The translations under genes and the position numbers were made by a program. Of a stretch of 64,000 bases of DNA, positions 1 through 64,000 are shown in pieces. The stretch spans positions 4,154,001 through 4,218,000 of the forward strand of contig NZ_CP013979.1 of the NCBI RefSeq assembly GCF_001660485.1, written 5' to 3'. The stretch comes from Agromyces aureus (GTDB taxonomy: Bacteria > Actinomycetota > Actinomycetes > Actinomycetales > Microbacteriaceae). Numbering within the stretch: position 1 is the first letter of the stretch; every line of letters starts with the position of its first letter. Below the pieces are notes generated by a model. The model saw only the letters and a list, made by a program, of their open reading frames with translations, ran no database searches and was not told where the DNA came from.

Positions 1-1
1 C

Positions 2-745
2 TGGTTCGTGATCGTCGGCGGCGCGATCATCCCGCTCGCCCTGCTCCTCACGTGGCAGTTGGTCTCGACGAGCGGGCTCGTGCCCGTCTCGATGCTGCCG
101 AGCCCCGAGATGGTGTGGCTCGCGGCCGTCGACCTCGCCCAGCGCGGGCTGCTCGGCCTCTACGTCGCGATCTCGACGCAGCGCGTGTTCATCGGCTTCG
201 CCGCCGGCGCGGCGATCGGCCTGCTGTTCGGCGCGGTCGTCGGCCTGTCGAAGCTCGGCGACATCCTGCTCTCGCCGACGCTCGGCGCGATCCGTGCGGT
301 GCCCTCGCTCGCGTGGGTTCCGCTGCTGATCCTCTGGTTCAAGATCGGCGAGGAATCGAAGATCATCCTCATCGCGATCGGGGCCTTCTTCCCGGTCTAC
401 ACGATCGTCGCCGCGGCGCTGCGGCACGTCGATCGTCAGCTCCTCGAGGCGGGGCGTGCGTTCGGCCTGCGCGGCATCCGCCTGTTCACCGCGGTGCAGC
501 TGCCCGCGGTCGTGCCCTCGGTCATCTCGGCGCTGCGCCTCGCGCTCGCCCAGGCCTGGCTCTTCCTCGTGGCCGCCGAGCTCATCGCGAGTTCGATGGG
601 CCTCGGCTTCCTGCTCGTCGACTCGGGCAACAACGGCCGCATCGACCGCATCTTCCTCGCGATCATCCTGCTCGCCGTGCTCGGCAAGCTCACCGACGCC
701 CTGATCGGCCTCTTCGAGCGCTGGGCGGTGCGCAAGTGGGCGTGA
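2..745 (+). CDS. ABC importer permease (SsuC/TauC type), N-terminus cut by window edge
   Basis: C-terminal 247 residues of an integral-membrane permease of the nitrate/sulfonate/taurine importer family (BPD_transp_1 fold). The frame is open to the left edge, so the true start and probably the partner ATPase and binding protein lie outside. Several hydrophobic helices are visible. The cytoplasmic EAA loop that docks on the ATPase sits near nt 445-510: EAGRAFGLRG followed by QLPAVVP. The TGA stop overlaps the GTG start of the acetyl-CoA synthetase gene by GTGA, so the two genes are translationally coupled. The transported substrate cannot be read from the sequence. Family assignment is firm. 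Confidence 0.88.
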   Translation, partial: WFVIVGGAIIPLALLLTWQLVSTSGLVPVSMLPSPEMVWLAAVDLAQRGLLGLYVAISTQRVFIGFAAGAAIGLLFGAVVGLSKLGDILLSPTLGAIRAVPSLAWVPLLILWFKIGEESKIILIAIGAFFPVYTIVAAALRHVDRQLLEAGRAFGLRGIRLFTAVQLPAVVPSVISALRLALAQAWLFLVAAELIASSMGLGFLLVDSGNNGRIDRIFLAIILLAVLGKLTDALIGLFERWAVRKWA

Positions 746-2799
746 CCGACGAAGCCGGCGCCCGGCCGACGATCTCCGGTCTCCTCGAGGAGCACCGGCG
801 CTTCCCCGCTCCCGACGCCTTCGCCGCGCAGGCGAACGTCACGGCTGCCGACGCCGACGCCCTCCGAGCGGCAGCGGACGCCGATCCGGTCGCGTTCTGG
901 GAGTCGCAGGCCGCGCGCCTCGACTGGGCCGAGCCGTGGCACACCGCCCACACGTGGCATCCGGCCCTCCCCACCGAACGGGCCGACGAGACCGGCGAGC
1001 TCAGCGTGCCGCGCGCCGAGTGGTTCGCCGGTGGGCGACTCAACGCGAGCGTGAACGCCGTCGACCGGCACGTCGCGGCCGGGCGAGGCGACAAGGTCGC
1101 GTTCCACTTCGAGGGCGAGCGCGGCGACCGTCGCTTGATCACCTACGCCGAGTTGCAGCGCGAGGTGGCGAAGGCCGCGCACGCGCTCACCGAGCTCGGC
1201 ATCGTCGCGGGCGACCGCGTCGTCGTCTACCTGCCCGTGCTGCTCGAGACGGTCATCGCGACGCTCGCGATCACGCGCATCGGCGCCGTGCACTCGCTCG
1301 TGTTCGGCGGCTTCTCGTCCGAGGCGCTGCGGTTCCGCGTCGAGGACACGAGGGCGAAGCTCGTCATCACGACCGACGGCCAGTTCCGCCGTGGCACGGC
1401 CGTGCCGGTGAAGGCGGCCGTCGACGAGGCCGTCGCGGGTGTGGCATCCGTCGAGCACGTGCTCGTGATCCGCCGCACGGGCGATGAGACCCCCGATCTG
1501 CCCTTCACGGCCGGGTGCGACGTCTGGTGGCACGAGGTCGTCGACCGCCAGCCCGACGTGCACGAGCCCGAGAGCTTCGACGCGGAGCATCCGCTGTTCA
1601 TCATCTACACGAGCGGCACGACCGGAAAGCCCAAGGGCCTCGTGCACACGACGGGCGGTTACCTCACGCACGTCGCGTACAGCTACTGGGCCGTCTTCGA
1701 CGCGAAGCCCGACGACGTCTACTGGTGCACGGCCGACCTCGCGTGGGTCACGGCGCACAGCTACGTGCACTACGGCCCACTGCTGACGGGCACGACGAGC
1801 GTGATCTACGAGGGCACGCCGAACACCCCGCACCCCGGCCGCCACTTCGAGATCATCGAGCGCTACGGCGTGACGACTTACTACACGGCGCCCACGCTCA
1901 TCCGCTCGCTCATGACCTGGTTCCCCGAGGGCGTTCCCGGCCCGGATGCCGGTGGCCACGACCTCTCCTCGATCCGCCTGCTCGGCTCGGTCGGCGAGGC
2001 GATCAACCCCGAGGCGTGGGTGTGGTTCCGTGAGCAGATCGGGGCGGATGCCGCACCCATCGTCGACACCTGGTGGCAGTCCGAGACGGGGGCCGCGGTC
2101 ATGGCGCCGCTGCCCGGCGTCTCGACGCTGAAGCCGGGTTCGTCGCTCCGCGCGCTGCCCGGGCTCACGACGCGCGTCGTCGACGAGCAGGGGGCGGATG
2201 TCGCAGCCGGCCATGGAGGTTACCTCGTCGTCGACGGCACCTGGCCGGGCATGGCGCGCACCGTGTGGGGCAACCCCGAGCGGTACCGCGACGCCTACTG
2301 GGCCCGCTTCGCCGACCGCGGATACTTCTTCTCGGGAGACGGCGCGAAGGTCGACGCCGACGGCGACATCTGGCTGCTCGGCCGCGTCGACGACGTCATC
2401 AACGTGTCGGGGCACCGGCTCTCGACCATCGAGATCGAGTCGGCGCTCGTCGCCCACGCCTCGGTCGGCGAGGCCGGGGTCGTCGGCGTCTCGGACGCGA
2501 CCACGGGCGAGTCGATCGTGGCGTTCGTCGTGGCATCCGACGCCCTGACCGGCACCGCGGAGCGATCGGATGCCGCGGCCGGGCGTGCTGCGGAACTGCG
2601 GGCGCACGTGGCCGCCGCCATCGGCCCGATCGCGAAACCGCGGGAGGTCGTGTTCGTCGCCGACCTGCCGAAGACCCGCTCGGGCAAGATCATGCGCCGC
2701 CTGCTCGTGGATCTCGCGGAGCGCCGCCCGCTCGGCGACGTGACCTCGCTGCAGGACGACCGCGTGCCCGGCGCGATCGCCGACGTGCTCGCCGGCTGA
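742..2799 (+). CDS. acs: Acetyl-CoA synthetase (AMP-forming)
   Basis: Activates acetate to acetyl-AMP and then acetyl-CoA in the cytoplasm. The protein has 685 residues, slightly longer than the usual ~650. Visible motifs: the adenylate-forming P-loop YTSGTTGKPKG at residues 289-299; WWQSETG at 444-450, whose tryptophan is typical of small-acyl (acetate) pockets; the hinge region GRVDDVINVSGHRLS; and the C-terminal PKTRSGK motif with catalytic Lys649, which is the acetylation site in known Acs enzymes. The GTG start at 742 overlaps the permease stop and removes an upstream out-of-context extension. Coupling to an SsuC-like permease is unusual; it could mean uptake of a carboxylate or simply a chance operon. 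Propionate use cannot be excluded. Confidence 0.92.
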   Translation: MTDEAGARPTISGLLEEHRRFPAPDAFAAQANVTAADADALRAAADADPVAFWESQAARLDWAEPWHTAHTWHPALPTERADETGELSVPRAEWFAGGRLNASVNAVDRHVAAGRGDKVAFHFEGERGDRRLITYAELQREVAKAAHALTELGIVAGDRVVVYLPVLLETVIATLAITRIGAVHSLVFGGFSSEALRFRVEDTRAKLVITTDGQFRRGTAVPVKAAVDEAVAGVASVEHVLVIRRTGDETPDLPFTAGCDVWWHEVVDRQPDVHEPESFDAEHPLFIIYTSGTTGKPKGLVHTTGGYLTHVAYSYWAVFDAKPDDVYWCTADLAWVTAHSYVHYGPLLTGTTSVIYEGTPNTPHPGRHFEIIERYGVTTYYTAPTLIRSLMTWFPEGVPGPDAGGHDLSSIRLLGSVGEAINPEAWVWFREQIGADAAPIVDTWWQSETGAAVMAPLPGVSTLKPGSSLRALPGLTTRVVDEQGADVAAGHGGYLVVDGTWPGMARTVWGNPERYRDAYWARFADRGYFFSGDGAKVDADGDIWLLGRVDDVINVSGHRLSTIEIESALVAHASVGEAGVVGVSDATTGESIVAFVVASDALTGTAERSDAAAGRAAELRAHVAAAIGPIAKPREVVFVADLPKTRSGKIMRRLLVDLAERRPLGDVTSLQDDRVPGAIADVLAG

Positions 2800-2930
2800 G
2801 CCCCAGCGGCCATGACCTCGCACGTCATCGCGTGACGTGCCGGCAGAACTCCCCATTGACGGCCGACGACCAGACCTGCCACGCTGCATTCCGGCGATCA
2901 CAGCCGCACCGACCGAGAAGGAACCCTGAA

Positions 2931-3236
2931 ATGTCTGACCTGCCTCCCGCCCCCGTTCCCCCCGCACAGCCCGTCGCGCCGGTCGCTGCCTCCGAGAAGT
3001 GGAACGTCCTGTCGATCGTCGGCTTCGTGCTGTCGATCATCGGCTTCAACGTCGTCGCCATCGTGCTCGGCTTCATCGGCCTCAACCAGGTCAAGAAGAC
3101 CGGCGAGCGCGGCCGCGGCCTCGCGATCGCCGCGATCATCATCGGCTTCGTGTCGATCGTGCTCGGCATCATCCTGACCATCGTGTTCTTCTCGGCCCTC
3201 GCCGCGACGGGCACGCTGACGGACACCTCGTACTGA
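2931..3236 (+). CDS. Small DUF4190 membrane protein
   Basis: A 101-residue protein. It has a Pro/Ala-rich cytoplasmic head (residues 1-22) followed by two hydrophobic helices, about residues 26-50 and 62-90, linked by a short basic loop (NQVKKTGERGRG). This is the layout of the DUF4190 family found across Actinobacteria, whose function is unknown. The AGAAGGA ribosome site 8-14 bases upstream supports the ATG at 2931. It is transcribed alone after acs and ends just before a strong hairpin terminator. Confidence 0.8.
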   Translation: MSDLPPAPVPPAQPVAPVAASEKWNVLSIVGFVLSIIGFNVVAIVLGFIGLNQVKKTGERGRGLAIAAIIIGFVSIVLGIILTIVFFSALAATGTLTDTSY

Positions 3237-3250
3237 GCCGTCCGCACGCA

Positions 3251-3285
3251 GAAGCCCCCGCCCGGCGCATCCGGGCGGGGGCTTC
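3251..3285 (+). terminator. Rho-independent terminator, 15-bp perfect stem
   Basis: Arms 3251-3265 (GAAGCCCCCGCCCGG) and 3271-3285 are perfect reverse complements around a 5-base loop. The hairpin lies between the convergent DUF4190 gene (+) and the drug exporter (-), so it can serve both. Confidence 0.85.
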
Positions 3286-3300
3286 GTCGTCTTCGCTTCG

Positions 3301-4803
3301 CTACGCGACGACCGCCGCCGCGCGCCGCCCCGAGGGCAGCAGCAGTCCGATGACCGCCGAGGCGAGCAGCACGGCCGCGCCGACGGCGACCGCGGGCTGG
3401 GCGCCCACCGTGTAGAGGTCGGGCACGAGTTCGCCGCCTGCCCCGGTGAACACGGCCGTCGAGACCGCGATGCCGAGTGCGACGCCGACCTCGCGGAGCA
3501 TCGAGTTCGTGCCGCTCGCCTTGGCGTGATCGACCGGCGCCATGGTCGCGAGCACCGCGGTGGCCGACGGCGCGAACACGAGGCCCATGCCGACGCCGGC
3601 CACGATGAACGGCACGACGTACGACGCGTACTCGACGCCGGGCTCGAGCAGGGTGGTCAGCCAGAACAGCGCCCCGCCGAGCAGCGCGAGTCCGGAGACG
3701 ATGAGCGTGCGGGTGCCGACGCGGGGCGCGAAGATGCCCGCGAGCGGTGCGACGACCATGGGTGCGAGGGTCCACGGCGACGTCTGCAGCGCCGCCTCGA
3801 ACGGGCTCGCGCCCTGCACGACCTGCAGGAACTGGATCAGGATGAAGATCGATCCGAACGCGCCGAAGCTGAAGCCGAAGCCCACGACGTTGGCCACCGA
3901 GAAGCTCCGGTCGCGGAACAGCCGCAGTGGCAGCAGGGGCGCCGAGGCGCGGGTCTCCCAGAACACGAAGGCGAGCAGCAGCGCACCGCCGCCGATCAGG
4001 CCCGCGAGCACCTCGGCGCTGTCCCAGCCCGCCTCGTTGCCGCGGACGATGCCGTAGACGAGTGCGAGCAGGCCGAGGCCCGAGAGCAGCAGGCCGACGA
4101 CGTCGGCGCGAAGGCGGGCGCCGAAGCTGTTCGGCAGCGCGAGCAGCGCCAGCAGCACCGAGACCACGCCGATCGGCACGTTGATCCAGAAGATCGCCTG
4201 CCACGACCAGCCCTCGATGACGGCGCCGCCGATGAGCGGGCCGACCGCGACCCCGAGGCCCGCAACGCCGCCCCAGATGCCGATCGCGAGCGGTCGACGG
4301 GCCAGCGAGACCGAGCCCGCGAGCAGCGTGAGCGAGAGCGGCATGATGGCGGCGGCGCCGAATCCCTGCGCGGCACGGGCCGCGATGAGTTGGCCGGGGT
4401 CGGTCGCGAGGGCCGCGAACGCGGAGCTCAGCGTGAACACCACGATGCCGATGACGAACACCGTGCGGCGCCCGTAGCGGTCGCCGAGCGCCACGGCCAT
4501 GAGGATCGTGCTCGCGAACGCCAACGTGTACGCGTTCATGAACCACTGCAGCTCTTCGACGGACGCCCCGAAGTCGGCGTGCAGCACGGGCAGCGCGTTC
4601 GTCATGACGAGGTTGTCGAGCGTCGCCATGAACATCGGCAGTGCCGAGGCGAGCAGCACGAGCCAGAGCGCGCGCGGGCGGCGGGCGGATGTCTCGGGGG
4701 CGCCCTCGGGCCCGCGGCCGGCAGGGTCGCCCGCGGTGCCGCGCGGCCCGCGCGCGGCATCCGTCGTCTGGTCTTGGATGGTCGGTTCGGCCGTGGTGGA
4801 CAT
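3301..4803 (-). CDS. MFS drug exporter, DHA2 (14-helix EmrB/QacA) family
   Basis: A 500-residue proton-coupled multidrug exporter in the inner membrane. After a ~45-residue hydrophilic, Gly/Pro/Arg-rich head, the first helix (LWLVLLASALPMFMATLDNLV) carries the DHA2-typical helix-1 Asp. Motif A appears as GDRYGRR, and the exporter motif C as GLGVAVGPLIGG in helix 5. About 14 hydrophobic segments follow. The ATG at 4803 is chosen because AAGGAGT sits 7 bases upstream on this strand. It is divergent from the TetR gene at 4883, with two operator-like palindromes between them, so ligand-induced derepression by that TetR protein is likely. The substrate is unknown. Confidence 0.9.
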   Translation of the reverse strand: MSTTAEPTIQDQTTDAARGPRGTAGDPAGRGPEGAPETSARRPRALWLVLLASALPMFMATLDNLVMTNALPVLHADFGASVEELQWFMNAYTLAFASTILMAVALGDRYGRRTVFVIGIVVFTLSSAFAALATDPGQLIAARAAQGFGAAAIMPLSLTLLAGSVSLARRPLAIGIWGGVAGLGVAVGPLIGGAVIEGWSWQAIFWINVPIGVVSVLLALLALPNSFGARLRADVVGLLLSGLGLLALVYGIVRGNEAGWDSAEVLAGLIGGGALLLAFVFWETRASAPLLPLRLFRDRSFSVANVVGFGFSFGAFGSIFILIQFLQVVQGASPFEAALQTSPWTLAPMVVAPLAGIFAPRVGTRTLIVSGLALLGGALFWLTTLLEPGVEYASYVVPFIVAGVGMGLVFAPSATAVLATMAPVDHAKASGTNSMLREVGVALGIAVSTAVFTGAGGELVPDLYTVGAQPAVAVGAAVLLASAVIGLLLPSGRRAAAVVA

Positions 4804-4831
4804 GGCGCGACTCCTTGGATTCGAGGTTGTT

Positions 4832-4882
4832 GTTATCGGATGATTACTTACGACTCTTGCACTGTAGTAATCGACTGATAAC
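4832..4882. promoter_or_regulatory. Paired TetR operator between exporter and regulator
   Basis: Two 17-base arms, 4832-4848 (GTTATCGGATGATTACT) and 4866-4882 (AGTAATCGACTGATAAC), form a near-perfect inverted repeat with a 17-base gap. Each arm is itself an imperfect palindrome of GTTATC/GATTAC type. This suggests two regulator dimers, one over each divergent promoter. Confidence 0.7.
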
Positions 4883-5521
4883 ATGTCAAGCATGAGTCCC
4901 GAAGCCGCCGAAGTCCTCGAAACCGCCGCCCCGGCGGGCCGCATGAGCGCCGCCGACCGCCGCGAGCAGATCCTCGTCGCGGCCACCGCGGTGTTCGGCG
5001 CGAAGACCTATGTCGGCACGACGACCGACGAGATCGCCCGAGCGGCAGGAGTCAGCCAGCCCTACGTCGTACGCCTCTTCGGCACGAAGCAGAAGCTCTA
5101 CATCGAGGTCATCCAGCGCGCCTACTCGCACCTGCTCGAGGCATTCGCGGCCGCGTTGCCCGGCCCCGTCGACGAACGCGCACCACGACTCGGCGCGGCC
5201 TACACGGGCCTGCTCGCCGAGCGCGGCATGCTGCCCGTCATCGCCGGATCGACGCAGATGGGCGGCGAGACCGAGATCGGCCAGGTCGCGCGCGACGGCT
5301 TCAGCAGCCTCTGGCACTTCATCCGTGTCGACGCCGGCTTCTCGGCCGATGAGACCCGGGGGTTCTTCGCCACCGGCATGCTCATCAACGCCGTCGTCGG
5401 CCTGCGCCTCACCGGCGACTACGGCACGGGCGTCAGCGCCACCGAGGTGCTCGACGAGTGCTTCCCCGACGCGCTCGAGAAGGTGCGCACGTTCCTGCCG
5501 AAGGTCGGCGAGCCCTGGTGA
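4883..5521 (+). CDS. TetR-family regulator of the adjacent exporter
   Basis: A 212-residue repressor. The N-terminal helix-turn-helix is at about residues 25-72, with the typical TTDEIARAAGVSQPYVVRLFGTKQKLYIEVI pattern spread over the recognition region (positions given, motif family TetR_N). The rest is the helical ligand/dimer domain. The first ATG (4883) directly abuts the right operator arm and has no Shine-Dalgarno sequence, so the mRNA may be leaderless; the ATG at 4892 is an alternative. It is divergent from the DHA2 exporter and most probably represses both genes. Confidence 0.87.
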   Translation: MSSMSPEAAEVLETAAPAGRMSAADRREQILVAATAVFGAKTYVGTTTDEIARAAGVSQPYVVRLFGTKQKLYIEVIQRAYSHLLEAFAAALPGPVDERAPRLGAAYTGLLAERGMLPVIAGSTQMGGETEIGQVARDGFSSLWHFIRVDAGFSADETRGFFATGMLINAVVGLRLTGDYGTGVSATEVLDECFPDALEKVRTFLPKVGEPW

Positions 5522-5531
5522 GGCGAGCGGC

Positions 5532-6323
5532 TCAGCGCAGCGCGCGGTAGAAGGCGCGCTCCGCGGGCGAGAGGTGCTCGGTCGCGTACGACAGCATCGT
5601 GCGCGGCATCCGCGGGGCGCACTCGTCGAGGAACCCCGTCAGCAGCTCGCGGTCGACGCGCTTGCCCGTCTCGCGCAGCATCCACCCGACGGCCTTGTGC
5701 ATGAGGTCCTCACGGTCATCGACCAGCGTCGGCGCGAGGCGCAGGATCGGCCCGGCGTCGCCCGCCTTGATGAACGCGAAGGTCGCGAGCACGGCGACGC
5801 GCCGTTCCCAGAGTGCATCGGATGCCGCGAGCTCGTCGAGCAGCGTCAGGTCGCCGTCACCGGCGCCCGGGCCTCCCGAGCGCAGGAACTCGCCGACCAG
5901 GTATTCGGCGGAGGTGTCGACGAGGTCCCAGTTGTTCACGTGCCCGGCTCGCACGGCGTCGAGGTAGGCCGCGTGGATCTCGGCCCGGGCCGCGTCGTCG
6001 CGCATACGCACCTTGCCCGCGGACTCGAACTGCCGCACCAGCACGATGAGGGCCGCGAGCCGATGCTCGTGCACCGGGCTCTCGAGCAGGGCGGATACCT
6101 CGGCGAGCGGCATCCGCTCGAAGCCCTTCACGATGGCCCGGGTCACCGGCACCCGCACGCCGACGAACACGTCGCCCTCGCCGTACTGGCCGGGGCCGGT
6201 CTTGAAGAACCGCTGCAGGAACTCGGCGTCGATCGGGTCGCCTGCGGCATCGATCGCCGCGGCGAGCGCGCCCGCCGTCTGCCCCGAGTCCTCGCGAGCC
6301 ACGATCGATCCGGCATCCTCCAT
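5532..6323 (-). CDS. AlkD-like DNA alkylation repair protein
   Basis: A 263-residue all-helical HEAT-repeat protein of the DNA alkylation repair family (AlkC/AlkD). These enzymes excise positively charged alkylated bases without base flipping. The family hallmark NNWDLVD at residues 130-136 carries the Trp and Asp that line the lesion site in characterised AlkD. RLAALIVLVRQ and KAVGWMLRETGK are typical HEAT helices. The start at 6323 (MEDAGS) gives a length near the family norm; longer upstream starts add an Arg-rich tail unlike the family. It ends 10 bases from the TetR gene (convergent). Confidence 0.85.
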   Translation of the reverse strand: MEDAGSIVAREDSGQTAGALAAAIDAAGDPIDAEFLQRFFKTGPGQYGEGDVFVGVRVPVTRAIVKGFERMPLAEVSALLESPVHEHRLAALIVLVRQFESAGKVRMRDDAARAEIHAAYLDAVRAGHVNNWDLVDTSAEYLVGEFLRSGGPGAGDGDLTLLDELAASDALWERRVAVLATFAFIKAGDAGPILRLAPTLVDDREDLMHKAVGWMLRETGKRVDRELLTGFLDECAPRMPRTMLSYATEHLSPAERAFYRALR

Positions 6324-6537
6324 GCTGCGGATGCTACCCCGCACCCACCTCGTCAGGCGTCGCGCACGCATGCTCCATGCGTTGGCGATCCGTTCTGCGT
6401 TTTCGAGCCCCGACGCAACAATCGTGCGCCGGTTCTCAACCAATCGCACCCGAATGCCTTCTACCCTTGAACGGTGCGGCGATTCTCACCGCACGTCGAG
6501 TGCCGATCGGCACGCATCCCGAGGAACGGAGGTTCAT

Positions 6538-7989
6538 ATGTCGAGCACCACTGCCGACCCCATCATCGGAGAACCCGAGGTCCTCGAAGACGAGATCACC
6601 GCTTCCAACATCGCCCTCGCCGACGGCGTCGAGACCGACCCGGCCTGGCTCGCACTCAAGGCCGCCGCCACCGAACTGCAGGGCCTGCAGGGCAAGGACG
6701 GCTCGGTCGGCGAGGCCGACGACCACGCCCGAGCGGGCGACCTCGTCGACGCGATCGTCGCGTCGATCGACGCGATCGCACCGCGGTTCCCCCACGAGCG
6801 GGAGTACCTCGCGGCATCCGTCGTCGACTTCCGCCGCTGGCAGGCCGAGGCGTTCGGCGTGCCCGACTTCCTCGACTCGCTCCTGGCCTTCCAGCCGCAG
6901 CGGCATCGCATCGACGGCATCCGCCACCTCGTCGTGTTCCCGATGGTCACGCAGAACGGCTCGCCCGACCGCCACGTCGAGGCGCTCGTCGTCGAGACGA
7001 TCTGGCCCGAATTCATCGCCGAGCTCGAGGCCGGCGACTACGGCAACAAGCTCTTCGTGAGCCTGCGGCTCGTCGACTTCACGCCCGGCTACGACACGAA
7101 CTCGGCGGTGCTGTTCCCCGAGACCGTCGCGATGCGCGAGATCCCGCCGTTCACGTGGGGCGCGATCTTCCAGGACCGCGAGGCGGCGCGCTACCGCAGA
7201 GTCGTGCGCGCGGCATCCGAGATCACGAAGCTCGACCTGCCGGCCGACGCCGCGGCACTGCTCGACGACCAGGAGCTCGCCGAGCGCACGTTCGTGATGT
7301 GGGACATCATCCACGACCGCACGCACATGCGCGGCGACCTGCCGTTCGACCCGTTCATGATCAAGCAGCGCATGCCGTTCTTCCTGTATTCGCTCGAGGA
7401 GCTGCGCTGCGACCTCACCGCGTTCCGCGAGTCGGTCAAGATCCAGCGCACGCTCGACGCCCGCCTCGCCGCGGGTGAGACGCTCACCGACGTCGAGGAG
7501 CAGATGCGGTCGACCGGCAAGCTCGTGCAGTACGCCGTGATCTTCGACCGCATCTTCCGCTTCGCGATCACCGGTTCGCGCGTGCGCAACTACGACGGGC
7601 TCGGCGGCCAGCTGCTGTTCGCGTGGCTGCACCGCAAGCACGTGCTCGAGTGGACCGACGTGAAGCTCACCTTCGACTGGGCCGCCGTGCCCGACGCGGT
7701 CGTCGAGCTGGGCGACGCGATCGACGAGCTCTACTGGAAGTCGATCGACCGACCGAAGACCGTGCACTGGCTCGCCGCGTACGAGCTCGTGACGAGCGTC
7801 GTCACGCCGAACCCGGCGTCGATGTGGGCCGAGGGGCTGCCGCGCGAGGTGCTCGCCGGCCCGCCCAAGGGCTACACCGACCTCGTCATGGACGACGAGT
7901 TCCCGCTGTCGATGTTCTTCGAGGCGCTCGACAAGAAGATGAAGCCGGTCATCGAGTCGACGGTCGGCATCACGGGCGCGACCGCCTGA
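6538..7989 (+). CDS. DUF6421 family protein with HDxxH/EELRCD signature
   Basis: A 483-residue cytoplasmic protein with no signal peptide or membrane helix, which I match to the actinobacterial DUF6421 family (function unknown). The start is well defined by GGAACGGAGG six bases upstream. The most striking region is residues 259-292: H259-D-R-T-H263, followed 24 residues later by E287-E-L-R-C-D292. This resembles a metal site of HExxH...E type, and EELRCD also resembles the EECRAE motif of M49 peptidases. That comparison is mine and unproven. A short-chain dehydrogenase follows in the same direction after a 112-base gap containing a palindromic repeat, so the two genes may act together. Confidence 0.75.
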   Translation: MSSTTADPIIGEPEVLEDEITASNIALADGVETDPAWLALKAAATELQGLQGKDGSVGEADDHARAGDLVDAIVASIDAIAPRFPHEREYLAASVVDFRRWQAEAFGVPDFLDSLLAFQPQRHRIDGIRHLVVFPMVTQNGSPDRHVEALVVETIWPEFIAELEAGDYGNKLFVSLRLVDFTPGYDTNSAVLFPETVAMREIPPFTWGAIFQDREAARYRRVVRAASEITKLDLPADAAALLDDQELAERTFVMWDIIHDRTHMRGDLPFDPFMIKQRMPFFLYSLEELRCDLTAFRESVKIQRTLDARLAAGETLTDVEEQMRSTGKLVQYAVIFDRIFRFAITGSRVRNYDGLGGQLLFAWLHRKHVLEWTDVKLTFDWAAVPDAVVELGDAIDELYWKSIDRPKTVHWLAAYELVTSVVTPNPASMWAEGLPREVLAGPPKGYTDLVMDDEFPLSMFFEALDKKMKPVIESTVGITGATA

Positions 7990-7999
7990 CCGCCCCATC

Positions 8000-8079
8000 G
8001 GTGGTCGAGTAGCGACGAAGGAGCGTATCGAGACCCGCGCTCGCGACCTGGTCTCGATTCGCTTCGCTCCTCGACCACC
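8000..8079. repeat. Imperfect extragenic palindrome (GGTGGTCGAG...CTCGACCACC)
   Basis: The left arm, from 8000 (GGTGGTCGAGTAGCGACGAA onward to 8035), and the right arm, 8050-8079, are imperfect reverse complements with a 14-base loop. The outer GGTGGTCGAG/CTCGACCACC and inner CGAGACC/GGTCTCG parts match exactly. From memory, similar GGTCTCGAT...CTCGACCACC palindromes recur between genes in Microbacteriaceae genomes. It could act as a terminator or mRNA end protector between the two genes. Confidence 0.6.
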
Positions 8080-8101
8080 GGGCCGAGAGGAGAATGACGA
8101 C

Positions 8102-8776
8102 ATGACCGACCAGCCCACCGAACTCGAAGGCCGCACCGTCCTGATCGCGGGGGCCACCAGCGCCTCCGGCCGCGCCGTCGCGCAGGCACTGCTCGACGCG
8201 GGCGCTCGCGTGGTCGCGGTCGGCAGCGATCAGGCGCGCATCGACGCCCTCGAGGCCGAGATCCCGGGTGTCGTCGGCGAGGTGGCCGACCTCACCGACG
8301 GCGACGACGTGCTCGAACTCGCGATGCGCGTGCACGCGAGTGTCGGCGACGTCGACGGCGTGATCCACCTCGTGGGCGGATGGCGCGGCGGCGGCGGCAT
8401 CGCCGGCCAGACCAACGAGGACTACGAGTTCCTCGCGCGCTCGTTCACGGCGCTCCGGTACGTGAGCCGCGCCTTCTACGACGACCTCGTCGCCTCGCCC
8501 GCGGGCCGCGTCGCGATGGTCTCCTCGACCACGGTCGACGCGCCCACGGCCGGCGGCGCCAACTACACGGCGGTCAAGGCCGCGAGCGAGTCCTGGATGC
8601 GCTCCCTCGCCCAGGGTTTCGCGAAGGCCGACGCACCGGCCGCGGCCGTGACGTTCCGCGTGAAGTCGCTCGCCGGACTCGAGGGTGTGCTCGCGGCCTC
8701 CGTCGTCGAACTCTGGAACACGGATGCCGCGGCCGCGCGCGACCTCAACGGAACCGTGGTCGAGCTCACCGCGTAG
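8102..8776 (+). CDS. Short-chain dehydrogenase/reductase (SDR)
   Basis: A 224-residue classical-type SDR, a little short for the family (~250). The cofactor-binding motif GATSASGRAVA is at residues 17-27 (TGxxxGxG type), and the acidic/NAD-side strand follows. The active site is complete: Ser in MVSSTT, then YTAVK with catalytic Tyr and Lys. HLVGGWRGGGG is a glycine-rich stretch after strand 4, where most SDRs have NNAG. Substrate unknown. It follows the DUF6421 gene co-directionally and is probably its functional partner. Confidence 0.87.
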   Translation: MTDQPTELEGRTVLIAGATSASGRAVAQALLDAGARVVAVGSDQARIDALEAEIPGVVGEVADLTDGDDVLELAMRVHASVGDVDGVIHLVGGWRGGGGIAGQTNEDYEFLARSFTALRYVSRAFYDDLVASPAGRVAMVSSTTVDAPTAGGANYTAVKAASESWMRSLAQGFAKADAPAAAVTFRVKSLAGLEGVLAASVVELWNTDAAAARDLNGTVVELTA

Positions 8777-8890
8777 GCGACCCGCTTCGCGGCACCCGCG
8801 CCTCGGCCGCACACGAACCGGCGGTCGAACGGCCGGCCGCACCCGAAGGGCCGGTCGCAACCTCGCGCAGGACTCGTCGACGGGCCTCTT

Positions 8891-9481
8891 TCATGGTCGA
8901 TCGGGAACGGGGTCGAGCACGGCATCGAGCAGCTCGGCGAGCGCGAGCTCGACCTCCGACGGCGCGAGCCCCCCATCGGCGCGAAGGATGCGCCACGTCG
9001 TGGCATCGCAGACGGCGACCACCTGGGCCAGGCGGCGTGCGCGCACGGGTTCGTCTGCCGGAAGCCGGTCGGCGAAGACCCGGCGGCACCAGTCGACGTG
9101 GTACGCCCGGCCGCGAATCGCCAGCTCGGGCAGGCCCGGCACGAGCGAGGCCTCGGCGTACATCTTGAGGATCAGCGACCCGTAGCGCTCGTAGTGCTGC
9201 ACGAGCGCAGCGAGCACCGCGGCCGGCCCGGGATCGGCGACCAGCTCGCGGGCTTCGACGATGCGCGCGAGCTCGCGCTCGACGACCGCGACCATGAGCC
9301 CGGACTTGCCCCCGAACCGGCGGATGACGGTCTGCACGGTGACCTCCGCGTCGGCCGCGACGTCGTCGAGCCGGATGCGCTCGTAGGGCGATTCGGCGAA
9401 CCGCTCGAGCATGGCGTCGAGGATGCGTTCTCCGGTTCGCTCGGCCGACTCGGCGCGGGCCGACATGCGGTACGAGCGCAT
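8891..9481 (-). CDS. TetR-family regulator
   Basis: A 196-residue repressor. The HTH covers about residues 14-58 (IRLDDVAADAEVTVQTVIRR), followed by a helical ligand domain. I chose the ATG at 9481 because it gives the common opening MRSYRMSARAES and has GGGAG upstream; an ATG at 9523 would add 14 residues and has no ribosome site. It is divergent from an alpha/beta hydrolase gene 66 bases away, and its likely target lies in that gap. Ligand unknown. Confidence 0.82.
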   Translation of the reverse strand: MRSYRMSARAESAERTGERILDAMLERFAESPYERIRLDDVAADAEVTVQTVIRRFGGKSGLMVAVVERELARIVEARELVADPGPAAVLAALVQHYERYGSLILKMYAEASLVPGLPELAIRGRAYHVDWCRRVFADRLPADEPVRARRLAQVVAVCDATTWRILRADGGLAPSEVELALAELLDAVLDPVPDRP

Positions 9482-9534
9482 CGGCTCTCCCGTCGCCTGC
9501 TGGGACCCCCCTCGACTTTTCATGTGACTCAGGT

Positions 9535-9553
9535 TAACATCATATTCATGTCA
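9535..9553. promoter_or_regulatory. Possible operator TAACAT-N7-ATGTCA
   Basis: The inverted hexamers TAACAT (9535-9540) and ATGTCA (9548-9553) differ at one position. They lie in the divergent TetR/hydrolase promoter and overlap the hydrolase start codon. A wider ATGTGA/TCACAT pair (9522-9527/9561-9566) surrounds them. The evidence is weak and positional. Confidence 0.3.
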
Positions 9554-10402
9554 GTCTCACTCACATCAAATGAAGAACTCTTGGTCGTGCCGAGCCGTCT
9601 GGGGGACCTCTCCGTGCGAGCGGTGGGCGCGGTCGACGGACACCCGACCGTGCTGTGGTCGTCGATGTTCGTCGACAGCCGCACCTGGGATCGCATGCTG
9701 CCGACGCTGCTCCGCAAGGCGCCCGACCGCAGCTACCTGCTGATCGACCCGCCCGGACTCGGGCGCAGCGAGGCGCTGCACCGCCGAAGCACGATCGCCG
9801 AGGCGGCCTCCGCCGCTCGCGACGCGCTCGACTCCCTCGCCGTACGGCAGCCCGTCGACTGGGTCGGCAACGCCTTCGGCGGTCACGTCGGCTACGAACT
9901 CGCGGCGCAGCCGGGCCTGCTTCGGTCGCTCGTCGCGATCAGCGCACCGGTCGAGCCGATCGCGCCCGCGCTTCGCCGGAAGATCCAGCTGCTGAAGCCG
10001 CTGCTGCAGGCGTTCGGCGCCGTCGGCCCGGTGCGCGCCGCGGTGATCGAGGCGATGCTGACGGATGCCTCGGCAGCCGACCCGGCGATCCTCGGCGTGG
10101 TGATCGAGAGCCTCGACCGGCCGTCGAGGGCCAGCATGGCCCTGGCCCTCCGCTCGTTCATCCTCGACCGGGTCGACGTGTCGTCGCTCCTGCCCCGCAT
10201 CGGCGTGCCGAGCCTCTACCTCGCGAGCGATGACCGCGGCGATTGGTCGCCCCACGATGCCGAACGTGCCGCCTCGCTCACCCCGAACGCACGAGCGCTG
10301 ACGATCGCCGGCGCCCGCACCCTGGTGCCGCTCGAGCAGCCCGACGCCGTCGCGCAGCAGCTGCTCGCGTTCTGGAGCGACCTCGCAACGAGTGACCGGT
10401 AG
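9548..10402 (+). CDS. Alpha/beta hydrolase-fold protein with Ala at the nucleophile position
   Basis: A 284-residue alpha/beta-hydrolase fold protein. RSYLLIDPPGLGRSE is the usual strand-4 Asp/Gly-Arg-Ser segment. At the nucleophile elbow the sequence reads VGNAFGGHVGYE, with Ala109 where Ser (GxSxG) or Asp is normal. The C-terminal acid/His region is also unclear (SDDRGDWSPHDA...TLVPLEQPD has no clear His). Either catalysis differs or it is a non-catalytic binder. It is divergent from, and probably controlled by, the TetR gene at 8891. The fold is secure; enzymatic activity is not. Confidence 0.8.
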   Translation: MSVSLTSNEELLVVPSRLGDLSVRAVGAVDGHPTVLWSSMFVDSRTWDRMLPTLLRKAPDRSYLLIDPPGLGRSEALHRRSTIAEAASAARDALDSLAVRQPVDWVGNAFGGHVGYELAAQPGLLRSLVAISAPVEPIAPALRRKIQLLKPLLQAFGAVGPVRAAVIEAMLTDASAADPAILGVVIESLDRPSRASMALALRSFILDRVDVSSLLPRIGVPSLYLASDDRGDWSPHDAERAASLTPNARALTIAGARTLVPLEQPDAVAQQLLAFWSDLATSDR

Positions 10403-10412
10403 CCGAACGCGG

Positions 10413-11474
10413 TCAGTCGAACGTGCGGTACCCGCTCGAGCCGAGGCCGGTCGCCCAGCACCCACCGCCGGCGTTCGTATCGGTCGTGTCACCGAAGGCC
10501 GCGAGGTTCCACTGCGCCTTCGCCATCTCACTCAGCCCTGACGGGCGCGCGGGCGATCCGTCGGGCGAGTCGAAGGCGGGGTTCCAGTACTCCCAGTAGC
10601 GGTACTCGTAGCCGAGTTCGGCCATGCACGAACGCACGGCCGCCTGGAACTCGAGCCAGTTCTCGCGCTCGGTCGGCACGTCGGGCGCCGGGGCCGCGGG
10701 CACGGGCGCGCTGAGCGGCGTGCCGGCCGCCTCGGCAGCCGCGGCCGCGTTCATCGCCTGCGCGCGGCATCCGTCGTCCGCGTTCGCGGAGCCGCGAAGC
10801 GCGTTCGACCAGGCCGTCGCCTCGTCGGCCGTGAGGCCGGCGGGCTGGGGGCTGCCGCCGAGCCACCACTGCCAGTCGAGGTACTCGAACCCCGCGTCGG
10901 CCATGCATGAGCGCACCACGGCTTCGCGGCCGAGCCAAGCCGCCTTCTCGTCATCGCTCACGAAGGCGGGGTCGCCGGGCGTCAGGTACGGGTTGTACTC
11001 GGGCGACAGCGGATCGCTCGGATCGCGCGGCTCGGGCCCGTCCGGTGCGTCATCGACGGGAGGGGGCGGCGTCGGGGTGGGCGCGGGCGTCGCGTCGGGC
11101 GTCGGCACCGGTGCGGGGGGCGGGGTCTTCGCGGGCGCGCGGCCCGACCGGTCGCCGCCCTGGTCGCTCGCCCCGTCGCCGATCGGGCGCACGCCGGAGG
11201 CATCGGTGCCGATGTCGCCATTCGAGGTGCCGCTGGGGCCGAGCACCTTCGCGAGAAGCACTGCAGGGGACGCATCGTCTCCGCCGGCCGCGTGCACGCC
11301 GGCCGTCGCACCCAGTGCGCAGAGCGCCAGCACGCCCGCTGCGCCGATGCCGAGAACCTTGGCGCTCGGGCCGCGTCGGGCCGGCGTTCGGGCTCGGTCG
11401 GGCCCCGTACCGTCGGCGGTGCGGGTGGTCGACGCCGCTCGGCGGCGAGTGATTCCACGACGCAGTGACATCAT
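10413..11474 (-). CDS. Membrane-anchored/secreted protein with duplicated two-Cys domain
   Basis: A 353-residue protein I cannot assign to a characterised family. It has an Arg-rich N-terminus (1-38), one hydrophobic helix at about 40-62 ending in GVHAAGG (anchor or signal peptide), and a Pro/Thr/Asp-rich linker at about 105-150 (wall-spanning type). Two copies of a ~75-residue unit follow: RSCMADAGFEYLDWQWW... and RSCMAELGYEYRYWEYW.... Each has a first Cys before Met, aromatic-rich EYxxWxxW, then PxGL[TS] and a second Cys after a Gly/Asp-rich turn. Two intradomain disulfides outside the cell are likely. ATG at 11471 is an alternative start. Confidence 0.72.
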   Translation of the reverse strand: MMSLRRGITRRRAASTTRTADGTGPDRARTPARRGPSAKVLGIGAAGVLALCALGATAGVHAAGGDDASPAVLLAKVLGPSGTSNGDIGTDASGVRPIGDGASDQGGDRSGRAPAKTPPPAPVPTPDATPAPTPTPPPPVDDAPDGPEPRDPSDPLSPEYNPYLTPGDPAFVSDDEKAAWLGREAVVRSCMADAGFEYLDWQWWLGGSPQPAGLTADEATAWSNALRGSANADDGCRAQAMNAAAAAEAAGTPLSAPVPAAPAPDVPTERENWLEFQAAVRSCMAELGYEYRYWEYWNPAFDSPDGSPARPSGLSEMAKAQWNLAAFGDTTDTNAGGGCWATGLGSSGYRTFD

Positions 11475-11599
11475 CCGATCCTACCAACGCCCCCCGTTCG
11501 GGGTACAGCCCGGCACAGGGCATGCTCAGGTCCACCGAAACCGCGGCCAGACCGGGCAAGATCCTCGCCCGACCGGCGCCCGGGCGATACGCTCACGGC

Positions 11600-11986
11600 A
11601 TGGTGCGCACCCTGGTGAATCTGGCGATCTTCCTCGCGACGGCGGCGATCGCGCTGCTCCTCGCCTCCCTGCTCATTCCCGGCTTCCACCTGGACCCCGC
11701 GGGCTTCGTCGTGGCGATCCTCGTGTTCGCCATCGCGCAGGCGCTCGTCGAATGGCTCGTGCGCAGCATCTTCCACAGGTCCGCGCCCACGGTCGCAGGC
11801 ATCGCGGGCCTGATCTCGACCTTCCTCGCGCTGTGGATCACCTCGCTGTTCGGCGGCGTGAAGTTCGACGGCATCGGCGCCTGGATCCTCGCGACCGTCG
11901 TCGTCTGGCTGATCACCGCGATCCTCGGCTGGGTCGCCGCGAAGTTCATCTCACCGCGGTTCGACCGCAGCGCAGCCCGGCGCTGA
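11600..11986 (+). CDS. Phage-holin-4_2/YvlD-type small membrane protein
   Basis: A 128-residue protein with four hydrophobic helices (about residues 5-27, 34-56, 63-84, 93-117), separated by short loops and ending in a basic tail (SPRFDRSAARR). This matches the Phage_holin_4_2/YvlD family of small four-helix proteins, common in free-living bacteria and not evidence of a phage. The ATG at 11600 follows a short GC-rich leader without an obvious ribosome site. Function unknown, perhaps envelope related. Confidence 0.72.
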   Translation: MVRTLVNLAIFLATAAIALLLASLLIPGFHLDPAGFVVAILVFAIAQALVEWLVRSIFHRSAPTVAGIAGLISTFLALWITSLFGGVKFDGIGAWILATVVVWLITAILGWVAAKFISPRFDRSAARR

Positions 11987-12055
11987 CCGCGCGGAGCCGC
12001 CTGGCCTGGCCCGTTCGGGCACGATCGGCGCGATCGGGCGAGCGGATGCCGCGGC

Positions 12056-13411
12056 TCACGCCCCGCGCACACCGCCGGGCTCATCGGGCGCGGCGTCCGT
12101 CACGGCCTCCGTCGCCGACGAGGGCTCGCCGACCTCGCCCGTGACGGTCGCGACATCCGCCGCCTCACCGCTGCGGCGGCTCAGCCAGATGAACGGCACG
12201 GCCGCGGCCTGCACGAGCCCGCTCAGCGCGAGCGAGAACGGGTAGCCCCAGACATCCGCCGACCGCCCGAGCACGGGCTGCACCGCGGCCGCCCCCGCAC
12301 TGCCGATGAGCGAGTCGAACGAGAGCACCGTGGCCCGCTGGCTCGACGGGATCATGTCGTTCAGGTACGCCTGGCGCACCGGCCCGGCGGCCGCGTCGAT
12401 GAGCGCCCACAGCACGAGCAGTGCGAGGGCGACCCAGAAGCTGCGGTTCACGCCGAGCACGACGAGGATGCCCGCGCTCACGCCCACCGCGAGCATGATC
12501 GACGTCGTGCGCTTGCGGAATCGGCGACGCAGCCACGGCGCGACCAGTCCGCCGATGATCTGCGACCCGGCGACGATGCCCGCGGCGAGCCCCGCGATCG
12601 AGTACGCGCCCTCGTCGCCCCAGAGCTCGAGCAGATAGGGCTGCAGCGCGTAGAAGACGTAGAAGCCGACGCCCGTCGTGAACGCGGACGCGAGCATCAT
12701 GTAGCGCACGCCGGGCCTGCCGAGGCCGTACTTCACGGATGCCGTGAGCACGTGCTTCGTGGCCGTGATCGGGTGTCCCCGATCCGCCGGGGTGAACCCC
12801 AGGTCGCGCATGAGCAGCGCCGCGACCACGAACATGAGCACCAGCACGCCCGCGCGCATGAGGAACGGCACCCCGAGATCGGTCGCCTGCGCGACAACGC
12901 CGCCGAGCGTCGAGCCGCCGAGCATGGCGATGCCCGCGACCGACACCCCGCGTCCGAACACCTGCTCGAGGCTGCCCGTGTAGCCCGTGGCCGTGAGCGC
13001 GTCGACGAGCCACGCCTCGACCGCGCCCGAGAAGAACGTGAAGCCGAGCCCGAGCAGCACCGACACGAGCGCCCACGCCCAGAACGGCGAGTGCCACACC
13101 CACAGCAGGTAGTACAGCACGGTCGTCACGGCCAGCGTGACCGTGCCGAGGAGGTACGACACCCGCCGCCCGAGCGTGTCGGCGATCACGCCCGTCGGCA
13201 CCTCGAACACGACCATGCCGATCGAGAAGAACGAGTTCGCGGCGAACGCCTCGAGGTTCGTCAGCCCCGCGTCGAGCAGGAACAGCGTGTTGATGCCCCA
13301 GATGAACGAGGCCGCAAGCGTGTTGCCGATGAGCAGCGTGAAGTAGACGGCCTGCACGCGGCCCGGCGTGGAGGACGGCGCCGACGGCGTCGCTGCCGTG
13401 GGGGCGCTCAT
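12056..13411 (-). CDS. MFS transporter (12 helices)
   Basis: A 451-residue major facilitator. The N-terminal half has helices from LLIGNTLAASFIWGINTLFLL onward, with the motif A equivalent FEVPTGVIADTLGRR. FEVPTGVIAD is typical of a broad actinobacterial/Firmicute exporter group. The C-terminal half carries VAPWLRRRFRKRTTS and a ~40-residue acidic, Thr/Ala-rich cytoplasmic tail. The start at 13411 (MSAPTAATPS) is chosen over a longer Gly/Ala-rich extension overlapping the upstream promoter region. It is divergent from the PIG-L gene. No substrate is inferable. Confidence 0.85.
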   Translation of the reverse strand: MSAPTAATPSAPSSTPGRVQAVYFTLLIGNTLAASFIWGINTLFLLDAGLTNLEAFAANSFFSIGMVVFEVPTGVIADTLGRRVSYLLGTVTLAVTTVLYYLLWVWHSPFWAWALVSVLLGLGFTFFSGAVEAWLVDALTATGYTGSLEQVFGRGVSVAGIAMLGGSTLGGVVAQATDLGVPFLMRAGVLVLMFVVAALLMRDLGFTPADRGHPITATKHVLTASVKYGLGRPGVRYMMLASAFTTGVGFYVFYALQPYLLELWGDEGAYSIAGLAAGIVAGSQIIGGLVAPWLRRRFRKRTTSIMLAVGVSAGILVVLGVNRSFWVALALLVLWALIDAAAGPVRQAYLNDMIPSSQRATVLSFDSLIGSAGAAAVQPVLGRSADVWGYPFSLALSGLVQAAAVPFIWLSRRSGEAADVATVTGEVGEPSSATEAVTDAAPDEPGGVRGA

Positions 13412-13611
13412 CGCGGGAACCGGCTCACCCGCCCATCCTCCGCCTGCGGCGTCCGCGCCGCCACCCGCCGAGGTCTCAAACCCCGCCACCGAAACCCGAG
13501 CGCGGTTCGGCCATCCGGATGCCGCGGGGTAGCATGCTGCCACCCCCACGCCCGTGGCACCAGGCGCACCCACGCCGCCGCGCGGCATCCGCTCGACCCG
13601 AAAGCACCCCC

Positions 13612-14457
13612 ATGCGCAAGCGCACCGTCGCGCTCATCACCGTCTCGGCCGTCGTCCTCGCCCTCGCCGGCGGGGTCTACTGGGCGGGGCGAGACCTCTT
13701 CCACGAGCCCTCCGCGAAGGGCGTCGAGTCCGTCGTCGGCGAGCTCGGCGGCACCCGCGTGCTCGGCGTCTTCGCGCACCCCGACGACGAGCAGACCGTC
13801 AACGGCCTCTTCTTCCGCGCCAAGCACCGCGACGGCGCCTACACCGCCATGATCACGGCGACGCGTGGCGAGGCCGGCGAGCAGGGGCCGGTGGTCGGGC
13901 GCCAGGAGGATCTCGGCGACATCCGCAAGGCCGAGGCCCTGAAGAACAGCTTCAACCTCGGCGTCGACGAGCACGAGGTCTGGGACTACCCCGACGGCGG
14001 CGTGCCCGAGGCCGACGAAGACGAGCTGGTCGACCGCGTCGCCGCCACGATGCGCCGCGTGAAGCCCGACGTCGTGGTGACGTTCTGGCCCGAGAGCGGC
14101 GCCACCGGCCACAAGGACCACATGCAGATGGGGCACGTGACCGAGCTCGCGATCGCCCAGCTCGAGGAGGCCGGGGGCTCGTACACCGGCCCCGACCAGA
14201 TCGCCTACACGATCAGCCCGACCAAGGCGCTCATCGCGTTCGGCGGCAAGGTCGGGGCGTTCGTCGTCGCCAACCAGCCCGAGCCGAACTACGCGATGCC
14301 CGCCGAGGTCGGCACGAAGTTCGAGGGATGGCAGATCCACGCCTCGCAGCGCGACTTCATGCCCGAGTCGTACATCCTGCCCACCTGGGCGATCTACGCC
14401 CTCTGGGACCACGAGTTCTACCGCACGCGCGACCTGGCGGCCGAGCCGCTGGGCTGA
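13612..14457 (+). CDS. PIG-L/LmbE-type deacetylase, membrane-anchored
   Basis: A 281-residue zinc-dependent N-deacetylase fold protein. A single N-terminal hydrophobic helix (residues 6-26) places the catalytic domain outside the cell. The family signature HPDDE is at residues 56-60 (His and Asp as zinc ligands, second Asp as base), and the third ligand region is HKDH at 167-170. Family members deacetylate N-acetylglucosaminyl groups, as in mycothiol or lipoglycan maturation. The extracytoplasmic location argues against mycothiol MshB and for a cell-envelope glycan. The substrate is inference. Its stop lies in a 10-base tandem repeat. Confidence 0.85.
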   Translation: MRKRTVALITVSAVVLALAGGVYWAGRDLFHEPSAKGVESVVGELGGTRVLGVFAHPDDEQTVNGLFFRAKHRDGAYTAMITATRGEAGEQGPVVGRQEDLGDIRKAEALKNSFNLGVDEHEVWDYPDGGVPEADEDELVDRVAATMRRVKPDVVVTFWPESGATGHKDHMQMGHVTELAIAQLEEAGGSYTGPDQIAYTISPTKALIAFGGKVGAFVVANQPEPNYAMPAEVGTKFEGWQIHASQRDFMPESYILPTWAIYALWDHEFYRTRDLAAEPLG

Positions 14458-14490
14458 GCTGGGCTGAGCTCGGCTGAGCCCGGCCTGACG
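14449..14490 (+). repeat. Tandem 10-bp repeat (GGGCTGAGCT) across a stop codon
   Basis: Copies at 14451-14460, 14461-14470 (identical), 14471-14480 (CGGCTGAGCC) and a degenerate fourth. The first TGA ends the PIG-L gene. Because the period is 10, the next two TGAs fall in the other two frames, so translation stops in all three frames. Confidence 0.8.
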
Positions 14491-14546
14491 ATCGAGTCGC
14501 CTCAGCCTGGCGCCATCCCCCGATACCGGACAGAATCGAGCACACC

Positions 14547-15365
14547 ATGCCGAGCATCACGAGTTCCGACGACGTCGACCTGCACTACCTCGAGTGGGGC
14601 GACCCCTCGGCGCGTACGGTCGTGCTGATCGCGGGGTTCAAGGCCGCCGCGACCAGCTGGCGGTACCAGGTCAAGCCGCTCGAGCGGGCGGGCCTGCGCG
14701 TCATCGCCTTCGACCGGCGCGGCCACGGCAGGTCGGGGGTCGGCCCTGCCGACGGGCACACCATGCGCCGGCACGGCGCCGACATCCGCGACCTGCTCGA
14801 GTCGCTCGACCTGCACGACGCGACCCTGGTCGGGCAGTCGATGGGCGCGAACTCGATCTGGGCGATGCTCCGGGCGACTCCGGATGCCGCGGCTCGCGTG
14901 CGCGACGTCGTCACCGTCGACCAGACGCCGAAGATGCTGAACGACGACGACTGGGCCCACGGGTTCTACGACTACGACGCCACGAACCGGGACACCTTCT
15001 TCGCGACGGGGATCCCCGATCCCGGGCGCTTCCCGGCGAAGGCCAAGGGCCTCGTGCGCATCGCTCGCATCCTGCGCGCGATGGAGCTGCCGAAGGGCGG
15101 GAAGCCGACGTTCACCGCCGCCGAGCTCGAGTTGCTGCACGACCACGCGATCGCCGATTGGCGCTCCACGATCGCCGCGACCTCTGTGCCGACACTCTTC
15201 GTCGCCGGCGCCGAGAGCGAGTTCTGGCCCTCGGCGCATGCCGCGGCATCCGCAGCCCTGAACTCGCTCGCGAGCTCGACCGTGATCGCGCACGACGGGC
15301 ACGCCGCGAACATCGAGCAGCCCGCCCGCTTCAACGACGAGCTGCTGGCGTTCCTCGCGCGCTAG
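14547..15365 (+). CDS. Alpha/beta hydrolase (GQSMG type)
   Basis: A 272-residue cytoplasmic alpha/beta hydrolase with an intact catalytic layout. The oxyanion segment is LIAGFKAAATSW, the strand-4 segment is FDRRGHGRSG, and nucleophile Ser98 is in GQSMG. There is a late acid in the TLFVAGAESEFWP strand-6 region and a catalytic His in IAHDGHAANIEQP. Such proteins are esterases, lactonases or C-C hydrolases; the substrate is not inferable. It lies between PIG-L (co-directional, 89-base gap) and a convergent FAD oxidase. Confidence 0.86.
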   Translation: MPSITSSDDVDLHYLEWGDPSARTVVLIAGFKAAATSWRYQVKPLERAGLRVIAFDRRGHGRSGVGPADGHTMRRHGADIRDLLESLDLHDATLVGQSMGANSIWAMLRATPDAAARVRDVVTVDQTPKMLNDDDWAHGFYDYDATNRDTFFATGIPDPGRFPAKAKGLVRIARILRAMELPKGGKPTFTAAELELLHDHAIADWRSTIAATSVPTLFVAGAESEFWPSAHAAASAALNSLASSTVIAHDGHAANIEQPARFNDELLAFLAR

Positions 15366-15381
15366 CTGTTCTGCTCCTCGC

Positions 15382-16815
15382 TCAGAACGCCTTGCCCGGG
15401 TTCAGCGTGCCCTTCGGGTCGAGCGCCTGCTTGATCGCCGCGTGCATCGCGATCACCCGGTCGCCGAGTTCGGCGCGCGCGCCGGGGAGCTTCAGCAGTC
15501 CAACGCCGTGCTCGCCCGTGACCGTTCCCCCGAGCGCGCGGCACTCGTCGACGATGCGGTCGAACGCGAGCTTCGCCCTGGCCTTCGCGGCGTCGTCGCC
15601 CTCGGGCGCGATGATGAGCGGGTGCAGGTTGCCGTCGCCCGCGTGCGCGATGTTCGCGATCACGACATCGAACTCGGCCGCCGCGGACTGGATGCGCGCG
15701 AGCATCTCGGGCACGGCGCCGCGCGGCACGCAGATGTCCTCGGTGAGCACCGGCCCGAGGCGCTCGAGCGCCGGGTACGCGAGCCGTCGAGCCACGAACA
15801 GCCGGTCGACCTCGTCGGCGTCCGCGGCCTGCTCGACCGAGAGCGCGCCGGCGCCGGTCATGAGGTCGGCGACGGATGCCGCGTGCCGCTCGCCGAGCGC
15901 AGCGACCTCGTCGACCTTGGCGAGCAGGAGCGTGTCGACCCCGTGCGGGAGCCCGAGCGACTGCCAGGCATCGACGGCCTCGATGCACGTGCGGTCGAGG
16001 ATCTCGAGGGCCGACGGCACGATGCCCGACGCGCTGATCGCCGAAACGGCCTCGCCGGCGGCGATGAGCGAGCCGAAGGCGCCGACGACCGCACGCTCCT
16101 CGCGGCCCGCGAGCGGCAGCAGCTTCACGGTGACCTGCGTGATGATGCCGAGCGTGCCCTCCGACCCCACCATGAGCGCCGTCAGGTCGAAGCCCGTGAC
16201 GCCCTTCGCCGTTCGTCGGCCGAGGTCGACGATCTCGCCGTCGGCGAGCACGACGCGCAACCCGAGCACGTAGTCGCGGGTCACGCCGTACTTCACGCAG
16301 CAGATGCCGCCGGCGTTCGTGGCCGCGTTGCCGCCGATCGTCGAGATGCGGTAGCTCGCCGGGTCGGGCGGATACCAGAGGCCCTGCTCGGCGACCGCCT
16401 GCCGCAGCGTGTCGTTGATGACGCCCGCCTCGGCGACCGCGAATCGCTCCGCGGCGTCGATCTCGACGATGCGGGTCATGCGCTCGAGCGAGAGCACGAT
16501 GCCGTCGGCCACCGCGTTGGCCCCGCCCGACAGCCCGGTGCCCCCACCTCGCGGAACCACGCGGGCTCCGGATGCCGCCGCCAGCCGCACGACGGCGGCC
16601 ACATCCCCTTCGTGCTCGGCGAGCACCACGGCGAGCGGGAGCTCGAACGGCGCCCACTCTGCGTCGTCGTGCGCGTACTCGGCGAGCGCTGCGGCATCCG
16701 TCACCACCTGGTCGGCGCGCAGCAGTCGCTGCAGTTCCGCGACGACGGCCCCTCGGTCGACGACCGGCCGGGCGTCGATGGGTGCGGCGTGGTTCGGAGG
16801 TGCGGCACTGCTCAT
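15382..16815 (-). CDS. FAD-linked 2-hydroxyacid oxidase (GlcD/D-lactate dehydrogenase family)
   Basis: A 477-residue flavoprotein that oxidises a 2-hydroxyacid such as glycolate or D-lactate. The PCMH-type FAD domain shows PRGGGTGLSGG (residues 88-98) and TIGGNAATNAGG; the substrate/cap domain ends with HAGDGNLHP and GEHGVG, the metal/substrate-binding hallmarks of the GlcD family. No GlcE/GlcF partner or iron-sulfur domain is adjacent, so it is likely a stand-alone quinone- or oxygen-linked enzyme of D-LDH type. Its start is 136 bases from the next upstream gene. Confidence 0.88.
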   Translation of the reverse strand: MSSAAPPNHAAPIDARPVVDRGAVVAELQRLLRADQVVTDAAALAEYAHDDAEWAPFELPLAVVLAEHEGDVAAVVRLAAASGARVVPRGGGTGLSGGANAVADGIVLSLERMTRIVEIDAAERFAVAEAGVINDTLRQAVAEQGLWYPPDPASYRISTIGGNAATNAGGICCVKYGVTRDYVLGLRVVLADGEIVDLGRRTAKGVTGFDLTALMVGSEGTLGIITQVTVKLLPLAGREERAVVGAFGSLIAAGEAVSAISASGIVPSALEILDRTCIEAVDAWQSLGLPHGVDTLLLAKVDEVAALGERHAASVADLMTGAGALSVEQAADADEVDRLFVARRLAYPALERLGPVLTEDICVPRGAVPEMLARIQSAAAEFDVVIANIAHAGDGNLHPLIIAPEGDDAAKARAKLAFDRIVDECRALGGTVTGEHGVGLLKLPGARAELGDRVIAMHAAIKQALDPKGTLNPGKAF

Positions 16816-16861
16816 GCGTGCGAGCCTAACCGCGCCCGCCGAGCGTCCCGAAGCCGCCCGG

Positions 16862-17455
16862 TCAGAACCTGCGCGCGAACGGCCGCGGCTTGCGCATGCG
16901 CACGAGCAGCACGATCGGCACGAGCACGTAGGGCAGGTTGAACGCGAGGAACTTGACCGGGTTCGGCGTGACCCACTCCGGCTCGCCGAAGAACTCGACG
17001 CCGAACACGATGATGCCCGTGATGGTCGAGATCATGGTCGCGTAGATGACGCTCGGCAGCTGGATCCAGTTCCACCCGCGCACGAGCGAGATCACCAGCA
17101 CGATGTAGAACGGCATGTAGACGAAGGCCGACAGGCCGGTCACGATGCGCATCCACGTCGGCGGCTCCATGAACAGCGGGTCGGTGTCGTGGGCGTACCA
17201 CCAGTTCGAGTTCACGAAGAAGTTCGACGACGGCTGCGAGAAGTCGACCCCGATCGACGGCAGCAGGTCGCTGATCAGGCTCGTGATCGTGAACAGCGAG
17301 AACATCACGATGAAGAACCAGTCGAACCGGCGCTCCCGCAGGCCCAGGTTCGGCGGTCGGCACGGGTCGACGGTCGCGTGGGCGGTCGGGTCGACGGATG
17401 CCGCGGCGGCCGGCCCGGCCTCGGTGGCGCCATCGGGCGGGGTCACTGCGGTCAT
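16862..17455 (-). CDS. EXPERA / TMEM97-like (emopamil-binding family) membrane protein
   Basis: A 197-residue protein with four hydrophobic helices after a ~45-residue hydrophilic head. The layout and landmarks match the EXPERA domain of eukaryotic TMEM97/EBP: WY..., then DPLFMEPPTWMR, a second helix reaching MPFYIVLVISLVRG, W-IQLPSVIYATMI, and finally NLPYVLVPIVLLVRM with a basic tail. In eukaryotes this fold binds sterols. The ligand in a bacterium is unknown; a hopanoid, carotenoid or other lipid is a guess. The start at 17455 (MTAVTPPDG) avoids a long Arg-rich extension. Divergent from the two-component system at 17665. Confidence 0.75.
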   Translation of the reverse strand: MTAVTPPDGATEAGPAAAASVDPTAHATVDPCRPPNLGLRERRFDWFFIVMFSLFTITSLISDLLPSIGVDFSQPSSNFFVNSNWWYAHDTDPLFMEPPTWMRIVTGLSAFVYMPFYIVLVISLVRGWNWIQLPSVIYATMISTITGIIVFGVEFFGEPEWVTPNPVKFLAFNLPYVLVPIVLLVRMRKPRPFARRF

Positions 17456-17664
17456 GGGGCCCGAGCGTACTGGTTCGGCGATCGCTCGCGCCATGCCGAC
17501 GCGCCCGCCCATCGAGATGCCGGAAGCTGTCGGCATCGGTCCCACGGATCCGACGACGAGTGGCATCTCGGGCGGGCTCGGGCGGGCGGCGCGCCGTCGC
17601 GCGCCGGGCGGAAGTCCGCCGCACGACGGATCCGCCCGCGGCATCCGCTCGCTAGCGTTGGAGG

Positions 17665-19095
17665 ATGAGCGCCACCGTTGCACCGCCCGTGATCGACGGG
17701 GTCGAGTGGGTGCGCCCGCGGCCCGACCGTCGCGCGTACCGCCACGACGTGATCCTCGCCCTCGTGCTCGCCGCCGCCACCGGGGCGAGCGTCGTGCTGT
17801 ACCGCATCACGGGCATGACCGAGAACGGCCCGTGGTGGGGCGCTGCACTCTGGGCGGTCGGCATGACGCTGCCGCTCGCGGCTCGCCGCCGGTGGCCCGA
17901 GGTCGTCGCGATCGTCGCCTCGGCGGTGTTCGTGGCGGGCTCGATGACCGGCGTGATCGAACTGCTCTTCTCCAACATCGCGCTCTTCATCGCCATCTAC
18001 ACCGTCGGCGCCTGGAGCCGCTCGCGGGTGAGGGCCAACCTCGTGCGCGGGGCGATCGTCATCTCCATGTTCGGCTGGCTGTTCTGGGGCCTCATCACCT
18101 CGTCGTTGGCGCAGGACTTCCTCCCCGAGCTCGACCGCGACGGACTGCTGTCGCCGTTCGTCGCCTACAGCCTCATCAACGTACTCACGAACCTGCTGTA
18201 CTTCGGCGGCGCGTGGTACTTCGGCGACACCGCCTACCGGTCGGCGCGGGCCAGGGCCGAGCTCGAGCAGCGCACCGCCGAGCTCGCGGCCGAGCGCGAA
18301 CGCACCAGGGTGCAGGCCGTCGCCCTCGAGCGGCTGCGCATCGCCCGCGAGCTGCACGACGTGGTCGCGCACCACGTGTCGGTGATCGGCGTGCAGGCGG
18401 GTGCCGCACGCCGGGTGCTCGCGAAGGATCCGGATGCCGCGGCCGCGGCGCTCTCGTCGATCGAGTCGAGCGCACGCGACGCCGTCGACGAACTGCACGG
18501 CCTGCTCGGCACGCTGCGCGGCGAAGCCGACACGGGTTCGATCGACGTGGCCCCCGGCATCGGTGACGACGGGCCGTTGACGGCCAGCACCTCGACGCGC
18601 TGCATCGAACGCATCGACGAGCTCGTCGCCGACAGCGCCACGAGCGGCCTGGCGGTGACCCTCTCCGTCGTCGGCGAGGCGCGCCCGGTCTCCGCGGTCG
18701 TCGACCTCAGCGCCTATCGCATCGCGCAGGAGGCGCTCACCAACGTTCGCAAGCACGCCGGGCCGTCGGCGACCACCGAGGTGCGAGTGCGGTGGGATGC
18801 CGACGCCGTCGAAGTCGAGGTGACGAACACGGGCACCGCGACCAGGGCGGCCGTCGGGCCGTCGACCGAGGCGGCCGGCTGGGGGGTCCGCGGTGCGGCC
18901 GGCGGCGGCAGCGCGGGCAGCGGCAGGAGCCCCGTCGCCGGCGGACATGGCGCGGCCGGCGGCGGACTCGGCCAGCTCGGCATGCGCGAGCGGGTGGGTG
19001 CGGCCGGCGGCACGCTCGAGGTGGGCCCACGGGCGCGGGGCGGGTACCTCGTGCGCGCACGCTTCCCGCTTCGTCGCGAGGGGGTCGCCTCGTGA
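17665..19095 (+). CDS. Sensor histidine kinase, NarL/DesK type
   Basis: A 476-residue membrane kinase. Six hydrophobic segments fill residues ~28-190. A coiled dimer helix (RARAELEQRTAELAAERERT) leads to the HisKA_3 box RIARELHDVVAHHVS, with phospho-acceptor His231. The ATPase domain has the N-box region IAQEALTNVRKHA and the G-box GGLGQLGMRERV. Between them is an unusually long, Gly/Ala-rich ATP lid (~45 residues, nt 18840-18965). The TGA overlaps the response regulator GTG (GTGA), so the pair is translationally coupled. Signal unknown; many small sensing-domain kinases of this class detect membrane or envelope stress. Confidence 0.9.
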   Translation: MSATVAPPVIDGVEWVRPRPDRRAYRHDVILALVLAAATGASVVLYRITGMTENGPWWGAALWAVGMTLPLAARRRWPEVVAIVASAVFVAGSMTGVIELLFSNIALFIAIYTVGAWSRSRVRANLVRGAIVISMFGWLFWGLITSSLAQDFLPELDRDGLLSPFVAYSLINVLTNLLYFGGAWYFGDTAYRSARARAELEQRTAELAAERERTRVQAVALERLRIARELHDVVAHHVSVIGVQAGAARRVLAKDPDAAAAALSSIESSARDAVDELHGLLGTLRGEADTGSIDVAPGIGDDGPLTASTSTRCIERIDELVADSATSGLAVTLSVVGEARPVSAVVDLSAYRIAQEALTNVRKHAGPSATTEVRVRWDADAVEVEVTNTGTATRAAVGPSTEAAGWGVRGAAGGGSAGSGRSPVAGGHGAAGGGLGQLGMRERVGAAGGTLEVGPRARGGYLVRARFPLRREGVAS

Positions 19096-19844
19096 GCATC
19101 CGCGTGCTCGTCGTCGACGACCAGAGCCTCGTCCGCGCCGGCTTCCGCACGATCCTCGATTCCGAGGACGGCATCGAGGTCGTCGGCGAGGCGTCCGACG
19201 GTGCGGCGGCGATCACCCAGGTCGCGGCCCTCCAGCCCGACGTCGTGTGCATGGACGTGCAGATGCCCGGCATGGACGGCCTCGAGGCCACCAGGCGCAT
19301 CACAGCCGACGCGACCACCTCCGCCGCGGTGCTCGTGCTCACGACGTTCAACCGCGAGGACTACCTCTTCGAGGCCCTCGAGGCCGGCGCGAGCGGATTC
19401 CTGCTGAAGAACTCGAGCCCCGAGCAACTCATCGAGGCCGTGCAGGTCGTCGCCCGCGGCGACGCGCTGCTCTCACCCGACGTCACGCGTCGGGTCATCG
19501 AGGCCGTCGCGAGCCGAGCCGAGCGGATGCCGCGCGCCGGCGAGGTTCCCGAAACAGGCGCCGGCTCTGCCCTCGCGTCCGAAACCGGCGCACGCAGCTC
19601 ATCGGTGGCGGCGATGCCGGTTTCCGGCTCGCCCGAGCTCGATTCGCTGACGGATCGCGAACGCGAGGTGCTCGAGTTCCTCGCCGAGGGCATCTCGAAC
19701 GCCGAGATCGCCCAGCGCATGTGGGTGGGCGAGGCCACCGTGAAGACGCACGTTTCGAAGGTGCTCATGAAGCTCGGGCTGCGCGACCGCGTGCACGCCG
19801 TCGTCTACGCCTACGAGCACGGCATCGTGCGCCCCGGAAGCTGA
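19092..19844 (+). CDS. NarL/FixJ-type response regulator
   Basis: A 250-residue transcriptional regulator paired with the kinase just upstream. The receiver domain (1-120) has the acidic pair in VVDDQ, phospho-acceptor Asp55 in VCMDVQMPGMDG, and Lys in FLLKNS. The LuxR-type HTH covers about 182-245 (LTDREREVLEFLAEGISNAEIA...). The linker between them is longer than usual (~50 residues, EVPETGAGSALASETGARSS region) and contains a GAGCGGATGCCGCG word in its DNA. GTG at 19092 is the natural start through coupling to the kinase stop. The target promoters are not evident. Confidence 0.92.
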   Translation: MSIRVLVVDDQSLVRAGFRTILDSEDGIEVVGEASDGAAAITQVAALQPDVVCMDVQMPGMDGLEATRRITADATTSAAVLVLTTFNREDYLFEALEAGASGFLLKNSSPEQLIEAVQVVARGDALLSPDVTRRVIEAVASRAERMPRAGEVPETGAGSALASETGARSSSVAAMPVSGSPELDSLTDREREVLEFLAEGISNAEIAQRMWVGEATVKTHVSKVLMKLGLRDRVHAVVYAYEHGIVRPGS

Positions 19845-19929
19845 CGCCCGCGGCCCCGTGTCTCGGGCCTCGGTCGGCGTCGGACGGCCGGCCGTTCGGA
19901 CCCCGGTGCACGGCGCTACGCTCGACGCC

Positions 19930-20529
19930 ATGGCCGAGACCACTGAGGCGTACTCCCGCCGAGCCGCCGAGTACATCGACCGGCTCGGGTCCATGAGCGC
20001 GGTGCACGCCTCGGATCGCCAGCTCATCGACAACTGGATCGAGCTCGTCGACGGCCCGGTGCTCGACGCGGGCTGCGGACCGGGGCACTGGACGGACTAC
20101 CTCGCGGGCCGCGGACTCGATGCCCGTGGCATCGACCTCGTTCCCGGCTTCCTCGAGTACGCCCGCGCGACCCACCCCGGAGTCCGGTTTGACACCGGGA
20201 GCATCGACCGGATCGAGCAGGCGGACGACTCGCTCGGCGGCGTGCTCTCGTGGTTCTCGACGATCCACCACCACCCGTCGCGCATCGCCGTGCCGATCGG
20301 CGAGTTCGCCAGGGTGCTCCGTCCGGGCGGTGTGCTGGTGCTCGGCTTCTTCGAGGGCCCCGCACTCGAGGAGTTCGACCACGCGGTGGCACCCGCCTGG
20401 CGATGGCCGGCACCCGAGCTGCACCGCCTCCTCGAGGAGTGCGGCTTCGAGACCCTCGAGACCCACCTGCGCACCGGCCAGGGTCATCGCCCACTGGGCG
20501 CGATCCTCTGTCGGCTGCAACACCCCTAG
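19930..20529 (+). CDS. Class I SAM-dependent methyltransferase
   Basis: A 199-residue Rossmann-fold methyltransferase (Methyltransf_11 type). Motif I is VLDAGCGPGHWT at residues 44-55, the acidic ribose-binding residue is in ARGIDLVPG, and motif II/III is GEFARVLRPGGVLVLGFFEG. IHHHPSRIAVP takes the position of the usual post-motif region. Substrate unknown. It stands alone between the response regulator and the ArsR operon, with an 85-base upstream gap. Confidence 0.85.
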   Translation: MAETTEAYSRRAAEYIDRLGSMSAVHASDRQLIDNWIELVDGPVLDAGCGPGHWTDYLAGRGLDARGIDLVPGFLEYARATHPGVRFDTGSIDRIEQADDSLGGVLSWFSTIHHHPSRIAVPIGEFARVLRPGGVLVLGFFEGPALEEFDHAVAPAWRWPAPELHRLLEECGFETLETHLRTGQGHRPLGAILCRLQHP

Positions 20530-20640
20530 GCGTGCGACAGATACCGGGCCAGTCGCGCCTCGCTCGCGAACCTCGGCTTCCCGTACGGGTCGATCCCCGC
20601 ACCTCGCGAATCGCAGCCCTTGACGCCCGGACACCGACCG

Positions 20641-20682
20641 CTTACATTTAAGCACTTCATTAATTAAGGAGTCGCTTACATT
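20641..20682. promoter_or_regulatory. ArsR operator/promoter region with direct and inverted repeats
   Basis: An AT-rich patch in a GC-rich background. CTTACATT occurs twice (20641-20648 and 20675-20682). TAAGC (20649-20653) and GCTTA (20674-20678) flank the perfect 8-bp palindrome TTAATTAA (20660-20667), which runs into the AAGGA ribosome site. It is a likely autoregulatory site for the ArsR protein encoded next to it. Confidence 0.6.
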
Positions 20683-21022
20683 GGCGGATGCGCACGACGA
20701 GCTCAGCGTGGTGTTCCAGGCGTTGGCCGACCCGACGCGGCGCGGAATCCTCTCGCGCCTGCGCGAGGGACCGACGACCGTCGGAGACCTGGCCGAGCCG
20801 TTCGCGATCAGTCGCCCCGCGATCTCGCAGCACCTCAAGGTGCTCGAGCGGGCCGGCCTCATCGAGCGCACCGCGAACGCCCAGTGGCGCACCTGCACGC
20901 TCCGCACCGAACCGCTCGACGAGGCATCCGCCTGGGTCGACCGGCATCGCGGCGAATGGAACGAGCGCTTCGACCTGCTGAGCGAACGACTCCGAGCATT
21001 GAAAGGACAGACGGATGCCTGA
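20681..21022 (+). CDS. ArsR-family (winged-helix) repressor, TTG start
   Basis: A 113-residue winged-helix regulator. FQALADPTRRGILSRL opens the domain; the recognition helix region is FAISRPAISQHLKVLERAGL. No Cys pair is present, so this is not a metal sensor but the SRPBCC-linked ArsR subgroup. The only start that keeps the HTH intact is TTG at 20681, with AAGGA 10 bases upstream. Its end overlaps the next gene by 8 bases. The three genes ArsR-SRPBCC-DHFR-like form one operon, a common arrangement in Actinobacteria. Confidence 0.88.
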   Translation: MADAHDELSVVFQALADPTRRGILSRLREGPTTVGDLAEPFAISRPAISQHLKVLERAGLIERTANAQWRTCTLRTEPLDEASAWVDRHRGEWNERFDLLSERLRALKGQTDA

Positions 21023-21488
21023 GCAGACCGCCACCGGATCGAAGCAGTTCACCATCACCCGCGTCTTCGACGCCCCGCGCGAGGTCGTCTGGAACGCATG
21101 GACCGACCCCGACGAAGCCGCCATCTGGTGGCACCCACGTGGCATCGAGACCCCGCGGGATTCCGTCGTGATCGACGCCCGCCCCGGCGGGAGCTACCGC
21201 TACACGATGATCGCGCCCGACGGCACCGAGTACCCGACCTTCGGCGTCTACCGCGAGATCACGCCGCCGTCGCGACTCGTCTTCACGTGGGGGTCCCCCG
21301 GCGACCCCGATGATCTCGTGCCGGTCATCAGCATCGACCTCGCCGTGCACGGCGAGGCGGGGGAGCAGACCCTGATGACGTTCCACGTCCAGGGCGTGGA
21401 GGGTGCGGCCGGTGACGAGTACGTCTACGACGGGTGGGACTCCGCGTTCGACCTGCTCGTCGAACGCCTCGACTCCGAGGTGCAGTGA
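21015..21488 (+). CDS. SRPBCC/AHSA1-family protein
   Basis: A 157-residue START/Bet v1-like fold protein of the AHSA1 (Aha1 C-terminal) group. It opens with FTITRVFDAPREVVWNAWTDPDEAAIWWHP, read here in parts: FDAPREVVWNAWTDP is the family hallmark. The motif GGSYRYTM and C-terminal GWDSAFDLLVERL are also typical. It probably binds a hydrophobic ligand in a deep cavity; in ArsR-linked operons it is thought to bind or process the effector. It overlaps ArsR by 8 bases and the next gene by one base. Confidence 0.88.
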   Translation: MPEQTATGSKQFTITRVFDAPREVVWNAWTDPDEAAIWWHPRGIETPRDSVVIDARPGGSYRYTMIAPDGTEYPTFGVYREITPPSRLVFTWGSPGDPDDLVPVISIDLAVHGEAGEQTLMTFHVQGVEGAAGDEYVYDGWDSAFDLLVERLDSEVQ

Positions 21489-22066
21489 TGGGTCGCCTCA
21501 TCGTCGAGCAGGTCGTCACGGTCGACGGGTACGCCGCTGACCCCGACGGCGGCATCGACTTCTTCGAGGCACTCGTGCGCCCGGGCGCCGACGGCGAGGT
21601 CGACTTCAACGACGCCGAGCAGCTCGCCTACGTCCGACAGGCCGATGCGATCCTCTTCGGCGCGACCACCTACCGGATGTTCGCCGACTACTGGCCGGGG
21701 GTCGACCCCGAGGTCGAGCACGTCGCCGAGCTCATCGACCGGCTGCCCAAGTTCGTGGTCTCGAACACGCTGGCCGCGGCTCCGTGGGGCGACGGCGAGA
21801 TCGAGATCCTCCGCGGCGACGGCGTCGATGCGGCCACCGCGCTCGTGCAGCGATTCGAGACCGTGATCGTCTGGGGAAGCCTCACCCTCACCGATGCCCT
21901 GCTCACCGCCGGGCTCGTCGACGAGCTGCACCTTCGCGTCGTGCCCGTGCTCCTCGGCGGCGGACGCTCGTTCACACCGGTCGCGATCGGCGACCGCGCC
22001 CTCGAGTTCGTCCACGCCGAACCGCGGCCGGGCGGCGTCGTGAACCTGACCTACGCGTTGCGCTGA
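21488..22066 (+). CDS. Dihydrofolate reductase-fold oxidoreductase (RibD C-terminal family)
   Basis: A 192-residue protein of the RibD_C/DHFR-like superfamily. It opens GRLIVEQVVTVDGYAADPDGG, the typical first strand and loop. ILFGATTYRMFADYWPG is the conserved GRxTY/W region, and VIVWGSLTLTDALLTAGLVDEL is the NADPH-binding Gly segment. It probably reduces a small molecule with NADPH. It starts one base into the SRPBCC stop (TGATG). Its 3' end overlaps the convergent MFS gene by 16 bases. Confidence 0.87.
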   Translation: MGRLIVEQVVTVDGYAADPDGGIDFFEALVRPGADGEVDFNDAEQLAYVRQADAILFGATTYRMFADYWPGVDPEVEHVAELIDRLPKFVVSNTLAAAPWGDGEIEILRGDGVDAATALVQRFETVIVWGSLTLTDALLTAGLVDELHLRVVPVLLGGGRSFTPVAIGDRALEFVHAEPRPGGVVNLTYALR

Positions 22067-23526
22067 GGCGCATCGGCATCGGCGTCGGCGTCAGCAACGG
22101 GGTCGGCGTCAGCAACGGGGTCGGCGTCGGCGCTTGCGACAGCACTGGCGTCGGCCGCCGCCGGCACCGACGTCTCGCCACCCTCGTACTCCGCCGAGAG
22201 CAGGCGATACGAGCGCGTCGTGAATGCGGCGAGCGCGAGCACGACCATGGCGAGCCCCGAGATCAGGAACACGAGCGCGATGCCCCTGGCCTCGCCGTCG
22301 CCGAGGAGCCAGCCCCACGCCTGCTGACCGGCATCCGTCTTCATGTAGGGGATGATGATGAACTCGGCGATGGGGGCGATGAGGAACGCGGTGATCGGGG
22401 CCGCCGCCGATTCGACCGCGGCCGCGAACCCGAAGACGCGCCCTTGGCGGGTGAACGGCACGACCTTCTGGATCACGGTCTGCTCGGCCGCCTCGACGGC
22501 CGGGATGAGCGTCATGTAGAGCCAGATTCCGACGCCGTAGAGCACCCACCACTCGCGGATCGTGAAGAGCGCGCCGAGCACGCCCATGGCGACGACGAGC
22601 AGCAGCATCGTGCGGATCGGGTTCTTGCCGAGGCCGAACTTCGCGATGATGAGTCCGCCGATGACGAATCCGGTGGCCGAGACGCCGAGCACGATGCCCC
22701 AGATCTCGACCGGGAAGAGGGTGAGGCCGTACGGGTCCATCAGCGCCATGTAGACGCCGCCGATGAGGTTGTTGAACGTCGAGAAGATGATCAGGGCGAA
22801 TAGCCCGGGCGCCGCCCGCACCGCGGCGATGCTGCCCTTGAGGTCGATGGTCGAGGCGCGTTCGCCCTCGGCCGGCACGGGCTGCGCCTCAGGGACCTTC
22901 AGGAACAGCAGGTGCGCGAGTGCCACGAGGGTGAGCACGATCGCGATGACGAGGGTCCAGCCCATGCCGAGCAGGCCGATCGCGAGGCCGCTGAACACGC
23001 TCGTGACGATGAAGGCGAGTCCCTGCACGGTGCCGACGAGGCCGTTGGCGTTCGCGTGCCGTTCGACCGGCACCAGCAGCGTGACCGTCGTCGAGAGGGC
23101 GATGTTGCGCATGTGCTCGACGACCGCGCCGAGCAGGATGATGCCCGAGAACGCCCAGAACCACGGGCCGCCGAGGTCGAGGAGCGCCGACTCGGGCTGC
23201 AGCAGGTACAGCACCCCGGCGATGACGAAGGCCGCGAGCGTGATGACGCTCGAGAGGATCATCACCTGCAGCTTGCGATGCCGGTCGACGATCGAGCCGA
23301 ACAGCATCGCGAAGAACGCGATGAGCAGCATGTAGGCGCCGCCGATGATGCCCGTCGCGAGCACCGAGCGGGTCTCGAGGTAGACCCAGAACGTGAGTGC
23401 GAACCAGAGGAAGCTCGTGGTGACGTTGGCGATCGCGGTGTTCACGAGCACCTGCATGAACGTGCGCATGCCGTTGGGCGGCGGAACCACCTCTGGCTGC
23501 GTCTGGACCTGCTCCGGCTCGCTCAC
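22051..23526 (-). CDS. MFS exporter with Asp-Ala repeat tail
   Basis: A 491-residue major facilitator related to the broad EntS/MacAB-like MFS_3 exporter group. The first helix region is MQVLVNTAIANVTTSFLWFAL, and the motif A position is GSIVDRHRKLQ. There are around 12 helices, with a break near residues 205-230. The last ~35 residues are a low-complexity acidic tail built of ASADADPVADADP-type units (nt ~22070-22145). GTG at 23526 is the start. It is divergent from the ABC exporter genes. No substrate can be read. Confidence 0.84.
   Translation of the reverse strand: MSEPEQVQTQPEVVPPPNGMRTFMQVLVNTAIANVTTSFLWFALTFWVYLETRSVLATGIIGGAYMLLIAFFAMLFGSIVDRHRKLQVMILSSVITLAAFVIAGVLYLLQPESALLDLGGPWFWAFSGIILLGAVVEHMRNIALSTTVTLLVPVERHANANGLVGTVQGLAFIVTSVFSGLAIGLLGMGWTLVIAIVLTLVALAHLLFLKVPEAQPVPAEGERASTIDLKGSIAAVRAAPGLFALIIFSTFNNLIGGVYMALMDPYGLTLFPVEIWGIVLGVSATGFVIGGLIIAKFGLGKNPIRTMLLLVVAMGVLGALFTIREWWVLYGVGIWLYMTLIPAVEAAEQTVIQKVVPFTRQGRVFGFAAAVESAAAPITAFLIAPIAEFIIIPYMKTDAGQQAWGWLLGDGEARGIALVFLISGLAMVVLALAAFTTRSYRLLSAEYEGGETSVPAAADASAVASADADPVADADPVADADADADAPQRNA
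22076..22141. repeat. Tandem GTCGGCGTCAGCAACGGG-type repeats in MFS tail
   Basis: Two adjacent 18-base units, each GTCGGCGTCAGCAACGGG, are preceded and followed by GGCATCGGCGTCGG-like partial units. On the coding (minus) strand they encode Asp-Pro-Val-Ala-Asp-Ala steps, so copy number can change without frameshift. Confidence 0.7.
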
Positions 23527-23688
23527 CCTGCGAGGCTAGCCAGCACCGCCGACATCCGGAACCCCCGACGCACGTCGCCGCCGTCCTGAGTCCGCCGGCC
23601 TGCGTCCGCCGACCCGAGCGCACTGACGACGACCTCCCCCGCGCGGCGGAGCGCCCTCCGTGTCGCCCGCCCAGAACCACCCGCACGA

Positions 23689-23714
23689 CGGATGCCGCGG
23701 CCCCGCGGCATCCG
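23689..23714. repeat. Hairpin CGGATGCCGCGG-CC-CCGCGGCATCCG upstream of ABC ATPase
   Basis: Arms 23689-23700 (CGGATGCCGCGG) and 23703-23714 are perfect complements separated by CC. The hairpin ends 12 bases before the ABC ATPase start and may influence its 5' leader. It is one of several hairpins in the window with CGGATGCC/GGCATCCG outer stems. Confidence 0.7.
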
Positions 23715-23726
23715 TACGGTGAAGCC

Positions 23727-24611
23727 ATGCTCGAACTCCACGACATCACCAAGCGCTACGGCGAGCGCCTCGCCCTCGATCACGTGAGCTTCGCCGTCGG
23801 CGATGGCCGACTCACCGGATTCGTCGGCGGCAACGGCGCCGGCAAGACCACGACCATGCGGATCATCCTCGGCGTGCTCGCGTCCGACGGCGGAACCGTC
23901 ACGCTCGACGGTGCACCCGTCGGCGCGACCGACCGCCGCCGCTTCGGCTACATGCCCGAGGAACGCGGCCTCTACCCCAAGATGAAGGTGCTCGAACAGA
24001 CCGTCTACCTGGCCCGCCTGCACGGCTGGGCTCCCGCCGCCGCCAGGGCCAACGCGCTCGAACTCCTCGAGCGGCTCGGCCTCGGCGAGCGCACCGACGA
24101 CACCATCGAGTCGCTCTCGCTCGGCAACCAGCAGCGCGCGCAGATCGCCGCGGCCCTGGTGCACCGCCCCGAGATGCTCGTGCTCGACGAGCCGTTCTCC
24201 GGCCTCGACCCCATGGCGGTCGAGACCGTGCAGAGCGTGCTCGCGGATGTCGCGGCCACCGGCACCCCCGTGCTGTTCTCGTCGCACCAGCTCGACATCG
24301 TCGAGCGCCTCTGCGACGACCTCGTGATCATCGCCGGAGGCCGCATCGCGGCATCCGGAACCGGTGATGCCCTGCGCGCCCAGCACGGCACCGAACGCTG
24401 GGAGCTGCTCGTCGCGGGCGACGCCGGGTGGCTGCGCCAGCAGCCCGGCATCCGCGTCATCGAATTCGACGGGGGTTGGGCCGTGTTCGAGGCCGAGACG
24501 GATGCCGCGCGCGAGGCCGCCCTCGCCGAAGCCGTCGCCCGTGGCGGACTCGTCAGTTTCTCGCGCGAGCGCACCTCGCTCGCCCAGATCTTCAAGGAGG
24601 TCGTGCGATGA
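23727..24611 (+). CDS. ABC exporter ATPase (NatA-type)
   Basis: A 294-residue cytoplasmic ATPase. Walker A is GGNGAGKTTT at residues 34-43, followed by a Q-loop-equivalent FGYMPEERGLYPKM. The signature SLGNQQR is at 131-137, and Walker B LVLDEP is at 151-156, with the catalytic Glu, then H-loop FSSHQLD. PEERGLYP and the GNQQR signature are typical of the NatA/YhaQ subgroup, which pairs with an ABC-2 permease. The stop overlaps the permease start (ATGA). Possible roles are sodium, antibiotic or peptide export. Confidence 0.92.
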   Translation: MLELHDITKRYGERLALDHVSFAVGDGRLTGFVGGNGAGKTTTMRIILGVLASDGGTVTLDGAPVGATDRRRFGYMPEERGLYPKMKVLEQTVYLARLHGWAPAAARANALELLERLGLGERTDDTIESLSLGNQQRAQIAAALVHRPEMLVLDEPFSGLDPMAVETVQSVLADVAATGTPVLFSSHQLDIVERLCDDLVIIAGGRIAASGTGDALRAQHGTERWELLVAGDAGWLRQQPGIRVIEFDGGWAVFEAETDAAREAALAEAVARGGLVSFSRERTSLAQIFKEVVR

Positions 24612-25711
24612 GCACCACCCTCGACCGCCCCGCGACCCCGCGATTCGTCGACAGCGTCGGCCTCATCGCCGGCCGCGAGATCACGATGCGGCTGCGCAGC
24701 AAGACGTTCCTCATCTCGACGGGCGTGCTCATGCTCGCGGTGCTCGCCTCGGTCGTGCTCGGCAGCCTGTTCGGCGGCCAGTCCGACGCGCCCAAGGTGG
24801 CCGTGGTCGCCGGCGCCTCGTCGGCGGTCGACGGCAACGCCGCGCTCGACGTCGTGTCGGTCGACGACCAGGCTGCCGGCGAGCAGTTGCTGCGCGACGG
24901 CGAGGTCGATGCGATCGTGGTGCCCGCAGCATCCGACCCGCTGGGCGTCACCGTGATCGGACTCGACCAGACGCCGTCCGACGTCGTGCAGGCCCTCGCC
25001 GTGTACCCGAGCGTCGAACTGCTCGAGCCCGCCGCGGTCGACCCCGGCCTCGCCTACCTCGTGGCCTTCGGCTTCGGCATCGTCTTCTTCATGTCGGCGA
25101 TCACGTTCGGCTCGACGATCGCCCAGTCCGTCGTGGAAGAGAAGCAGACGCGCGTCGTCGAGATCCTGCTCTCGACCGTGTCGGCGCGTGCGCTGCTCAC
25201 CGGAAAGGTCATCGGCAACAGCGTCCTCGCGTTCGGCCAGATCCTCGCGATCGCGGTGATCGCCCTGCTCGGGCTCATGCTGACGGGGCAGCGGGTGCTG
25301 CTCGGCGGCCTCGGCGCCTCCGTGATCTGGTTCGTGGTGTTCTTCGCGGTCGGGTTCGTGATGCTCGCGGCCCTCTTCGCGGCGACCGCGGCCATGGTCT
25401 CGCGCGCCGAGGACATGGGCTCGGTGACCACGCCCGTGACGATGCTCATCATGCTGCCGTACTTCCTCATCATCTTCTTCAACGACAACCCCACCGTGCT
25501 CGCGATCATGAGCTACGTGCCGTTCTCGGCGCCGGTCGGCATGCCGATGCGGGTGTTCCTCGGCACGGCCGAGTGGTGGGAACCGTTCGTGTCGCTCGCG
25601 ATCCTGATCGCCACGACCGTGCTCGCGGTCCTCATCGGCGAGCGCATCTACCGCAACTCGCTGCTGAAGACCGGCCCCCGCGTCAAGCTCGGCGAGGCGC
25701 TGCGCGGCTGA
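24608..25711 (+). CDS. ABC-2 family permease (NatB-type)
   Basis: A 367-residue permease. The first helix (about residues 31-55) is followed by a ~130-residue extracellular domain, then five to six helices starting at VAFGFGIVFFMSAITFG, with the cytoplasmic elbow SVVEEKQTRVVEILLSTVSA. That EEKQTRxxEILL motif defines NatB/YhaP permeases and contacts the ATPase. The start is coupled to the ATPase stop by ATGA. It is followed directly by a strong hairpin terminator. Confidence 0.9.
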   Translation: MSTTLDRPATPRFVDSVGLIAGREITMRLRSKTFLISTGVLMLAVLASVVLGSLFGGQSDAPKVAVVAGASSAVDGNAALDVVSVDDQAAGEQLLRDGEVDAIVVPAASDPLGVTVIGLDQTPSDVVQALAVYPSVELLEPAAVDPGLAYLVAFGFGIVFFMSAITFGSTIAQSVVEEKQTRVVEILLSTVSARALLTGKVIGNSVLAFGQILAIAVIALLGLMLTGQRVLLGGLGASVIWFVVFFAVGFVMLAALFAATAAMVSRAEDMGSVTTPVTMLIMLPYFLIIFFNDNPTVLAIMSYVPFSAPVGMPMRVFLGTAEWWEPFVSLAILIATTVLAVLIGERIYRNSLLKTGPRVKLGEALRG

Positions 25712-25737
25712 GCGCACTGGAGCACGAGCAGAGCGAG

Positions 25738-25769
25738 CGGATGCCGCGGGCGGGAGCCCGCGGCATCCG
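25738..25769 (+). terminator. Terminator hairpin with GGATGCC outer stem
   Basis: Arms 25738-25751 (CGGATGCCGCGGGC) and 25756-25769 are perfect complements with a 4-base loop. It follows the ABC permease. It shares both flanks (GCGAGCGGATGCC... and ...GGCATCCGTGCGTCTG) with the hairpin at 27843 while the inner stem differs. Confidence 0.8.
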
Positions 25770-26017
25770 TGCGTCTGGCCGGCGCGCGGTCCGTCGACCC
25801 GGCGCACGGCAGGTTGTATCGACACCCGATCCCGCCACGGGCAGCCTGTTCACGTGACTTTCACCGGACCATGGGCGGGTCGCGGGCGGTCCGCGTGAAC
25901 CGGCGGCGAACATGTCTCGACAACTTCCGGATCCCGGTGCCGGGCGATCGCGCCTGACCAAGACTGGGCTCGCGGCGGCATCCGTCGCCGCGACACCCAC
26001 CGGAAGGCCCACCTTTC
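25770..26017. other. Intergenic leader of the phosphodiesterase gene
   Basis: The 306-base gap between the ABC permease and the phosphodiesterase holds the terminator described separately. Beyond it I see only a GGCGGCATCCGTCG word near 25975 and no confident promoter, RNA or small gene. Confidence 0.4.
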
Positions 26018-27832
26018 ATGCCATCGCCGAACCGCGCGATCCGCGCCGTCTCGACCACGTTCCTCGCCGCCGCCCTCGTCGCGGCGCCCATCTGCGCGCA
26101 GGCCGCCTCGGCCGCCTCGGCCGCCCCCGTCGCCGCTGCCGCCGACGGTTCCCGCACCGCGAAGACCCTCGTCGTCGGCATCGACGGCGCGAGCTTCGAC
26201 TTCCTCGAGCCGGCCGAGATGCCGAACCTCGTCGCCCTCCGCGCCGCGGGCCTGACCGCGACGAGCAACCTCTACGCGCAGCCCATGGCCGGCACCATCT
26301 CGGGCGCGGGCTGGTCGACGATCGCCACGGGCGTGTGGCCCGACAAGCACCGAGTTCCCGACAACAACTTCAGCAACCCGAACTACGGCGAGTACCCCGA
26401 TTACCTCACGCGCATCGAGACCGCGAAGCCCGAGCGCTCGACGCTCGTCGTCGGAACCTGGGGGCCGATCCCCGGCACCATCTTCGGTCCGAAGGTCGAC
26501 CAGCGCATCGCCGGAGGCAACGACGTGGGCACCACCGCGAGGACCGTGGCGGCCCTCTCCACCGGCAACCCCGACGACGTGTTCGTGCATCTCGACGAGG
26601 TCGACGGCGCCGGGCACTCGGTCGGCACCAACGGCGCCGCCTACGGCGCGGCGCTGAAGCGCGCCGACGCCCAGCTCGGCGAGATCCTCGCCGCGGTCGA
26701 GGCCCGCCCCACCCGCGCCGCCGAGGACTGGACGATCATCGTCACGGCCGACCACGGCCACACGCCGACCGGCGGACACGGCGGCAACACGCCCGCCGAG
26801 CGCAAGGTCTTCGTCATCGCGGCAGGCCCCGGCATCGCCGCGGGTTCGGTGCGCAACGACGTCAAGGTCGCGGACATCGCGCCGACCGTGCTCGCCGCCG
26901 ACGGCATCGCCGCCGACGCCGCCTGGAAGCTCGACGGCACTGCGCTCGGCGCCCTGAAAGCCGACGACTTCGACGCGCTACGCCCCGTGCTGCAGGGCAA
27001 GGTCGACGAGACCCGCCCCGCCGCGGGCACGCTCGGCTGGACGCACACGACGCCCGAGGGCTGGAGCATCGACAACTCGAAGATGCCCGCAGGCGGCGTC
27101 ACCGAGTGGGCCGGCTGGTCGTTCGCGACCGACGAGTTCTGGACGAACGTCGAGCTCGGCCAGCGCCGCGAGACGAGCGTTCGCAGCCGCGACGTCTTCG
27201 CCGTGGCCGACTCCGACGAGTGGGACGATAAGTCGCACACCGCCGGCCAGTTCGACTCGACGCTCGTGAGCCCGGCTTACGCGCTCACCGGGGCCGCGAC
27301 GGCGACGCTCGCGTACGCGACGAACTACTTCATCGACGGCCCGCAGTCGGCCGAGGTCTCGGTGAGCTTCGACGGCGGAGCGCCGCAGTCGCTGAAGGCG
27401 TACTCGGCCAACACCAACACGAACGAGCGGCTCACCTTCGACGTGCCCGCCGGCGCTCGCACGGCCCAGTTCCGCTTCCACTACACCGGCACCAACAGCG
27501 CCTTCTGGACCGTCGACCGCGTCGCGTTCGAGCAGGCTCCCGCGCCGGTCGCACCCGACACGACGAAGCCCGTCGCGACGGTCAAGACGGGCACCGGCGA
27601 GACCGTCGGGGCCGACGGCACCTACGACAAGGTCAGCTTCAAGCTCTTCGACGCCGGCAAGGTCGACAAGGTCGAGCTGAACGGCGTGGTCAAGGACCTG
27701 TCGAACAACGTCTGGTCGGACCTCAACTTCGTGAAGCCGGGCACGTTCGGCGCGGTCGCGGGGCAGAACACGCTGATCGTCTCCGATGTCGCCGGCAACA
27801 CCTCCACGGTGGTCTTCACCCTCCTGGGCTGA
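26018..27832 (+). CDS. Secreted alkaline-phosphatase-superfamily phosphodiesterase
   Basis: A 604-residue exported enzyme. The signal peptide runs over about residues 1-40, ending in an AQAASAASAAPVAAA stretch. The catalytic domain (~48-330) is of the type I phosphodiesterase/nucleotide pyrophosphatase superfamily: VVGIDGASFDFL (metal Asp), GTISGAGWSTIATGVWPDKH (nucleophile Ser/Thr region), HLDEVDGAGHSVG (metal Asp and His), TADHGHTPTGGHG (second-metal Asp-His and a further His). Residues ~345-515 form a beta-sandwich, jelly-roll-like region, and ~520-604 a small Ig/TEN-like domain. It probably releases phosphate or cleaves phosphodiesters outside the cell. Substrate not inferable. Confidence 0.88.
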   Translation: MPSPNRAIRAVSTTFLAAALVAAPICAQAASAASAAPVAAAADGSRTAKTLVVGIDGASFDFLEPAEMPNLVALRAAGLTATSNLYAQPMAGTISGAGWSTIATGVWPDKHRVPDNNFSNPNYGEYPDYLTRIETAKPERSTLVVGTWGPIPGTIFGPKVDQRIAGGNDVGTTARTVAALSTGNPDDVFVHLDEVDGAGHSVGTNGAAYGAALKRADAQLGEILAAVEARPTRAAEDWTIIVTADHGHTPTGGHGGNTPAERKVFVIAAGPGIAAGSVRNDVKVADIAPTVLAADGIAADAAWKLDGTALGALKADDFDALRPVLQGKVDETRPAAGTLGWTHTTPEGWSIDNSKMPAGGVTEWAGWSFATDEFWTNVELGQRRETSVRSRDVFAVADSDEWDDKSHTAGQFDSTLVSPAYALTGAATATLAYATNYFIDGPQSAEVSVSFDGGAPQSLKAYSANTNTNERLTFDVPAGARTAQFRFHYTGTNSAFWTVDRVAFEQAPAPVAPDTTKPVATVKTGTGETVGADGTYDKVSFKLFDAGKVDKVELNGVVKDLSNNVWSDLNFVKPGTFGAVAGQNTLIVSDVAGNTSTVVFTLLG

Positions 27833-27842
27833 TCATGGCGAG

Positions 27843-27876
27843 CGGATGCCCCGGGGCCGGTGCCCCGGGGCATCCG
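27843..27876 (+). terminator. Terminator hairpin with GGATGCC outer stem
   Basis: Arms 27843-27857 (CGGATGCCCCGGGGC) and 27862-27876 are perfect complements around a CGGT loop. It follows the phosphodiesterase. The flanks are nearly the same as those of the hairpin at 25738, but the inner stem has changed on both sides and remains paired. Confidence 0.82.
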
Positions 27877-27956
27877 TGCGTCTGCGAGGCCGCACGCGCA
27901 GGTTCCCCGCGCCGAACGTCAGGAAGCGCTCGGGTCGTCGGTGGCAGGATGGACCG

Positions 27957-29042
27957 GTGAGCCTCGAGAACAGCCCCCTGCATGACACCACCATTCGTGG
28001 TTTCGCCTCCGACAACTACTCCGGCGTGCACCCCGAGGTGCTCGCCGCGATCACTGCCGCGAACGGCGGCCACCAGATCGCCTACGGCGAGGACGCCTAC
28101 ACCGAGCGACTCCAGCAGGTCTTCGCCCAGCACTTCGGCGAAGGCGTCGAGGCCTTCCCGGTGTTCAACGGAACGGGCGCGAACGTCACCGGCCTGCAGT
28201 CGATGCTGCCCCGATGGGGCGCCGTGATCTCGGCGAAGACCGCGCACATCAACTCCGACGAGGGCGGTGCGCCCGAGCGCGTGGGCGGCATCAAGCTGCT
28301 CACCGTCATCGCGCCCGACGGCAAGCTCACCCCCGAGCTCATCGACGAAGAGGCGTGGGGCTGGGGCGACGAGCACCGCGCACAGCCGCTCGTCGTCTCG
28401 ATCACGCAGACCTCCGAGCTCGGCACGCTCTACACGCCCGACGAGGTGCGCGCGATCGCCGACCACGCGCACGAGCACGGCATGCTGCTCCACATGGACG
28501 GCGCACGCCTCTCCAACGCCGCCGCCTCGCTCGGCCTGCCGCTGCGCGCCTTCACGCGCGACGCCGGCGTCGACGTGCTGAGCTTCGGCGGCACCAAGAA
28601 CGGCGCGCTCGGCGCCGAGGCCATCGTGGTGCTCAACCCCGCGGCATCCGAGGGCCTCAAGTACCTCCGCAAGCTCAACATGCAGCTCGCCTCGAAGATG
28701 CGCTTCGTCTCGGCGCAGCTGATCGCCCTGCTCGAGGGCGATCTCTGGCTCGAGAGCGCCTCGCACGCCAACGCCATGGCCCGCCGCCTGCGCGACGCGC
28801 TCGACGCCGGCATCGCCGCGGGCGAGCTGCCCGGCCTCGGGTTCAGCCAGGCCACCCAGTCGAACGGCGTGTTCGCGGTGCTCCCCCTCGGTGTCGCCGA
28901 CCGCCTGCGCGACCGCGGCTTCAAGTTCTACGACTGGGATGCCGCGAAGGGCGAGGTGCGCTGGATGTGCTCGTTCGACACGAGCGAGGCCGACATCGAC
29001 GCGTTCGTCGCCGGCATCCGCGAGGAGCTCACCCGGGCCTAA
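27957..29042 (+). CDS. Low-specificity threonine aldolase family (beta-eliminating lyase fold)
   Basis: A 361-residue PLP enzyme that splits L-threonine/L-allo-threonine to glycine and acetaldehyde. The opening FASDNYSGVHPEVL and Gly-rich FNGTGANVTGLQS bind cofactor phosphate. HMDGARL (Asp182) pairs with the pyridine N, and Lys214 in SFGGTKNG forms the internal aldimine. Residues SITQTSELGTLY are family-typical. GTG at 27957 is chosen as the first start after the terminator and matches family length; there is no strong ribosome site. It is convergent with the amine oxidase gene 22 bases away. Confidence 0.88.
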   Translation: MSLENSPLHDTTIRGFASDNYSGVHPEVLAAITAANGGHQIAYGEDAYTERLQQVFAQHFGEGVEAFPVFNGTGANVTGLQSMLPRWGAVISAKTAHINSDEGGAPERVGGIKLLTVIAPDGKLTPELIDEEAWGWGDEHRAQPLVVSITQTSELGTLYTPDEVRAIADHAHEHGMLLHMDGARLSNAAASLGLPLRAFTRDAGVDVLSFGGTKNGALGAEAIVVLNPAASEGLKYLRKLNMQLASKMRFVSAQLIALLEGDLWLESASHANAMARRLRDALDAGIAAGELPGLGFSQATQSNGVFAVLPLGVADRLRDRGFKFYDWDAAKGEVRWMCSFDTSEADIDAFVAGIREELTRA

Positions 29043-29064
29043 CGGCCAGGCCCGGGCGTCTCCG

Positions 29065-30387
29065 TCAGTTCGGCTCGGCGACGCGCTCGATCGGGATCGC
29101 GACGCCGAGGATCCGCTCCGCCGCGCGGAGCCCCGAGAGCAGCGCGCCGTGCACCGTCGCGGGGTCCGTGCTCCACGTCGCCTCTCCGGCGAGATGCAGC
29201 ACGCCCCCGACCGGCGTGGACATCGTGTCGTGGTCGTCGTGCGAAGCGCCGCGGGCGACGTAGGAGTACGACCCGAGGCTGAACGGGTCGGCGCCCCAGC
29301 GGGTGATCCAGTACCCGCTCGGCTCGGGAACCGCGTCGCCGTAGTTGCGCCGGAGCGCCTCGAGCACCGAGGCGACGATCTCGTCGTCGTCCATCGCCTC
29401 GATGCTGCGCGCCCACTCGCCGCCCGCGAACGTGAGCAGCATCGGCGTGCCGCTGACGGCGGACACGTCGTACCAGGAGTGCCACGGAACCCCCTGAGGC
29501 CCGAGCTGACGGATCGCGTAGGCGTCCTCCTGCCAGAAGCGCTCGGGGAACTGCAGGAACACCTTGTCGAACGTGCCCATGCCGAGCCGTTCGATGGGCC
29601 CGGCCGCCGTCTCCGGAAGCGGGGGGTCGAAGGCGATCGCGCCGGACTTGAGCACGCCGAGCGGCACCGTGACGATGACCTGCGCCGCCTCGAAGGTCTC
29701 ATCGTTCGTGACGACTCGAACTCCGGATGCCGACCACGTCACCGCCGTGACCTGCTGCCCGAGTCGGATGTCGAGGCCGCCCGCCAGCCCGGTCGCGAGC
29801 GCGTCGTAGCCGCCCGGGAACACGACCTCGTCGCCGTCGATCGCATCCTCGTCGAGCCCGTGGGCGTCGACGTCCTCGTTGTCTGCGCCGCACTGCTCCT
29901 CGGTGCGATGGCGGTAGAAGCCGCGCACCCGCTCCGTGCGCACGGCGTCCCAGCCGAGCTCCGCGAGTGCGCGCTCGGCGACGTCGGCGTAGCTCGCGCC
30001 GTGCTCGGTCTCGGTCACCACGGCCGCGAGTCGCTCGTCGGCGGCCGCGACATCCGCGACCCACCGCTCGGTCGCGACCGCGTCGAGCTCGGCGTGCGAC
30101 TCGTCGTAGTTCGCGATCGGGCGCCCGCCCGCCTGGAAGCTGCCGACGGTGAACTCGGCGCTCTCCATGCCGAATGCCTCGACGAGGTCGGTGAGCGGAT
30201 TGCCGTCGAGGCCGTGGATCCACGATGCGCCGCGGTCCACGCTGAAGCCCGATGAACGGTCGGTCCAGGTCCGACCGCCGATGCGGTCGCGCGCCTCGAC
30301 GACGACGACGCGCCGGCCCGCCGCGTGGAGCAGTCGGGCCGCAGTGAGGCCGGCGATGCCGGCCCCGACGATGACGGTGTCGAACAT
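29065..30387 (-). CDS. Flavin-containing amine oxidase
   Basis: A 440-residue FAD amine oxidase (MAO/polyamine-oxidase fold). The N-terminal dinucleotide site VGAGIAGLTAARLL is followed by VVEARDRIGGRTWT, the second FAD signature. The C-terminal FAD-binding segment LHLAGEATWSTDPATVHGAL is complete. SGEWARSIEAM-like and WHSWYDVS regions line the substrate channel. It probably oxidises a polyamine or aromatic amine to an aldehyde, releasing ammonia and peroxide. It lies 64 bases downstream of the APC permease in the same direction, forming an amine uptake and oxidation unit. Confidence 0.87.
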   Translation of the reverse strand: MFDTVIVGAGIAGLTAARLLHAAGRRVVVVEARDRIGGRTWTDRSSGFSVDRGASWIHGLDGNPLTDLVEAFGMESAEFTVGSFQAGGRPIANYDESHAELDAVATERWVADVAAADERLAAVVTETEHGASYADVAERALAELGWDAVRTERVRGFYRHRTEEQCGADNEDVDAHGLDEDAIDGDEVVFPGGYDALATGLAGGLDIRLGQQVTAVTWSASGVRVVTNDETFEAAQVIVTVPLGVLKSGAIAFDPPLPETAAGPIERLGMGTFDKVFLQFPERFWQEDAYAIRQLGPQGVPWHSWYDVSAVSGTPMLLTFAGGEWARSIEAMDDDEIVASVLEALRRNYGDAVPEPSGYWITRWGADPFSLGSYSYVARGASHDDHDTMSTPVGGVLHLAGEATWSTDPATVHGALLSGLRAAERILGVAIPIERVAEPN

Positions 30388-30451
30388 GGGATTCGGTCCT
30401 TCGGATCGGAGGCGAGGGTGGGATCGAGGAGGCGCGTCGGCGCCCGCGCGC

Positions 30452-31963
30452 TCACTCGGGCGCGAGCACCTCGGTGTCGCGGTTGAGCGAACGCTTCTCG
30501 AAGTAGTCCCGGGAGTTCGGGAACAGCGCCCACACGAACATCAGCACGACACCGAGCACGAGCGAGCCGACGCCGATGAGGAACGCGCTGCCGATGCCGC
30601 CCAGCTGGGAGTACCCGTAGTCGGGGTTCGCCATGTCGATGGCCGACTGCACGAACGCCCAGGTCATGAACACGCCACCGAGCAGCGGGAACACGAACCG
30701 GTAGAAGGCGTTGCGCCAGCTGTCGAAGAGGTTGCGGCGGAAGTACCAGATGCACGCGAAGCTCGCGATGCCGTAGAAGAACGCGATGGCGAGGCCGATC
30801 GAGAGCACCGAGTCGGCGAGCACGCTCGTCGAGACGAAGTTCATGCCGGCGTAGTAGATGATGGCGATGACGCCGATGAGCGTGGTCGAGAACGTCGGCG
30901 TCTTCGACACGTGGTGCACCTTGGCGAACCGGGCGGGCAGGGCCTTGTAGACGCCCATCGCGAACGTGCCGCGCGCGGTCGGCAGGATCGTCGTCTGCGA
31001 CGACGAGAGCGCCGAGATCGCCACGGCGATCACGAGGAACCAGCCGAGCGGCCCCATCGCCATGCCGGCCAGCCCCGAGAACACGTCGTCGGCGTGCTCC
31101 TCGTTGGCCAGGCCCGTGCCCGTGTCGCCGAGTCCGGCGTACATCATCGCGACGACCGTGACGCCGACGTAGGTGATGAGCAGCACGAGCGTCGAGAGCG
31201 TCGCCGCACGCCCCGGTGTGCGGCGGGGATCCTTCGTCTCCTCGGTGAGTGCGAGGCAGGTGTCCCAGCCCCAGTAGATGAAGAGCGCGAGCAGGATCGC
31301 CTGCACCATGCCGGTGCCGTCGGCGAGGAACGGGTTGAACCAGTCGAGCGAGACCGGCGTCGGATCGGGCGCGTTGCCGCTGAAGTAGCCGATGAGGCAG
31401 CCGACGACGAACGCCGCCATCGCGAGGTACTGGATCGCGAGCAGCACCTGCTGCATCCGCTCGCCGATCTCGACGCCGCGCAGCGAGATCCAGGTCATGG
31501 CCGCGATGATGACGCAGCCGAAGGTCGTGACGATGAACCGGTTGTCCGAGAGCGAGCCGTCGCCGATCAGGCTGAGCAGGTAGACCGACGCGATCTCGGC
31601 GAGGTTCGCCATGACGAGCACGCCCGCGACCGCGATGCTCCAGCCGGCCATCCAACCGGTGCGCGGACCGAACGCCTTGGCGGCCCAGGTGAAGACGGTG
31701 CCGCAGTCGGGCACGTCGTTGTTGAGCTCCCGGTAGGCGAACGCCGTGAACAGCATCGGCACGAACGCGAGGATGAACGCCACGGGCGCCTGTGCGCCGA
31801 CCGCGATGATCACGTAGCCGAGCGTGGCCGCGAGGGAGAAGAGCGGGGCCGTCGAGGCGATGCCGATGACCGTCGAGCCCCAGAGCCCGAGCTTGCCGAT
31901 CGCCAGTCCCTTCGTCGGCGTCGGATCGGTGGATGCCGCGGCGCCAGCCGTTGGAGTGCTCAT
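30452..31963 (-). CDS. APC-superfamily amino acid/amine permease
   Basis: A 503-residue transporter with about 12 to 13 hydrophobic helices. The first core helix IGIASTAPLFSLAATLGY is broken at the centre, as in LeuT-fold APC carriers. RELNNDVPDCGTVFTWAAKAFG is the conserved loop after helix 2, and WDTCLALTEETKDPRRTPGRA matches the helix 6/7 loop of putrescine/amino acid permeases. The partner amine oxidase suggests a polyamine or biogenic amine substrate. A perfect 20-bp palindrome 75 bases upstream is the likely operator for the TetR protein encoded just beyond. Confidence 0.88.
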   Translation of the reverse strand: MSTPTAGAAASTDPTPTKGLAIGKLGLWGSTVIGIASTAPLFSLAATLGYVIIAVGAQAPVAFILAFVPMLFTAFAYRELNNDVPDCGTVFTWAAKAFGPRTGWMAGWSIAVAGVLVMANLAEIASVYLLSLIGDGSLSDNRFIVTTFGCVIIAAMTWISLRGVEIGERMQQVLLAIQYLAMAAFVVGCLIGYFSGNAPDPTPVSLDWFNPFLADGTGMVQAILLALFIYWGWDTCLALTEETKDPRRTPGRAATLSTLVLLITYVGVTVVAMMYAGLGDTGTGLANEEHADDVFSGLAGMAMGPLGWFLVIAVAISALSSSQTTILPTARGTFAMGVYKALPARFAKVHHVSKTPTFSTTLIGVIAIIYYAGMNFVSTSVLADSVLSIGLAIAFFYGIASFACIWYFRRNLFDSWRNAFYRFVFPLLGGVFMTWAFVQSAIDMANPDYGYSQLGGIGSAFLIGVGSLVLGVVLMFVWALFPNSRDYFEKRSLNRDTEVLAPE

Positions 31964-32037
31964 CAGATACCTTCTCGCCGTCGAGTGCGGTGCTTCTCGG
32001 GGAACTCCGGGAGCTGCTGTCGGAACACTCTAGCGCA

Positions 32038-32057
32038 CCGACCGACTAGTCGGTCGG
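32038..32057. promoter_or_regulatory. Perfect 20-bp TetR operator palindrome
   Basis: CCGACCGACTAGTCGGTCGG is fully self-complementary, with an ACCGACTAGTCGGT core of the classic TetR-family kind. It lies between the end of the TetR gene and the start of the permease gene, on the promoter side of the permease. Confidence 0.85.
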
Positions 32058-32143
32058 CCATCGGGACGAATGGCTGGGACGGAGGATCGCCACGCTGCGG
32101 CGACGCGAGGCATCGCCGCACGCCTGCACGGGCGGAGCCGGGA

Positions 32144-32698
32144 TCAGTCCCGGGAGCCGCGGCCCTGCAGCCCCTCGAGCGTGCCGACGAGCGTGCCGAC
32201 GTGGTCGGCCGTGAGCAGGTCGTCACCCTCAGGGCGGCTCATGAGCGTGTTGTAGTTCATGCCGTCGCCGGCGAAGAGCACGAGGCGGGCCAAGCCCGGA
32301 TCGTTCGTCGCCGTCACGAGCACGTCGAGCCAGTCGTCTCGGCACGACCGAAGGACCTCGAGCGCGCCTTCGTCGCCGGTCTGGGCGATCCGGTATGCGG
32401 CGTCGAAGAGCCGCTCGAGCTCGCTGTCGCGGTCGAGCGACGAGGTGAGGTAGTAGCGGACCGCGCCCTCCGGCGTTTCCCGCATGAGTTCGGCGTCACG
32501 ATGGGCTTGTGCGCGGAGCTCGACGAAGAGCGCGGAACGCAGCGCGCTCACCGACGAGAAGTGGTGCAGTGCACCGGACTTCGACAGGCCCGCTCGACGC
32601 GCCACGCTCTCGAGCGTCGCATCGCGGATGCCGCGCTCCACCAGGAGATCCGTGTAGGCGGTGAGCACTCGGGCGGCCGGCCCATGGACGGTGATCAT
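32144..32698 (-). CDS. TetR-family regulator of the amine permease/oxidase unit
   Basis: A 184-residue repressor. The HTH spans about residues 10-55 (ATLESVARRAGLSKSGALHHFSS), followed by a helical ligand domain with a C-terminal TetR_C-type segment (LFAGDGMNYNTLMSRPEG). The start at 32698 gives a standard N-terminus. It is transcribed in the same direction as the permease and oxidase. The perfect palindrome between them and the permease suggests it represses that unit until an amine or its metabolite is present. Confidence 0.86.
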   Translation of the reverse strand: MITVHGPAARVLTAYTDLLVERGIRDATLESVARRAGLSKSGALHHFSSVSALRSALFVELRAQAHRDAELMRETPEGAVRYYLTSSLDRDSELERLFDAAYRIAQTGDEGALEVLRSCRDDWLDVLVTATNDPGLARLVLFAGDGMNYNTLMSRPEGDDLLTADHVGTLVGTLEGLQGRGSRD

Positions 32699-32748
32699 CT
32701 GGCCATCGTACGAGGCACGGCGGCACGGCTGTGTCGCCCCGACGACGA

Positions 32749-32771
32749 AAGGCCGCCCATCGGGCGGCCTT
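32749..32771 (-). terminator. Distal rRNA-operon terminator
   Basis: Arms 32749-32758 (AAGGCCGCCC) and 32762-32771 form a 10-bp stem with a 3-base loop. On the minus strand the stem is followed by TTTCGTCGTC, as expected for termination of the rRNA operon. Confidence 0.75.
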
Positions 32772-32829
32772 CTGCGCATACGCACCAACCCGTGAACGTC
32801 GTGCTGTTCGGTGGTTGGTGTGTTAAATG

Positions 32830-32861
32830 CAGGAAGGCCACCCGTTGGGGTGGCCTTCCTG
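32830..32861 (-). terminator. Proximal rRNA-operon terminator, 14-bp perfect stem
   Basis: Arms 32830-32843 (CAGGAAGGCCACCC) and 32848-32861 are perfectly complementary around a 4-base loop. It lies within 10 bases of the 5S rRNA 3' end, with a short T-containing tract downstream on the minus strand. Confidence 0.85.
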
Positions 32862-32869
32862 GTAATGGT

Positions 32870-32989
32870 TGTCCGGCGGTGTCCTACTCTCCCACAGGGT
32901 CCCCCCTGCAGTACCATCGGCGCTGCGAGTCTTAGCTTCCGGGTTCGGAATGTGTCCGGGCGTTTCCCTCGCGCTATGGCCGCCGAAAC
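32870..32989 (-). rRNA. rrf: 5S ribosomal RNA
   Basis: On the minus strand the sequence begins GTTTCGGCGGCCATAGCG and ends GTAGGACACCGCCGGACAA, so the two ends pair to form helix I. The internal CCGAACCCGGAAGCTAAG is the universal 5S loop B/C region. Length is about 120 bases, and ends are placed to within a few bases. Confidence 0.93.
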
Positions 32990-33227
32990 TCTTGCCACAA
33001 CCGGCACCATCCCTGGGGGGTGGTGGGTGTGTAGTCTCGGTGAACCTCATCGGTGCGTGTGCTGGTGCCGGCCCGGTGGTCCGGGGGCGCCTGCTCAGGC
33101 ACGATGGGTGTCGTGTGTTGAGTTGTGTGTTTGTGTTTCCGTCTGTTGGGAACCACAGAGTGGACGCGAGTCATCAGGCCACACACACGCCTTTTACGTG
33201 AATGAACACTTTCGTGTGTGTGTAGTG

Positions 33228-38334
<5,107 letters not shown>

Positions 38335-38651
38335 AAATGGTTCCCAACACCGAAGTGTCAGGGAGTTTGTTCACTGACAGAGAAACAACTGACTATAAAA
38401 ATCAAATTGTCCATCAATCAAAGGAATCCCACCACCGAAGTGGATGGGGTTCAAAAAATTGGCATTGAACATAGTGCACGCTGTTGAGTTCTCAAGAACC
38501 AGACGCCAACAAAACAACCAACCCACCAACATGAGCAGCCATTCAGGGCAACCTGCCAAACATACCACCACCAGCCACACTCAAACCGGAAACCAGCTGA
38601 GAAGACGAGCAGAGGATGCACGGATCTAGGCTTGAAATCACCGAGTCGCAA
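38335..38651 (-). promoter_or_regulatory. rRNA operon leader and candidate promoter
   Basis: The leader on the minus strand includes GGTTCTTGAGAACTCAACAG (plus about 38484-38503), similar to the antitermination element repeated in the 16S-23S spacer. A candidate sigma-70-type promoter reads TTGCGA (plus 38646-38651), a 17-base spacer, then TAGATC (plus 38623-38628). It lies about 290 bases upstream of the 16S 5' end. Confidence 0.5.
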
Positions 38652-39030
38652 ACGCGCCTACGAGGTTATTTGGCTAGAACCGCCCACGACCATCCGGCCC
38701 GAAGACCCGACCGCCGCGGCGACATGGATAAACATACGCAACGACACCCCCGCCACACAAATCCCACACGCAGCCCGGGCGTGTCGCACGCCACGACCCG
38801 CGGCGTGCCCTGCGGACGCAGCCAGATCGACGGCGTCTCCTCGCGCTGCTGCCGGTTCCGGAGAGGTCGAAGGGAGCCGATCCGCTCGCCGCGCGAGCTG
38901 CGAGCTGTGAGCCGCGTGTCGGCATGTTTCGCGTTCGCTGTGATTTCGGAATACCCGCGGCGTCTATGCGTTGGAATGGAACGGGTCGACGGCGACCCGG
39001 CATGTTCCTCATCTTGAAAGCTGGTTCGCC
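38652..39030. other. Intergenic region between rRNA promoter and nitroreductase gene
   Basis: About 380 bases with no convincing gene. It should hold upstream activating sequence for the rRNA promoter and the promoter of the nitroreductase. I could not pick a clear -35/-10 pair for the latter. Confidence 0.4.
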
Positions 39031-39621
39031 ATGACGCTCGTCACCGACCTCACCTCTCGCAGGGCCGACACGTCGGCCGCACTCATCGACCCGCTGGTCG
39101 ACCGATGGAGCCCGCGCGCGTTCGACCCGAATGCCGTCGTCGACCCCGAATCCGTGCGCACCGTGCTCGAGGCCGCCCGCTGGGCGCCGTCGGCGAACAA
39201 CTCCCAGCCGTGGCGCTTCATCGTGGCGCATCGCGGGACGCCGGCCTTCACCACCGTGCACGGGGCACTGGCCGGCTTCAACCAGGCCTGGGCCGACTCG
39301 GCCGCCGTGCTCGTCGTGAACATCGCCGAGGTGGCCGACGCCGAGGGCAAGCCGCGCCCGTGGGCGCGCTACGACCTCGGCCAGGCCGTCGCCCACCTCA
39401 CGGTGCAGGCGCAGCACGAGGGCCTGCACACCCACCAGATGGGCGGCTTCGACGGGCCCGCGCTCCACGACGCCTTCGGCCTCGCCGACAACCTCGAGGT
39501 CGTCTCGATCACGACGATCGGCGTTCTGGGCGACGTCGACTCGCTGCCCGACGTGCTCCGAGAGCGCGAGATCGCCCCGCGCCAGCGCAAGACGCTCGAC
39601 GAACTGGTGATCGGCGCGTAG
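39031..39621 (+). CDS. Nitroreductase-family oxidoreductase
   Basis: A 196-residue FMN-dependent reductase. The typical opening RWSPRAFDPNAVVDPESVRTVLEAARWAPSANNSQPW is present (in parts: RWSPRAFDP and WAPSANNSQPWRF), which binds FMN phosphate. The C-terminal half has GLADNLEVVSITTIGVLGD, where the family usually shows a Gly-rich FMN loop. The start at 39031 follows GAAAG 13 bases upstream and fits the family N-terminus. It probably acts as a homodimer reducing nitro, quinone or enone compounds. It ends 25 bases before a UUCG-loop terminator. Confidence 0.88.
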   Translation: MTLVTDLTSRRADTSAALIDPLVDRWSPRAFDPNAVVDPESVRTVLEAARWAPSANNSQPWRFIVAHRGTPAFTTVHGALAGFNQAWADSAAVLVVNIAEVADAEGKPRPWARYDLGQAVAHLTVQAQHEGLHTHQMGGFDGPALHDAFGLADNLEVVSITTIGVLGDVDSLPDVLREREIAPRQRKTLDELVIGA

Positions 39622-39646
39622 TCACAGCACGCAGCACGCAGCAGTA

Positions 39647-39680
39647 CCGGACGCCCCGTGGTTCGCCACGGGGCATCCGG
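39647..39680 (+). terminator. Terminator hairpin with UUCG tetraloop
   Basis: Arms 39647-39661 (CCGGACGCCCCGTGG) and 39666-39680 pair with one C-A mismatch around TTCG. It follows the nitroreductase gene. The right arm carries GGCATCC, the common word of this window. Confidence 0.82.
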
Positions 39681-39799
39681 CGTCTCCGGGGCGGTCGGCG
39701 CTCCCAACGCCGGTGGCGAGGTGCGTCCGTATCGAGGCGGCGAACTCGGGGGAGCGCATGGCGCGAGTGCACGCCCGAGGCGGGTCCGGGTGCCGAGGA

Positions 39800-41347
39800 C
39801 TACGCGCGGACGAGCTCCACGGGGGTCGTCGGCGGCTCCTCGCGGGTCAGGACCGCGGGCGGCTCGGAGAGGTGCTGCGCGACATCGGTCGACGTGCTGA
39901 GTGCCACTTCCATCGACGGGTTGGGTGCGACATCCGTCGACGGGTCGGGTGCGACATCCGACGACGGACTGAATGCGACGTCGCGTGGGGCCTCCGTCGA
40001 CGGATCGGATGCCGGAGCGAGCGGGGCTGCGGCGAGCGCCCGCTTGATGCGCCAGGCCGCGAACACCGCGATCAGGCTCACGAGGATGTGCATGCCGAGG
40101 AACACGTCGGTCAGGCCCGCGCCGAGCAGCACGCCGGCGACGAGCGGGCCCGCCGCCGAGAAGGCGGTCTGCAGTGCGGCGACGGTTCCGAGGGTCTGGC
40201 CGACCATGCCCTTCGGCGCGAGCTGCGCCGTGAGCGGGTTCAGCACGGGACTGTAGATCGTCTCGCCCACGGCGAAGATGCCGTAGGTCGTGACGAACAG
40301 CGCGGTCGCGATGCCGGGCGAGAACTGCGCCGCCGAGAGGATCAGCCACGACACCACCCAGATGCTGCCGACGCCCATGAGGAGCGCGGGGGCGCCGCGC
40401 TTGGCCGTCACCTTCACCACGATCACCTGCAGGGCCACGATGACGATGCAGTTCACGGCCGCGGCGATGCCGATGGCCGACGGGTCGATGTCGAGCACCG
40501 TGAGTCCGTAGGCGGGCAGTCCCGACTCGAACTGGGCGTAGAAGCCGAGAGCGAGGGCGATCGTGACGACGGCGGTCCAGCGCATCGCGGGCTGCGCGAA
40601 GATGACGCGCAGGGCGCCGCGCGGGCGAGCCGGGGAGTCGGACGTGCCGTCGCCGGGGCGTGGCGCGTCGCGATCCGGGTCGATCACGGCGATCGCCCCG
40701 GTCGCGGCGTCGAGGGCCGCGAAGGCACCGGTGCCGGTCGAGACGCCCTGGCCGGCGTCGGCCGCGCGTCGCGCGAGGGGAGTGCGAGCGCCTGCGCGCG
40801 ACATCCGCCCGGCGAACGCGATGATCGCCGACGAGAGCACGAAGCCGCCCGCGGCCATGAGGAAGCCGATGTCGAGGCCGTCGGCGCGGTCGAGGTCGAC
40901 GACGAGCCCGGCGAGGAACGCGCCGGCCGCCATGCCGAGCGCCTCGCCCGTGAACTTGTACGCGAAGATCTTGCGACGGTCGTCGAATGACGACCAGTTC
41001 AGCGCGAGCACCTGCTTGGCGGGAACCGCGGCCGAGAGGCCGAGCCCGAAGACGAGCATGCCCGCGAGGAAGAGTGCCGGGACGTCGGCGAACACGAGCG
41101 AGGCGACGCCCGCAGCGCCGAGCAGCTGGGCGAGCACCGCGACGCGCACGGGATCGAAGCGGTCGGCGAGGCGGCCTGCGAGCGGCGCGGCAGCAAGCGC
41201 GCCGATCGAGAAGAGCGACGACGCCCCCGCGGCGACGAGGGCGCCCCACTCGCGGGTGTCGGCCGCGTAGGCGTACTGGTACGGCAGCACGGCTCCCCAG
41301 CCGAGCGAGCCGATGGCGCTGGCGAGCACGAGCAGTTTCGCGCGCAT
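39800..41347 (-). CDS. MFS transporter with DVAPxPST-repeat tail
   Basis: A 515-residue major facilitator. The N-terminal motif A equivalent is GRLADRFDPVR. A long cytoplasmic loop of ~60 residues (about 185-250, MSRAGARTPLARR...) separates the two six-helix halves. After the last helix, the ~75-residue tail contains degenerate 10-12 residue repeats (DVAFSPSS-DVAPDPST-DVAPNPSM-EVALSTST-DVAQ). It is divergent from a MarR regulator with a strong palindrome in the 142-base gap, so it is probably a MarR-repressed exporter. The tail repeat is unusual for MFS proteins. Confidence 0.85.
   Translation of the reverse strand: MRAKLLVLASAIGSLGWGAVLPYQYAYAADTREWGALVAAGASSLFSIGALAAAPLAGRLADRFDPVRVAVLAQLLGAAGVASLVFADVPALFLAGMLVFGLGLSAAVPAKQVLALNWSSFDDRRKIFAYKFTGEALGMAAGAFLAGLVVDLDRADGLDIGFLMAAGGFVLSSAIIAFAGRMSRAGARTPLARRAADAGQGVSTGTGAFAALDAATGAIAVIDPDRDAPRPGDGTSDSPARPRGALRVIFAQPAMRWTAVVTIALALGFYAQFESGLPAYGLTVLDIDPSAIGIAAAVNCIVIVALQVIVVKVTAKRGAPALLMGVGSIWVVSWLILSAAQFSPGIATALFVTTYGIFAVGETIYSPVLNPLTAQLAPKGMVGQTLGTVAALQTAFSAAGPLVAGVLLGAGLTDVFLGMHILVSLIAVFAAWRIKRALAAAPLAPASDPSTEAPRDVAFSPSSDVAPDPSTDVAPNPSMEVALSTSTDVAQHLSEPPAVLTREEPPTTPVELVRA
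39890..40015. repeat. Coding tandem repeats in the MFS C-terminal tail
   Basis: Related 24- to 36-base units centred on GACGGGTTGGGTGCGACATC, GACGGGTCGGGTGCGACATC and similar (plus strand) encode the DVAxxPST steps. One unit differs from the next by a few substitutions, pointing to recent duplication. Confidence 0.7.
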
Positions 41348-41430
41348 CGAGGCGCCCTCCTCTCAGGGTTCGTTCGACGGGCGGCGGAGGTCGCGCGCCG
41401 GCGCCGGCCGCGGCATCCCTCACCCTTCGA

Positions 41431-41462
41431 TTGCGAAGTATTCGATATCGAAATATTAGCAA
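41431..41462. promoter_or_regulatory. MarR operator palindrome
   Basis: Centred on the perfect 12-mer TTCGATATCGAA (41441-41452), with TTGC (41431) and GCAA (41459) placed symmetrically. 12 of the 16 pairs over 32 bases match. It sits between the divergent MFS and MarR genes. Confidence 0.75.
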
Positions 41463-41489
41463 CCGAAGGAGGCGTGCGAGAATTCCCGT

Positions 41490-41996
41490 ATGGCGAAACG
41501 GACCTCGAGCGCGCAGGAGCTGCACCGTCGCGCCGTCGCGACCTACGTCAAGGCCGGCGGCGAGGAGTCGGTGCAGCGCGTGATCACCGCCGTGCAGAGC
41601 CTCACCAAGAAGCTCGACCAGTGGTACGCGAGGCAGCTCGTCGACCTCGAGGTCACGGGCGGCGAGTGGGCCGTGCTCACCTCGCTCGCCAAGGCCGGCG
41701 AGGCGCTCACGCCCAGCCAGCTCGCCGAGCTCACGAACGTCGCGCCGTCGTCGATGACGCACCGCATCGACAAGCTCGTCGAGCGCGGTCTCGTCGAACG
41801 CACGCCCGACTCCGAGAACCGCACGCGCATCTTCGTGAGCCTCACGGATGCCGGTTGGCAGCTGTTCAGCGTCGCGATCCGCGGGTCGGATGTCGTCGAG
41901 TCCGACGTGCTGCAGGACCTCAGCGACGACGAGCGCGGCGAGCTCGCGCGGCTGCTCGAGGTCGTCATCGCGCGACTCGACGACATCGACGCATAG
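41490..41996 (+). CDS. MarR-family regulator
   Basis: A 168-residue winged-helix dimer. The HTH/wing is about residues 58-112: ALTPSQLAELTNVAPSSMTHRIDKLVERGLVER, with wing residues TPDSENRTRIFVSLT. Helices at both ends form the dimer domain. The only in-frame start is ATG 41490, although the AAGGAGG-like sequence lies about 17 bases upstream, farther than normal. It is divergent from the MFS exporter and most likely represses it and itself through the TTCGATATCGAA site. Confidence 0.88.
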   Translation: MAKRTSSAQELHRRAVATYVKAGGEESVQRVITAVQSLTKKLDQWYARQLVDLEVTGGEWAVLTSLAKAGEALTPSQLAELTNVAPSSMTHRIDKLVERGLVERTPDSENRTRIFVSLTDAGWQLFSVAIRGSDVVESDVLQDLSDDERGELARLLEVVIARLDDIDA

Positions 41997-42036
41997 GGTA
42001 CTGCCGGTGCCGGCCCGGATCAGGACCGGACGAGAC

Positions 42037-42549
42037 TCACCTGGCCCAGCGGACCACCTCGAGCGGTCCCTCATCGGACGTCGGCGGTTCGAACCTCTCG
42101 AAGTACTCGGTGGCCGACTGTTCGGTGAGCGGCCAATCGTCGGCCGACCTGCCGTGTCGGTCACCGACACGACTCAGGATGGTCACGAGACTCGTCGCGA
42201 GGTACGCGGTCTCGGGCACGATGCCCTGGGGTGCGAGCACCGCGCGGTACTCATCGCGTTGTCGCCGGAACCAGAATCCGAAATCGAGCACCACATCGCT
42301 CCCCGCGGCGACCTGGCGCAGCAAGCGCGCCTTCAGGTCTACCGCCACCTCGGCGACCACGTCGGCGGAGGGCATCGTCGTGATCCCGCGATCCCAGAAC
42401 TCCACCTCGAATGACAATCGCGTCCAACCCTCGCGCTCCAGGCGCTTGGCGTAGGTGGTCTTTCCGGCACCACCCGGCCCGCACATCATCACGACGCGGG
42501 GTCGGAGAACCGTGTTCTGTGTCACCGGGCCGAGGGTACGCTCCGCCAC
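42037..42549 (-). CDS. P-loop ATP-binding protein (AAA_33 / small-molecule kinase-like)
   Basis: A 170-residue P-loop NTPase. Walker A is GPGGAGKTT at about residues 24-32, followed by YAKRLEREGWTRLSFE. VVLDFGFWFRRQRDEYR is the Walker B/LID-type region, in which Arg residues would close over ATP. This is the AAA_33/ATP-binding zeta-toxin-like kinase group, used for phosphorylating small metabolites, antibiotics or sugars. No antitoxin-like gene is adjacent. The GTG at 42549 has no good ribosome site; a GTG near 42528 is possible. The substrate is unknown. Confidence 0.75.
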   Translation of the reverse strand: MAERTLGPVTQNTVLRPRVVMMCGPGGAGKTTYAKRLEREGWTRLSFEVEFWDRGITTMPSADVVAEVAVDLKARLLRQVAAGSDVVLDFGFWFRRQRDEYRAVLAPQGIVPETAYLATSLVTILSRVGDRHGRSADDWPLTEQSATEYFERFEPPTSDEGPLEVVRWAR

Positions 42550-42616
42550 TGACGTCGAGATGTCGAACGCTCCGCCCGTCGCCGGTCCGGATCGGGTCGA
42601 ACGTGATCCGCAAGCC

Positions 42617-43666
42617 CTACGGCTGGAGCATGACCTTGACGGCGCGGCGCTCGTCCATGGCGGCGTACGCCTCGGCCGCCTCGACGAGGGGCAGCTTCAG
42701 GTCGAACACGCGGCCCGGCTCGATCGCACCCGAGAGCACGTCGGGCAGCAGCTCCTCGATGTAGCCGCGCACGGGGGCGACGCCGCCGTTCACACCGACA
42801 TTGCGTCCGAACAACGCGCGCACGGGCAGCTCGGGCCCGCCGTTCGGCACGCCGACGTATCCGACCATGCCGCCGGGGCGGGCCGAGCGGATCGCCTGGT
42901 CCATCGACTCCTTGGTGCCCACGCACTCGAGCACGCGGTCGGCTCCGATGCCCTCGGTGAGCGCCTTCACGGCGGCGACGCCGTCGTCGCCGCGCTCGGC
43001 GACGATGTGGGTGGCGCCGAATGCGCGCGCGAGCTCCTGCCGATCGGCGTGCCGCGACATCGCGATGATCGTGGTCGCCCCGAGGCGCTTCGCGGCGATG
43101 ACCGCGCAGAGCCCGACGGCGCCGTCGCCGACGACCACGACGGAATCGCCCGGTTGCACGCCCGCCGAGACGGCCGCGTGGTGGCCGGTGCCCATGACGT
43201 CGCTGAGCGTCAGGAGTCCGGGCACCATGTCGGCGGTGACCTCCTCGCGGACCGGAACCAGCGTGCCGTCGGCGAGGGGCACTCGCACGCGTTCGCCCTG
43301 ACCGGCATCCGCGAACCCGCCGAGGCGGTCGTCGCTGCCCCACCACCCGCCGTTCAGGCACGACGTGCTGACGCCGTTGCGGCAGTTCACGCACGTGTTG
43401 TCGCACACGTAGAACGGCGCGATCACGAAGTCGCCGACCTCGATGAGGCTCACGTCGTCGCCGACGGCCTCGACCACGCCTACGAACTCGTGGCCGATGC
43501 GATGCGGCTCGTCGGTGGGCGTGACCCCGCGGTACGGCCAGAGGTCGGAACCGCAGACGCACGCGGCCACGACTCGTACGATCGCGTCGCCTCCGGTTGA
43601 GAGCACGGGGTCGGGCACGGTCTCGACGCGGATGTCGCGGGCGGCGTGGATCACGGTGGCGAGCAT
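42617..43666 (-). CDS. Zinc-dependent alcohol dehydrogenase (MDR family)
   Basis: A 349-residue medium-chain dehydrogenase. The catalytic zinc ligands are visible in CVCGSDLWPY and RIGHEFVGVV (Cys, His, Glu). The structural zinc lobe has four Cys in CDNTCVNCRNGVSTSC. The nucleotide-binding motif GDGAVGLCAVIAAKRLGA follows. FEVGDFVIAPF and the C-terminal KVMLQP are family-typical. It probably oxidises an alcohol, polyol or aldehyde adduct using NAD(P). It lies downstream of the carboxylesterase in the same direction (47-base gap), a possible ester-to-alcohol pathway. Confidence 0.9.
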   Translation of the reverse strand: MLATVIHAARDIRVETVPDPVLSTGGDAIVRVVAACVCGSDLWPYRGVTPTDEPHRIGHEFVGVVEAVGDDVSLIEVGDFVIAPFYVCDNTCVNCRNGVSTSCLNGGWWGSDDRLGGFADAGQGERVRVPLADGTLVPVREEVTADMVPGLLTLSDVMGTGHHAAVSAGVQPGDSVVVVGDGAVGLCAVIAAKRLGATTIIAMSRHADRQELARAFGATHIVAERGDDGVAAVKALTEGIGADRVLECVGTKESMDQAIRSARPGGMVGYVGVPNGGPELPVRALFGRNVGVNGGVAPVRGYIEELLPDVLSGAIEPGRVFDLKLPLVEAAEAYAAMDERRAVKVMLQP

Positions 43667-43713
43667 GGGTCGAGCCTACGCTCGGGGTCGAGCGCTGGGG
43701 AGGTGCCGGCGGC

Positions 43714-45270
43714 TCAGACGTGGGGGACGAACTCCTGCCAGGCGAGGCGCTTCTCGCGGCGCGGGTCGGCCTCGACCCGGTCGGTCGCGTCGAAGACGAG
43801 GGTGCGCCGCATCCGCTCGTCGTATCGCGGCCAGCCGTCGAGGGGCGCCCCGGACACGGCGAACGCCGCCCAGTGCGCCTGCATGCGTCGTCCGACCCGG
43901 CGGTAGAGGCGACGCCCGCCGAGCAGTGTGAGCCCTGCGCCGGTCAGCGTGTCGAACTTCTCGAACAGGGCGAACAGCTCGAGGCCGTGGGTCGCGTCGA
44001 GACCCATGAGCCGCGGCATCCGCGGAGCCGCATCGAACCGGTAGCAGCAGACCGGCGCGTACCGCGAGTGCCGTTCGGCGACCTTGACCGACGGGAACCA
44101 GAACGTGAAGTCGCCCGCGAAGTCGGCGGCCGGGCGCCGTTCGGGCAGGCCAGGATACTGGCGCTTGATCGCCTTGCGGGACTTCTTGCGCGTGTTCGCG
44201 AAGATCGCGCGGATGCGCGGCTTCGTCGTGGGCAGGATGCTGATGCGCCCCACGAAGAGCGACCCTTCGCGGTCGTTCGTGCCGATGATGAGCGGGATGC
44301 GGTGCGCGGTGCCGTCGCGGAACGCGTCGAGCGGGCGAACCGGCAGGAACTCGCCGTCGATGACGGGAGCGAGGCTGATGGTGCCGGGGTTCTCGTCGGG
44401 AGTGCGCTGCGCCAGCAGGGTCGTCGCCTCGGCGAGCACGCTCGGGTCGGCCGCGAGCAGCATCGCCGCGGCGTCCTCTCCGGAATCGGTCTCGAGGTCG
44501 TCGTCGTCGACCAGGCGGCTGAGCGTGCTCACGTACTCGGCGGCCCAGCGGGCGGCGACCTCGGGCAGGTAGACGGCGTTCGCGGGCGAGCTCTGCGCGA
44601 TCGCCCGCGAGAAGAGTCCCTCGGCCGCGGGCACGGCCATGAGCGTCGTGACCGAGTTCGCCCCCGACGACTCGCCGAAGAGCGTGACGCGGTCGGGGTC
44701 GCCCCCGAACGCGGCGATGTTGCGCCGCACCCACTCGAGCGCGGCGACCTGGTCGCGGAGCCCGACATTGACGTCGAACGGATGCCGCGGGCCGGCGTAC
44801 GCGCGGAAGTCCAGCCAGCCGAGGGCCCCGAGCCGATAGTTCAGGCTCACGTAGACGACGCCGTGCCGCCGCACGAGCGTCTCGCCCTGTCGCGGGTACT
44901 CGTCGGAGGATCCGACGCTGTACGCGCCGCCGTGCAGGAACACCATCACCGGACGCGACCCGCCGCCCGCGGCATCCGGTGCCGTGATGTTCAGGCGCAG
45001 GCAGTCCTCACTGCGCGGGAGTCGCGGATTGGCGCCGATGAACTGGCCCCGGCGATTCTGAGGTGCGACCGGGCCGAAGTCGGCCGCGTCGCGCACGCCC
45101 GCCCAGGCGTCGGGCGCGACCGGCGCGCGGAACCGGCGATCGCCGCCGGTGGGGCCCGCGTACGGGATGCCGCGCCACATGCGCAGGCCCCGCCGACGGA
45201 CCCCCCGCACCGCACCGGCGTCGGTCTCGACGATCAGGTCGTCGGTGCGGACGCCACCCTCCACGAGCAT
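43714..45270 (-). CDS. Type B carboxylesterase/lipase
   Basis: A 518-residue esterase without an obvious signal peptide. The oxyanion loop is FLHGGAYSVGSS and the nucleophile Ser201 lies in GESSG of VTLFGESSGANSV. EDCLRLNI is the second carboxylesterase-B signature. DATHGLELF probably holds the catalytic His, and the acid lies between. The enzyme hydrolyses carboxylic esters in the cytoplasm. It is divergent from an MFS gene and followed by an alcohol dehydrogenase; the trio could take up, hydrolyse and oxidise one ester substrate (inference). Confidence 0.9.
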   Translation of the reverse strand: MLVEGGVRTDDLIVETDAGAVRGVRRRGLRMWRGIPYAGPTGGDRRFRAPVAPDAWAGVRDAADFGPVAPQNRRGQFIGANPRLPRSEDCLRLNITAPDAAGGGSRPVMVFLHGGAYSVGSSDEYPRQGETLVRRHGVVYVSLNYRLGALGWLDFRAYAGPRHPFDVNVGLRDQVAALEWVRRNIAAFGGDPDRVTLFGESSGANSVTTLMAVPAAEGLFSRAIAQSSPANAVYLPEVAARWAAEYVSTLSRLVDDDDLETDSGEDAAAMLLAADPSVLAEATTLLAQRTPDENPGTISLAPVIDGEFLPVRPLDAFRDGTAHRIPLIIGTNDREGSLFVGRISILPTTKPRIRAIFANTRKKSRKAIKRQYPGLPERRPAADFAGDFTFWFPSVKVAERHSRYAPVCCYRFDAAPRMPRLMGLDATHGLELFALFEKFDTLTGAGLTLLGGRRLYRRVGRRMQAHWAAFAVSGAPLDGWPRYDERMRRTLVFDATDRVEADPRREKRLAWQEFVPHV

Positions 45271-45386
45271 GCGGGGAGCCTAGCCGCCGATGGTGAACGC
45301 CGCGCTTCGGGTGCGCGAACACGGGTGCGGCATGTCGGTGGCGGATGCCGGTGCCGGATGTCGGTGGCATGCGACAGGATGCACGG

Positions 45387-46652
45387 GTGAACGGAATCCG
45401 CGGCTTCTGGCGCGCCCTGCCGACCGAGGGTCGGTGGCTGCTCTCGACCGTCGCGATCCAGACGCTCGGGCGCGGGCTCACGCTGCCGTTCACGATCATC
45501 TACCTGCACGAGGTGCGCGGGTTCGACCTCGCGCTCTCTGGCACGCTCATGGGGCTCATCGCCGTCGTCGGACTCATCGTCACCGGCCCGGGCGGCAGCC
45601 TCATCGACCGGTACGGCGCCCGGACCATCCTGATCATCGGGCTCGCCTCGATGATCGCCGGCTGCACGCTGCTCGCGTTCGCGACGAACCCGGGCGTGGC
45701 CGCCGTCGGCCTCGTGCTCATCGGCGTGAACTTCGGCGTCTCGTGGCCGGGGTTCAACGCGCTCATCGCGAGCGTCGTCAGCGGCGACCTGCGGCAGCAG
45801 TACTTCGGCATCAACTTCGCGCTCGTCAACCTCGGCATCGGCATCGGCGGGGTGATCGGCGGCTTCTACGTGAACGTCGAGGCGCCCGAGACGTTCACGG
45901 TGATCTTCCTCGTCGACGCCGCGAGCTGCCTCATTCCCGTGGCGCTGCTGCTCGGGCCGCTGCGGCACGTGCGCACCCAGTCCGTCGCACCCGCCGGCGA
46001 GACCGGCGAGGCGAGCGGCTACCTGCAGATCATCCGGCGACCAGCCGTGATCTGGGTGAGCCTGCTGACCTTCGTCGCGATGTTCGTGGGATACGGGCAG
46101 ATGGAGGGCGGCTTTCCGGCGTTCGCACGCCAGGTCGCCGAGGTGCCGACCAGCACGATCGGCTTCGCGTTCGCCGCGAACACCCTCGTGATCGTGCTGT
46201 TCCAGTTCTCGGTGCTGAAGTGGATCTCGGGCAAGCGTCGCACGCGCGTGATGTGGATCATGGCGCTCGTGTGGGCGGCCTCCTGGCTGCTGCTCGGCGC
46301 CACCGGTCTCGTGCCCGACACCATCGCGGCCTCGATCGGCGTGATCGCGTTCATGAGCGTCTTCGCATTCGGAGAGACGCTGCTGCAGCCCACGGTTCCG
46401 GCCGTCTACAACGACCTCGCGTCAGACCACAACCGCGGCCGCTACAACGCCGTCAACGCCGCCGCCTTCCAGGGCGGCGCGATCGCAGGGCCGATCGCCG
46501 CCGGCTTGCTGCTCGATCACGGCCTGCATGCCGTCTTCATCGGCGTGATGGTCGTCTGCTGCCTCGGCATCGGTGTCATGGCGCTCGCACTGGAGCGGCG
46601 CATCACGCCGAGCGTCAACGGCGTCGTCGAGACGCAGCCCGCCGTCGACTGA
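45387..46652 (+). CDS. MFS transporter
   Basis: A 421-residue major facilitator with about 12 helices. The helix-1 region is LSTVAIQTLGRGLTLPFTII, and motif A reads GGSLIDRYGARTI. The second half begins AVIWVSLLTFVAMFVGYG. GTG at 45387 has AGGA eight bases upstream; an ATG at 45369 would add six residues. It is divergent from the carboxylesterase (116-base gap). It is related in overall pattern to the MFS at 39800 (LPxYGL..., GETIYSP/GETLLQP motif in helix 10), so the two may be distant paralogues. Confidence 0.85.
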   Translation: MNGIRGFWRALPTEGRWLLSTVAIQTLGRGLTLPFTIIYLHEVRGFDLALSGTLMGLIAVVGLIVTGPGGSLIDRYGARTILIIGLASMIAGCTLLAFATNPGVAAVGLVLIGVNFGVSWPGFNALIASVVSGDLRQQYFGINFALVNLGIGIGGVIGGFYVNVEAPETFTVIFLVDAASCLIPVALLLGPLRHVRTQSVAPAGETGEASGYLQIIRRPAVIWVSLLTFVAMFVGYGQMEGGFPAFARQVAEVPTSTIGFAFAANTLVIVLFQFSVLKWISGKRRTRVMWIMALVWAASWLLLGATGLVPDTIAASIGVIAFMSVFAFGETLLQPTVPAVYNDLASDHNRGRYNAVNAAAFQGGAIAGPIAAGLLLDHGLHAVFIGVMVVCCLGIGVMALALERRITPSVNGVVETQPAVD

Positions 46653-46683
46653 GGTTCGGTGGCGAGGGCGGCACCGGGTGGGC

Positions 46684-47157
46684 CTAGATGGTCGCGTTCT
46701 TCGGAAGTGGCGGCACGATCGTGCGCAGCGACCAGCCGAACAGCACGAACATGGCGCCGACGGCGCCCGCGAACAGCGCGACGCCGAACGCGACGACCGA
46801 GGTGAACAACGACGCGCGCAGGAACGACGCGTTCATGACGGTGGTGCGCACCGGGTCGTCCTGATCGAGCTCGGCGTACGTCTTGCCGCCGCCGATCTCC
46901 TCAGCGTGCATGGCGATGACGCCCGCCTGGACGAAGGCGTCGATCGGGCCGTTCACGGTCTCGCCGGCGAGGATGGGCGCGTCGTCGGGAATGACGATGT
47001 TCTCGGCGCTCAGCTGGTTCGACACCGAAGCCCACGCCACGATCGCGACGACGATGAGCAGGATGCCGCCGATGATCGCCGCCAGGCCGGTCAGGCGCAC
47101 CACGTTGACCTGCGTGCGGTTGAGCACGGCGCCGCCGGTCTCGAAATTCTCCGTCAT
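46684..47157 (-). CDS. Two-helix actinobacterial membrane protein (often mislabelled LigA)
   Basis: A 157-residue protein. It has a short cytoplasmic head, a first helix near residues 22-48 (LAAIIGGILLIVVAIVAW), a ~65-residue external loop, and a second helix near 118-148. The loop has the conserved SxQLxAENIxIPDDAPxxAG and GKTYAELDxDDPVR patterns. I recall this as a widespread actinobacterial family sometimes labelled aromatic ring-opening dioxygenase LigA, although no dioxygenase features are visible. The start is fixed by GGGGG seven bases upstream. Function unknown. Confidence 0.75.
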   Translation of the reverse strand: MTENFETGGAVLNRTQVNVVRLTGLAAIIGGILLIVVAIVAWASVSNQLSAENIVIPDDAPILAGETVNGPIDAFVQAGVIAMHAEEIGGGKTYAELDQDDPVRTTVMNASFLRASLFTSVVAFGVALFAGAVGAMFVLFGWSLRTIVPPLPKNATI

Positions 47158-47259
47158 GTCATCCCCCCGAATGCCGATGTATTCGGCTCCACCGTATCGG
47201 TCACGGAGGCAGGGATGGAAGAGCGGGGCCACGGCGCGTCGCCCAGAACCGCGCGGATC

Positions 47260-48606
47260 TCAGAGCTTCGCGGCCTTCGCGAGCAGGCTCTCGCGTTCGC
47301 GCTCGTTGCCCGTCAGGCGGGCCGCCCGCTCGAGCTCGACGCGCGCCTCTGCGGCACGGCCGAGGCGCGAGAGGAGCTCCCCTCGCACGGCGGGCAGCCC
47401 GGGATACCCCGCGAGCCGGCCGGTGGCCGCGAGCTCGTCGACGACGAGCAGCGCCGACGCCGGCCCCGTCGACATGGCGATCGCGACCGCACGGTTGAGG
47501 TCGACCACCGGCGAGGGCGCGATGCGTCCGAGCGCCTCGTAGAGCAGCACGATGTGCGCCCAGTCGGTCTCGTCGACCGACGGCGCGATCGCGTGCTGCT
47601 CGGCGATCGCGGCCTGCAGGCCGTACGCGGCACGTCCGCGGCCGATGCCGTCCGCCCTGGCGAGCGCGGTGCGTCCACGGCCCAGCTGCGCACGGTCCCA
47701 ACGCGTGCGGTCCTGCTCGTCGAGGGGGATCGCCGATCCGTCGGGCGCCGTGCGCGCCGGGAACCGCGCCGCCGTGAACTCCATGAGCGCCACGAGCGAC
47801 CACGCCTCGGGCTCGCGCGGCATCAGGCCCGCGACGACTCGGGCGAGGCGCAGGGCCTCGTTCGAGACATCCGCCCGCACCCATTCGGTGCCCGACGCGG
47901 GCAGGTACCCCTCGTTGAAGACGAGGTAGAGCACCTGCAGCACCGACGCGAGCCGCGCCGGGTACTCGTTCGGCTCGGGCACCTCGAACGGCACGTTCGC
48001 GGCCGCGAGGGTCTTCTTGGCCCGCACGATGCGCTGCTGGATCGTCGCGGTCGGCACGAGGAAGGCCCGCGCGATCTCCTCGCTCGAGAGGCCGCCGACG
48101 ATGCGCAGCGTGAGGGCGATCTGGGCCTCGCGCGAGAGCACGGGATGGCACGACACGAAGATCAGGCGCAGCACGTCGTCGTCGATCGTGTCGGGGTCCC
48201 AGAAGACGTCGGATGCCGCGGCGCCGCCCTGCTCGAGGTCGCGCGCCATGGCCGCGTACCGCTCGTCGAGCCGCTCGCGCCGCCGCCACCCGTCGATCGC
48301 GCGGCGTTTGGCGACCGCGGTGAGCCAGGCGCCCGGGTTGTTCGGCACACCTTCGGCGGGCCACTGGCGCAACGCCTCGACGAGGGCCTCCTGCGCCAGG
48401 TCTTCAGCCTGGCCGACGTCGCCGACGAAGCGGGTCAGGGTCGCGACGATGCGCGCGGACTCGATGCGCCAGACCGCGGCGACGGCGCGACGGGCGCGGT
48501 CGGCGGACGTACGACCCGCATCGACGGCCGTCGCCGGGTCGGCCTCACCGGCCGCCCCGGCGGCATCGGCCGTCCCGGCCGCACCCGCGGCATCCGTTGC
48601 TCCCAT
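47260..48606 (-). CDS. ECF-type sigma factor with C-terminal DUF6596 domain
   Basis: A 448-residue sigma factor of the YCII-linked ECF group. After a ~50-residue Ala/Gly-rich head, region 2 (FVGDVGQAEDLAQEALVEAL) and region 4 (EIARAFLVPTATIQQRIVRAKKTL) are clear. The ~250-residue C-terminal extension is helical and TPR-like, ending LLAKAAKL. In characterised members this extension acts in place of an anti-sigma factor. The preceding YCII-type gene lies 19 bases upstream in the same operon. The start at 48606 avoids overlap with that gene. Confidence 0.9.
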   Translation of the reverse strand: MGATDAAGAAGTADAAGAAGEADPATAVDAGRTSADRARRAVAAVWRIESARIVATLTRFVGDVGQAEDLAQEALVEALRQWPAEGVPNNPGAWLTAVAKRRAIDGWRRRERLDERYAAMARDLEQGGAAASDVFWDPDTIDDDVLRLIFVSCHPVLSREAQIALTLRIVGGLSSEEIARAFLVPTATIQQRIVRAKKTLAAANVPFEVPEPNEYPARLASVLQVLYLVFNEGYLPASGTEWVRADVSNEALRLARVVAGLMPREPEAWSLVALMEFTAARFPARTAPDGSAIPLDEQDRTRWDRAQLGRGRTALARADGIGRGRAAYGLQAAIAEQHAIAPSVDETDWAHIVLLYEALGRIAPSPVVDLNRAVAIAMSTGPASALLVVDELAATGRLAGYPGLPAVRGELLSRLGRAAEARVELERAARLTGNERERESLLAKAAKL

Positions 48607-48625
48607 GGTGGCGACCCGAGGCCGG

Positions 48626-49084
48626 TCAGTCGGCGCGACGCTCGGCGGCAGCCGCTGCCGATGCCTTGATGGCGGCATCGGAGTCCTCGCGCCAGCCGGC
48701 CTCCTTCTGGATCCACTCGTTGTCCTGGGGGAAGTCCTCGAGCTCGGTCACGCGTCGCACCTCGAGCTTCGAGCCCGGGCCGAGCGGGCAACGCTTCGCC
48801 CACTCCGCGGCTTCCTCAGCACTCGACGCCTGGATGATCCAGAAGCCGTTGAAGAGCTCCTTGGTCTCGCCGTAGGGGCCGTCGGTCACGACCGGGGGCG
48901 TGGTGTCGAAGTCGACGACGAAGCCCTCCTTCGCGTCGGTCAGCCCCTCGCCGCCGAGCAGCACGCCCGCCTTGATGAGCGACTCGTTGTATGCGCCCAT
49001 GGCCGCGATGACCTCGGTGAAATCGAGCTGCTCGTAGGCCTCGACGGCCGCATCGTTCGAGCGCATGATCAGCATGTACTTCAC
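48626..49084 (-). CDS. YCII/DGPF-domain protein, sigma-factor partner
   Basis: A 152-residue protein of the YCII-related superfamily. MLIMRSNDAA is the first strand, and VTDGPYGETKELFNGFWII contains the DGP[FY] signature. A C-terminal Glu/Ala-rich helix follows. GTG at 49084 has GAGGAG nine bases upstream and is the natural start. YCII proteins are almost always encoded beside this class of ECF sigma factor and are thought to sense or process a small molecule. The biochemical role is unknown. Confidence 0.9.
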   Translation of the reverse strand: MKYMLIMRSNDAAVEAYEQLDFTEVIAAMGAYNESLIKAGVLLGGEGLTDAKEGFVVDFDTTPPVVTDGPYGETKELFNGFWIIQASSAEEAAEWAKRCPLGPGSKLEVRRVTELEDFPQDNEWIQKEAGWREDSDAAIKASAAAAAERRAD

Positions 49085-49157
49085 GGTGTTCTCCTCGTTC
49101 GGGTGTGGCCGGGTGGCCGATTCGAAGGGGGCCGATGTGCCCGCCTCACTCATGCGT

Positions 49158-49226
49158 CGAACGAGCGGATGCCGGATCGACACGAGGTCGAGAAAAACTT
49201 CTCGGGATCCGACATCCGCTCGTTCG
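49158..49226. terminator. 21-bp-stem inverted repeat between clpB and the YCII operon
   Basis: Arms 49158-49178 and 49206-49226 begin CGAACGAGCGGATG and end CATCCGCTCGTTCG. They pair over 21 bp with a single mismatch. The loop contains a second small hairpin, CGAGAA/TTCTCG (49189-49204). It is downstream of clpB on the minus strand and upstream of the YCII gene, so it may terminate one and insulate the other. Confidence 0.7.
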
Positions 49227-49242
49227 GGCCTGCTCTCGGACG

Positions 49243-51414
<2,172 letters not shown>

Positions 51415-51437
51415 TCGTGACTCCCTTCGTTTCCAAA

Positions 51438-51458
51438 CTTGAGTGTACTTAACTCAAC
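51438..51458. promoter_or_regulatory. HAIR-type HspR operator
   Basis: CTTGAGT-N7-ACTCAAC, one base off the actinobacterial HAIR consensus CTTGAGT-N7-ACTCAAG. It lies 24 to 44 bases upstream of the clpB start and is the expected binding site for the HspR heat-shock repressor. Confidence 0.85.
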
Positions 51459-51615
51459 TTTGCGAAGTGCGGTGATATTCCGGCCGGCGCCGGACCAGAA
51501 CGGCCCCAACACAAGCGAGAACCGGCCCCGCCATTCAAGGTAGACGGATGCCGCGGCGACCGCCATCACCTCCATGCAACGGAATGGACCCCGCCCCGCG
51601 CGCGTTGGACCAGGC

Positions 51616-52644
51616 ATGCAACGCTTCGGAACCCTCTCGTTCGGCCACTACGGACACCTCGGCGGCGGGCGGGAGCTCTCAGCCGGCGACTCGCTGCTGC
51701 AGGCCATCGACCTCGCGCAGGGCATGGACGAGCTCGGCGTCAACGGCGCGTACTTCCGCGTGCACCACTTCGCACGGCAGCAGGCCTCGCCCATGCCGCT
51801 GCTCGCCGCGATCGCCGCGCGCACGCAGCACATCGAGGTCGGCACCGGCGTCATCGACATGCGCTACGAGAACCCCCTGCATCTCGCCGAGGAGGCCGCC
51901 GCGGTCGACCTCATCTCGGGCGGCCGACTCGCGCTCGGCGTGAGCCGTGGATCACCCGAGTCGGTCGTGCGCGGCTACGAGGCCTTCGGCTACACCGGAT
52001 CGCAGGATCCTCGCGGCGCCGATCTCGCGCGCAAGCACTTCGACCGGTTCCTGCAGGCCGTCGAGGGCAAGGGCCTCGCCGAGCGCGACCCGTCGTCGCC
52101 GTTCGGCGGCGGCCACGGCCTGCAGCGCGTCGAGCCGTACTCGCCGGGACTCCGTTCGCGCATCTGGTGGGGCGCCGGCAATCGCGACTCGGCCGAGTGG
52201 GCGGGTCGCGCCGGCGTGAACCTCATGTCGTCGACCCTGCTGACCGAGGACCGCGGCATCCCGTTCGACGAACTGCAGGCGCAGCAGATCCAGGCGTTCC
52301 GCGAGGCGTGGCGCGAGGCAGGGCACCCCGGCGAGCCGCGCACCTCGGTGAGCCGCTCGATCTTCCCGATCACGACCGCAGAGGACGAGCTGTACTTCGG
52401 CGGTCGACAGGGCGACGACGGCGTCGGCATGATCGACGGCATGCGCTCGACCTTCGGCAAGACCTATGCGGGCACGCCCGACAAGCTCGTCGAGCAGCTC
52501 CAGCAGGACGCCGCGATCCGCGAGGCCGACACGCTCATGCTGACGATCCCGAGCCAGTTGGGCGTCGCCTTCAACCTGCGACTCATCGAGGCCTTCGCGA
52601 CGCACGTCGCGCCGAGTCTGGGGTGGGAGCCGGCGAACCGCTGA
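51616..52644 (+). CDS. Luciferase-like (LLM) flavin/F420 oxidoreductase
   Basis: A 342-residue TIM-barrel oxidoreductase of the bacterial luciferase-like superfamily. It has AIDLAQGMDELGVNGAYFRVHHF and GTGVIDMRYENPLHLAEEAAAVDLISGGRLALGVSRGS (in parts), the conserved barrel strands. GRLALGVSRGSPESVV is the flavin phosphate-binding loop. The later segment PDKLVEQLQQDA is typical. Cofactor may be FMN or F420. ATG 51616 is selected by conserved start context. It converges on the next gene with only 3 bases between. Confidence 0.88.
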   Translation: MQRFGTLSFGHYGHLGGGRELSAGDSLLQAIDLAQGMDELGVNGAYFRVHHFARQQASPMPLLAAIAARTQHIEVGTGVIDMRYENPLHLAEEAAAVDLISGGRLALGVSRGSPESVVRGYEAFGYTGSQDPRGADLARKHFDRFLQAVEGKGLAERDPSSPFGGGHGLQRVEPYSPGLRSRIWWGAGNRDSAEWAGRAGVNLMSSTLLTEDRGIPFDELQAQQIQAFREAWREAGHPGEPRTSVSRSIFPITTAEDELYFGGRQGDDGVGMIDGMRSTFGKTYAGTPDKLVEQLQQDAAIREADTLMLTIPSQLGVAFNLRLIEAFATHVAPSLGWEPANR

Positions 52645-52647
52645 AGC

Positions 52648-53178
52648 TCAGCGTTCCAGGTCGACCGCGAGCATGGTCGTGCGCATGAGTCCGCCCGGCG
52701 TCGGGATCTCGTAGCGCACGGGCATGCCCGGATGCGCGAGCGCGAACCAGAACGTCATGATGCTCGCGTCGTCGCCCTCACCGTGCCGCACCTCGTAGCG
52801 CAGGCAGTCGAGCGTGCCGAGCGGCGACGCCAGCACGACGGAGGTCCGAGCCGTGGCTTCGGCCGGGAACGCCGCGTGCTCCTGCAGCTCGCGCCACGTG
52901 ACCCGCTCGCTCGTGACCTCGCCGTCGGGCTCACCGGCAGCGTCGAGTCGCCACTGCTCGAGCGTCGCCCCCTCGTCGTCGAGGTCGACGAAGCGGTTCA
53001 CGCGCTCGAAGCGCTCTCCGCCCGGCATCTCGACCAGCAGCCTGATGCGCTTGCCGGATCCGCTCGCCGCCCGGATCTCGCCGGCCGTGAACGGCGTGGG
53101 CAGCAGCCCCGGCCCCAGCAGGTGCGGTTCGGTCGCCTGCTCGCCGGCGGCGGCCGGATCGACGGAATCATCGCTCAT
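52648..53178 (-). CDS. Hypothetical protein (unassigned, all-beta-like)
   Basis: A 176-residue soluble protein I do not recognise. It starts with an acidic head, then shows alternating hydrophobic/polar strands (IRLLVEMPGGERFERVNRFVDLD, SVVLASPLGTLDCLRYEV, ASIMTFWFALAHPGMPVRYE), suggesting a beta-barrel or lipocalin-like fold. No signal peptide, helix or metal motif is seen. It is convergent with the LLM oxidoreductase. A GGATGCC-word inverted repeat lies just upstream of its start. Confidence 0.7.
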   Translation of the reverse strand: MSDDSVDPAAAGEQATEPHLLGPGLLPTPFTAGEIRAASGSGKRIRLLVEMPGGERFERVNRFVDLDDEGATLEQWRLDAAGEPDGEVTSERVTWRELQEHAAFPAEATARTSVVLASPLGTLDCLRYEVRHGEGDDASIMTFWFALAHPGMPVRYEIPTPGGLMRTTMLAVDLER

Positions 53179-53190
53179 GGCGCCAGTCTG

Positions 53191-53229
53191 CGACATCCGC
53201 TCAGGTCGCGAAAGGGCGAGCGGATGCCG
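53191..53229. repeat. Inverted repeat of the GAGCGGATGCCG word
   Basis: CGACATCCGCTC (53191-53202) and GAGCGGATGCCG (53218-53229) pair over 12 bases with one G-U-type mismatch and a 15-base loop. It lies in the divergent promoter region between the hypothetical gene and the YceI gene. Confidence 0.6.
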
Positions 53230-53387
53230 CGGGCCGGGCGCGCCCTACCCCATCGCCCCGACGACCGGAACGCCTCGGGCGTATTTCTGGCGAATTCAAT
53301 GCGTTCTCATACGAACGGGCGTCATGCTCGTGTCCAGAGCACGACGACGACGACGTACGAACCACGACGAACCCCCGGGGGCCCGCC

Positions 53388-54095
53388 ATGCAGAAGCGCA
53401 CGAAGATCATCACCGCCTCGATCGTGGCGGGGGTGCTGGTGCTCGGCGCGACCGCCGCCATCGCCGGCCCGATCGTCTACCGCGACCTCATCGTCGGCCC
53501 GGCCGCCGACGCGCCGACGGTCACGGCGACCCCGAACCCGAGTGCGGATGCCGGTTCGGGCGACGCCGCGGGCGACCTCACGGGCTCATGGTCGGTCACC
53601 GACGGCTCGTTCGCGGGCTACCGCGTCGACGAGGTGCTGAACGGCACGGACGTCACGGTCGTCGGCCGCACCGCGCAGGTGACCGGCACGCTCGCCATCG
53701 CCGACACGACCCTCGAATCGGCCGAGATCACCGTCGACGTCGCCTCGATCGAGACCGACAGCTCGAACCGCGACGACTACTTCCGCCAGAACGCCGTGCG
53801 CGTCGACGAGAACCCGACGGCCACGTTCGTGCTGACCGATGCGGTCGTGAGCGACGGCGCACCCGCCGTCGGCGAGGTGCAGACGATCCAGGCGACCGGT
53901 GACCTCACGCTCGCGGGCGTGACGCGGAGCGTGACGGTCGAGCTCCAGGCCGTGCTGAACGGCGCGACCGGACAGGTCGCGGGCAGCATCCCGATCACGT
54001 TCGCCGACTTCGGCGTCGAGGCGCCGAACCTCGGATTCGTGTCGGTCGAGCCCGACGGCTTCGTCGAGTTCTCGTTGGAGCTCGCCCGCGCGTAG
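53388..54095 (+). CDS. YceI-family lipocalin-like protein, exported
   Basis: A 235-residue protein. An N-terminal helix (about residues 8-30, [21 protein letters not shown]) acts as signal or anchor, and a Pro/Ala/Asp-rich linker follows. The YceI domain spans ~62-235: [19 protein letters not shown], the paired [23 protein letters not shown] signature and TFVLTDAVV. YceI proteins bind isoprenoid-like lipids in a beta-barrel. It is probably outside the membrane. It is followed by the DDN-type reductase after 43 bases. Confidence 0.9.
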
Positions 54096-54138
54096 CACTG
54101 CAGCGGCTAGCGTGAAAGCACCGACCGACGGAGGAAGC

Positions 54139-54579
54139 ATGCCACTCGAAGGCGACTACGCACCGAGCAGCGCGGGCTGGGCCCGCAAGCAGGCCGAGGC
54201 CTACGAGGCGAGCGACGGCGCCGAGGCGAGCACGCTGCGCGGCAAGCCGGTGATCGTGCTCACGACCATCGGCGCCAAGAGCGGCAACCTCCGCAAGACG
54301 GCCCTCATGCGCGTCGAGCACGAGGGCGAGTACGCCGTGGTCGCGTCGCTCGGCGGCGCGCCGAAGCATCCGGTCTGGTACTGGAACCTGCTCGCGCACC
54401 CGCACGTCGAACTGCAGGACGGCGCCGAGAAGCACGACTACGAGGCCCGCGAGCTCGAGGGCGCCGAACGCGAGGAGTGGTGGGCGCGCGCGGTCGATGC
54501 CTGGCCCGACTACGCGAACTACCAGGCCAAGACCGATCGGGTGATCCCGGTCTTCGCGCTCACGCGCGTGGTGCTCTGA
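54139..54579 (+). CDS. Deazaflavin (F420)-dependent nitroreductase-family protein
   Basis: A 146-residue split-barrel protein of the DDN/FDOR-A group. The hallmark [22 protein letters not shown] and [24 protein letters not shown] (seen in parts) bind F420. Members reduce quinones and other lipophilic compounds with F420H2. GGAGGAAGC upstream strongly supports ATG 54139. It is probably co-transcribed with the YceI gene, whose lipid-binding product could handle the same quinone-like substrate (inference). Confidence 0.9.
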
Positions 54580-54588
54580 GCCGGTCGC

Positions 54589-55077
54589 TCACTCGGCGCG
54601 ATCGCCCGGCGAGGCGATCACGAGGCGCAGGAGCCTGACCAGTTCCGACTGCTCCTGGGCACTGAGCCGAGCCAGCAGCGTGCGTTGCGCACCGTCGACC
54701 GCGAGGTCGAGGCCTGCCCGCGCCGCCGCTCCGGCCTTCGTGATCGTCACGGTGTTGCGACGACGGTCTCGTTCGTCGGGCGTTCGCCTGACGAGGGCGG
54801 ATGCCTCGAGCTCGCCGAGCACGCCGTGCAGGTCGCTGCGGTCGATGCCGAGTCGCCGCCCCAGCTCGGCCTGGCTCACCGAGCCGGACTCCGTCAGTGC
54901 GTGGAGCACCGCGTAGTGGTGCTTGCGCATGCCGTGGAGCGCGAGCGCGCCGCCGACGACCCGCGCGCCGACGCCGGCGGCCCTGCTGAGGAGCCAGCTC
55001 GGCAGCCCGGTGAGGTGCTCGGGCGGGTGCGCCTGCTCCCGCATGGCCGATTCGGATGGTTCGGTACCCGGGTTCAT
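54589..55077 (-). CDS. MarR-family regulator
   Basis: A 162-residue winged-helix regulator. HTH and wing: SVSQAELGRRLGIDRSDLHGVLGELEAS then RRTPDERDRRRNTVTIT, residues about 68-120. C-terminal helices form the dimer interface. Its ATG at 55077 overlaps the TGA of the upstream SnoaL-like gene (ATGA), so both are made from one transcript. The likely operator is the CGTTGGTT-C-AACCAACG palindrome upstream of that first gene, giving autoregulation. Confidence 0.87.
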   Translation of the reverse strand: MNPGTEPSESAMREQAHPPEHLTGLPSWLLSRAAGVGARVVGGALALHGMRKHHYAVLHALTESGSVSQAELGRRLGIDRSDLHGVLGELEASALVRRTPDERDRRRNTVTITKAGAAARAGLDLAVDGAQRTLLARLSAQEQSELVRLLRLVIASPGDRAE

Positions 55078-55556
55078 GCGGCGGCCGTGCGCCACACGGG
55101 CGCGACCTGCAGCTCGGTGAAGCGCCAGCCGGCATCCGTCTTCTGCGCGCCGAAGCGGTAGACGGCCCCGAGCACCTGCACCGGTACGCCGTCGGCGTGC
55201 GCGAAGTGTGCGGTGAGGTTGGCCCGGATGCGGGCCGAGCGAACGCCGTCGGCCGCGTCGTGAGCGGGTTCGACGAGCACGTTCGTCATGACGTGGTGCA
55301 GGCGCTCGTACCCCACGTGGTTGCGGGTGGCCTGCGCCACGACCGCGTCGCGCCCCTCGGCCGTGCCGCCGGGCGTGCGCGCGGTCGCGTCGGCCGTGAA
55401 GAGTCCGGCGAGCACGTCGAAGCGGTGCTCGTCGAGCGCGGCGCCGAGCCGTGACACGAGGTCGGTGAGTTCGGCGCGGTCGTCGGCCGCGAGGGCGGGG
55501 AGGGCGGGGAGGGCGGGCGCGGCGACCCCTGTGGTGGTGTCAGCTGAACGGGTCAT
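55074..55556 (-). CDS. SnoaL/NTF2-like protein coupled to MarR
   Basis: A 160-residue cone-fold protein of the NTF2/SnoaL_4 superfamily. ELTDLVSRLGAALDEHRFDVLAGLFTADATARTPGGTAEGRDAVV contains the family helix-strand pattern, ending with WRFTELQVAPVWR. The N-terminal APALPALPALAA comes from a short GGGGAGGGC DNA repeat. Members are isomerases, dehydratases or ligand binders. Coupling to a MarR regulator suggests it transforms the compound that the regulator senses. Confidence 0.82.
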   Translation of the reverse strand: MTRSADTTTGVAAPALPALPALAADDRAELTDLVSRLGAALDEHRFDVLAGLFTADATARTPGGTAEGRDAVVAQATRNHVGYERLHHVMTNVLVEPAHDAADGVRSARIRANLTAHFAHADGVPVQVLGAVYRFGAQKTDAGWRFTELQVAPVWRTAAA

Positions 55557-55573
55557 GGTCGGCTCCTCGCATT

Positions 55574-55604
55574 GTTGGTAGTGCCAACGTTGGTTCAACC
55601 AACG
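55574..55604. promoter_or_regulatory. MarR operator: CGTTGGTT-C-AACCAACG plus TTGG-N5-CCAA
   Basis: A perfect 17-base palindrome at 55588-55604, next to a second related inverted repeat TTGGTAGTGCCAA at 55574-55586. Both lie 18 to 48 bases upstream of the SnoaL-like gene. Tandem sites suggest two bound dimers. Confidence 0.8.
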
Positions 55605-55656
55605 ATAGCGTCGGGCGACCGTTGACGCAATGCCGAAACGGCTCTGCCGAGGCGAC

Positions 55657-56667
55657 TCATCCCGTCGCGCCCGCAATCGCGCGCCCGTACCGGTCGGCGA
55701 GCACGGCGACGTGCTCGACCAGCTCGGGCGGCTCGGTGACGGTGAAGTCGAGGCCCAGCATGCCGATGTAGACCGCGATGATCTCGTAGCTGTCGGCACC
55801 CGTGACGAGCACGCAGGTGTCGTCGCCCACGGATTCGACCACGCCGACGGTCGCGTTGATGCGCGAGAGCACCTCGGCGGCCGGCGCAGCCACCGGAATG
55901 CGGGCGTGCACCTTCCAGCCCGTCGACGCCACCTCGCGCAGGACGAAGCTCGTGTAGTCCCCGCCGGGCAGCGGCCTGGGCTCGAAGGAGCGGCGCGTCG
56001 GCATGCGCGGCTCGATCCAGTCGACGCGGTACGTGCCCCACGCCTCCGAGCCGGGATCACGCCCGACGAGGTACCAGCGGCGCAGCCAGCTCACCAACCG
56101 GTACGGCTCGACGAGCTTGCTGCCGTCGCGCGCCGCGGTCGCCGAGGGCGGGAACTCCGCCGGATCGGTGTCGACCCGGTAGTCGAAGCGGATCCACTCC
56201 CGGTCGCGGATCGCCGAGGCGATGTGTGCGAGCGTCGCGGAATCGACCTCGGGGTCCTCGACATTGCTGCCGGTGTTCTCCGGCCCGCGGGACATCGCGT
56301 CGTGGATGGCCGACACCTGACGGCGGAGGCGATGCGGAAGCACCTGCTCGAGCTTGGTCAGCGCGCGAGCGCTGCTCTCCTCGATGCCGCCCACCCCGAC
56401 GCCCGCGCGGAGGCCGATCGCGACGGCCACCGCCTCCTCGTCGTCGAGCAGCAGCGGCGGCAGGGTCGCGCCCGCGGCGAGCGTGTAGTGCCCGTCGCGT
56501 CCGCGGGCGGCGTCCACCGGATAGCCGAGCTCTCGCAGGCGGTCGATGTCGTTGCGGATCGTGCGCGTGGTCACGCCGAGTCGTTCGGCCAACTCTGACC
56601 CCGGCCAACGCGGCCTGGACTGCAGGAGGGAGAGCAGTGCGAGCAGCCTTGCCGAGGTTTCCAACAT
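55657..56667 (-). CDS. WYL-domain HTH regulator (YafY type)
   Basis: A 336-residue regulator. The N-terminal winged HTH (residues 1-58, RLLALLSLLQ..., RTIRNDIDRLRELGY) is followed by a WYL domain (about 145-215, IRFDYR and EPYRLVSWLRRWYLVGRD) and a C-terminal WCX extension. WYL domains bind nucleic acids or small ligands and gate the regulator. It is divergent from the epoxide hydrolase with 61 bases between, so it probably controls that gene. Confidence 0.9.
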   Translation of the reverse strand: MLETSARLLALLSLLQSRPRWPGSELAERLGVTTRTIRNDIDRLRELGYPVDAARGRDGHYTLAAGATLPPLLLDDEEAVAVAIGLRAGVGVGGIEESSARALTKLEQVLPHRLRRQVSAIHDAMSRGPENTGSNVEDPEVDSATLAHIASAIRDREWIRFDYRVDTDPAEFPPSATAARDGSKLVEPYRLVSWLRRWYLVGRDPGSEAWGTYRVDWIEPRMPTRRSFEPRPLPGGDYTSFVLREVASTGWKVHARIPVAAPAAEVLSRINATVGVVESVGDDTCVLVTGADSYEIIAVYIGMLGLDFTVTEPPELVEHVAVLADRYGRAIAGATG

Positions 56668-56689
56668 GCATCCAAGTATCCCGAATTAC

Positions 56690-56706
56690 AGGAATCAAGT
56701 GTTCCT
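56690..56706. promoter_or_regulatory. Possible operator AGGAA-N7-TTCCT
   Basis: Inverted pentamers at 56690-56694 and 56702-56706 lie midway between the divergent WYL regulator and epoxide hydrolase genes. Spacing fits one helical turn. The support is limited to position and symmetry. Confidence 0.4.
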
Positions 56707-56728
56707 ATATGGGTTCTACCGTCGAAGT

Positions 56729-57880
56729 ATGAACGAAATGAAGGGCTCCGGCCCCGCCGACATCCGTCCGTTCCGTGTCGAGATCCCGCAGGCCGATCTC
56801 GACGACCTCCACGAGCGCCTCGCTCGCACCCGCCTTCCACAGCCCGCCTCCCCCGACGACTGGGCGCTCGGCACCCCGAACGCCTACCTCCGCGAGACGG
56901 TCGACTACTGGCTGCACGAGTTCGACTGGCGCGCGCAGGAGGAGCGCATGAACGCCGTGCCGCACTTCACGACCGACATCGACGGTCAGCCGGTGCACTT
57001 CATCCACGTGCCCTCGGCGGAGACGAACGCGACCCCGCTGCTGCTCATCCACGCGTACCCGGGGTCGTTCGTCGACTTCCTCGACATGATCGCCCCGCTG
57101 ACGGATCCGGTCGCCCACGGCGGCCGGGCCGAGGACGCCTTCTCGGTCGTCGTGCCGTCGATCCCCGGATTCGGCTTCAGCATGCCGCTCGCCGAGGGCA
57201 CCTGGACGCTGGCGCGCGTCGCCCGAACCTTCGACACGCTGATGCGTCGCCTCGGCTACGAGCGCTACGGTTCGCACGGCAGCGACGCGGGCACGATGGT
57301 CTCGAGGGAGCTCGGCCTGCTCGACCCTCCGGGATACCTCGGCATGCACGTGCTGCAGCTCTTCTCCTTCCCTTCGGGCGACCCGGCCGAGTTCGAGAAG
57401 CTCGAGCCGAAGGACTACGCGGCCCTCGAGCACATGCAGTGGTTCCAGTCGGTCGGCGGCTACAACGCCATCAACGCGAGCCGGCCCCAGACCGTCTCGG
57501 TTGGGATGGCGGACTCCCCGGTCGCCCAACTGGCCTGGAGCGAGCTGTTCAACTCGTTCGGCAACGGCACGAGCCTGGTCACCCGCGAGCAGATCGTCAC
57601 CGAGGTCTCGGTGTACTGGTTCACGAACACCCAGGCGACCGCCGGGCGCTACCACCATGCCGAGGCGAACTCCGGCGCGGAGCCGCGGATCAACACCGCC
57701 CCGACCGGGGTCGCGGTCTTCCAGGACGACTTCAAGTCCATCCGCACGTTCGCCGAGCGCGACAACAGCAACATCGTGCACTGGAGCGAGTTCCCCGACG
57801 GCGGGCACTACGCCGCGCTCGAGCGCCCCGACGTGCTCGTCGGCGACCTGCGGGCCTTCTTCGCCTCGCTGCGCGCCTGA
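56729..57880 (+). CDS. Epoxide hydrolase (juvenile-hormone/microsomal type)
   Basis: A 383-residue alpha/beta hydrolase with the EHN N-terminal lid (FRVEIPQADLDDLHERLARTRLP in parts). The oxyanion segment is H109-AYPGSF, close to the HGWPGS norm. Nucleophile Asp186 lies in HGSDAG and the catalytic His360 in GGHYAALERP. Strand Tyr residues for epoxide activation are probably in the cap. It opens epoxides to diols in the cytoplasm. It is controlled by, or linked to, the divergent WYL regulator, and is convergent with the type III PKS operon. Confidence 0.9.
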   Translation: MNEMKGSGPADIRPFRVEIPQADLDDLHERLARTRLPQPASPDDWALGTPNAYLRETVDYWLHEFDWRAQEERMNAVPHFTTDIDGQPVHFIHVPSAETNATPLLLIHAYPGSFVDFLDMIAPLTDPVAHGGRAEDAFSVVVPSIPGFGFSMPLAEGTWTLARVARTFDTLMRRLGYERYGSHGSDAGTMVSRELGLLDPPGYLGMHVLQLFSFPSGDPAEFEKLEPKDYAALEHMQWFQSVGGYNAINASRPQTVSVGMADSPVAQLAWSELFNSFGNGTSLVTREQIVTEVSVYWFTNTQATAGRYHHAEANSGAEPRINTAPTGVAVFQDDFKSIRTFAERDNSNIVHWSEFPDGGHYAALERPDVLVGDLRAFFASLRA

Positions 57881-57893
57881 CCGTGAAGCGCGA

Positions 57894-57927
57894 CGCCTGC
57901 CCTGCCGCGCGAGCGGCGGGGCAGACG
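57894..57927. terminator. Bidirectional terminator between epoxide hydrolase and PKS operon
   Basis: Arms 57894-57907 (CGCCTGCCCTGCCG) and 57914-57927 (CGGCGGGGCAGACG) pair over 14 bases with two weak pairs and a 6-base loop. It separates the convergent gene ends at 57880 and 57932. Confidence 0.7.
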
Positions 57928-57931
57928 CCGG

Positions 57932-59083
57932 TCACAACCAGCGCATCGTGAAGGCGCGAGCGAGCACCGCCCGCAGCGGCGGCACGGCCAGTGCGCGCAC
58001 GGCGGCGTTCCGAGCCGCGAGCCGAGTGCCCGACGCCGGGCCGCCCATGCGCATGTTGAAGGCCGCCTGCCGAATGGCGCGCGAAGCGGAGCCGCGCCGC
58101 TCGTGCTCGTAGCGTTCGAACGCCTCGTAAGGTGCGCCGGTGACGAGCGCGTTCGCGAGCTCGTGGTCGAGGCGCAGCGCGTCGAGCCACCCGAGGTTCA
58201 TGCCCTGCCCGCCGATCGGGCTGATCTCGTGCGCAGCATCGCCGACGAGCGCGACGCGCCCGCGATGCAGGCGTTCGGCGAGGTGCTGGCGCGCCTCGAA
58301 CGTGCTGGGCTCGCTCGCGACCGCCTCGTCGGCGTCGAACCGGGCGCCGACGACCCGCGACGCGACGATGGTGGCGAGTTGCGACGCGCGCAGGTGGTGC
58401 GGCGGTCGACGCACCCAGGCGACCCAGCGCCGGCGCCCACCGGGCAGCGGGAACGACTCCACGACCCCGGCCGGCTCGAAGTGCAGCAGCGCAGTCGCCG
58501 GTTCGCCCGTCTCGTCGCGCGTGTCGCCCATCACGTAGTGCGCTCGGCCCGGCCGCCGCATCCAGCCGATCTCGAGCAGGTCCCGGATGCCGCTGCGCAC
58601 GCCGTCGGCGCCCACCACGTACCTGGCGAGCACCGCGACCCGTTCGCCTGCGCGATCACCCTCGACCTCGACGTGCGTGCCGAGATCGCGCAGTCCGTGC
58701 ACGGCGACGCCGGCCAGGAGCGCGCCGGGCGCGAGCTCGTCGAGGCGACGCAGCAGCATCGCCTCGGTCTCGAGCTGTGGCAGCGACCACACCGAACCCG
58801 CGCGGGCGAACGACATGGTGCCGAGGATGCGCCCGTCGCACGTGACCCGACCCTCGCGGATCTCGACCGCGGTCGCGCGCACCTCGCCCTCGAGCCCGAC
58901 CTTCGCGAGGGCGCGCAGCCCCGGCGGGTGGATGCCGATCGCGCGCGAGCGGCCCGACCGCTCGACGCGCCGCTCGAGCACGACGACGTCGCGGCCCCGC
59001 TGGGCGAGCAGGCATCCGAGCAGCAGCCCGACCGGGCCGCCGCCGACGATGGCGACGTCGTGCATGACGGCGGCTTCAGACAT
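57932..59083 (-). CDS. FAD-dependent aromatic hydroxylase/monooxygenase, PKS-linked
   Basis: A 383-residue PHBH-fold flavoprotein. The FAD motif VAIVGGGPVGLLLGCLLAQ is at residues 7-25, followed by VVVLERRVERSGRSRAIGIHP (in parts). The second FAD signature is RVALVGDAAHEISPIGGQGMN, containing the typical GDAAH and GQGMN. VGADGVRSGIRDLL is the DG motif. It is the third gene of the type III PKS operon and overlaps the methyltransferase by 8 bases, so it probably hydroxylates the polyketide or phenolic product, as SrsC does in Streptomyces (analogy). The start at 59083 begins MSEAAVMHD. Confidence 0.88.
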   Translation of the reverse strand: MSEAAVMHDVAIVGGGPVGLLLGCLLAQRGRDVVVLERRVERSGRSRAIGIHPPGLRALAKVGLEGEVRATAVEIREGRVTCDGRILGTMSFARAGSVWSLPQLETEAMLLRRLDELAPGALLAGVAVHGLRDLGTHVEVEGDRAGERVAVLARYVVGADGVRSGIRDLLEIGWMRRPGRAHYVMGDTRDETGEPATALLHFEPAGVVESFPLPGGRRRWVAWVRRPPHHLRASQLATIVASRVVGARFDADEAVASEPSTFEARQHLAERLHRGRVALVGDAAHEISPIGGQGMNLGWLDALRLDHELANALVTGAPYEAFERYEHERRGSASRAIRQAAFNMRMGGPASGTRLAARNAAVRALAVPPLRAVLARAFTMRWL

Positions 59084-59837
59084 CCGCTCTCCTGACGGCC
59101 TCGAGGCGCGACGGGATCGCGCGTCGGACCATCCACCCGGCCGGCAGCACGAGAGCGAGTTCGGCGGCGGTGTGACTGCGACGGATCGACGTGAGCCCGT
59201 CGGGCCGGATGTACGAACCGGCCAGCAGGTTGCCGGCGAACGGCAGTGTGCCCAGCCAGAACCCCGCGTACCCCGGTCGCGAGCGCTCGATGTCGCCGTG
59301 CACGGCGACCCCGCCCGGTGCGAGCAAGGACTCGCTGTCGCGCAGGAGCGCCCCGAGTTCACGGCCGTCGAGGTGGTGCAGCACGTGGTTCGAGAGCACC
59401 ACGTCGAAACGCTCGCCCTCGGCGACCAGGTCGCCGCTCATGGCACGACGGAGCGTCAGCCCCGGGGTCGAGGGCCTGGCCGCCGCCCACGTCATCGCGC
59501 GCGCGTCGGGGTCGATCGCCGTGACCACGAGCCGCAGCCGGTCGCGCGTTGCCCATCGCAGGAGCCGGCGGGGCAGGTCTGCGCTGCCGGAGCCGATATC
59601 GAGCACGCGGACGACGCGACCCGCCGAGCGACGCGGACGAAGCCATCTGGTGTACACGGCCCGCTCGCCCGAGACGACGGCGTTGACGAGCCTGAACCGC
59701 TCGTACGTCTTCGCGAGCATCGCAGGATCGGCGTCGGCGGCGTCCATGAGCTCGGCCACCTGCTCATCGCGCCGCGACAGCCAGCCGTCTCGCGACGGGC
59801 CGGCGCCGCGCGGCCCCACTGCGCTCGCCCCGCCCAC
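59076..59837 (-). CDS. SAM methyltransferase, PKS-linked
   Basis: A 253-residue class I methyltransferase. Motif I is VLDIGSGSADLPRRLL, the acidic loop is TAIDPDARAM, and FDVVLSNHVLHHLDG and LAPGGVAVHGDIERS are motifs II/III. The C-terminal segment LPFAGNLLAGSYIRPDGLTSIRR suits a hydrophobic substrate. The GTG start at 59837 lies 14 bases after the type III PKS gene, and its end overlaps the monooxygenase by 8 bases. It probably methylates the phenolic or pyrone product. A similar role to SrsB is inference; the fold differs from SrsB. Confidence 0.88.
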   Translation of the reverse strand: MGGASAVGPRGAGPSRDGWLSRRDEQVAELMDAADADPAMLAKTYERFRLVNAVVSGERAVYTRWLRPRRSAGRVVRVLDIGSGSADLPRRLLRWATRDRLRLVVTAIDPDARAMTWAAARPSTPGLTLRRAMSGDLVAEGERFDVVLSNHVLHHLDGRELGALLRDSESLLAPGGVAVHGDIERSRPGYAGFWLGTLPFAGNLLAGSYIRPDGLTSIRRSHTAAELALVLPAGWMVRRAIPSRLEAVRRADV

Positions 59838-59851
59838 CGGTGCCCCTGCGC

Positions 59852-60991
59852 TCAGCCGCGCACGGTCATGAGCGCCGACTCGACCGTCAGGCCCGGGCCG
59901 AAGGCCATCGCCGCGACCCGCTCACCGTCTGCGGCATCCGACTCGAGGATGTTCGCCAGCACGAACAGCACCGTCGCGCTCGACATGTTGCCGAAGTCGC
60001 GCAGCGTCTCGCGGGCCGGCACGAGCTGCGCCTCGGTGAGCGCGAGCCGCGACTCGACCTTGTCGAGGATGCTCCGGCCGCCGGGATGGATCGCCCAGTG
60101 CTCGATCGCATCGCTCGACGTGTCGTTCGCGAGCGATGCGGCGAGCGCCTCGTCGTGCTCGAACAGCGGTTCGAGGGCTCCCGTGATGTGCGCGTCGATG
60201 ATCGCGGGGATGGCGTTGGAGAGCACCATCTCGAACCCGTGGTCGCCGATGTTCCACGCCATGTCGCCCTCGCCGACGGGCGTGATGCGCGTGGCGAACC
60301 GGTCGAGTTCGAGGGCCCGCTCGCCCGGCTCGGGGTCGCGCGAGCTGACCACGCCCGCCCCGGCGCCGTCGGAGAAGAGCGACGACGCGACGATCGTGTC
60401 GGGGTCGTTCGACGAGCGCAGGTGCAGCGTGCACAGTTCGACGCTGATCACGAGCACGACCGCCGCAGGATCGGCCTGGCAGAGCTGCCGCGCGAGGCGG
60501 AGTGCGGGAATCGATGCGTAGCAGCCCATGAACCCCAGGTGGTAGCGCTCGACGCCGGGGTCGAGCGCGAGCTCGCGCGCGACCATGAAGTCGGGGCCGG
60601 GGGCGTAGAAGCCGGTGCACGACACGGTGATGACGTGCGTGACGTCGGATGCCTCGACGCCCGGGGTCGCGGCGATCGCCTCGCGGCCCGCCCGCACGTA
60701 GAGTTCCGTCGCCTCGCGGGCGTAGATCTCGTTGCGCGCCTTCGTGCCGGGCATGAGCAGCTCGCCGCTGGCCTGATCGAAGAACACCGGCGTCTCTTCG
60801 CGCGGCTCGAGCGTCAGCTCTTCGAGCACGGAATGCCGGCGCTCGATGCCCGACACGTTGAACGACGTCGTCACGATGCGCTGCGCCAATCGGTTCAACC
60901 CGGGCTGCGCCGCGAACACGTCGCGCACCGCCTCCTGCACGAGCACGGTCGACGGGACAACCGTCGTGACACCCCTCAGCGTGATGGCCAT
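59852..60991 (-). CDS. Type III polyketide synthase
   Basis: A 379-residue homodimeric chalcone-synthase-fold enzyme that extends an acyl-CoA with malonyl-CoA and cyclises it. The catalytic triad is complete: Cys157 in YHLGFMGCYAS, His302 in WAIHPGGRSILDKVE, Asn335 in FGNMSSATVLF. ITVSCTGFYAPGPDF is the conserved second strand/loop. The sequence type is that of bacterial alkylpyrone/alkylresorcinol synthases rather than plant CHS. It is first of three genes (PKS, methyltransferase, monooxygenase). Its likely product is a phenolic or pyrone lipid, chain length unknown. The start at 60991 (MAITLRG) drops an Arg-rich upstream extension. Confidence 0.92.
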   Translation of the reverse strand: MAITLRGVTTVVPSTVLVQEAVRDVFAAQPGLNRLAQRIVTTSFNVSGIERRHSVLEELTLEPREETPVFFDQASGELLMPGTKARNEIYAREATELYVRAGREAIAATPGVEASDVTHVITVSCTGFYAPGPDFMVARELALDPGVERYHLGFMGCYASIPALRLARQLCQADPAAVVLVISVELCTLHLRSSNDPDTIVASSLFSDGAGAGVVSSRDPEPGERALELDRFATRITPVGEGDMAWNIGDHGFEMVLSNAIPAIIDAHITGALEPLFEHDEALAASLANDTSSDAIEHWAIHPGGRSILDKVESRLALTEAQLVPARETLRDFGNMSSATVLFVLANILESDAADGERVAAMAFGPGLTVESALMTVRG

Positions 60992-61083
60992 GCCCAACCC
61001 TAGGCACGCGAGCGGATGCTGCGACAGGGGTTGCGCGGCATTCCCCCGAACCTCACATGCGCGCCCCGAACCCCGCACACGGC

Positions 61084-61119
61084 GAAGCGCCGGCAACCCG
61101 AGTGGGTCGCCGGCGCTTC
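61084..61119 (-). terminator. Terminator upstream of the PKS operon
   Basis: GAAGCGCCGGC (61084-61094) pairs with GCCGGCGCTTC (61109-61119), and the loop adds ACCC/GGGT pairs with a single mismatch. It stops the DUF6325-SHOCT transcript just before the type III PKS start. Confidence 0.75.
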
Positions 61120-61160
61120 ACGCTCCGCGCGCCGTCGCGCTGCGCTGCGCGGTCTGCGAC

Positions 61161-61526
61161 TCAGGCGAGCAGCCTGGCCTTCGCGGCCGCGAACTCGGCA
61201 TCGTCGAGGATGCCCTGCTCCTTGAGCGCGGCGAGCTTCTGCAGCTCGGCGACGATGTCGACACTCGCGGCCGGCGCCGGTGCAGCGGGCGGTGGGGCCT
61301 GCTGCTGCGCCAGGTAGGCCTGCTGCTGCGCAGCCTGCTGCGCGGCGGCGTCGATCTGCGCCTGCTGCTGTTGCTGCTGGTAGGCGTCGGCCTGCTGCTG
61401 CTGGTTGTACTTGTCCTGCTGGTGGCGCTGGACGCTGCCGCTCACCGCCGTGGCGGTGCCCGCGACGACGGCCGTGCGCGCCGCCATTCCGATGAGGCCC
61501 GGGCGGCCCATCCGTCGTCCCATCAT
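61161..61526 (-). CDS. Gln-rich SHOCT-domain protein
   Basis: A 121-residue protein. The N-terminus (MMGRRMGRPGLIGMAARTAVVAGTATAV) has one weak hydrophobic stretch. Residues ~30-85 are very Gln-rich (QQQQADAYQQQQQQ and AAQQAAQQQ) and probably helical/coiled. The C-terminal SHOCT domain is IVAELQKLAALKEQGILDDAEFAAAKARLL. SHOCT domains mediate oligomerisation. The start overlaps the preceding DUF6325 stop (ATGA). The Gln run is read from CTG/CTGCTG codons, a potentially unstable repeat. Confidence 0.8.
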   Translation of the reverse strand: MMGRRMGRPGLIGMAARTAVVAGTATAVSGSVQRHQQDKYNQQQQADAYQQQQQQAQIDAAAQQAAQQQAYLAQQQAPPPAAPAPAASVDIVAELQKLAALKEQGILDDAEFAAAKARLLA

Positions 61527-61951
61527 GATTCCGCTCCTTCGACCTCGGCGAGGATCTCGTTCACGATCGGCGCGGGGATCCGCTCGACCTGCAGCAGCTC
61601 TGCGCCCGATTCCGCGAAGCGGGACGCGAGCTTCTTCGCCCACACCAGCTCGATGGCGATGAGCGCCGCAGAGCTGCCGACCGGGATGCGCTCGGCGAGG
61701 TCGTCGACGTCCTCGTCTCCGACCAGACCGGCCTCGAGAACCTCGACGTCGAACTCGATCTGGCCGCCGAAGTCCTCGAACTCGACGATGGTCACCTCGT
61801 CTTCGCCGCGTGAGACGAGCAGGAAGTCCAGGAGCCGGATCTCCCCGCTGTCCACGAGATCCGCGATCGCCTCGAGCGTCCGGCCGTCGGGCCGGTCACC
61901 TTCGAATCCGATCAGGTACAGATCGACCGGCCCGTATTCGAAATCCGCCAT
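61523..61951 (-). CDS. DUF6325-family protein
   Basis: A 142-residue cytoplasmic acidic protein (pattern FEYGPVDLYLIGFEGDRPDGRTLEAIADLVDSGEIRLLDFLLV, in parts) that fits the DUF6325/DUF1269-like family. The last third, AALIAIELVWAKKLASRFAESGAELLQVERIP, is conserved. Function unknown. It is translationally coupled to the Gln-rich SHOCT gene, so the two proteins probably act as a unit, perhaps at the membrane. The AI-2E transporter gene on the other side ends 31 bases upstream of its start. Confidence 0.78.
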   Translation of the reverse strand: MADFEYGPVDLYLIGFEGDRPDGRTLEAIADLVDSGEIRLLDFLLVSRGEDEVTIVEFEDFGGQIEFDVEVLEAGLVGDEDVDDLAERIPVGSSAALIAIELVWAKKLASRFAESGAELLQVERIPAPIVNEILAEVEGAES

Positions 61952-61982
61952 CGGTTCCCCCCTCAGTCAGTGTTTCTGCAGA

Positions 61983-63107
61983 CTATCCCTGCCCGGCGGG
62001 CGGCGCTACGGGTGCGGGCGGCAAATCGCCTGAGAGCCGCCTGAGCGTCGCCGTGCGTTCATCGGGCTCGAGGAAGAGCGCGCGAACGAGCAGCGTGAGT
62101 GGGATCGAGAGGATCGCGCCGATCGGCCCGATCACGAGGGTCCAGAACACGACCGACACGAACGAGAGCGTGAGGCTGAGCGACACCGCGTCGCTCACGA
62201 ACTTCGGCTGGATCAGCACCTGCAGCGTCACGTTGACGACGCAGTACACGAGCACCACGACGAGCGCGAGCGGCCACCCGCCGATCACGAGCGCGAGCAC
62301 CGCGGGCGGGATCAACCCGATCACGAAGCCGATGTTCGGGATGAAGTTCGTCACGAATGCGAGGATCGCCCACACGAGCGGGATGGGGATGCCGAGCCCC
62401 CAAAGCACGAGACCGTCGATGATCGCCACGACGAGTCCGAAGCTCGCGTTGACCACGTAGTAGCGCCGGACGCCCGAGAAGTAGCGGCCGCCGATCACGT
62501 CGCCGGCCGCCGTGCCGAACACCGGGCGGGCCCGCGCGAAGCGCGCCGCATCCGCCGACATGAAGATCACGTAGGCCAGCACGAAGAAGAACGCGGTCGC
62601 GAGGCCGAGCAGCGCGCTCGCGAGGCCGCCCGCGAACCCGACGAGCTGCGCGGGGTCGAGCACCGTCGAGAGGCTCGCCGTGGCATCCGTCGTCACGCCG
62701 GTCGACTCGATGAGGGAGATCAGCGACGCCGCGGTCTGCTCGAGCTCGTCGAGGTAGTCGGGCAGGATCGCCACGAACTGGGCGGATGCCACGACGAGCA
62801 GCACGGCGAGGGCTACGAGGATCGCCCAGGCCACCGCGACGACCGCGGTCGTGGCGAGCCACTTCGGCCAACCCCGGCGTTCGAGCGGGAAGCGCACGGG
62901 GTGCGCGATGATCACCACGACGGCCGCGACCGCGATCGGTCCGAGCACGTCGCGTGCAAGCCACACGCCGCCCAGCGCGACCACGGCGGCGGCGAGCGCG
63001 ATGACTCGTCGATGTCCGAGCGTGAAGCCGGTCGACGCGGTCGGGCTCGCCTCGGGCGACGCGCTCGTGCGCGCTTCGGGCACGTGCTCTGCAGCGGCAT
63101 CCGTCAT
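61983..63107 (-). CDS. AI-2E family membrane transporter
   Basis: A 374-residue membrane protein with eight hydrophobic helices after a ~30-residue hydrophilic head. Landmarks of the AI-2E (TqsA/YdiK) family are VVIIAHPVRFPLERRGWPKW (first loop), GLGIPIPLVWAILAFVTNFIPNIGFVIG and IQPKFVSDAVSLSLTLSF. The family includes autoinducer exporters and Na+/H+ antiporters; the substrate here is unknown. GGAGG six bases upstream of 63107 decides the start over a GTG at 63119. Confidence 0.88.
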   Translation of the reverse strand: MTDAAAEHVPEARTSASPEASPTASTGFTLGHRRVIALAAAVVALGGVWLARDVLGPIAVAAVVVIIAHPVRFPLERRGWPKWLATTAVVAVAWAILVALAVLLVVASAQFVAILPDYLDELEQTAASLISLIESTGVTTDATASLSTVLDPAQLVGFAGGLASALLGLATAFFFVLAYVIFMSADAARFARARPVFGTAAGDVIGGRYFSGVRRYYVVNASFGLVVAIIDGLVLWGLGIPIPLVWAILAFVTNFIPNIGFVIGLIPPAVLALVIGGWPLALVVVLVYCVVNVTLQVLIQPKFVSDAVSLSLTLSFVSVVFWTLVIGPIGAILSIPLTLLVRALFLEPDERTATLRRLSGDLPPAPVAPPAGQG

Positions 63108-63256
63108 CTCGTCCTCCACGAGTCACCCTATGATCACGCGCACGCAACCCGCCGACCGCCGCGCGTTCTCTGGACGAGATCGCCGGAACGACGCTACATT
63201 CGGCTCAGGCGCTCGATCCCTGGGGGGCGCGGAAAACTCGAGAACGGAACAACGCA

Positions 63257-63655
63257 ATGGATTTCTGGTCAAACTTCTGGAGCATCATCTGGTGGTTCCT
63301 GTGGGTGTTCGTCTTCATCGCCTATCTGATGATCCTCTTCTCGATCGTGGGCGACCTGTTCCGCGATCACAAGCTGAGCGGCTGGTGGAAGGCCGTCTGG
63401 ATCATCTTCCTGATCTTCGTGCCGTTCCTGACGGCGCTGGTCTACCTGATCGCCCGCGGTCAGGGCATGGCGGAGCGCTCGCAGCGTGACGCCCGTCAGG
63501 CGCAGGCGGCGGCCGACGACTACATCCGCCAGACGGCGGGCACGTCGGCGAGCCCCGCAGACGAGATCGCCAAGGCCAAGGGCCTGCTCGACTCGGGCGC
63601 CATCACGGCCGAGGAGTTCGCGCACCTGAAGTCGAAGGCGCTCGCCAAGAGCTGA
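63257..63655 (+). CDS. PLDc_N/SHOCT membrane protein
   Basis: A 132-residue protein. It begins with two helices (residues ~8-32 and 42-66), of the PLDc_N type (WWKAVWIIFLIFVPFLTALVYLIARG). A linker rich in Gln/Ala follows. The C-terminal SHOCT domain is ADEIAKAKGLLDSGAITAEEFAHLKSKAL. Such proteins anchor or multimerise at the membrane. It is the second SHOCT protein within 2.1 kb. The 3' end is followed by a 16-bp bidirectional terminator. Confidence 0.85.
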   Translation: MDFWSNFWSIIWWFLWVFVFIAYLMILFSIVGDLFRDHKLSGWWKAVWIIFLIFVPFLTALVYLIARGQGMAERSQRDARQAQAAADDYIRQTAGTSASPADEIAKAKGLLDSGAITAEEFAHLKSKALAKS

Positions 63656-63681
63656 CCTCGAGCGGTCGTACCGCACGAACC

Positions 63682-63716
63682 CGAGAGGGCCGGATGCCAC
63701 GCATCCGGCCCTCTCG
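63682..63716. terminator. Bidirectional terminator, 16-bp perfect stem
   Basis: Arms 63682-63697 (CGAGAGGGCCGGATGC) and 63701-63716 are perfectly complementary around a 3-base loop. It lies between convergent genes ending at 63655 and 63732. The stem again contains the CGGATGC word. Confidence 0.88.
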
Positions 63717-63731
63717 TCATGTCGACGTTCG

Positions 63732-64000
63732 TCACTCGACCGGCTGAGCCGCGACCTCCGCCTCGGCGTCGCTCGAACCGCCCGCCGTGCGGAGGAACAC
63801 GATGATCCAGCTGAAGATCAGGCAGGCCGCCACGAGCTCGACGGCTGTGAGGTTGTAGTACCCGGTCGCGAAGAACACCGCGACGACCGCGATCACCGCG
63901 AGGTATGCGAAGCCGAGCAGCACGAACACGCGCGGAATCGTGCGGATCAGGCGCGGCAACCGCACCACGATGATCGCGAAGCAGATCGCCATGCCGGTCG
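63732..64000 (-). CDS. Membrane protein, 5' end at or beyond window edge
   Basis: The visible ~88 residues contain two long hydrophobic helices (RVFVLLGFAYLAVIAVVAVFFATG and LVAACLIFSWIIVFLR) and an acidic C-terminal tail. An ATG at 63992 is possible, but with only eight upstream bases visible no ribosome site can be judged, so the gene may be cut. I cannot assign it to a family. Confidence 0.6.
   Translation of the reverse strand, partial: TGMAICFAIIVVRLPRLIRTIPRVFVLLGFAYLAVIAVVAVFFATGYYNLTAVELVAACLIFSWIIVFLRTAGGSSDAEAEVAAQPVE

Follow-up and report, generated by a model that had tools for sequence, protein, structure and literature searches.

A genome-wide iterated word in Agromyces that may work like a DNA uptake sequence

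Copies of the word in the window and the chromosome

The window (the whole 64,000-nucleotide stretch of the Agromyces aureus chromosome that was analyzed) contains 90 copies of GGATGCC or its complement GGCATCC, as against 13.2 (sd 3.4, maximum 23) in 100 dinucleotide shuffles. They are spread over positions 1..64000, 49 on the + strand and 41 on the − strand, with 70 in coding DNA and 20 outside called genes, in agreement with the initial annotation, which had described a word over-used throughout the window on both strands and in both coding and non-coding DNA. The split by location depends on a gene caller that is blind to rRNA; two of the 20 “intergenic” sites (36303 and 36417) lie within or at the border of a 23S rRNA gene and were counted as intergenic because rRNA is not called. 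In the first 10.4 kb, where at least 15 copies had been claimed, we counted 17; the positions quoted for them were correct within 0 to 2 bases, except that the copy placed at 10070 is at 10063.

The full consensus is the 11-mer CGGATGCCGCG, present 34 times in the window (18 on +, 16 on −; for example, 12043..12053 on +). The extended form GAGCGGATGCCGCG was confirmed to recur, with six copies in the window and 257 genome-wide. One of the six (19521..19534, +) lies in a LuxR-type response regulator gene (19092-19844), in the receiver-HTH linker where it had been noticed at about 19520, and the other five start at 12040, 25735 and 53218 on the + strand and at 13581 and 17637 on the − strand. 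The word also forms inverted pairs: CGGATGCCGCGG...CCGCGGCATCCG (23689..23714, 17 bases start to start) is located between divergent called genes, and two pairs that look like terminator hairpins lie 27 bases (25738..25769) and 11 bases (27843..27876) past the end of a called gene. A low-GC stretch at 32-40 kb, considered as a foreign island, is the rRNA operon. A plasmid search with the window DNA gave, among the matches listed, only conserved genes such as clpB, and a viral-contig search with one window protein found no relative.

In the complete 4.37-Mb genome, there are 2,126 copies of the 11-mer and 24 of its reversed control, and the density of GGATGCC in the chromosome is ~1.2 per kb. 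Coding DNA was analyzed in a 464-kb sample consisting of the window and 20 stretches of 20 kb (~11% of the genome). Relative to 100 synonymous-codon shuffles of this sample, GGATGCC was found 466 times instead of 158.8 (sd 8.6) and CGGATGCCGCG 159 times instead of 8.9 (sd 2.5), so that the enrichment persists against the codon-shuffled background that had been proposed as a check. The word is indeed spelled with codons that are otherwise uncommon: where the word results, the Asp codon is GAT in 157 of 235 cases, against 15% overall, and the Ala codon is GCA in 126 of 185, against 6.6% overall. The sequence is also exact. Among the 21 single-mismatch words of GGATGCC, 18 are at 0-1.5x expectation, the exceptions being GGATGTC (3.9x), GGATACC (2.8x, 5 copies) and GGATTCC (2.4x, 5 copies). 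Outside the 11-mer, the flanks are near-uninformative, and neighboring words are mostly at ~1x.

Copies are present on both strands and evenly spread over the chromosome, CGGATGCCGCG being about twice as dense between genes as within them. Their spacing is random (CV 1.08), there is no gene-end bias, and genes of atypical composition are not word-poor (the least typical quarter has 1.34 per kb). Long one-strand runs of the word were rejected as a listing artifact exposed by sampling of the chromosome. The even spread on both strands, through coding and non-coding DNA, would suit a binding site for an abundant nucleoid or chromosome-organizing protein that is selected for its own sake. The density of ~1.2 per kb among genes, the random spacing and the lack of polarity argue against such a site, as does the speed at which the word changes from genus to genus (see below), and we consider this explanation decidedly improbable.

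Conservation, turnover and dialects

Between species, synonymous GAT and GCA codons are kept more often inside the word than elsewhere; taken alone, conservation of the whole word does not surpass that seen for some other one-mismatch words. At orthologous sites, the single-mismatch form met most often is GGACGCC (42 of 168). This last result would fit a functionless word driven by mutation, whether from biased repair or from a C-to-T hotspot dependent on context (GGACGCC to GGATGCC), and the raised counts of GGATGTC, GGATACC and GGATTCC point the same way. We nevertheless regard this possibility as very improbable: GGACGCC is not depleted (19 copies against 20.9 expected), the observed count is not reproduced when codons are shuffled synonymously, retention of synonymous codons is raised rather than lowered inside the word, and the dialect words described below are more than one change apart from each other.

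A drifting repeat, one of the roles originally offered, or a REP-like element would be expected to carry its flanks along, and a genuine REP-like repeat does occur in the relative G104, whose top words have 6-15 distinct flanks per 19-34 copies. The word itself has 238 distinct flanks among 489 copies, with little flank information beyond the 11-mer. Moreover, no internal gap was found in 40 aligned word sites of the closest pair, and across all Agromyces pairs at ≥80% identity a gap was present in 39 of 1,078 aligned sites. The word turns over by substitution, and with an exact core and mostly unenriched neighbors an origin as a repeat is extremely unlikely.

All 60 Agromyces genomes searched have the word above control, with 89-2,553 copies of the 11-mer per genome. 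Among 248 genomes of the order drawn from 20 families, strong enrichment is confined to the Microbacteriaceae. In sister lineages the words are different: GGATGCG, GGATGYC, CAGGATC(C), GGAGGCG and ATCGGTG. These dialect words exceed synonymous-codon shuffles in a test that covered the dialects other than the Leucobacter-type CAGGATC and those of Microcella, Pseudoclavibacter and Rhodoglobus, and GGATGCC is at chance in three dialect sets. The signal of GGAGGCG in G094 is weak (z 4-7). For the Leucobacter-type CAGGATC, the counts are 57 against 22.6 in G073 and 19 against 5.6 in L. zeae. In Frondihabitans, CAGGATC is raised (z 8.3) and AGGATCC is not (z 1.2). Ribosome-binding sites were rejected as a source of GGAGGCG and CAGGAGC, there being 0-2 copies per word at such places. 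The words farthest from GGATGCC, namely GGAGGCG and ATCGGTG, have little core in common with the others, and at least 12 word changes are placed on a ComEC tree over its 64 labeled rows. The excess over synonymous shuffles, the exactness, the retention at synonymous sites and the dialects together support well the original proposal that the word is selected or propagated at the DNA level. As a separate observation, words such as CGAGCAG and AGCAGCA are high in word-bearing and word-less genomes alike, and we judged them to be codon-related.

Candidate readers of the word: recombination and methylation

Given the position of dnaA (base 406) and a terminus placed by assumption at the half-way point, 260 copies in the 464-kb sample are on the leading and 319 on the lagging strand; there is no replication polarity. 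Chi words are short, over-used, lineage-specific and non-palindromic. Since GGATGCC is likewise short, over-used and lineage-specific, it could be a Chi-like recombination signal read by an AdnAB-type helicase-nuclease whose specificity drifts between lineages. PDDEXK_1 nuclease domains are present in 31 of 31 genomes tested, mostly in two neighboring frames of ~1,050-1,150 aa, which we take to be the arrangement of AdnAB. However, we know of no response of AdnAB to Chi, and AdnAB-type genes are equally present in two genomes of other families without the word. The absence of strand polarity and the intergenic inverted pairs are unexpected for a polar signal, and RecC (PF04257), needed for a RecBCD-Chi system, was found in none of 29 family genomes. 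A KOPS or RecBCD-Chi role, of the kind raised in the initial annotation, is not supported, and a Chi-like signal read by AdnAB is in our estimate quite unlikely.

Another possibility is that the word resembles the cyanobacterial HIP1 and that a sequence-specific DNA methyltransferase creates and maintains it in concert with methylation-linked repair, as has been proposed for HIP sequences. As described in PMC4390886, HIP1 is a sharp genome-wide iterated word, some lineages have alternative words, and each of these lineage-specific alternatives has a matching methyltransferase. In the Microbacteriaceae, 27 of 29 genomes have a CcrM/RsrI-like methyltransferase (PF01555) matching at E≤1.3e-40, and the two genomes tested from other families have none. 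Unlike HIP1, GGATGCC is non-palindromic (its complement GGCATCC differs), and neither of the two methyltransferase families tested appears to track the word. In the 20 sequences aligned (of 28 family genomes matching), the region between the PF01555 motifs is near-identical from one dialect to another and also in genomes that lack a clear word, and C5 methyltransferases (PF00145) are absent from 10 of 16 word-bearing genomes. The earlier suggestion of a methylation target is thus not supported by either of these two families, and we hold a HIP1-like origin to be unlikely.

A proposed uptake-type reading and the competence genes

Among the roles offered for the word, an uptake-type sequence fits best: the word has the look of a tag by which DNA of the same kind could be recognized during exchange. 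On the pattern of sequences described here, we put at about an even chance the view that GGATGCC, with its full consensus CGGATGCCGCG in Agromyces, is iterated across the genome as a lineage-specific word and works in the manner of a DNA uptake sequence. The closest likeness is to the DUS dialects of the Neisseriaceae, for which PMC3630211 describes ~1,000-6,000 exact copies per genome, family-wide occurrence, lineage variants with a common core and some relatives without any word; type IV pilus and com genes are found in the genome studied here as well. The differences are that sequence and phylum are unrelated, that copy number is more variable here (89-2,553 in one genus), that the farthest words here share little core, and that the host is monoderm, some genomes having Tad/Flp rather than T4a pili. 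As in the USS of the Pasteurellaceae, the word is non-palindromic, occurs on both strands and has a commoner orientation in genes (183 of the 466 coding copies in the 464-kb sample are on the same strand and 283 on the opposite strand). In contrast to the gene-end bias reported for USS in PMC2346458, none is seen here, and both word and phylum differ.

Inverted pairs of DUS and USS are known as terminators. In the 464-kb sample we found 12 intergenic inverted pairs of the word, 11 of which follow at least one gene end and 7 of which are between convergent genes; these pairs likewise appear terminator-like.

We infer that the uptake machinery would be the reader of the word and transformation the cause of its accumulation. 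In the proposed mechanism, DNA that carries the word would be preferred by some part of the competence machinery, which would consist of ComEA/ComEC and either a T4a or a Tad/Flp pilus. Because of this preference, imported and recombined alleles would carry the word more often, and the word would accumulate as a result, whether through uptake-biased drive, selection for exchange with kin, or both. If recognition specificity were to drift, the genome would slowly swap one word for another, which could give rise to the dialects of the Microbacteriaceae. A broader form of this proposal, in which our confidence falls a little short of even, is that a high-GC Gram-positive family would use the word as the self mark for a sequence-specific DNA-handling machine (for uptake, or an undescribed reader acting in recombination or repair), and that drift in its specificity would rewrite genomes into dialects (GGATGCC, GGATGCG, GGATGYC, CAGGATC, GGAGGCG, ATCGGTG) and so set barriers to gene flow between Microbacteriaceae genera.

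To our knowledge, uptake words with dialects are established only in the Neisseriaceae and Pasteurellaceae. If the uptake reading is true, the Actinobacteria would provide a third, unrelated case, implying that such words arise repeatedly, and a well-sequenced environmental family in which molecular drive could be tested against selection. It would also predict which of the Microbacteriaceae can be transformed, and with which tag, and would bear on the purpose of HIP1-type words. Whatever its function, the word is a ~1.2-per-kb, genus-wide signal for which a non-exhaustive search of the open-licence literature found no description, nor one of uptake sequences in the Microbacteriaceae.

The genome studied has an intact comEA-comEC and a T4a pilus operon. 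ComEC was found in 79 of 80 family genomes, including genomes without a clear word, and was rejected as a discriminator of word-bearers for being near-universal. In the actinobacterium Micrococcus luteus, the transformation apparatus is described as a Tad pilus with ComEA/ComEC (PMC4322843), a gene set that some of the genomes here also have; M. luteus is a member of a different family, and the terms “uptake sequence” and “sequence-specific” do not appear in the main text of that paper. Among Agromyces genomes, median 11-mer density was 314 per Mb in 45 with a pilus ATPase (T4a or Tad-class at E<1e-60) and 125 per Mb in 15 without (p=0.003), a comparison that is uncorrected for kinship and in which one of the 15 latter genomes is only 77% complete. 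By ATPase class, the medians were 315 (T4a) and 314 (Tad) per Mb. PilB genomes taken alone did not differ in density from genomes with neither ATPase (p=0.32).

Several observations count against the uptake reading, among them the word content of atypical genes, the missing gene-end bias and the unremarkable conservation of the whole word described above, and so do individual genomes. Agromyces G039 has 2,002 copies and no pilus ATPase at the threshold, and G040, G006 and G035 have PilB and only 126-321 copies. A PilB-type ATPase is missing from word-bearing G041, G008, G069 and G116 and is present in 4 of the 13 family genomes in which no word is clear. Pilus type varies among Agromyces genomes that have one common word. 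Microbacterium phages point both ways: four of five carry the word at 0.6-1.6x expectation, in line with an uptake tag, and in phage Efeko 19 copies were counted where 3.7 would be expected (5x).

Enrichment of GGATGCC at the DNA level

The initial annotation held that GGATGCC and its complement are strongly over-used, and the counts bear this out. The 64-kb window contains 90 copies against 13.2 (sd 3.4) expected from 100 dinucleotide shuffles, and the word tops the window's list of leading 7-mers once AT-rich words with one or few occurrences are set aside. The enrichment is sharp: 18 of its 21 single-mismatch neighbours lie at 0-1.5 times expectation, those raised being GGATGTC (3.9-fold), GGATACC (2.8-fold, 5 copies) and GGATTCC (2.4-fold, 5 copies). 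The surrounding consensus is the 11-mer CGGATGCCGCG, and flanks further out hold little information. Over-use extends genome-wide. In the complete genome (one contig, 4,373,124 bp, of which the window covers bases 4,154,001-4,218,000) the 11-mer occurs 2,126 times (1,053 on one strand, 1,073 on the other), against 24 (13 and 11) for its reversed control. In 20 stretches of 20 kb, one per 200 kb, we counted 489 copies of GGATGCC against 95 expected under a second-order model, with at least nine in every stretch and a spacing that looks random (CV 1.08).

The enrichment acts at the DNA level, not at the protein or codon level, as had been proposed from the window. Our gene caller finds 396 genes in 464 kb, with 84% of the sequence coding and rRNA scored as outside genes. 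By its calls, GGATGCC occurs at 1.20 per kb within genes and 1.47 outside, and the 11-mer at 0.41 and 0.86. In 100 within-gene synonymous-codon shuffles, the 466 coding copies of the word compare with 158.8 (sd 8.6, maximum 181), and the 159 coding copies of the 11-mer with 8.9 (sd 2.5, maximum 15). Rare codons do write the word, as first noticed by eye: aspartate between G and GCC is GAT in 157 of 235 cases (15% in genes overall), and alanine between G and TCC is GCA in 126 of 185 (6.6% overall). A simple C-to-T hotspot fails as the source, because GGACGCC is undepleted in the window (19 against 20.9 expected). Separately, GC falls to 0.59-0.60 across window positions 32-40 kb because an rRNA operon (5S, 23S, 16S) lies there, at 32871-38334 on the minus strand.

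Polarity, hairpins and retention between species

GGATGCC is balanced between strands (247 and 242 in the 20 sampled stretches). With dnaA at base 406 and the terminus assumed to lie half the chromosome away, the sample including the window divides into 260 leading-strand and 319 lagging-strand copies (p=0.016), which shows no KOPS- or Chi-like polarity and speaks against the earlier suggestion of such a signal. The small lagging surplus may arise because the word is more often antisense to genes (183 copies on the gene's strand, 283 on the opposite one). A Chi-like signal read by AdnAB remains as a rival. RecC was found in 0 of 29 Microbacteriaceae genomes, and AdnAB-like PDDEXK_1 nuclease domains in 31 of 31 genomes.

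Adjacent inverted copies (plus then minus) at most 60 bases apart form 23 pairs. Twelve pairs are intergenic, with 7 of the 12 lying between convergent genes and 11 following at least one gene end. From their sequence, the pairs appear to be terminator-like hairpins made of the word. A site for an architectural protein is also a rival reading.

Retention was followed in 22 Agromyces loci surrounding comEC, whose aligned cells share ancestry and hence are not independent. Where aspartate was conserved, GAT was kept in 63/74 cases inside the word against 301/600 outside at ≥85% identity, 155/262 against 522/1,584 at 80-85%, and 808/1,571 against 2,479/9,571 below 80%. Where alanine was conserved, GCA was kept in 44/52 against 196/619, 102/167 against 274/1,678, and 379/896 against 1,620/9,430, respectively. 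The whole-word picture is mixed: the share of aligned cells in which the word is identical is 35% for GGATGCC and 18% for variants at positions 3-4, but 41% for other one-mismatch words and 47% for the reversed word. HIP-like creation, after the iterated cyanobacterial word HIP1, likewise remains a rival. ComEC neighbours place the window genome in Agromyces (Microbacteriaceae), nearest to A. allii at 84% identity. Between these two, counting both directions, 28 of 40 aligned sites (3 further sites unaligned) are identical, 9 have one difference and 3 have two or three, with internal gaps at 0 of the 40. In Agromyces pairs of ≥80% identity, 1,078 of 1,716 sites align and 39 of those 1,078 carry an internal gap. 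Word sites compared in this way turn over through substitution.

Replacement of the word in related lineages

The 11-mer exceeds its reversed control in all 60 Agromyces genomes searched (89 to 2,553 copies) and is present in 190 of 199 Microbacteriaceae genomes, ranging outside Agromyces from none or chance level up to hundreds. Within the one order covered, a draw of 248 genomes gave 28-2,126 copies in 18 Microbacteriaceae and 0-44, with a single exception of 66, in 230 genomes of 19 other families; most of the latter are near the reversed control, and a minority, drawn chiefly from families f4 and f7, exceed it several-fold, yet only in the tens.

Scanning for 7- and 8-mers in 79 named loci and in 40-80 kb from each of 29 other genomes (20 kb from G138) showed that sister lineages carry other words of equal standing. 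These are GGATGCG (G067, Zimmermannella, Herbiconiux, Aurantimicrobium, some Leifsonia and Pseudoclavibacter), GGATGTC together with GGATGCC (G147), GGATGCCT (Agromyces G041), GGATGC[CT] (Microcella), GCAGGATC/AGGATCC (G145, G063), CAGGATC (Frondihabitans), GGAGGCG (G114; weaker in G094) and ATCGGTG (G069, a small genome). In synonymous shuffles (60 for each of 15 sets) the main words reach z 7-20; G094 is weak (z 4-7), and AGGATCC is not raised in Frondihabitans (z 1.2). GGATGCC itself is at chance in three of these sets (G145, 18 against 18.2; Zimmermannella, 6 against 8.9; Herbiconiux, 7 against 7.5). A word was called in 49 of the 79 named loci (39 GGATGCC, 7 GGATGCG, 2 CAGGATC, 1 GGATGCT); the other 30, including many Leifsonia and Cryobacterium, 1 of 2 Microbacterium and 1 of 21 Agromyces, are weak evidence, each locus spanning only about 20 kb. 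The k-mer scans gave no clear word in the Microbacteriaceae G083, G089, G104, G127, G110, G109/Plantibacter, G075, G092, G221, G072, G118 and G126, nor in the three other-family members scanned (G304, G258 and an Arthrobacter). G104 has a different, longer REP-like repeat (TATCGAGA, GAGTAGCC, ACCAGCAT) with few distinct flanks. On a quickly built ComEC tree (99 rows, 64 labelled; 16 open forks, some long branches), the words often track clades, GGATGCC is the widespread state and at least 12 word changes are needed.

Competence genes, methyltransferases and phages

GGATGCC would work most like the DNA uptake sequences (DUS/USS) of Neisseriaceae and Pasteurellaceae, because it is a clade-specific exact word kept at the DNA level, unpolarised and hairpin-forming, and because its bearers have com and pilus genes and exchange one word for another along the tree. 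This likeness would predict an uptake preference; we do not file the word as a DUS/USS member, since membership rests on preferential uptake.

ComEC was found in 79 of 80 Microbacteriaceae genomes, and its presence therefore does not discriminate word-bearing genomes. In the window genome, comEA (SLBB and HhH domains) adjoins comEC; both products score under NCBIfam equivalog/subfamily cut-offs, and ComEC clears Pfam's. A T4a-pilus-like operon adjoins rpoBC in the stretch at genome positions 3446001-3458265 (L234, 1-12265). It encodes a PilT-family ATPase over cut-off, a PilB-like ATPase slightly under (633 of 676 bits), a pilin bearing the N-methylation motif, and putative PilC, PilD, PilM, PilN/O and further pilins named from their sequence without an above-cut-off match. 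In a comparison of 31 genomes, strong matches of PilB type (E<1e-130) occur in 12 of 16 word-bearing against 4 of 13 Microbacteriaceae without a clear word, one of which (G073) later gave a weak word.

With the pilus ATPase threshold fixed ahead of the run, the 60 Agromyces comprise 8 of the strong PilB-type class, 37 whose weaker match falls in a T2SSE class (E about 1e-66) and 15 with neither (E<1e-60). In G030, the sole T2SSE case inspected, the strongest match comes from a Tad/Flp locus, in place of the T4a-like operon of the window genome. Median 11-mer densities are 315, 314 and 125 per Mb, respectively. With kinship ignored, the difference from the neither class gives p=0.003 for both pilus classes pooled, p=0.001 for T2SSE alone and p=0.32 for PilB-type alone (8 against 15); G039, G040, G006 and G035 are exceptions to the association.

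A CcrM/RsrI-like beta-class DNA methyltransferase (about 290 aa) gives a match at genome positions 299952-300695, within 296001-304000 (L214). Enzymes of this kind (E≤1.3e-40) occur in 27 of 29 Microbacteriaceae and 0 of 2 other-family genomes, with an inter-motif region nearly constant across lineages using different words (20 aligned); it is possibly a family-wide orphan enzyme in Microbacteriaceae. C5 methyltransferases are patchily distributed, occurring in 13 of the 31 genomes searched and in 6 of the 16 that bear a word.

Five Microbacterium phages were scanned, three of them related Dismasviruses. Observed and expected GGATGCC counts are 16 and 12.9 in Min1, 6 and 10.0 in SanaSana, 10 and 10.4 in Quenya, and 16 and 10.1 in Abigail (0.6-1.6-fold). 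The 17.5-kb Efeko, whose host genus bears the word, has 19 against 3.7; the full 11-mer appears in it once only, and it is rich in further high-count words of its own. Near one end of the Min1 record (40945-44810, L209) lie purL-like (FGAM synthase II) and fatty-acid-desaturase genes, unusual for a phage and possibly host DNA inside the record.
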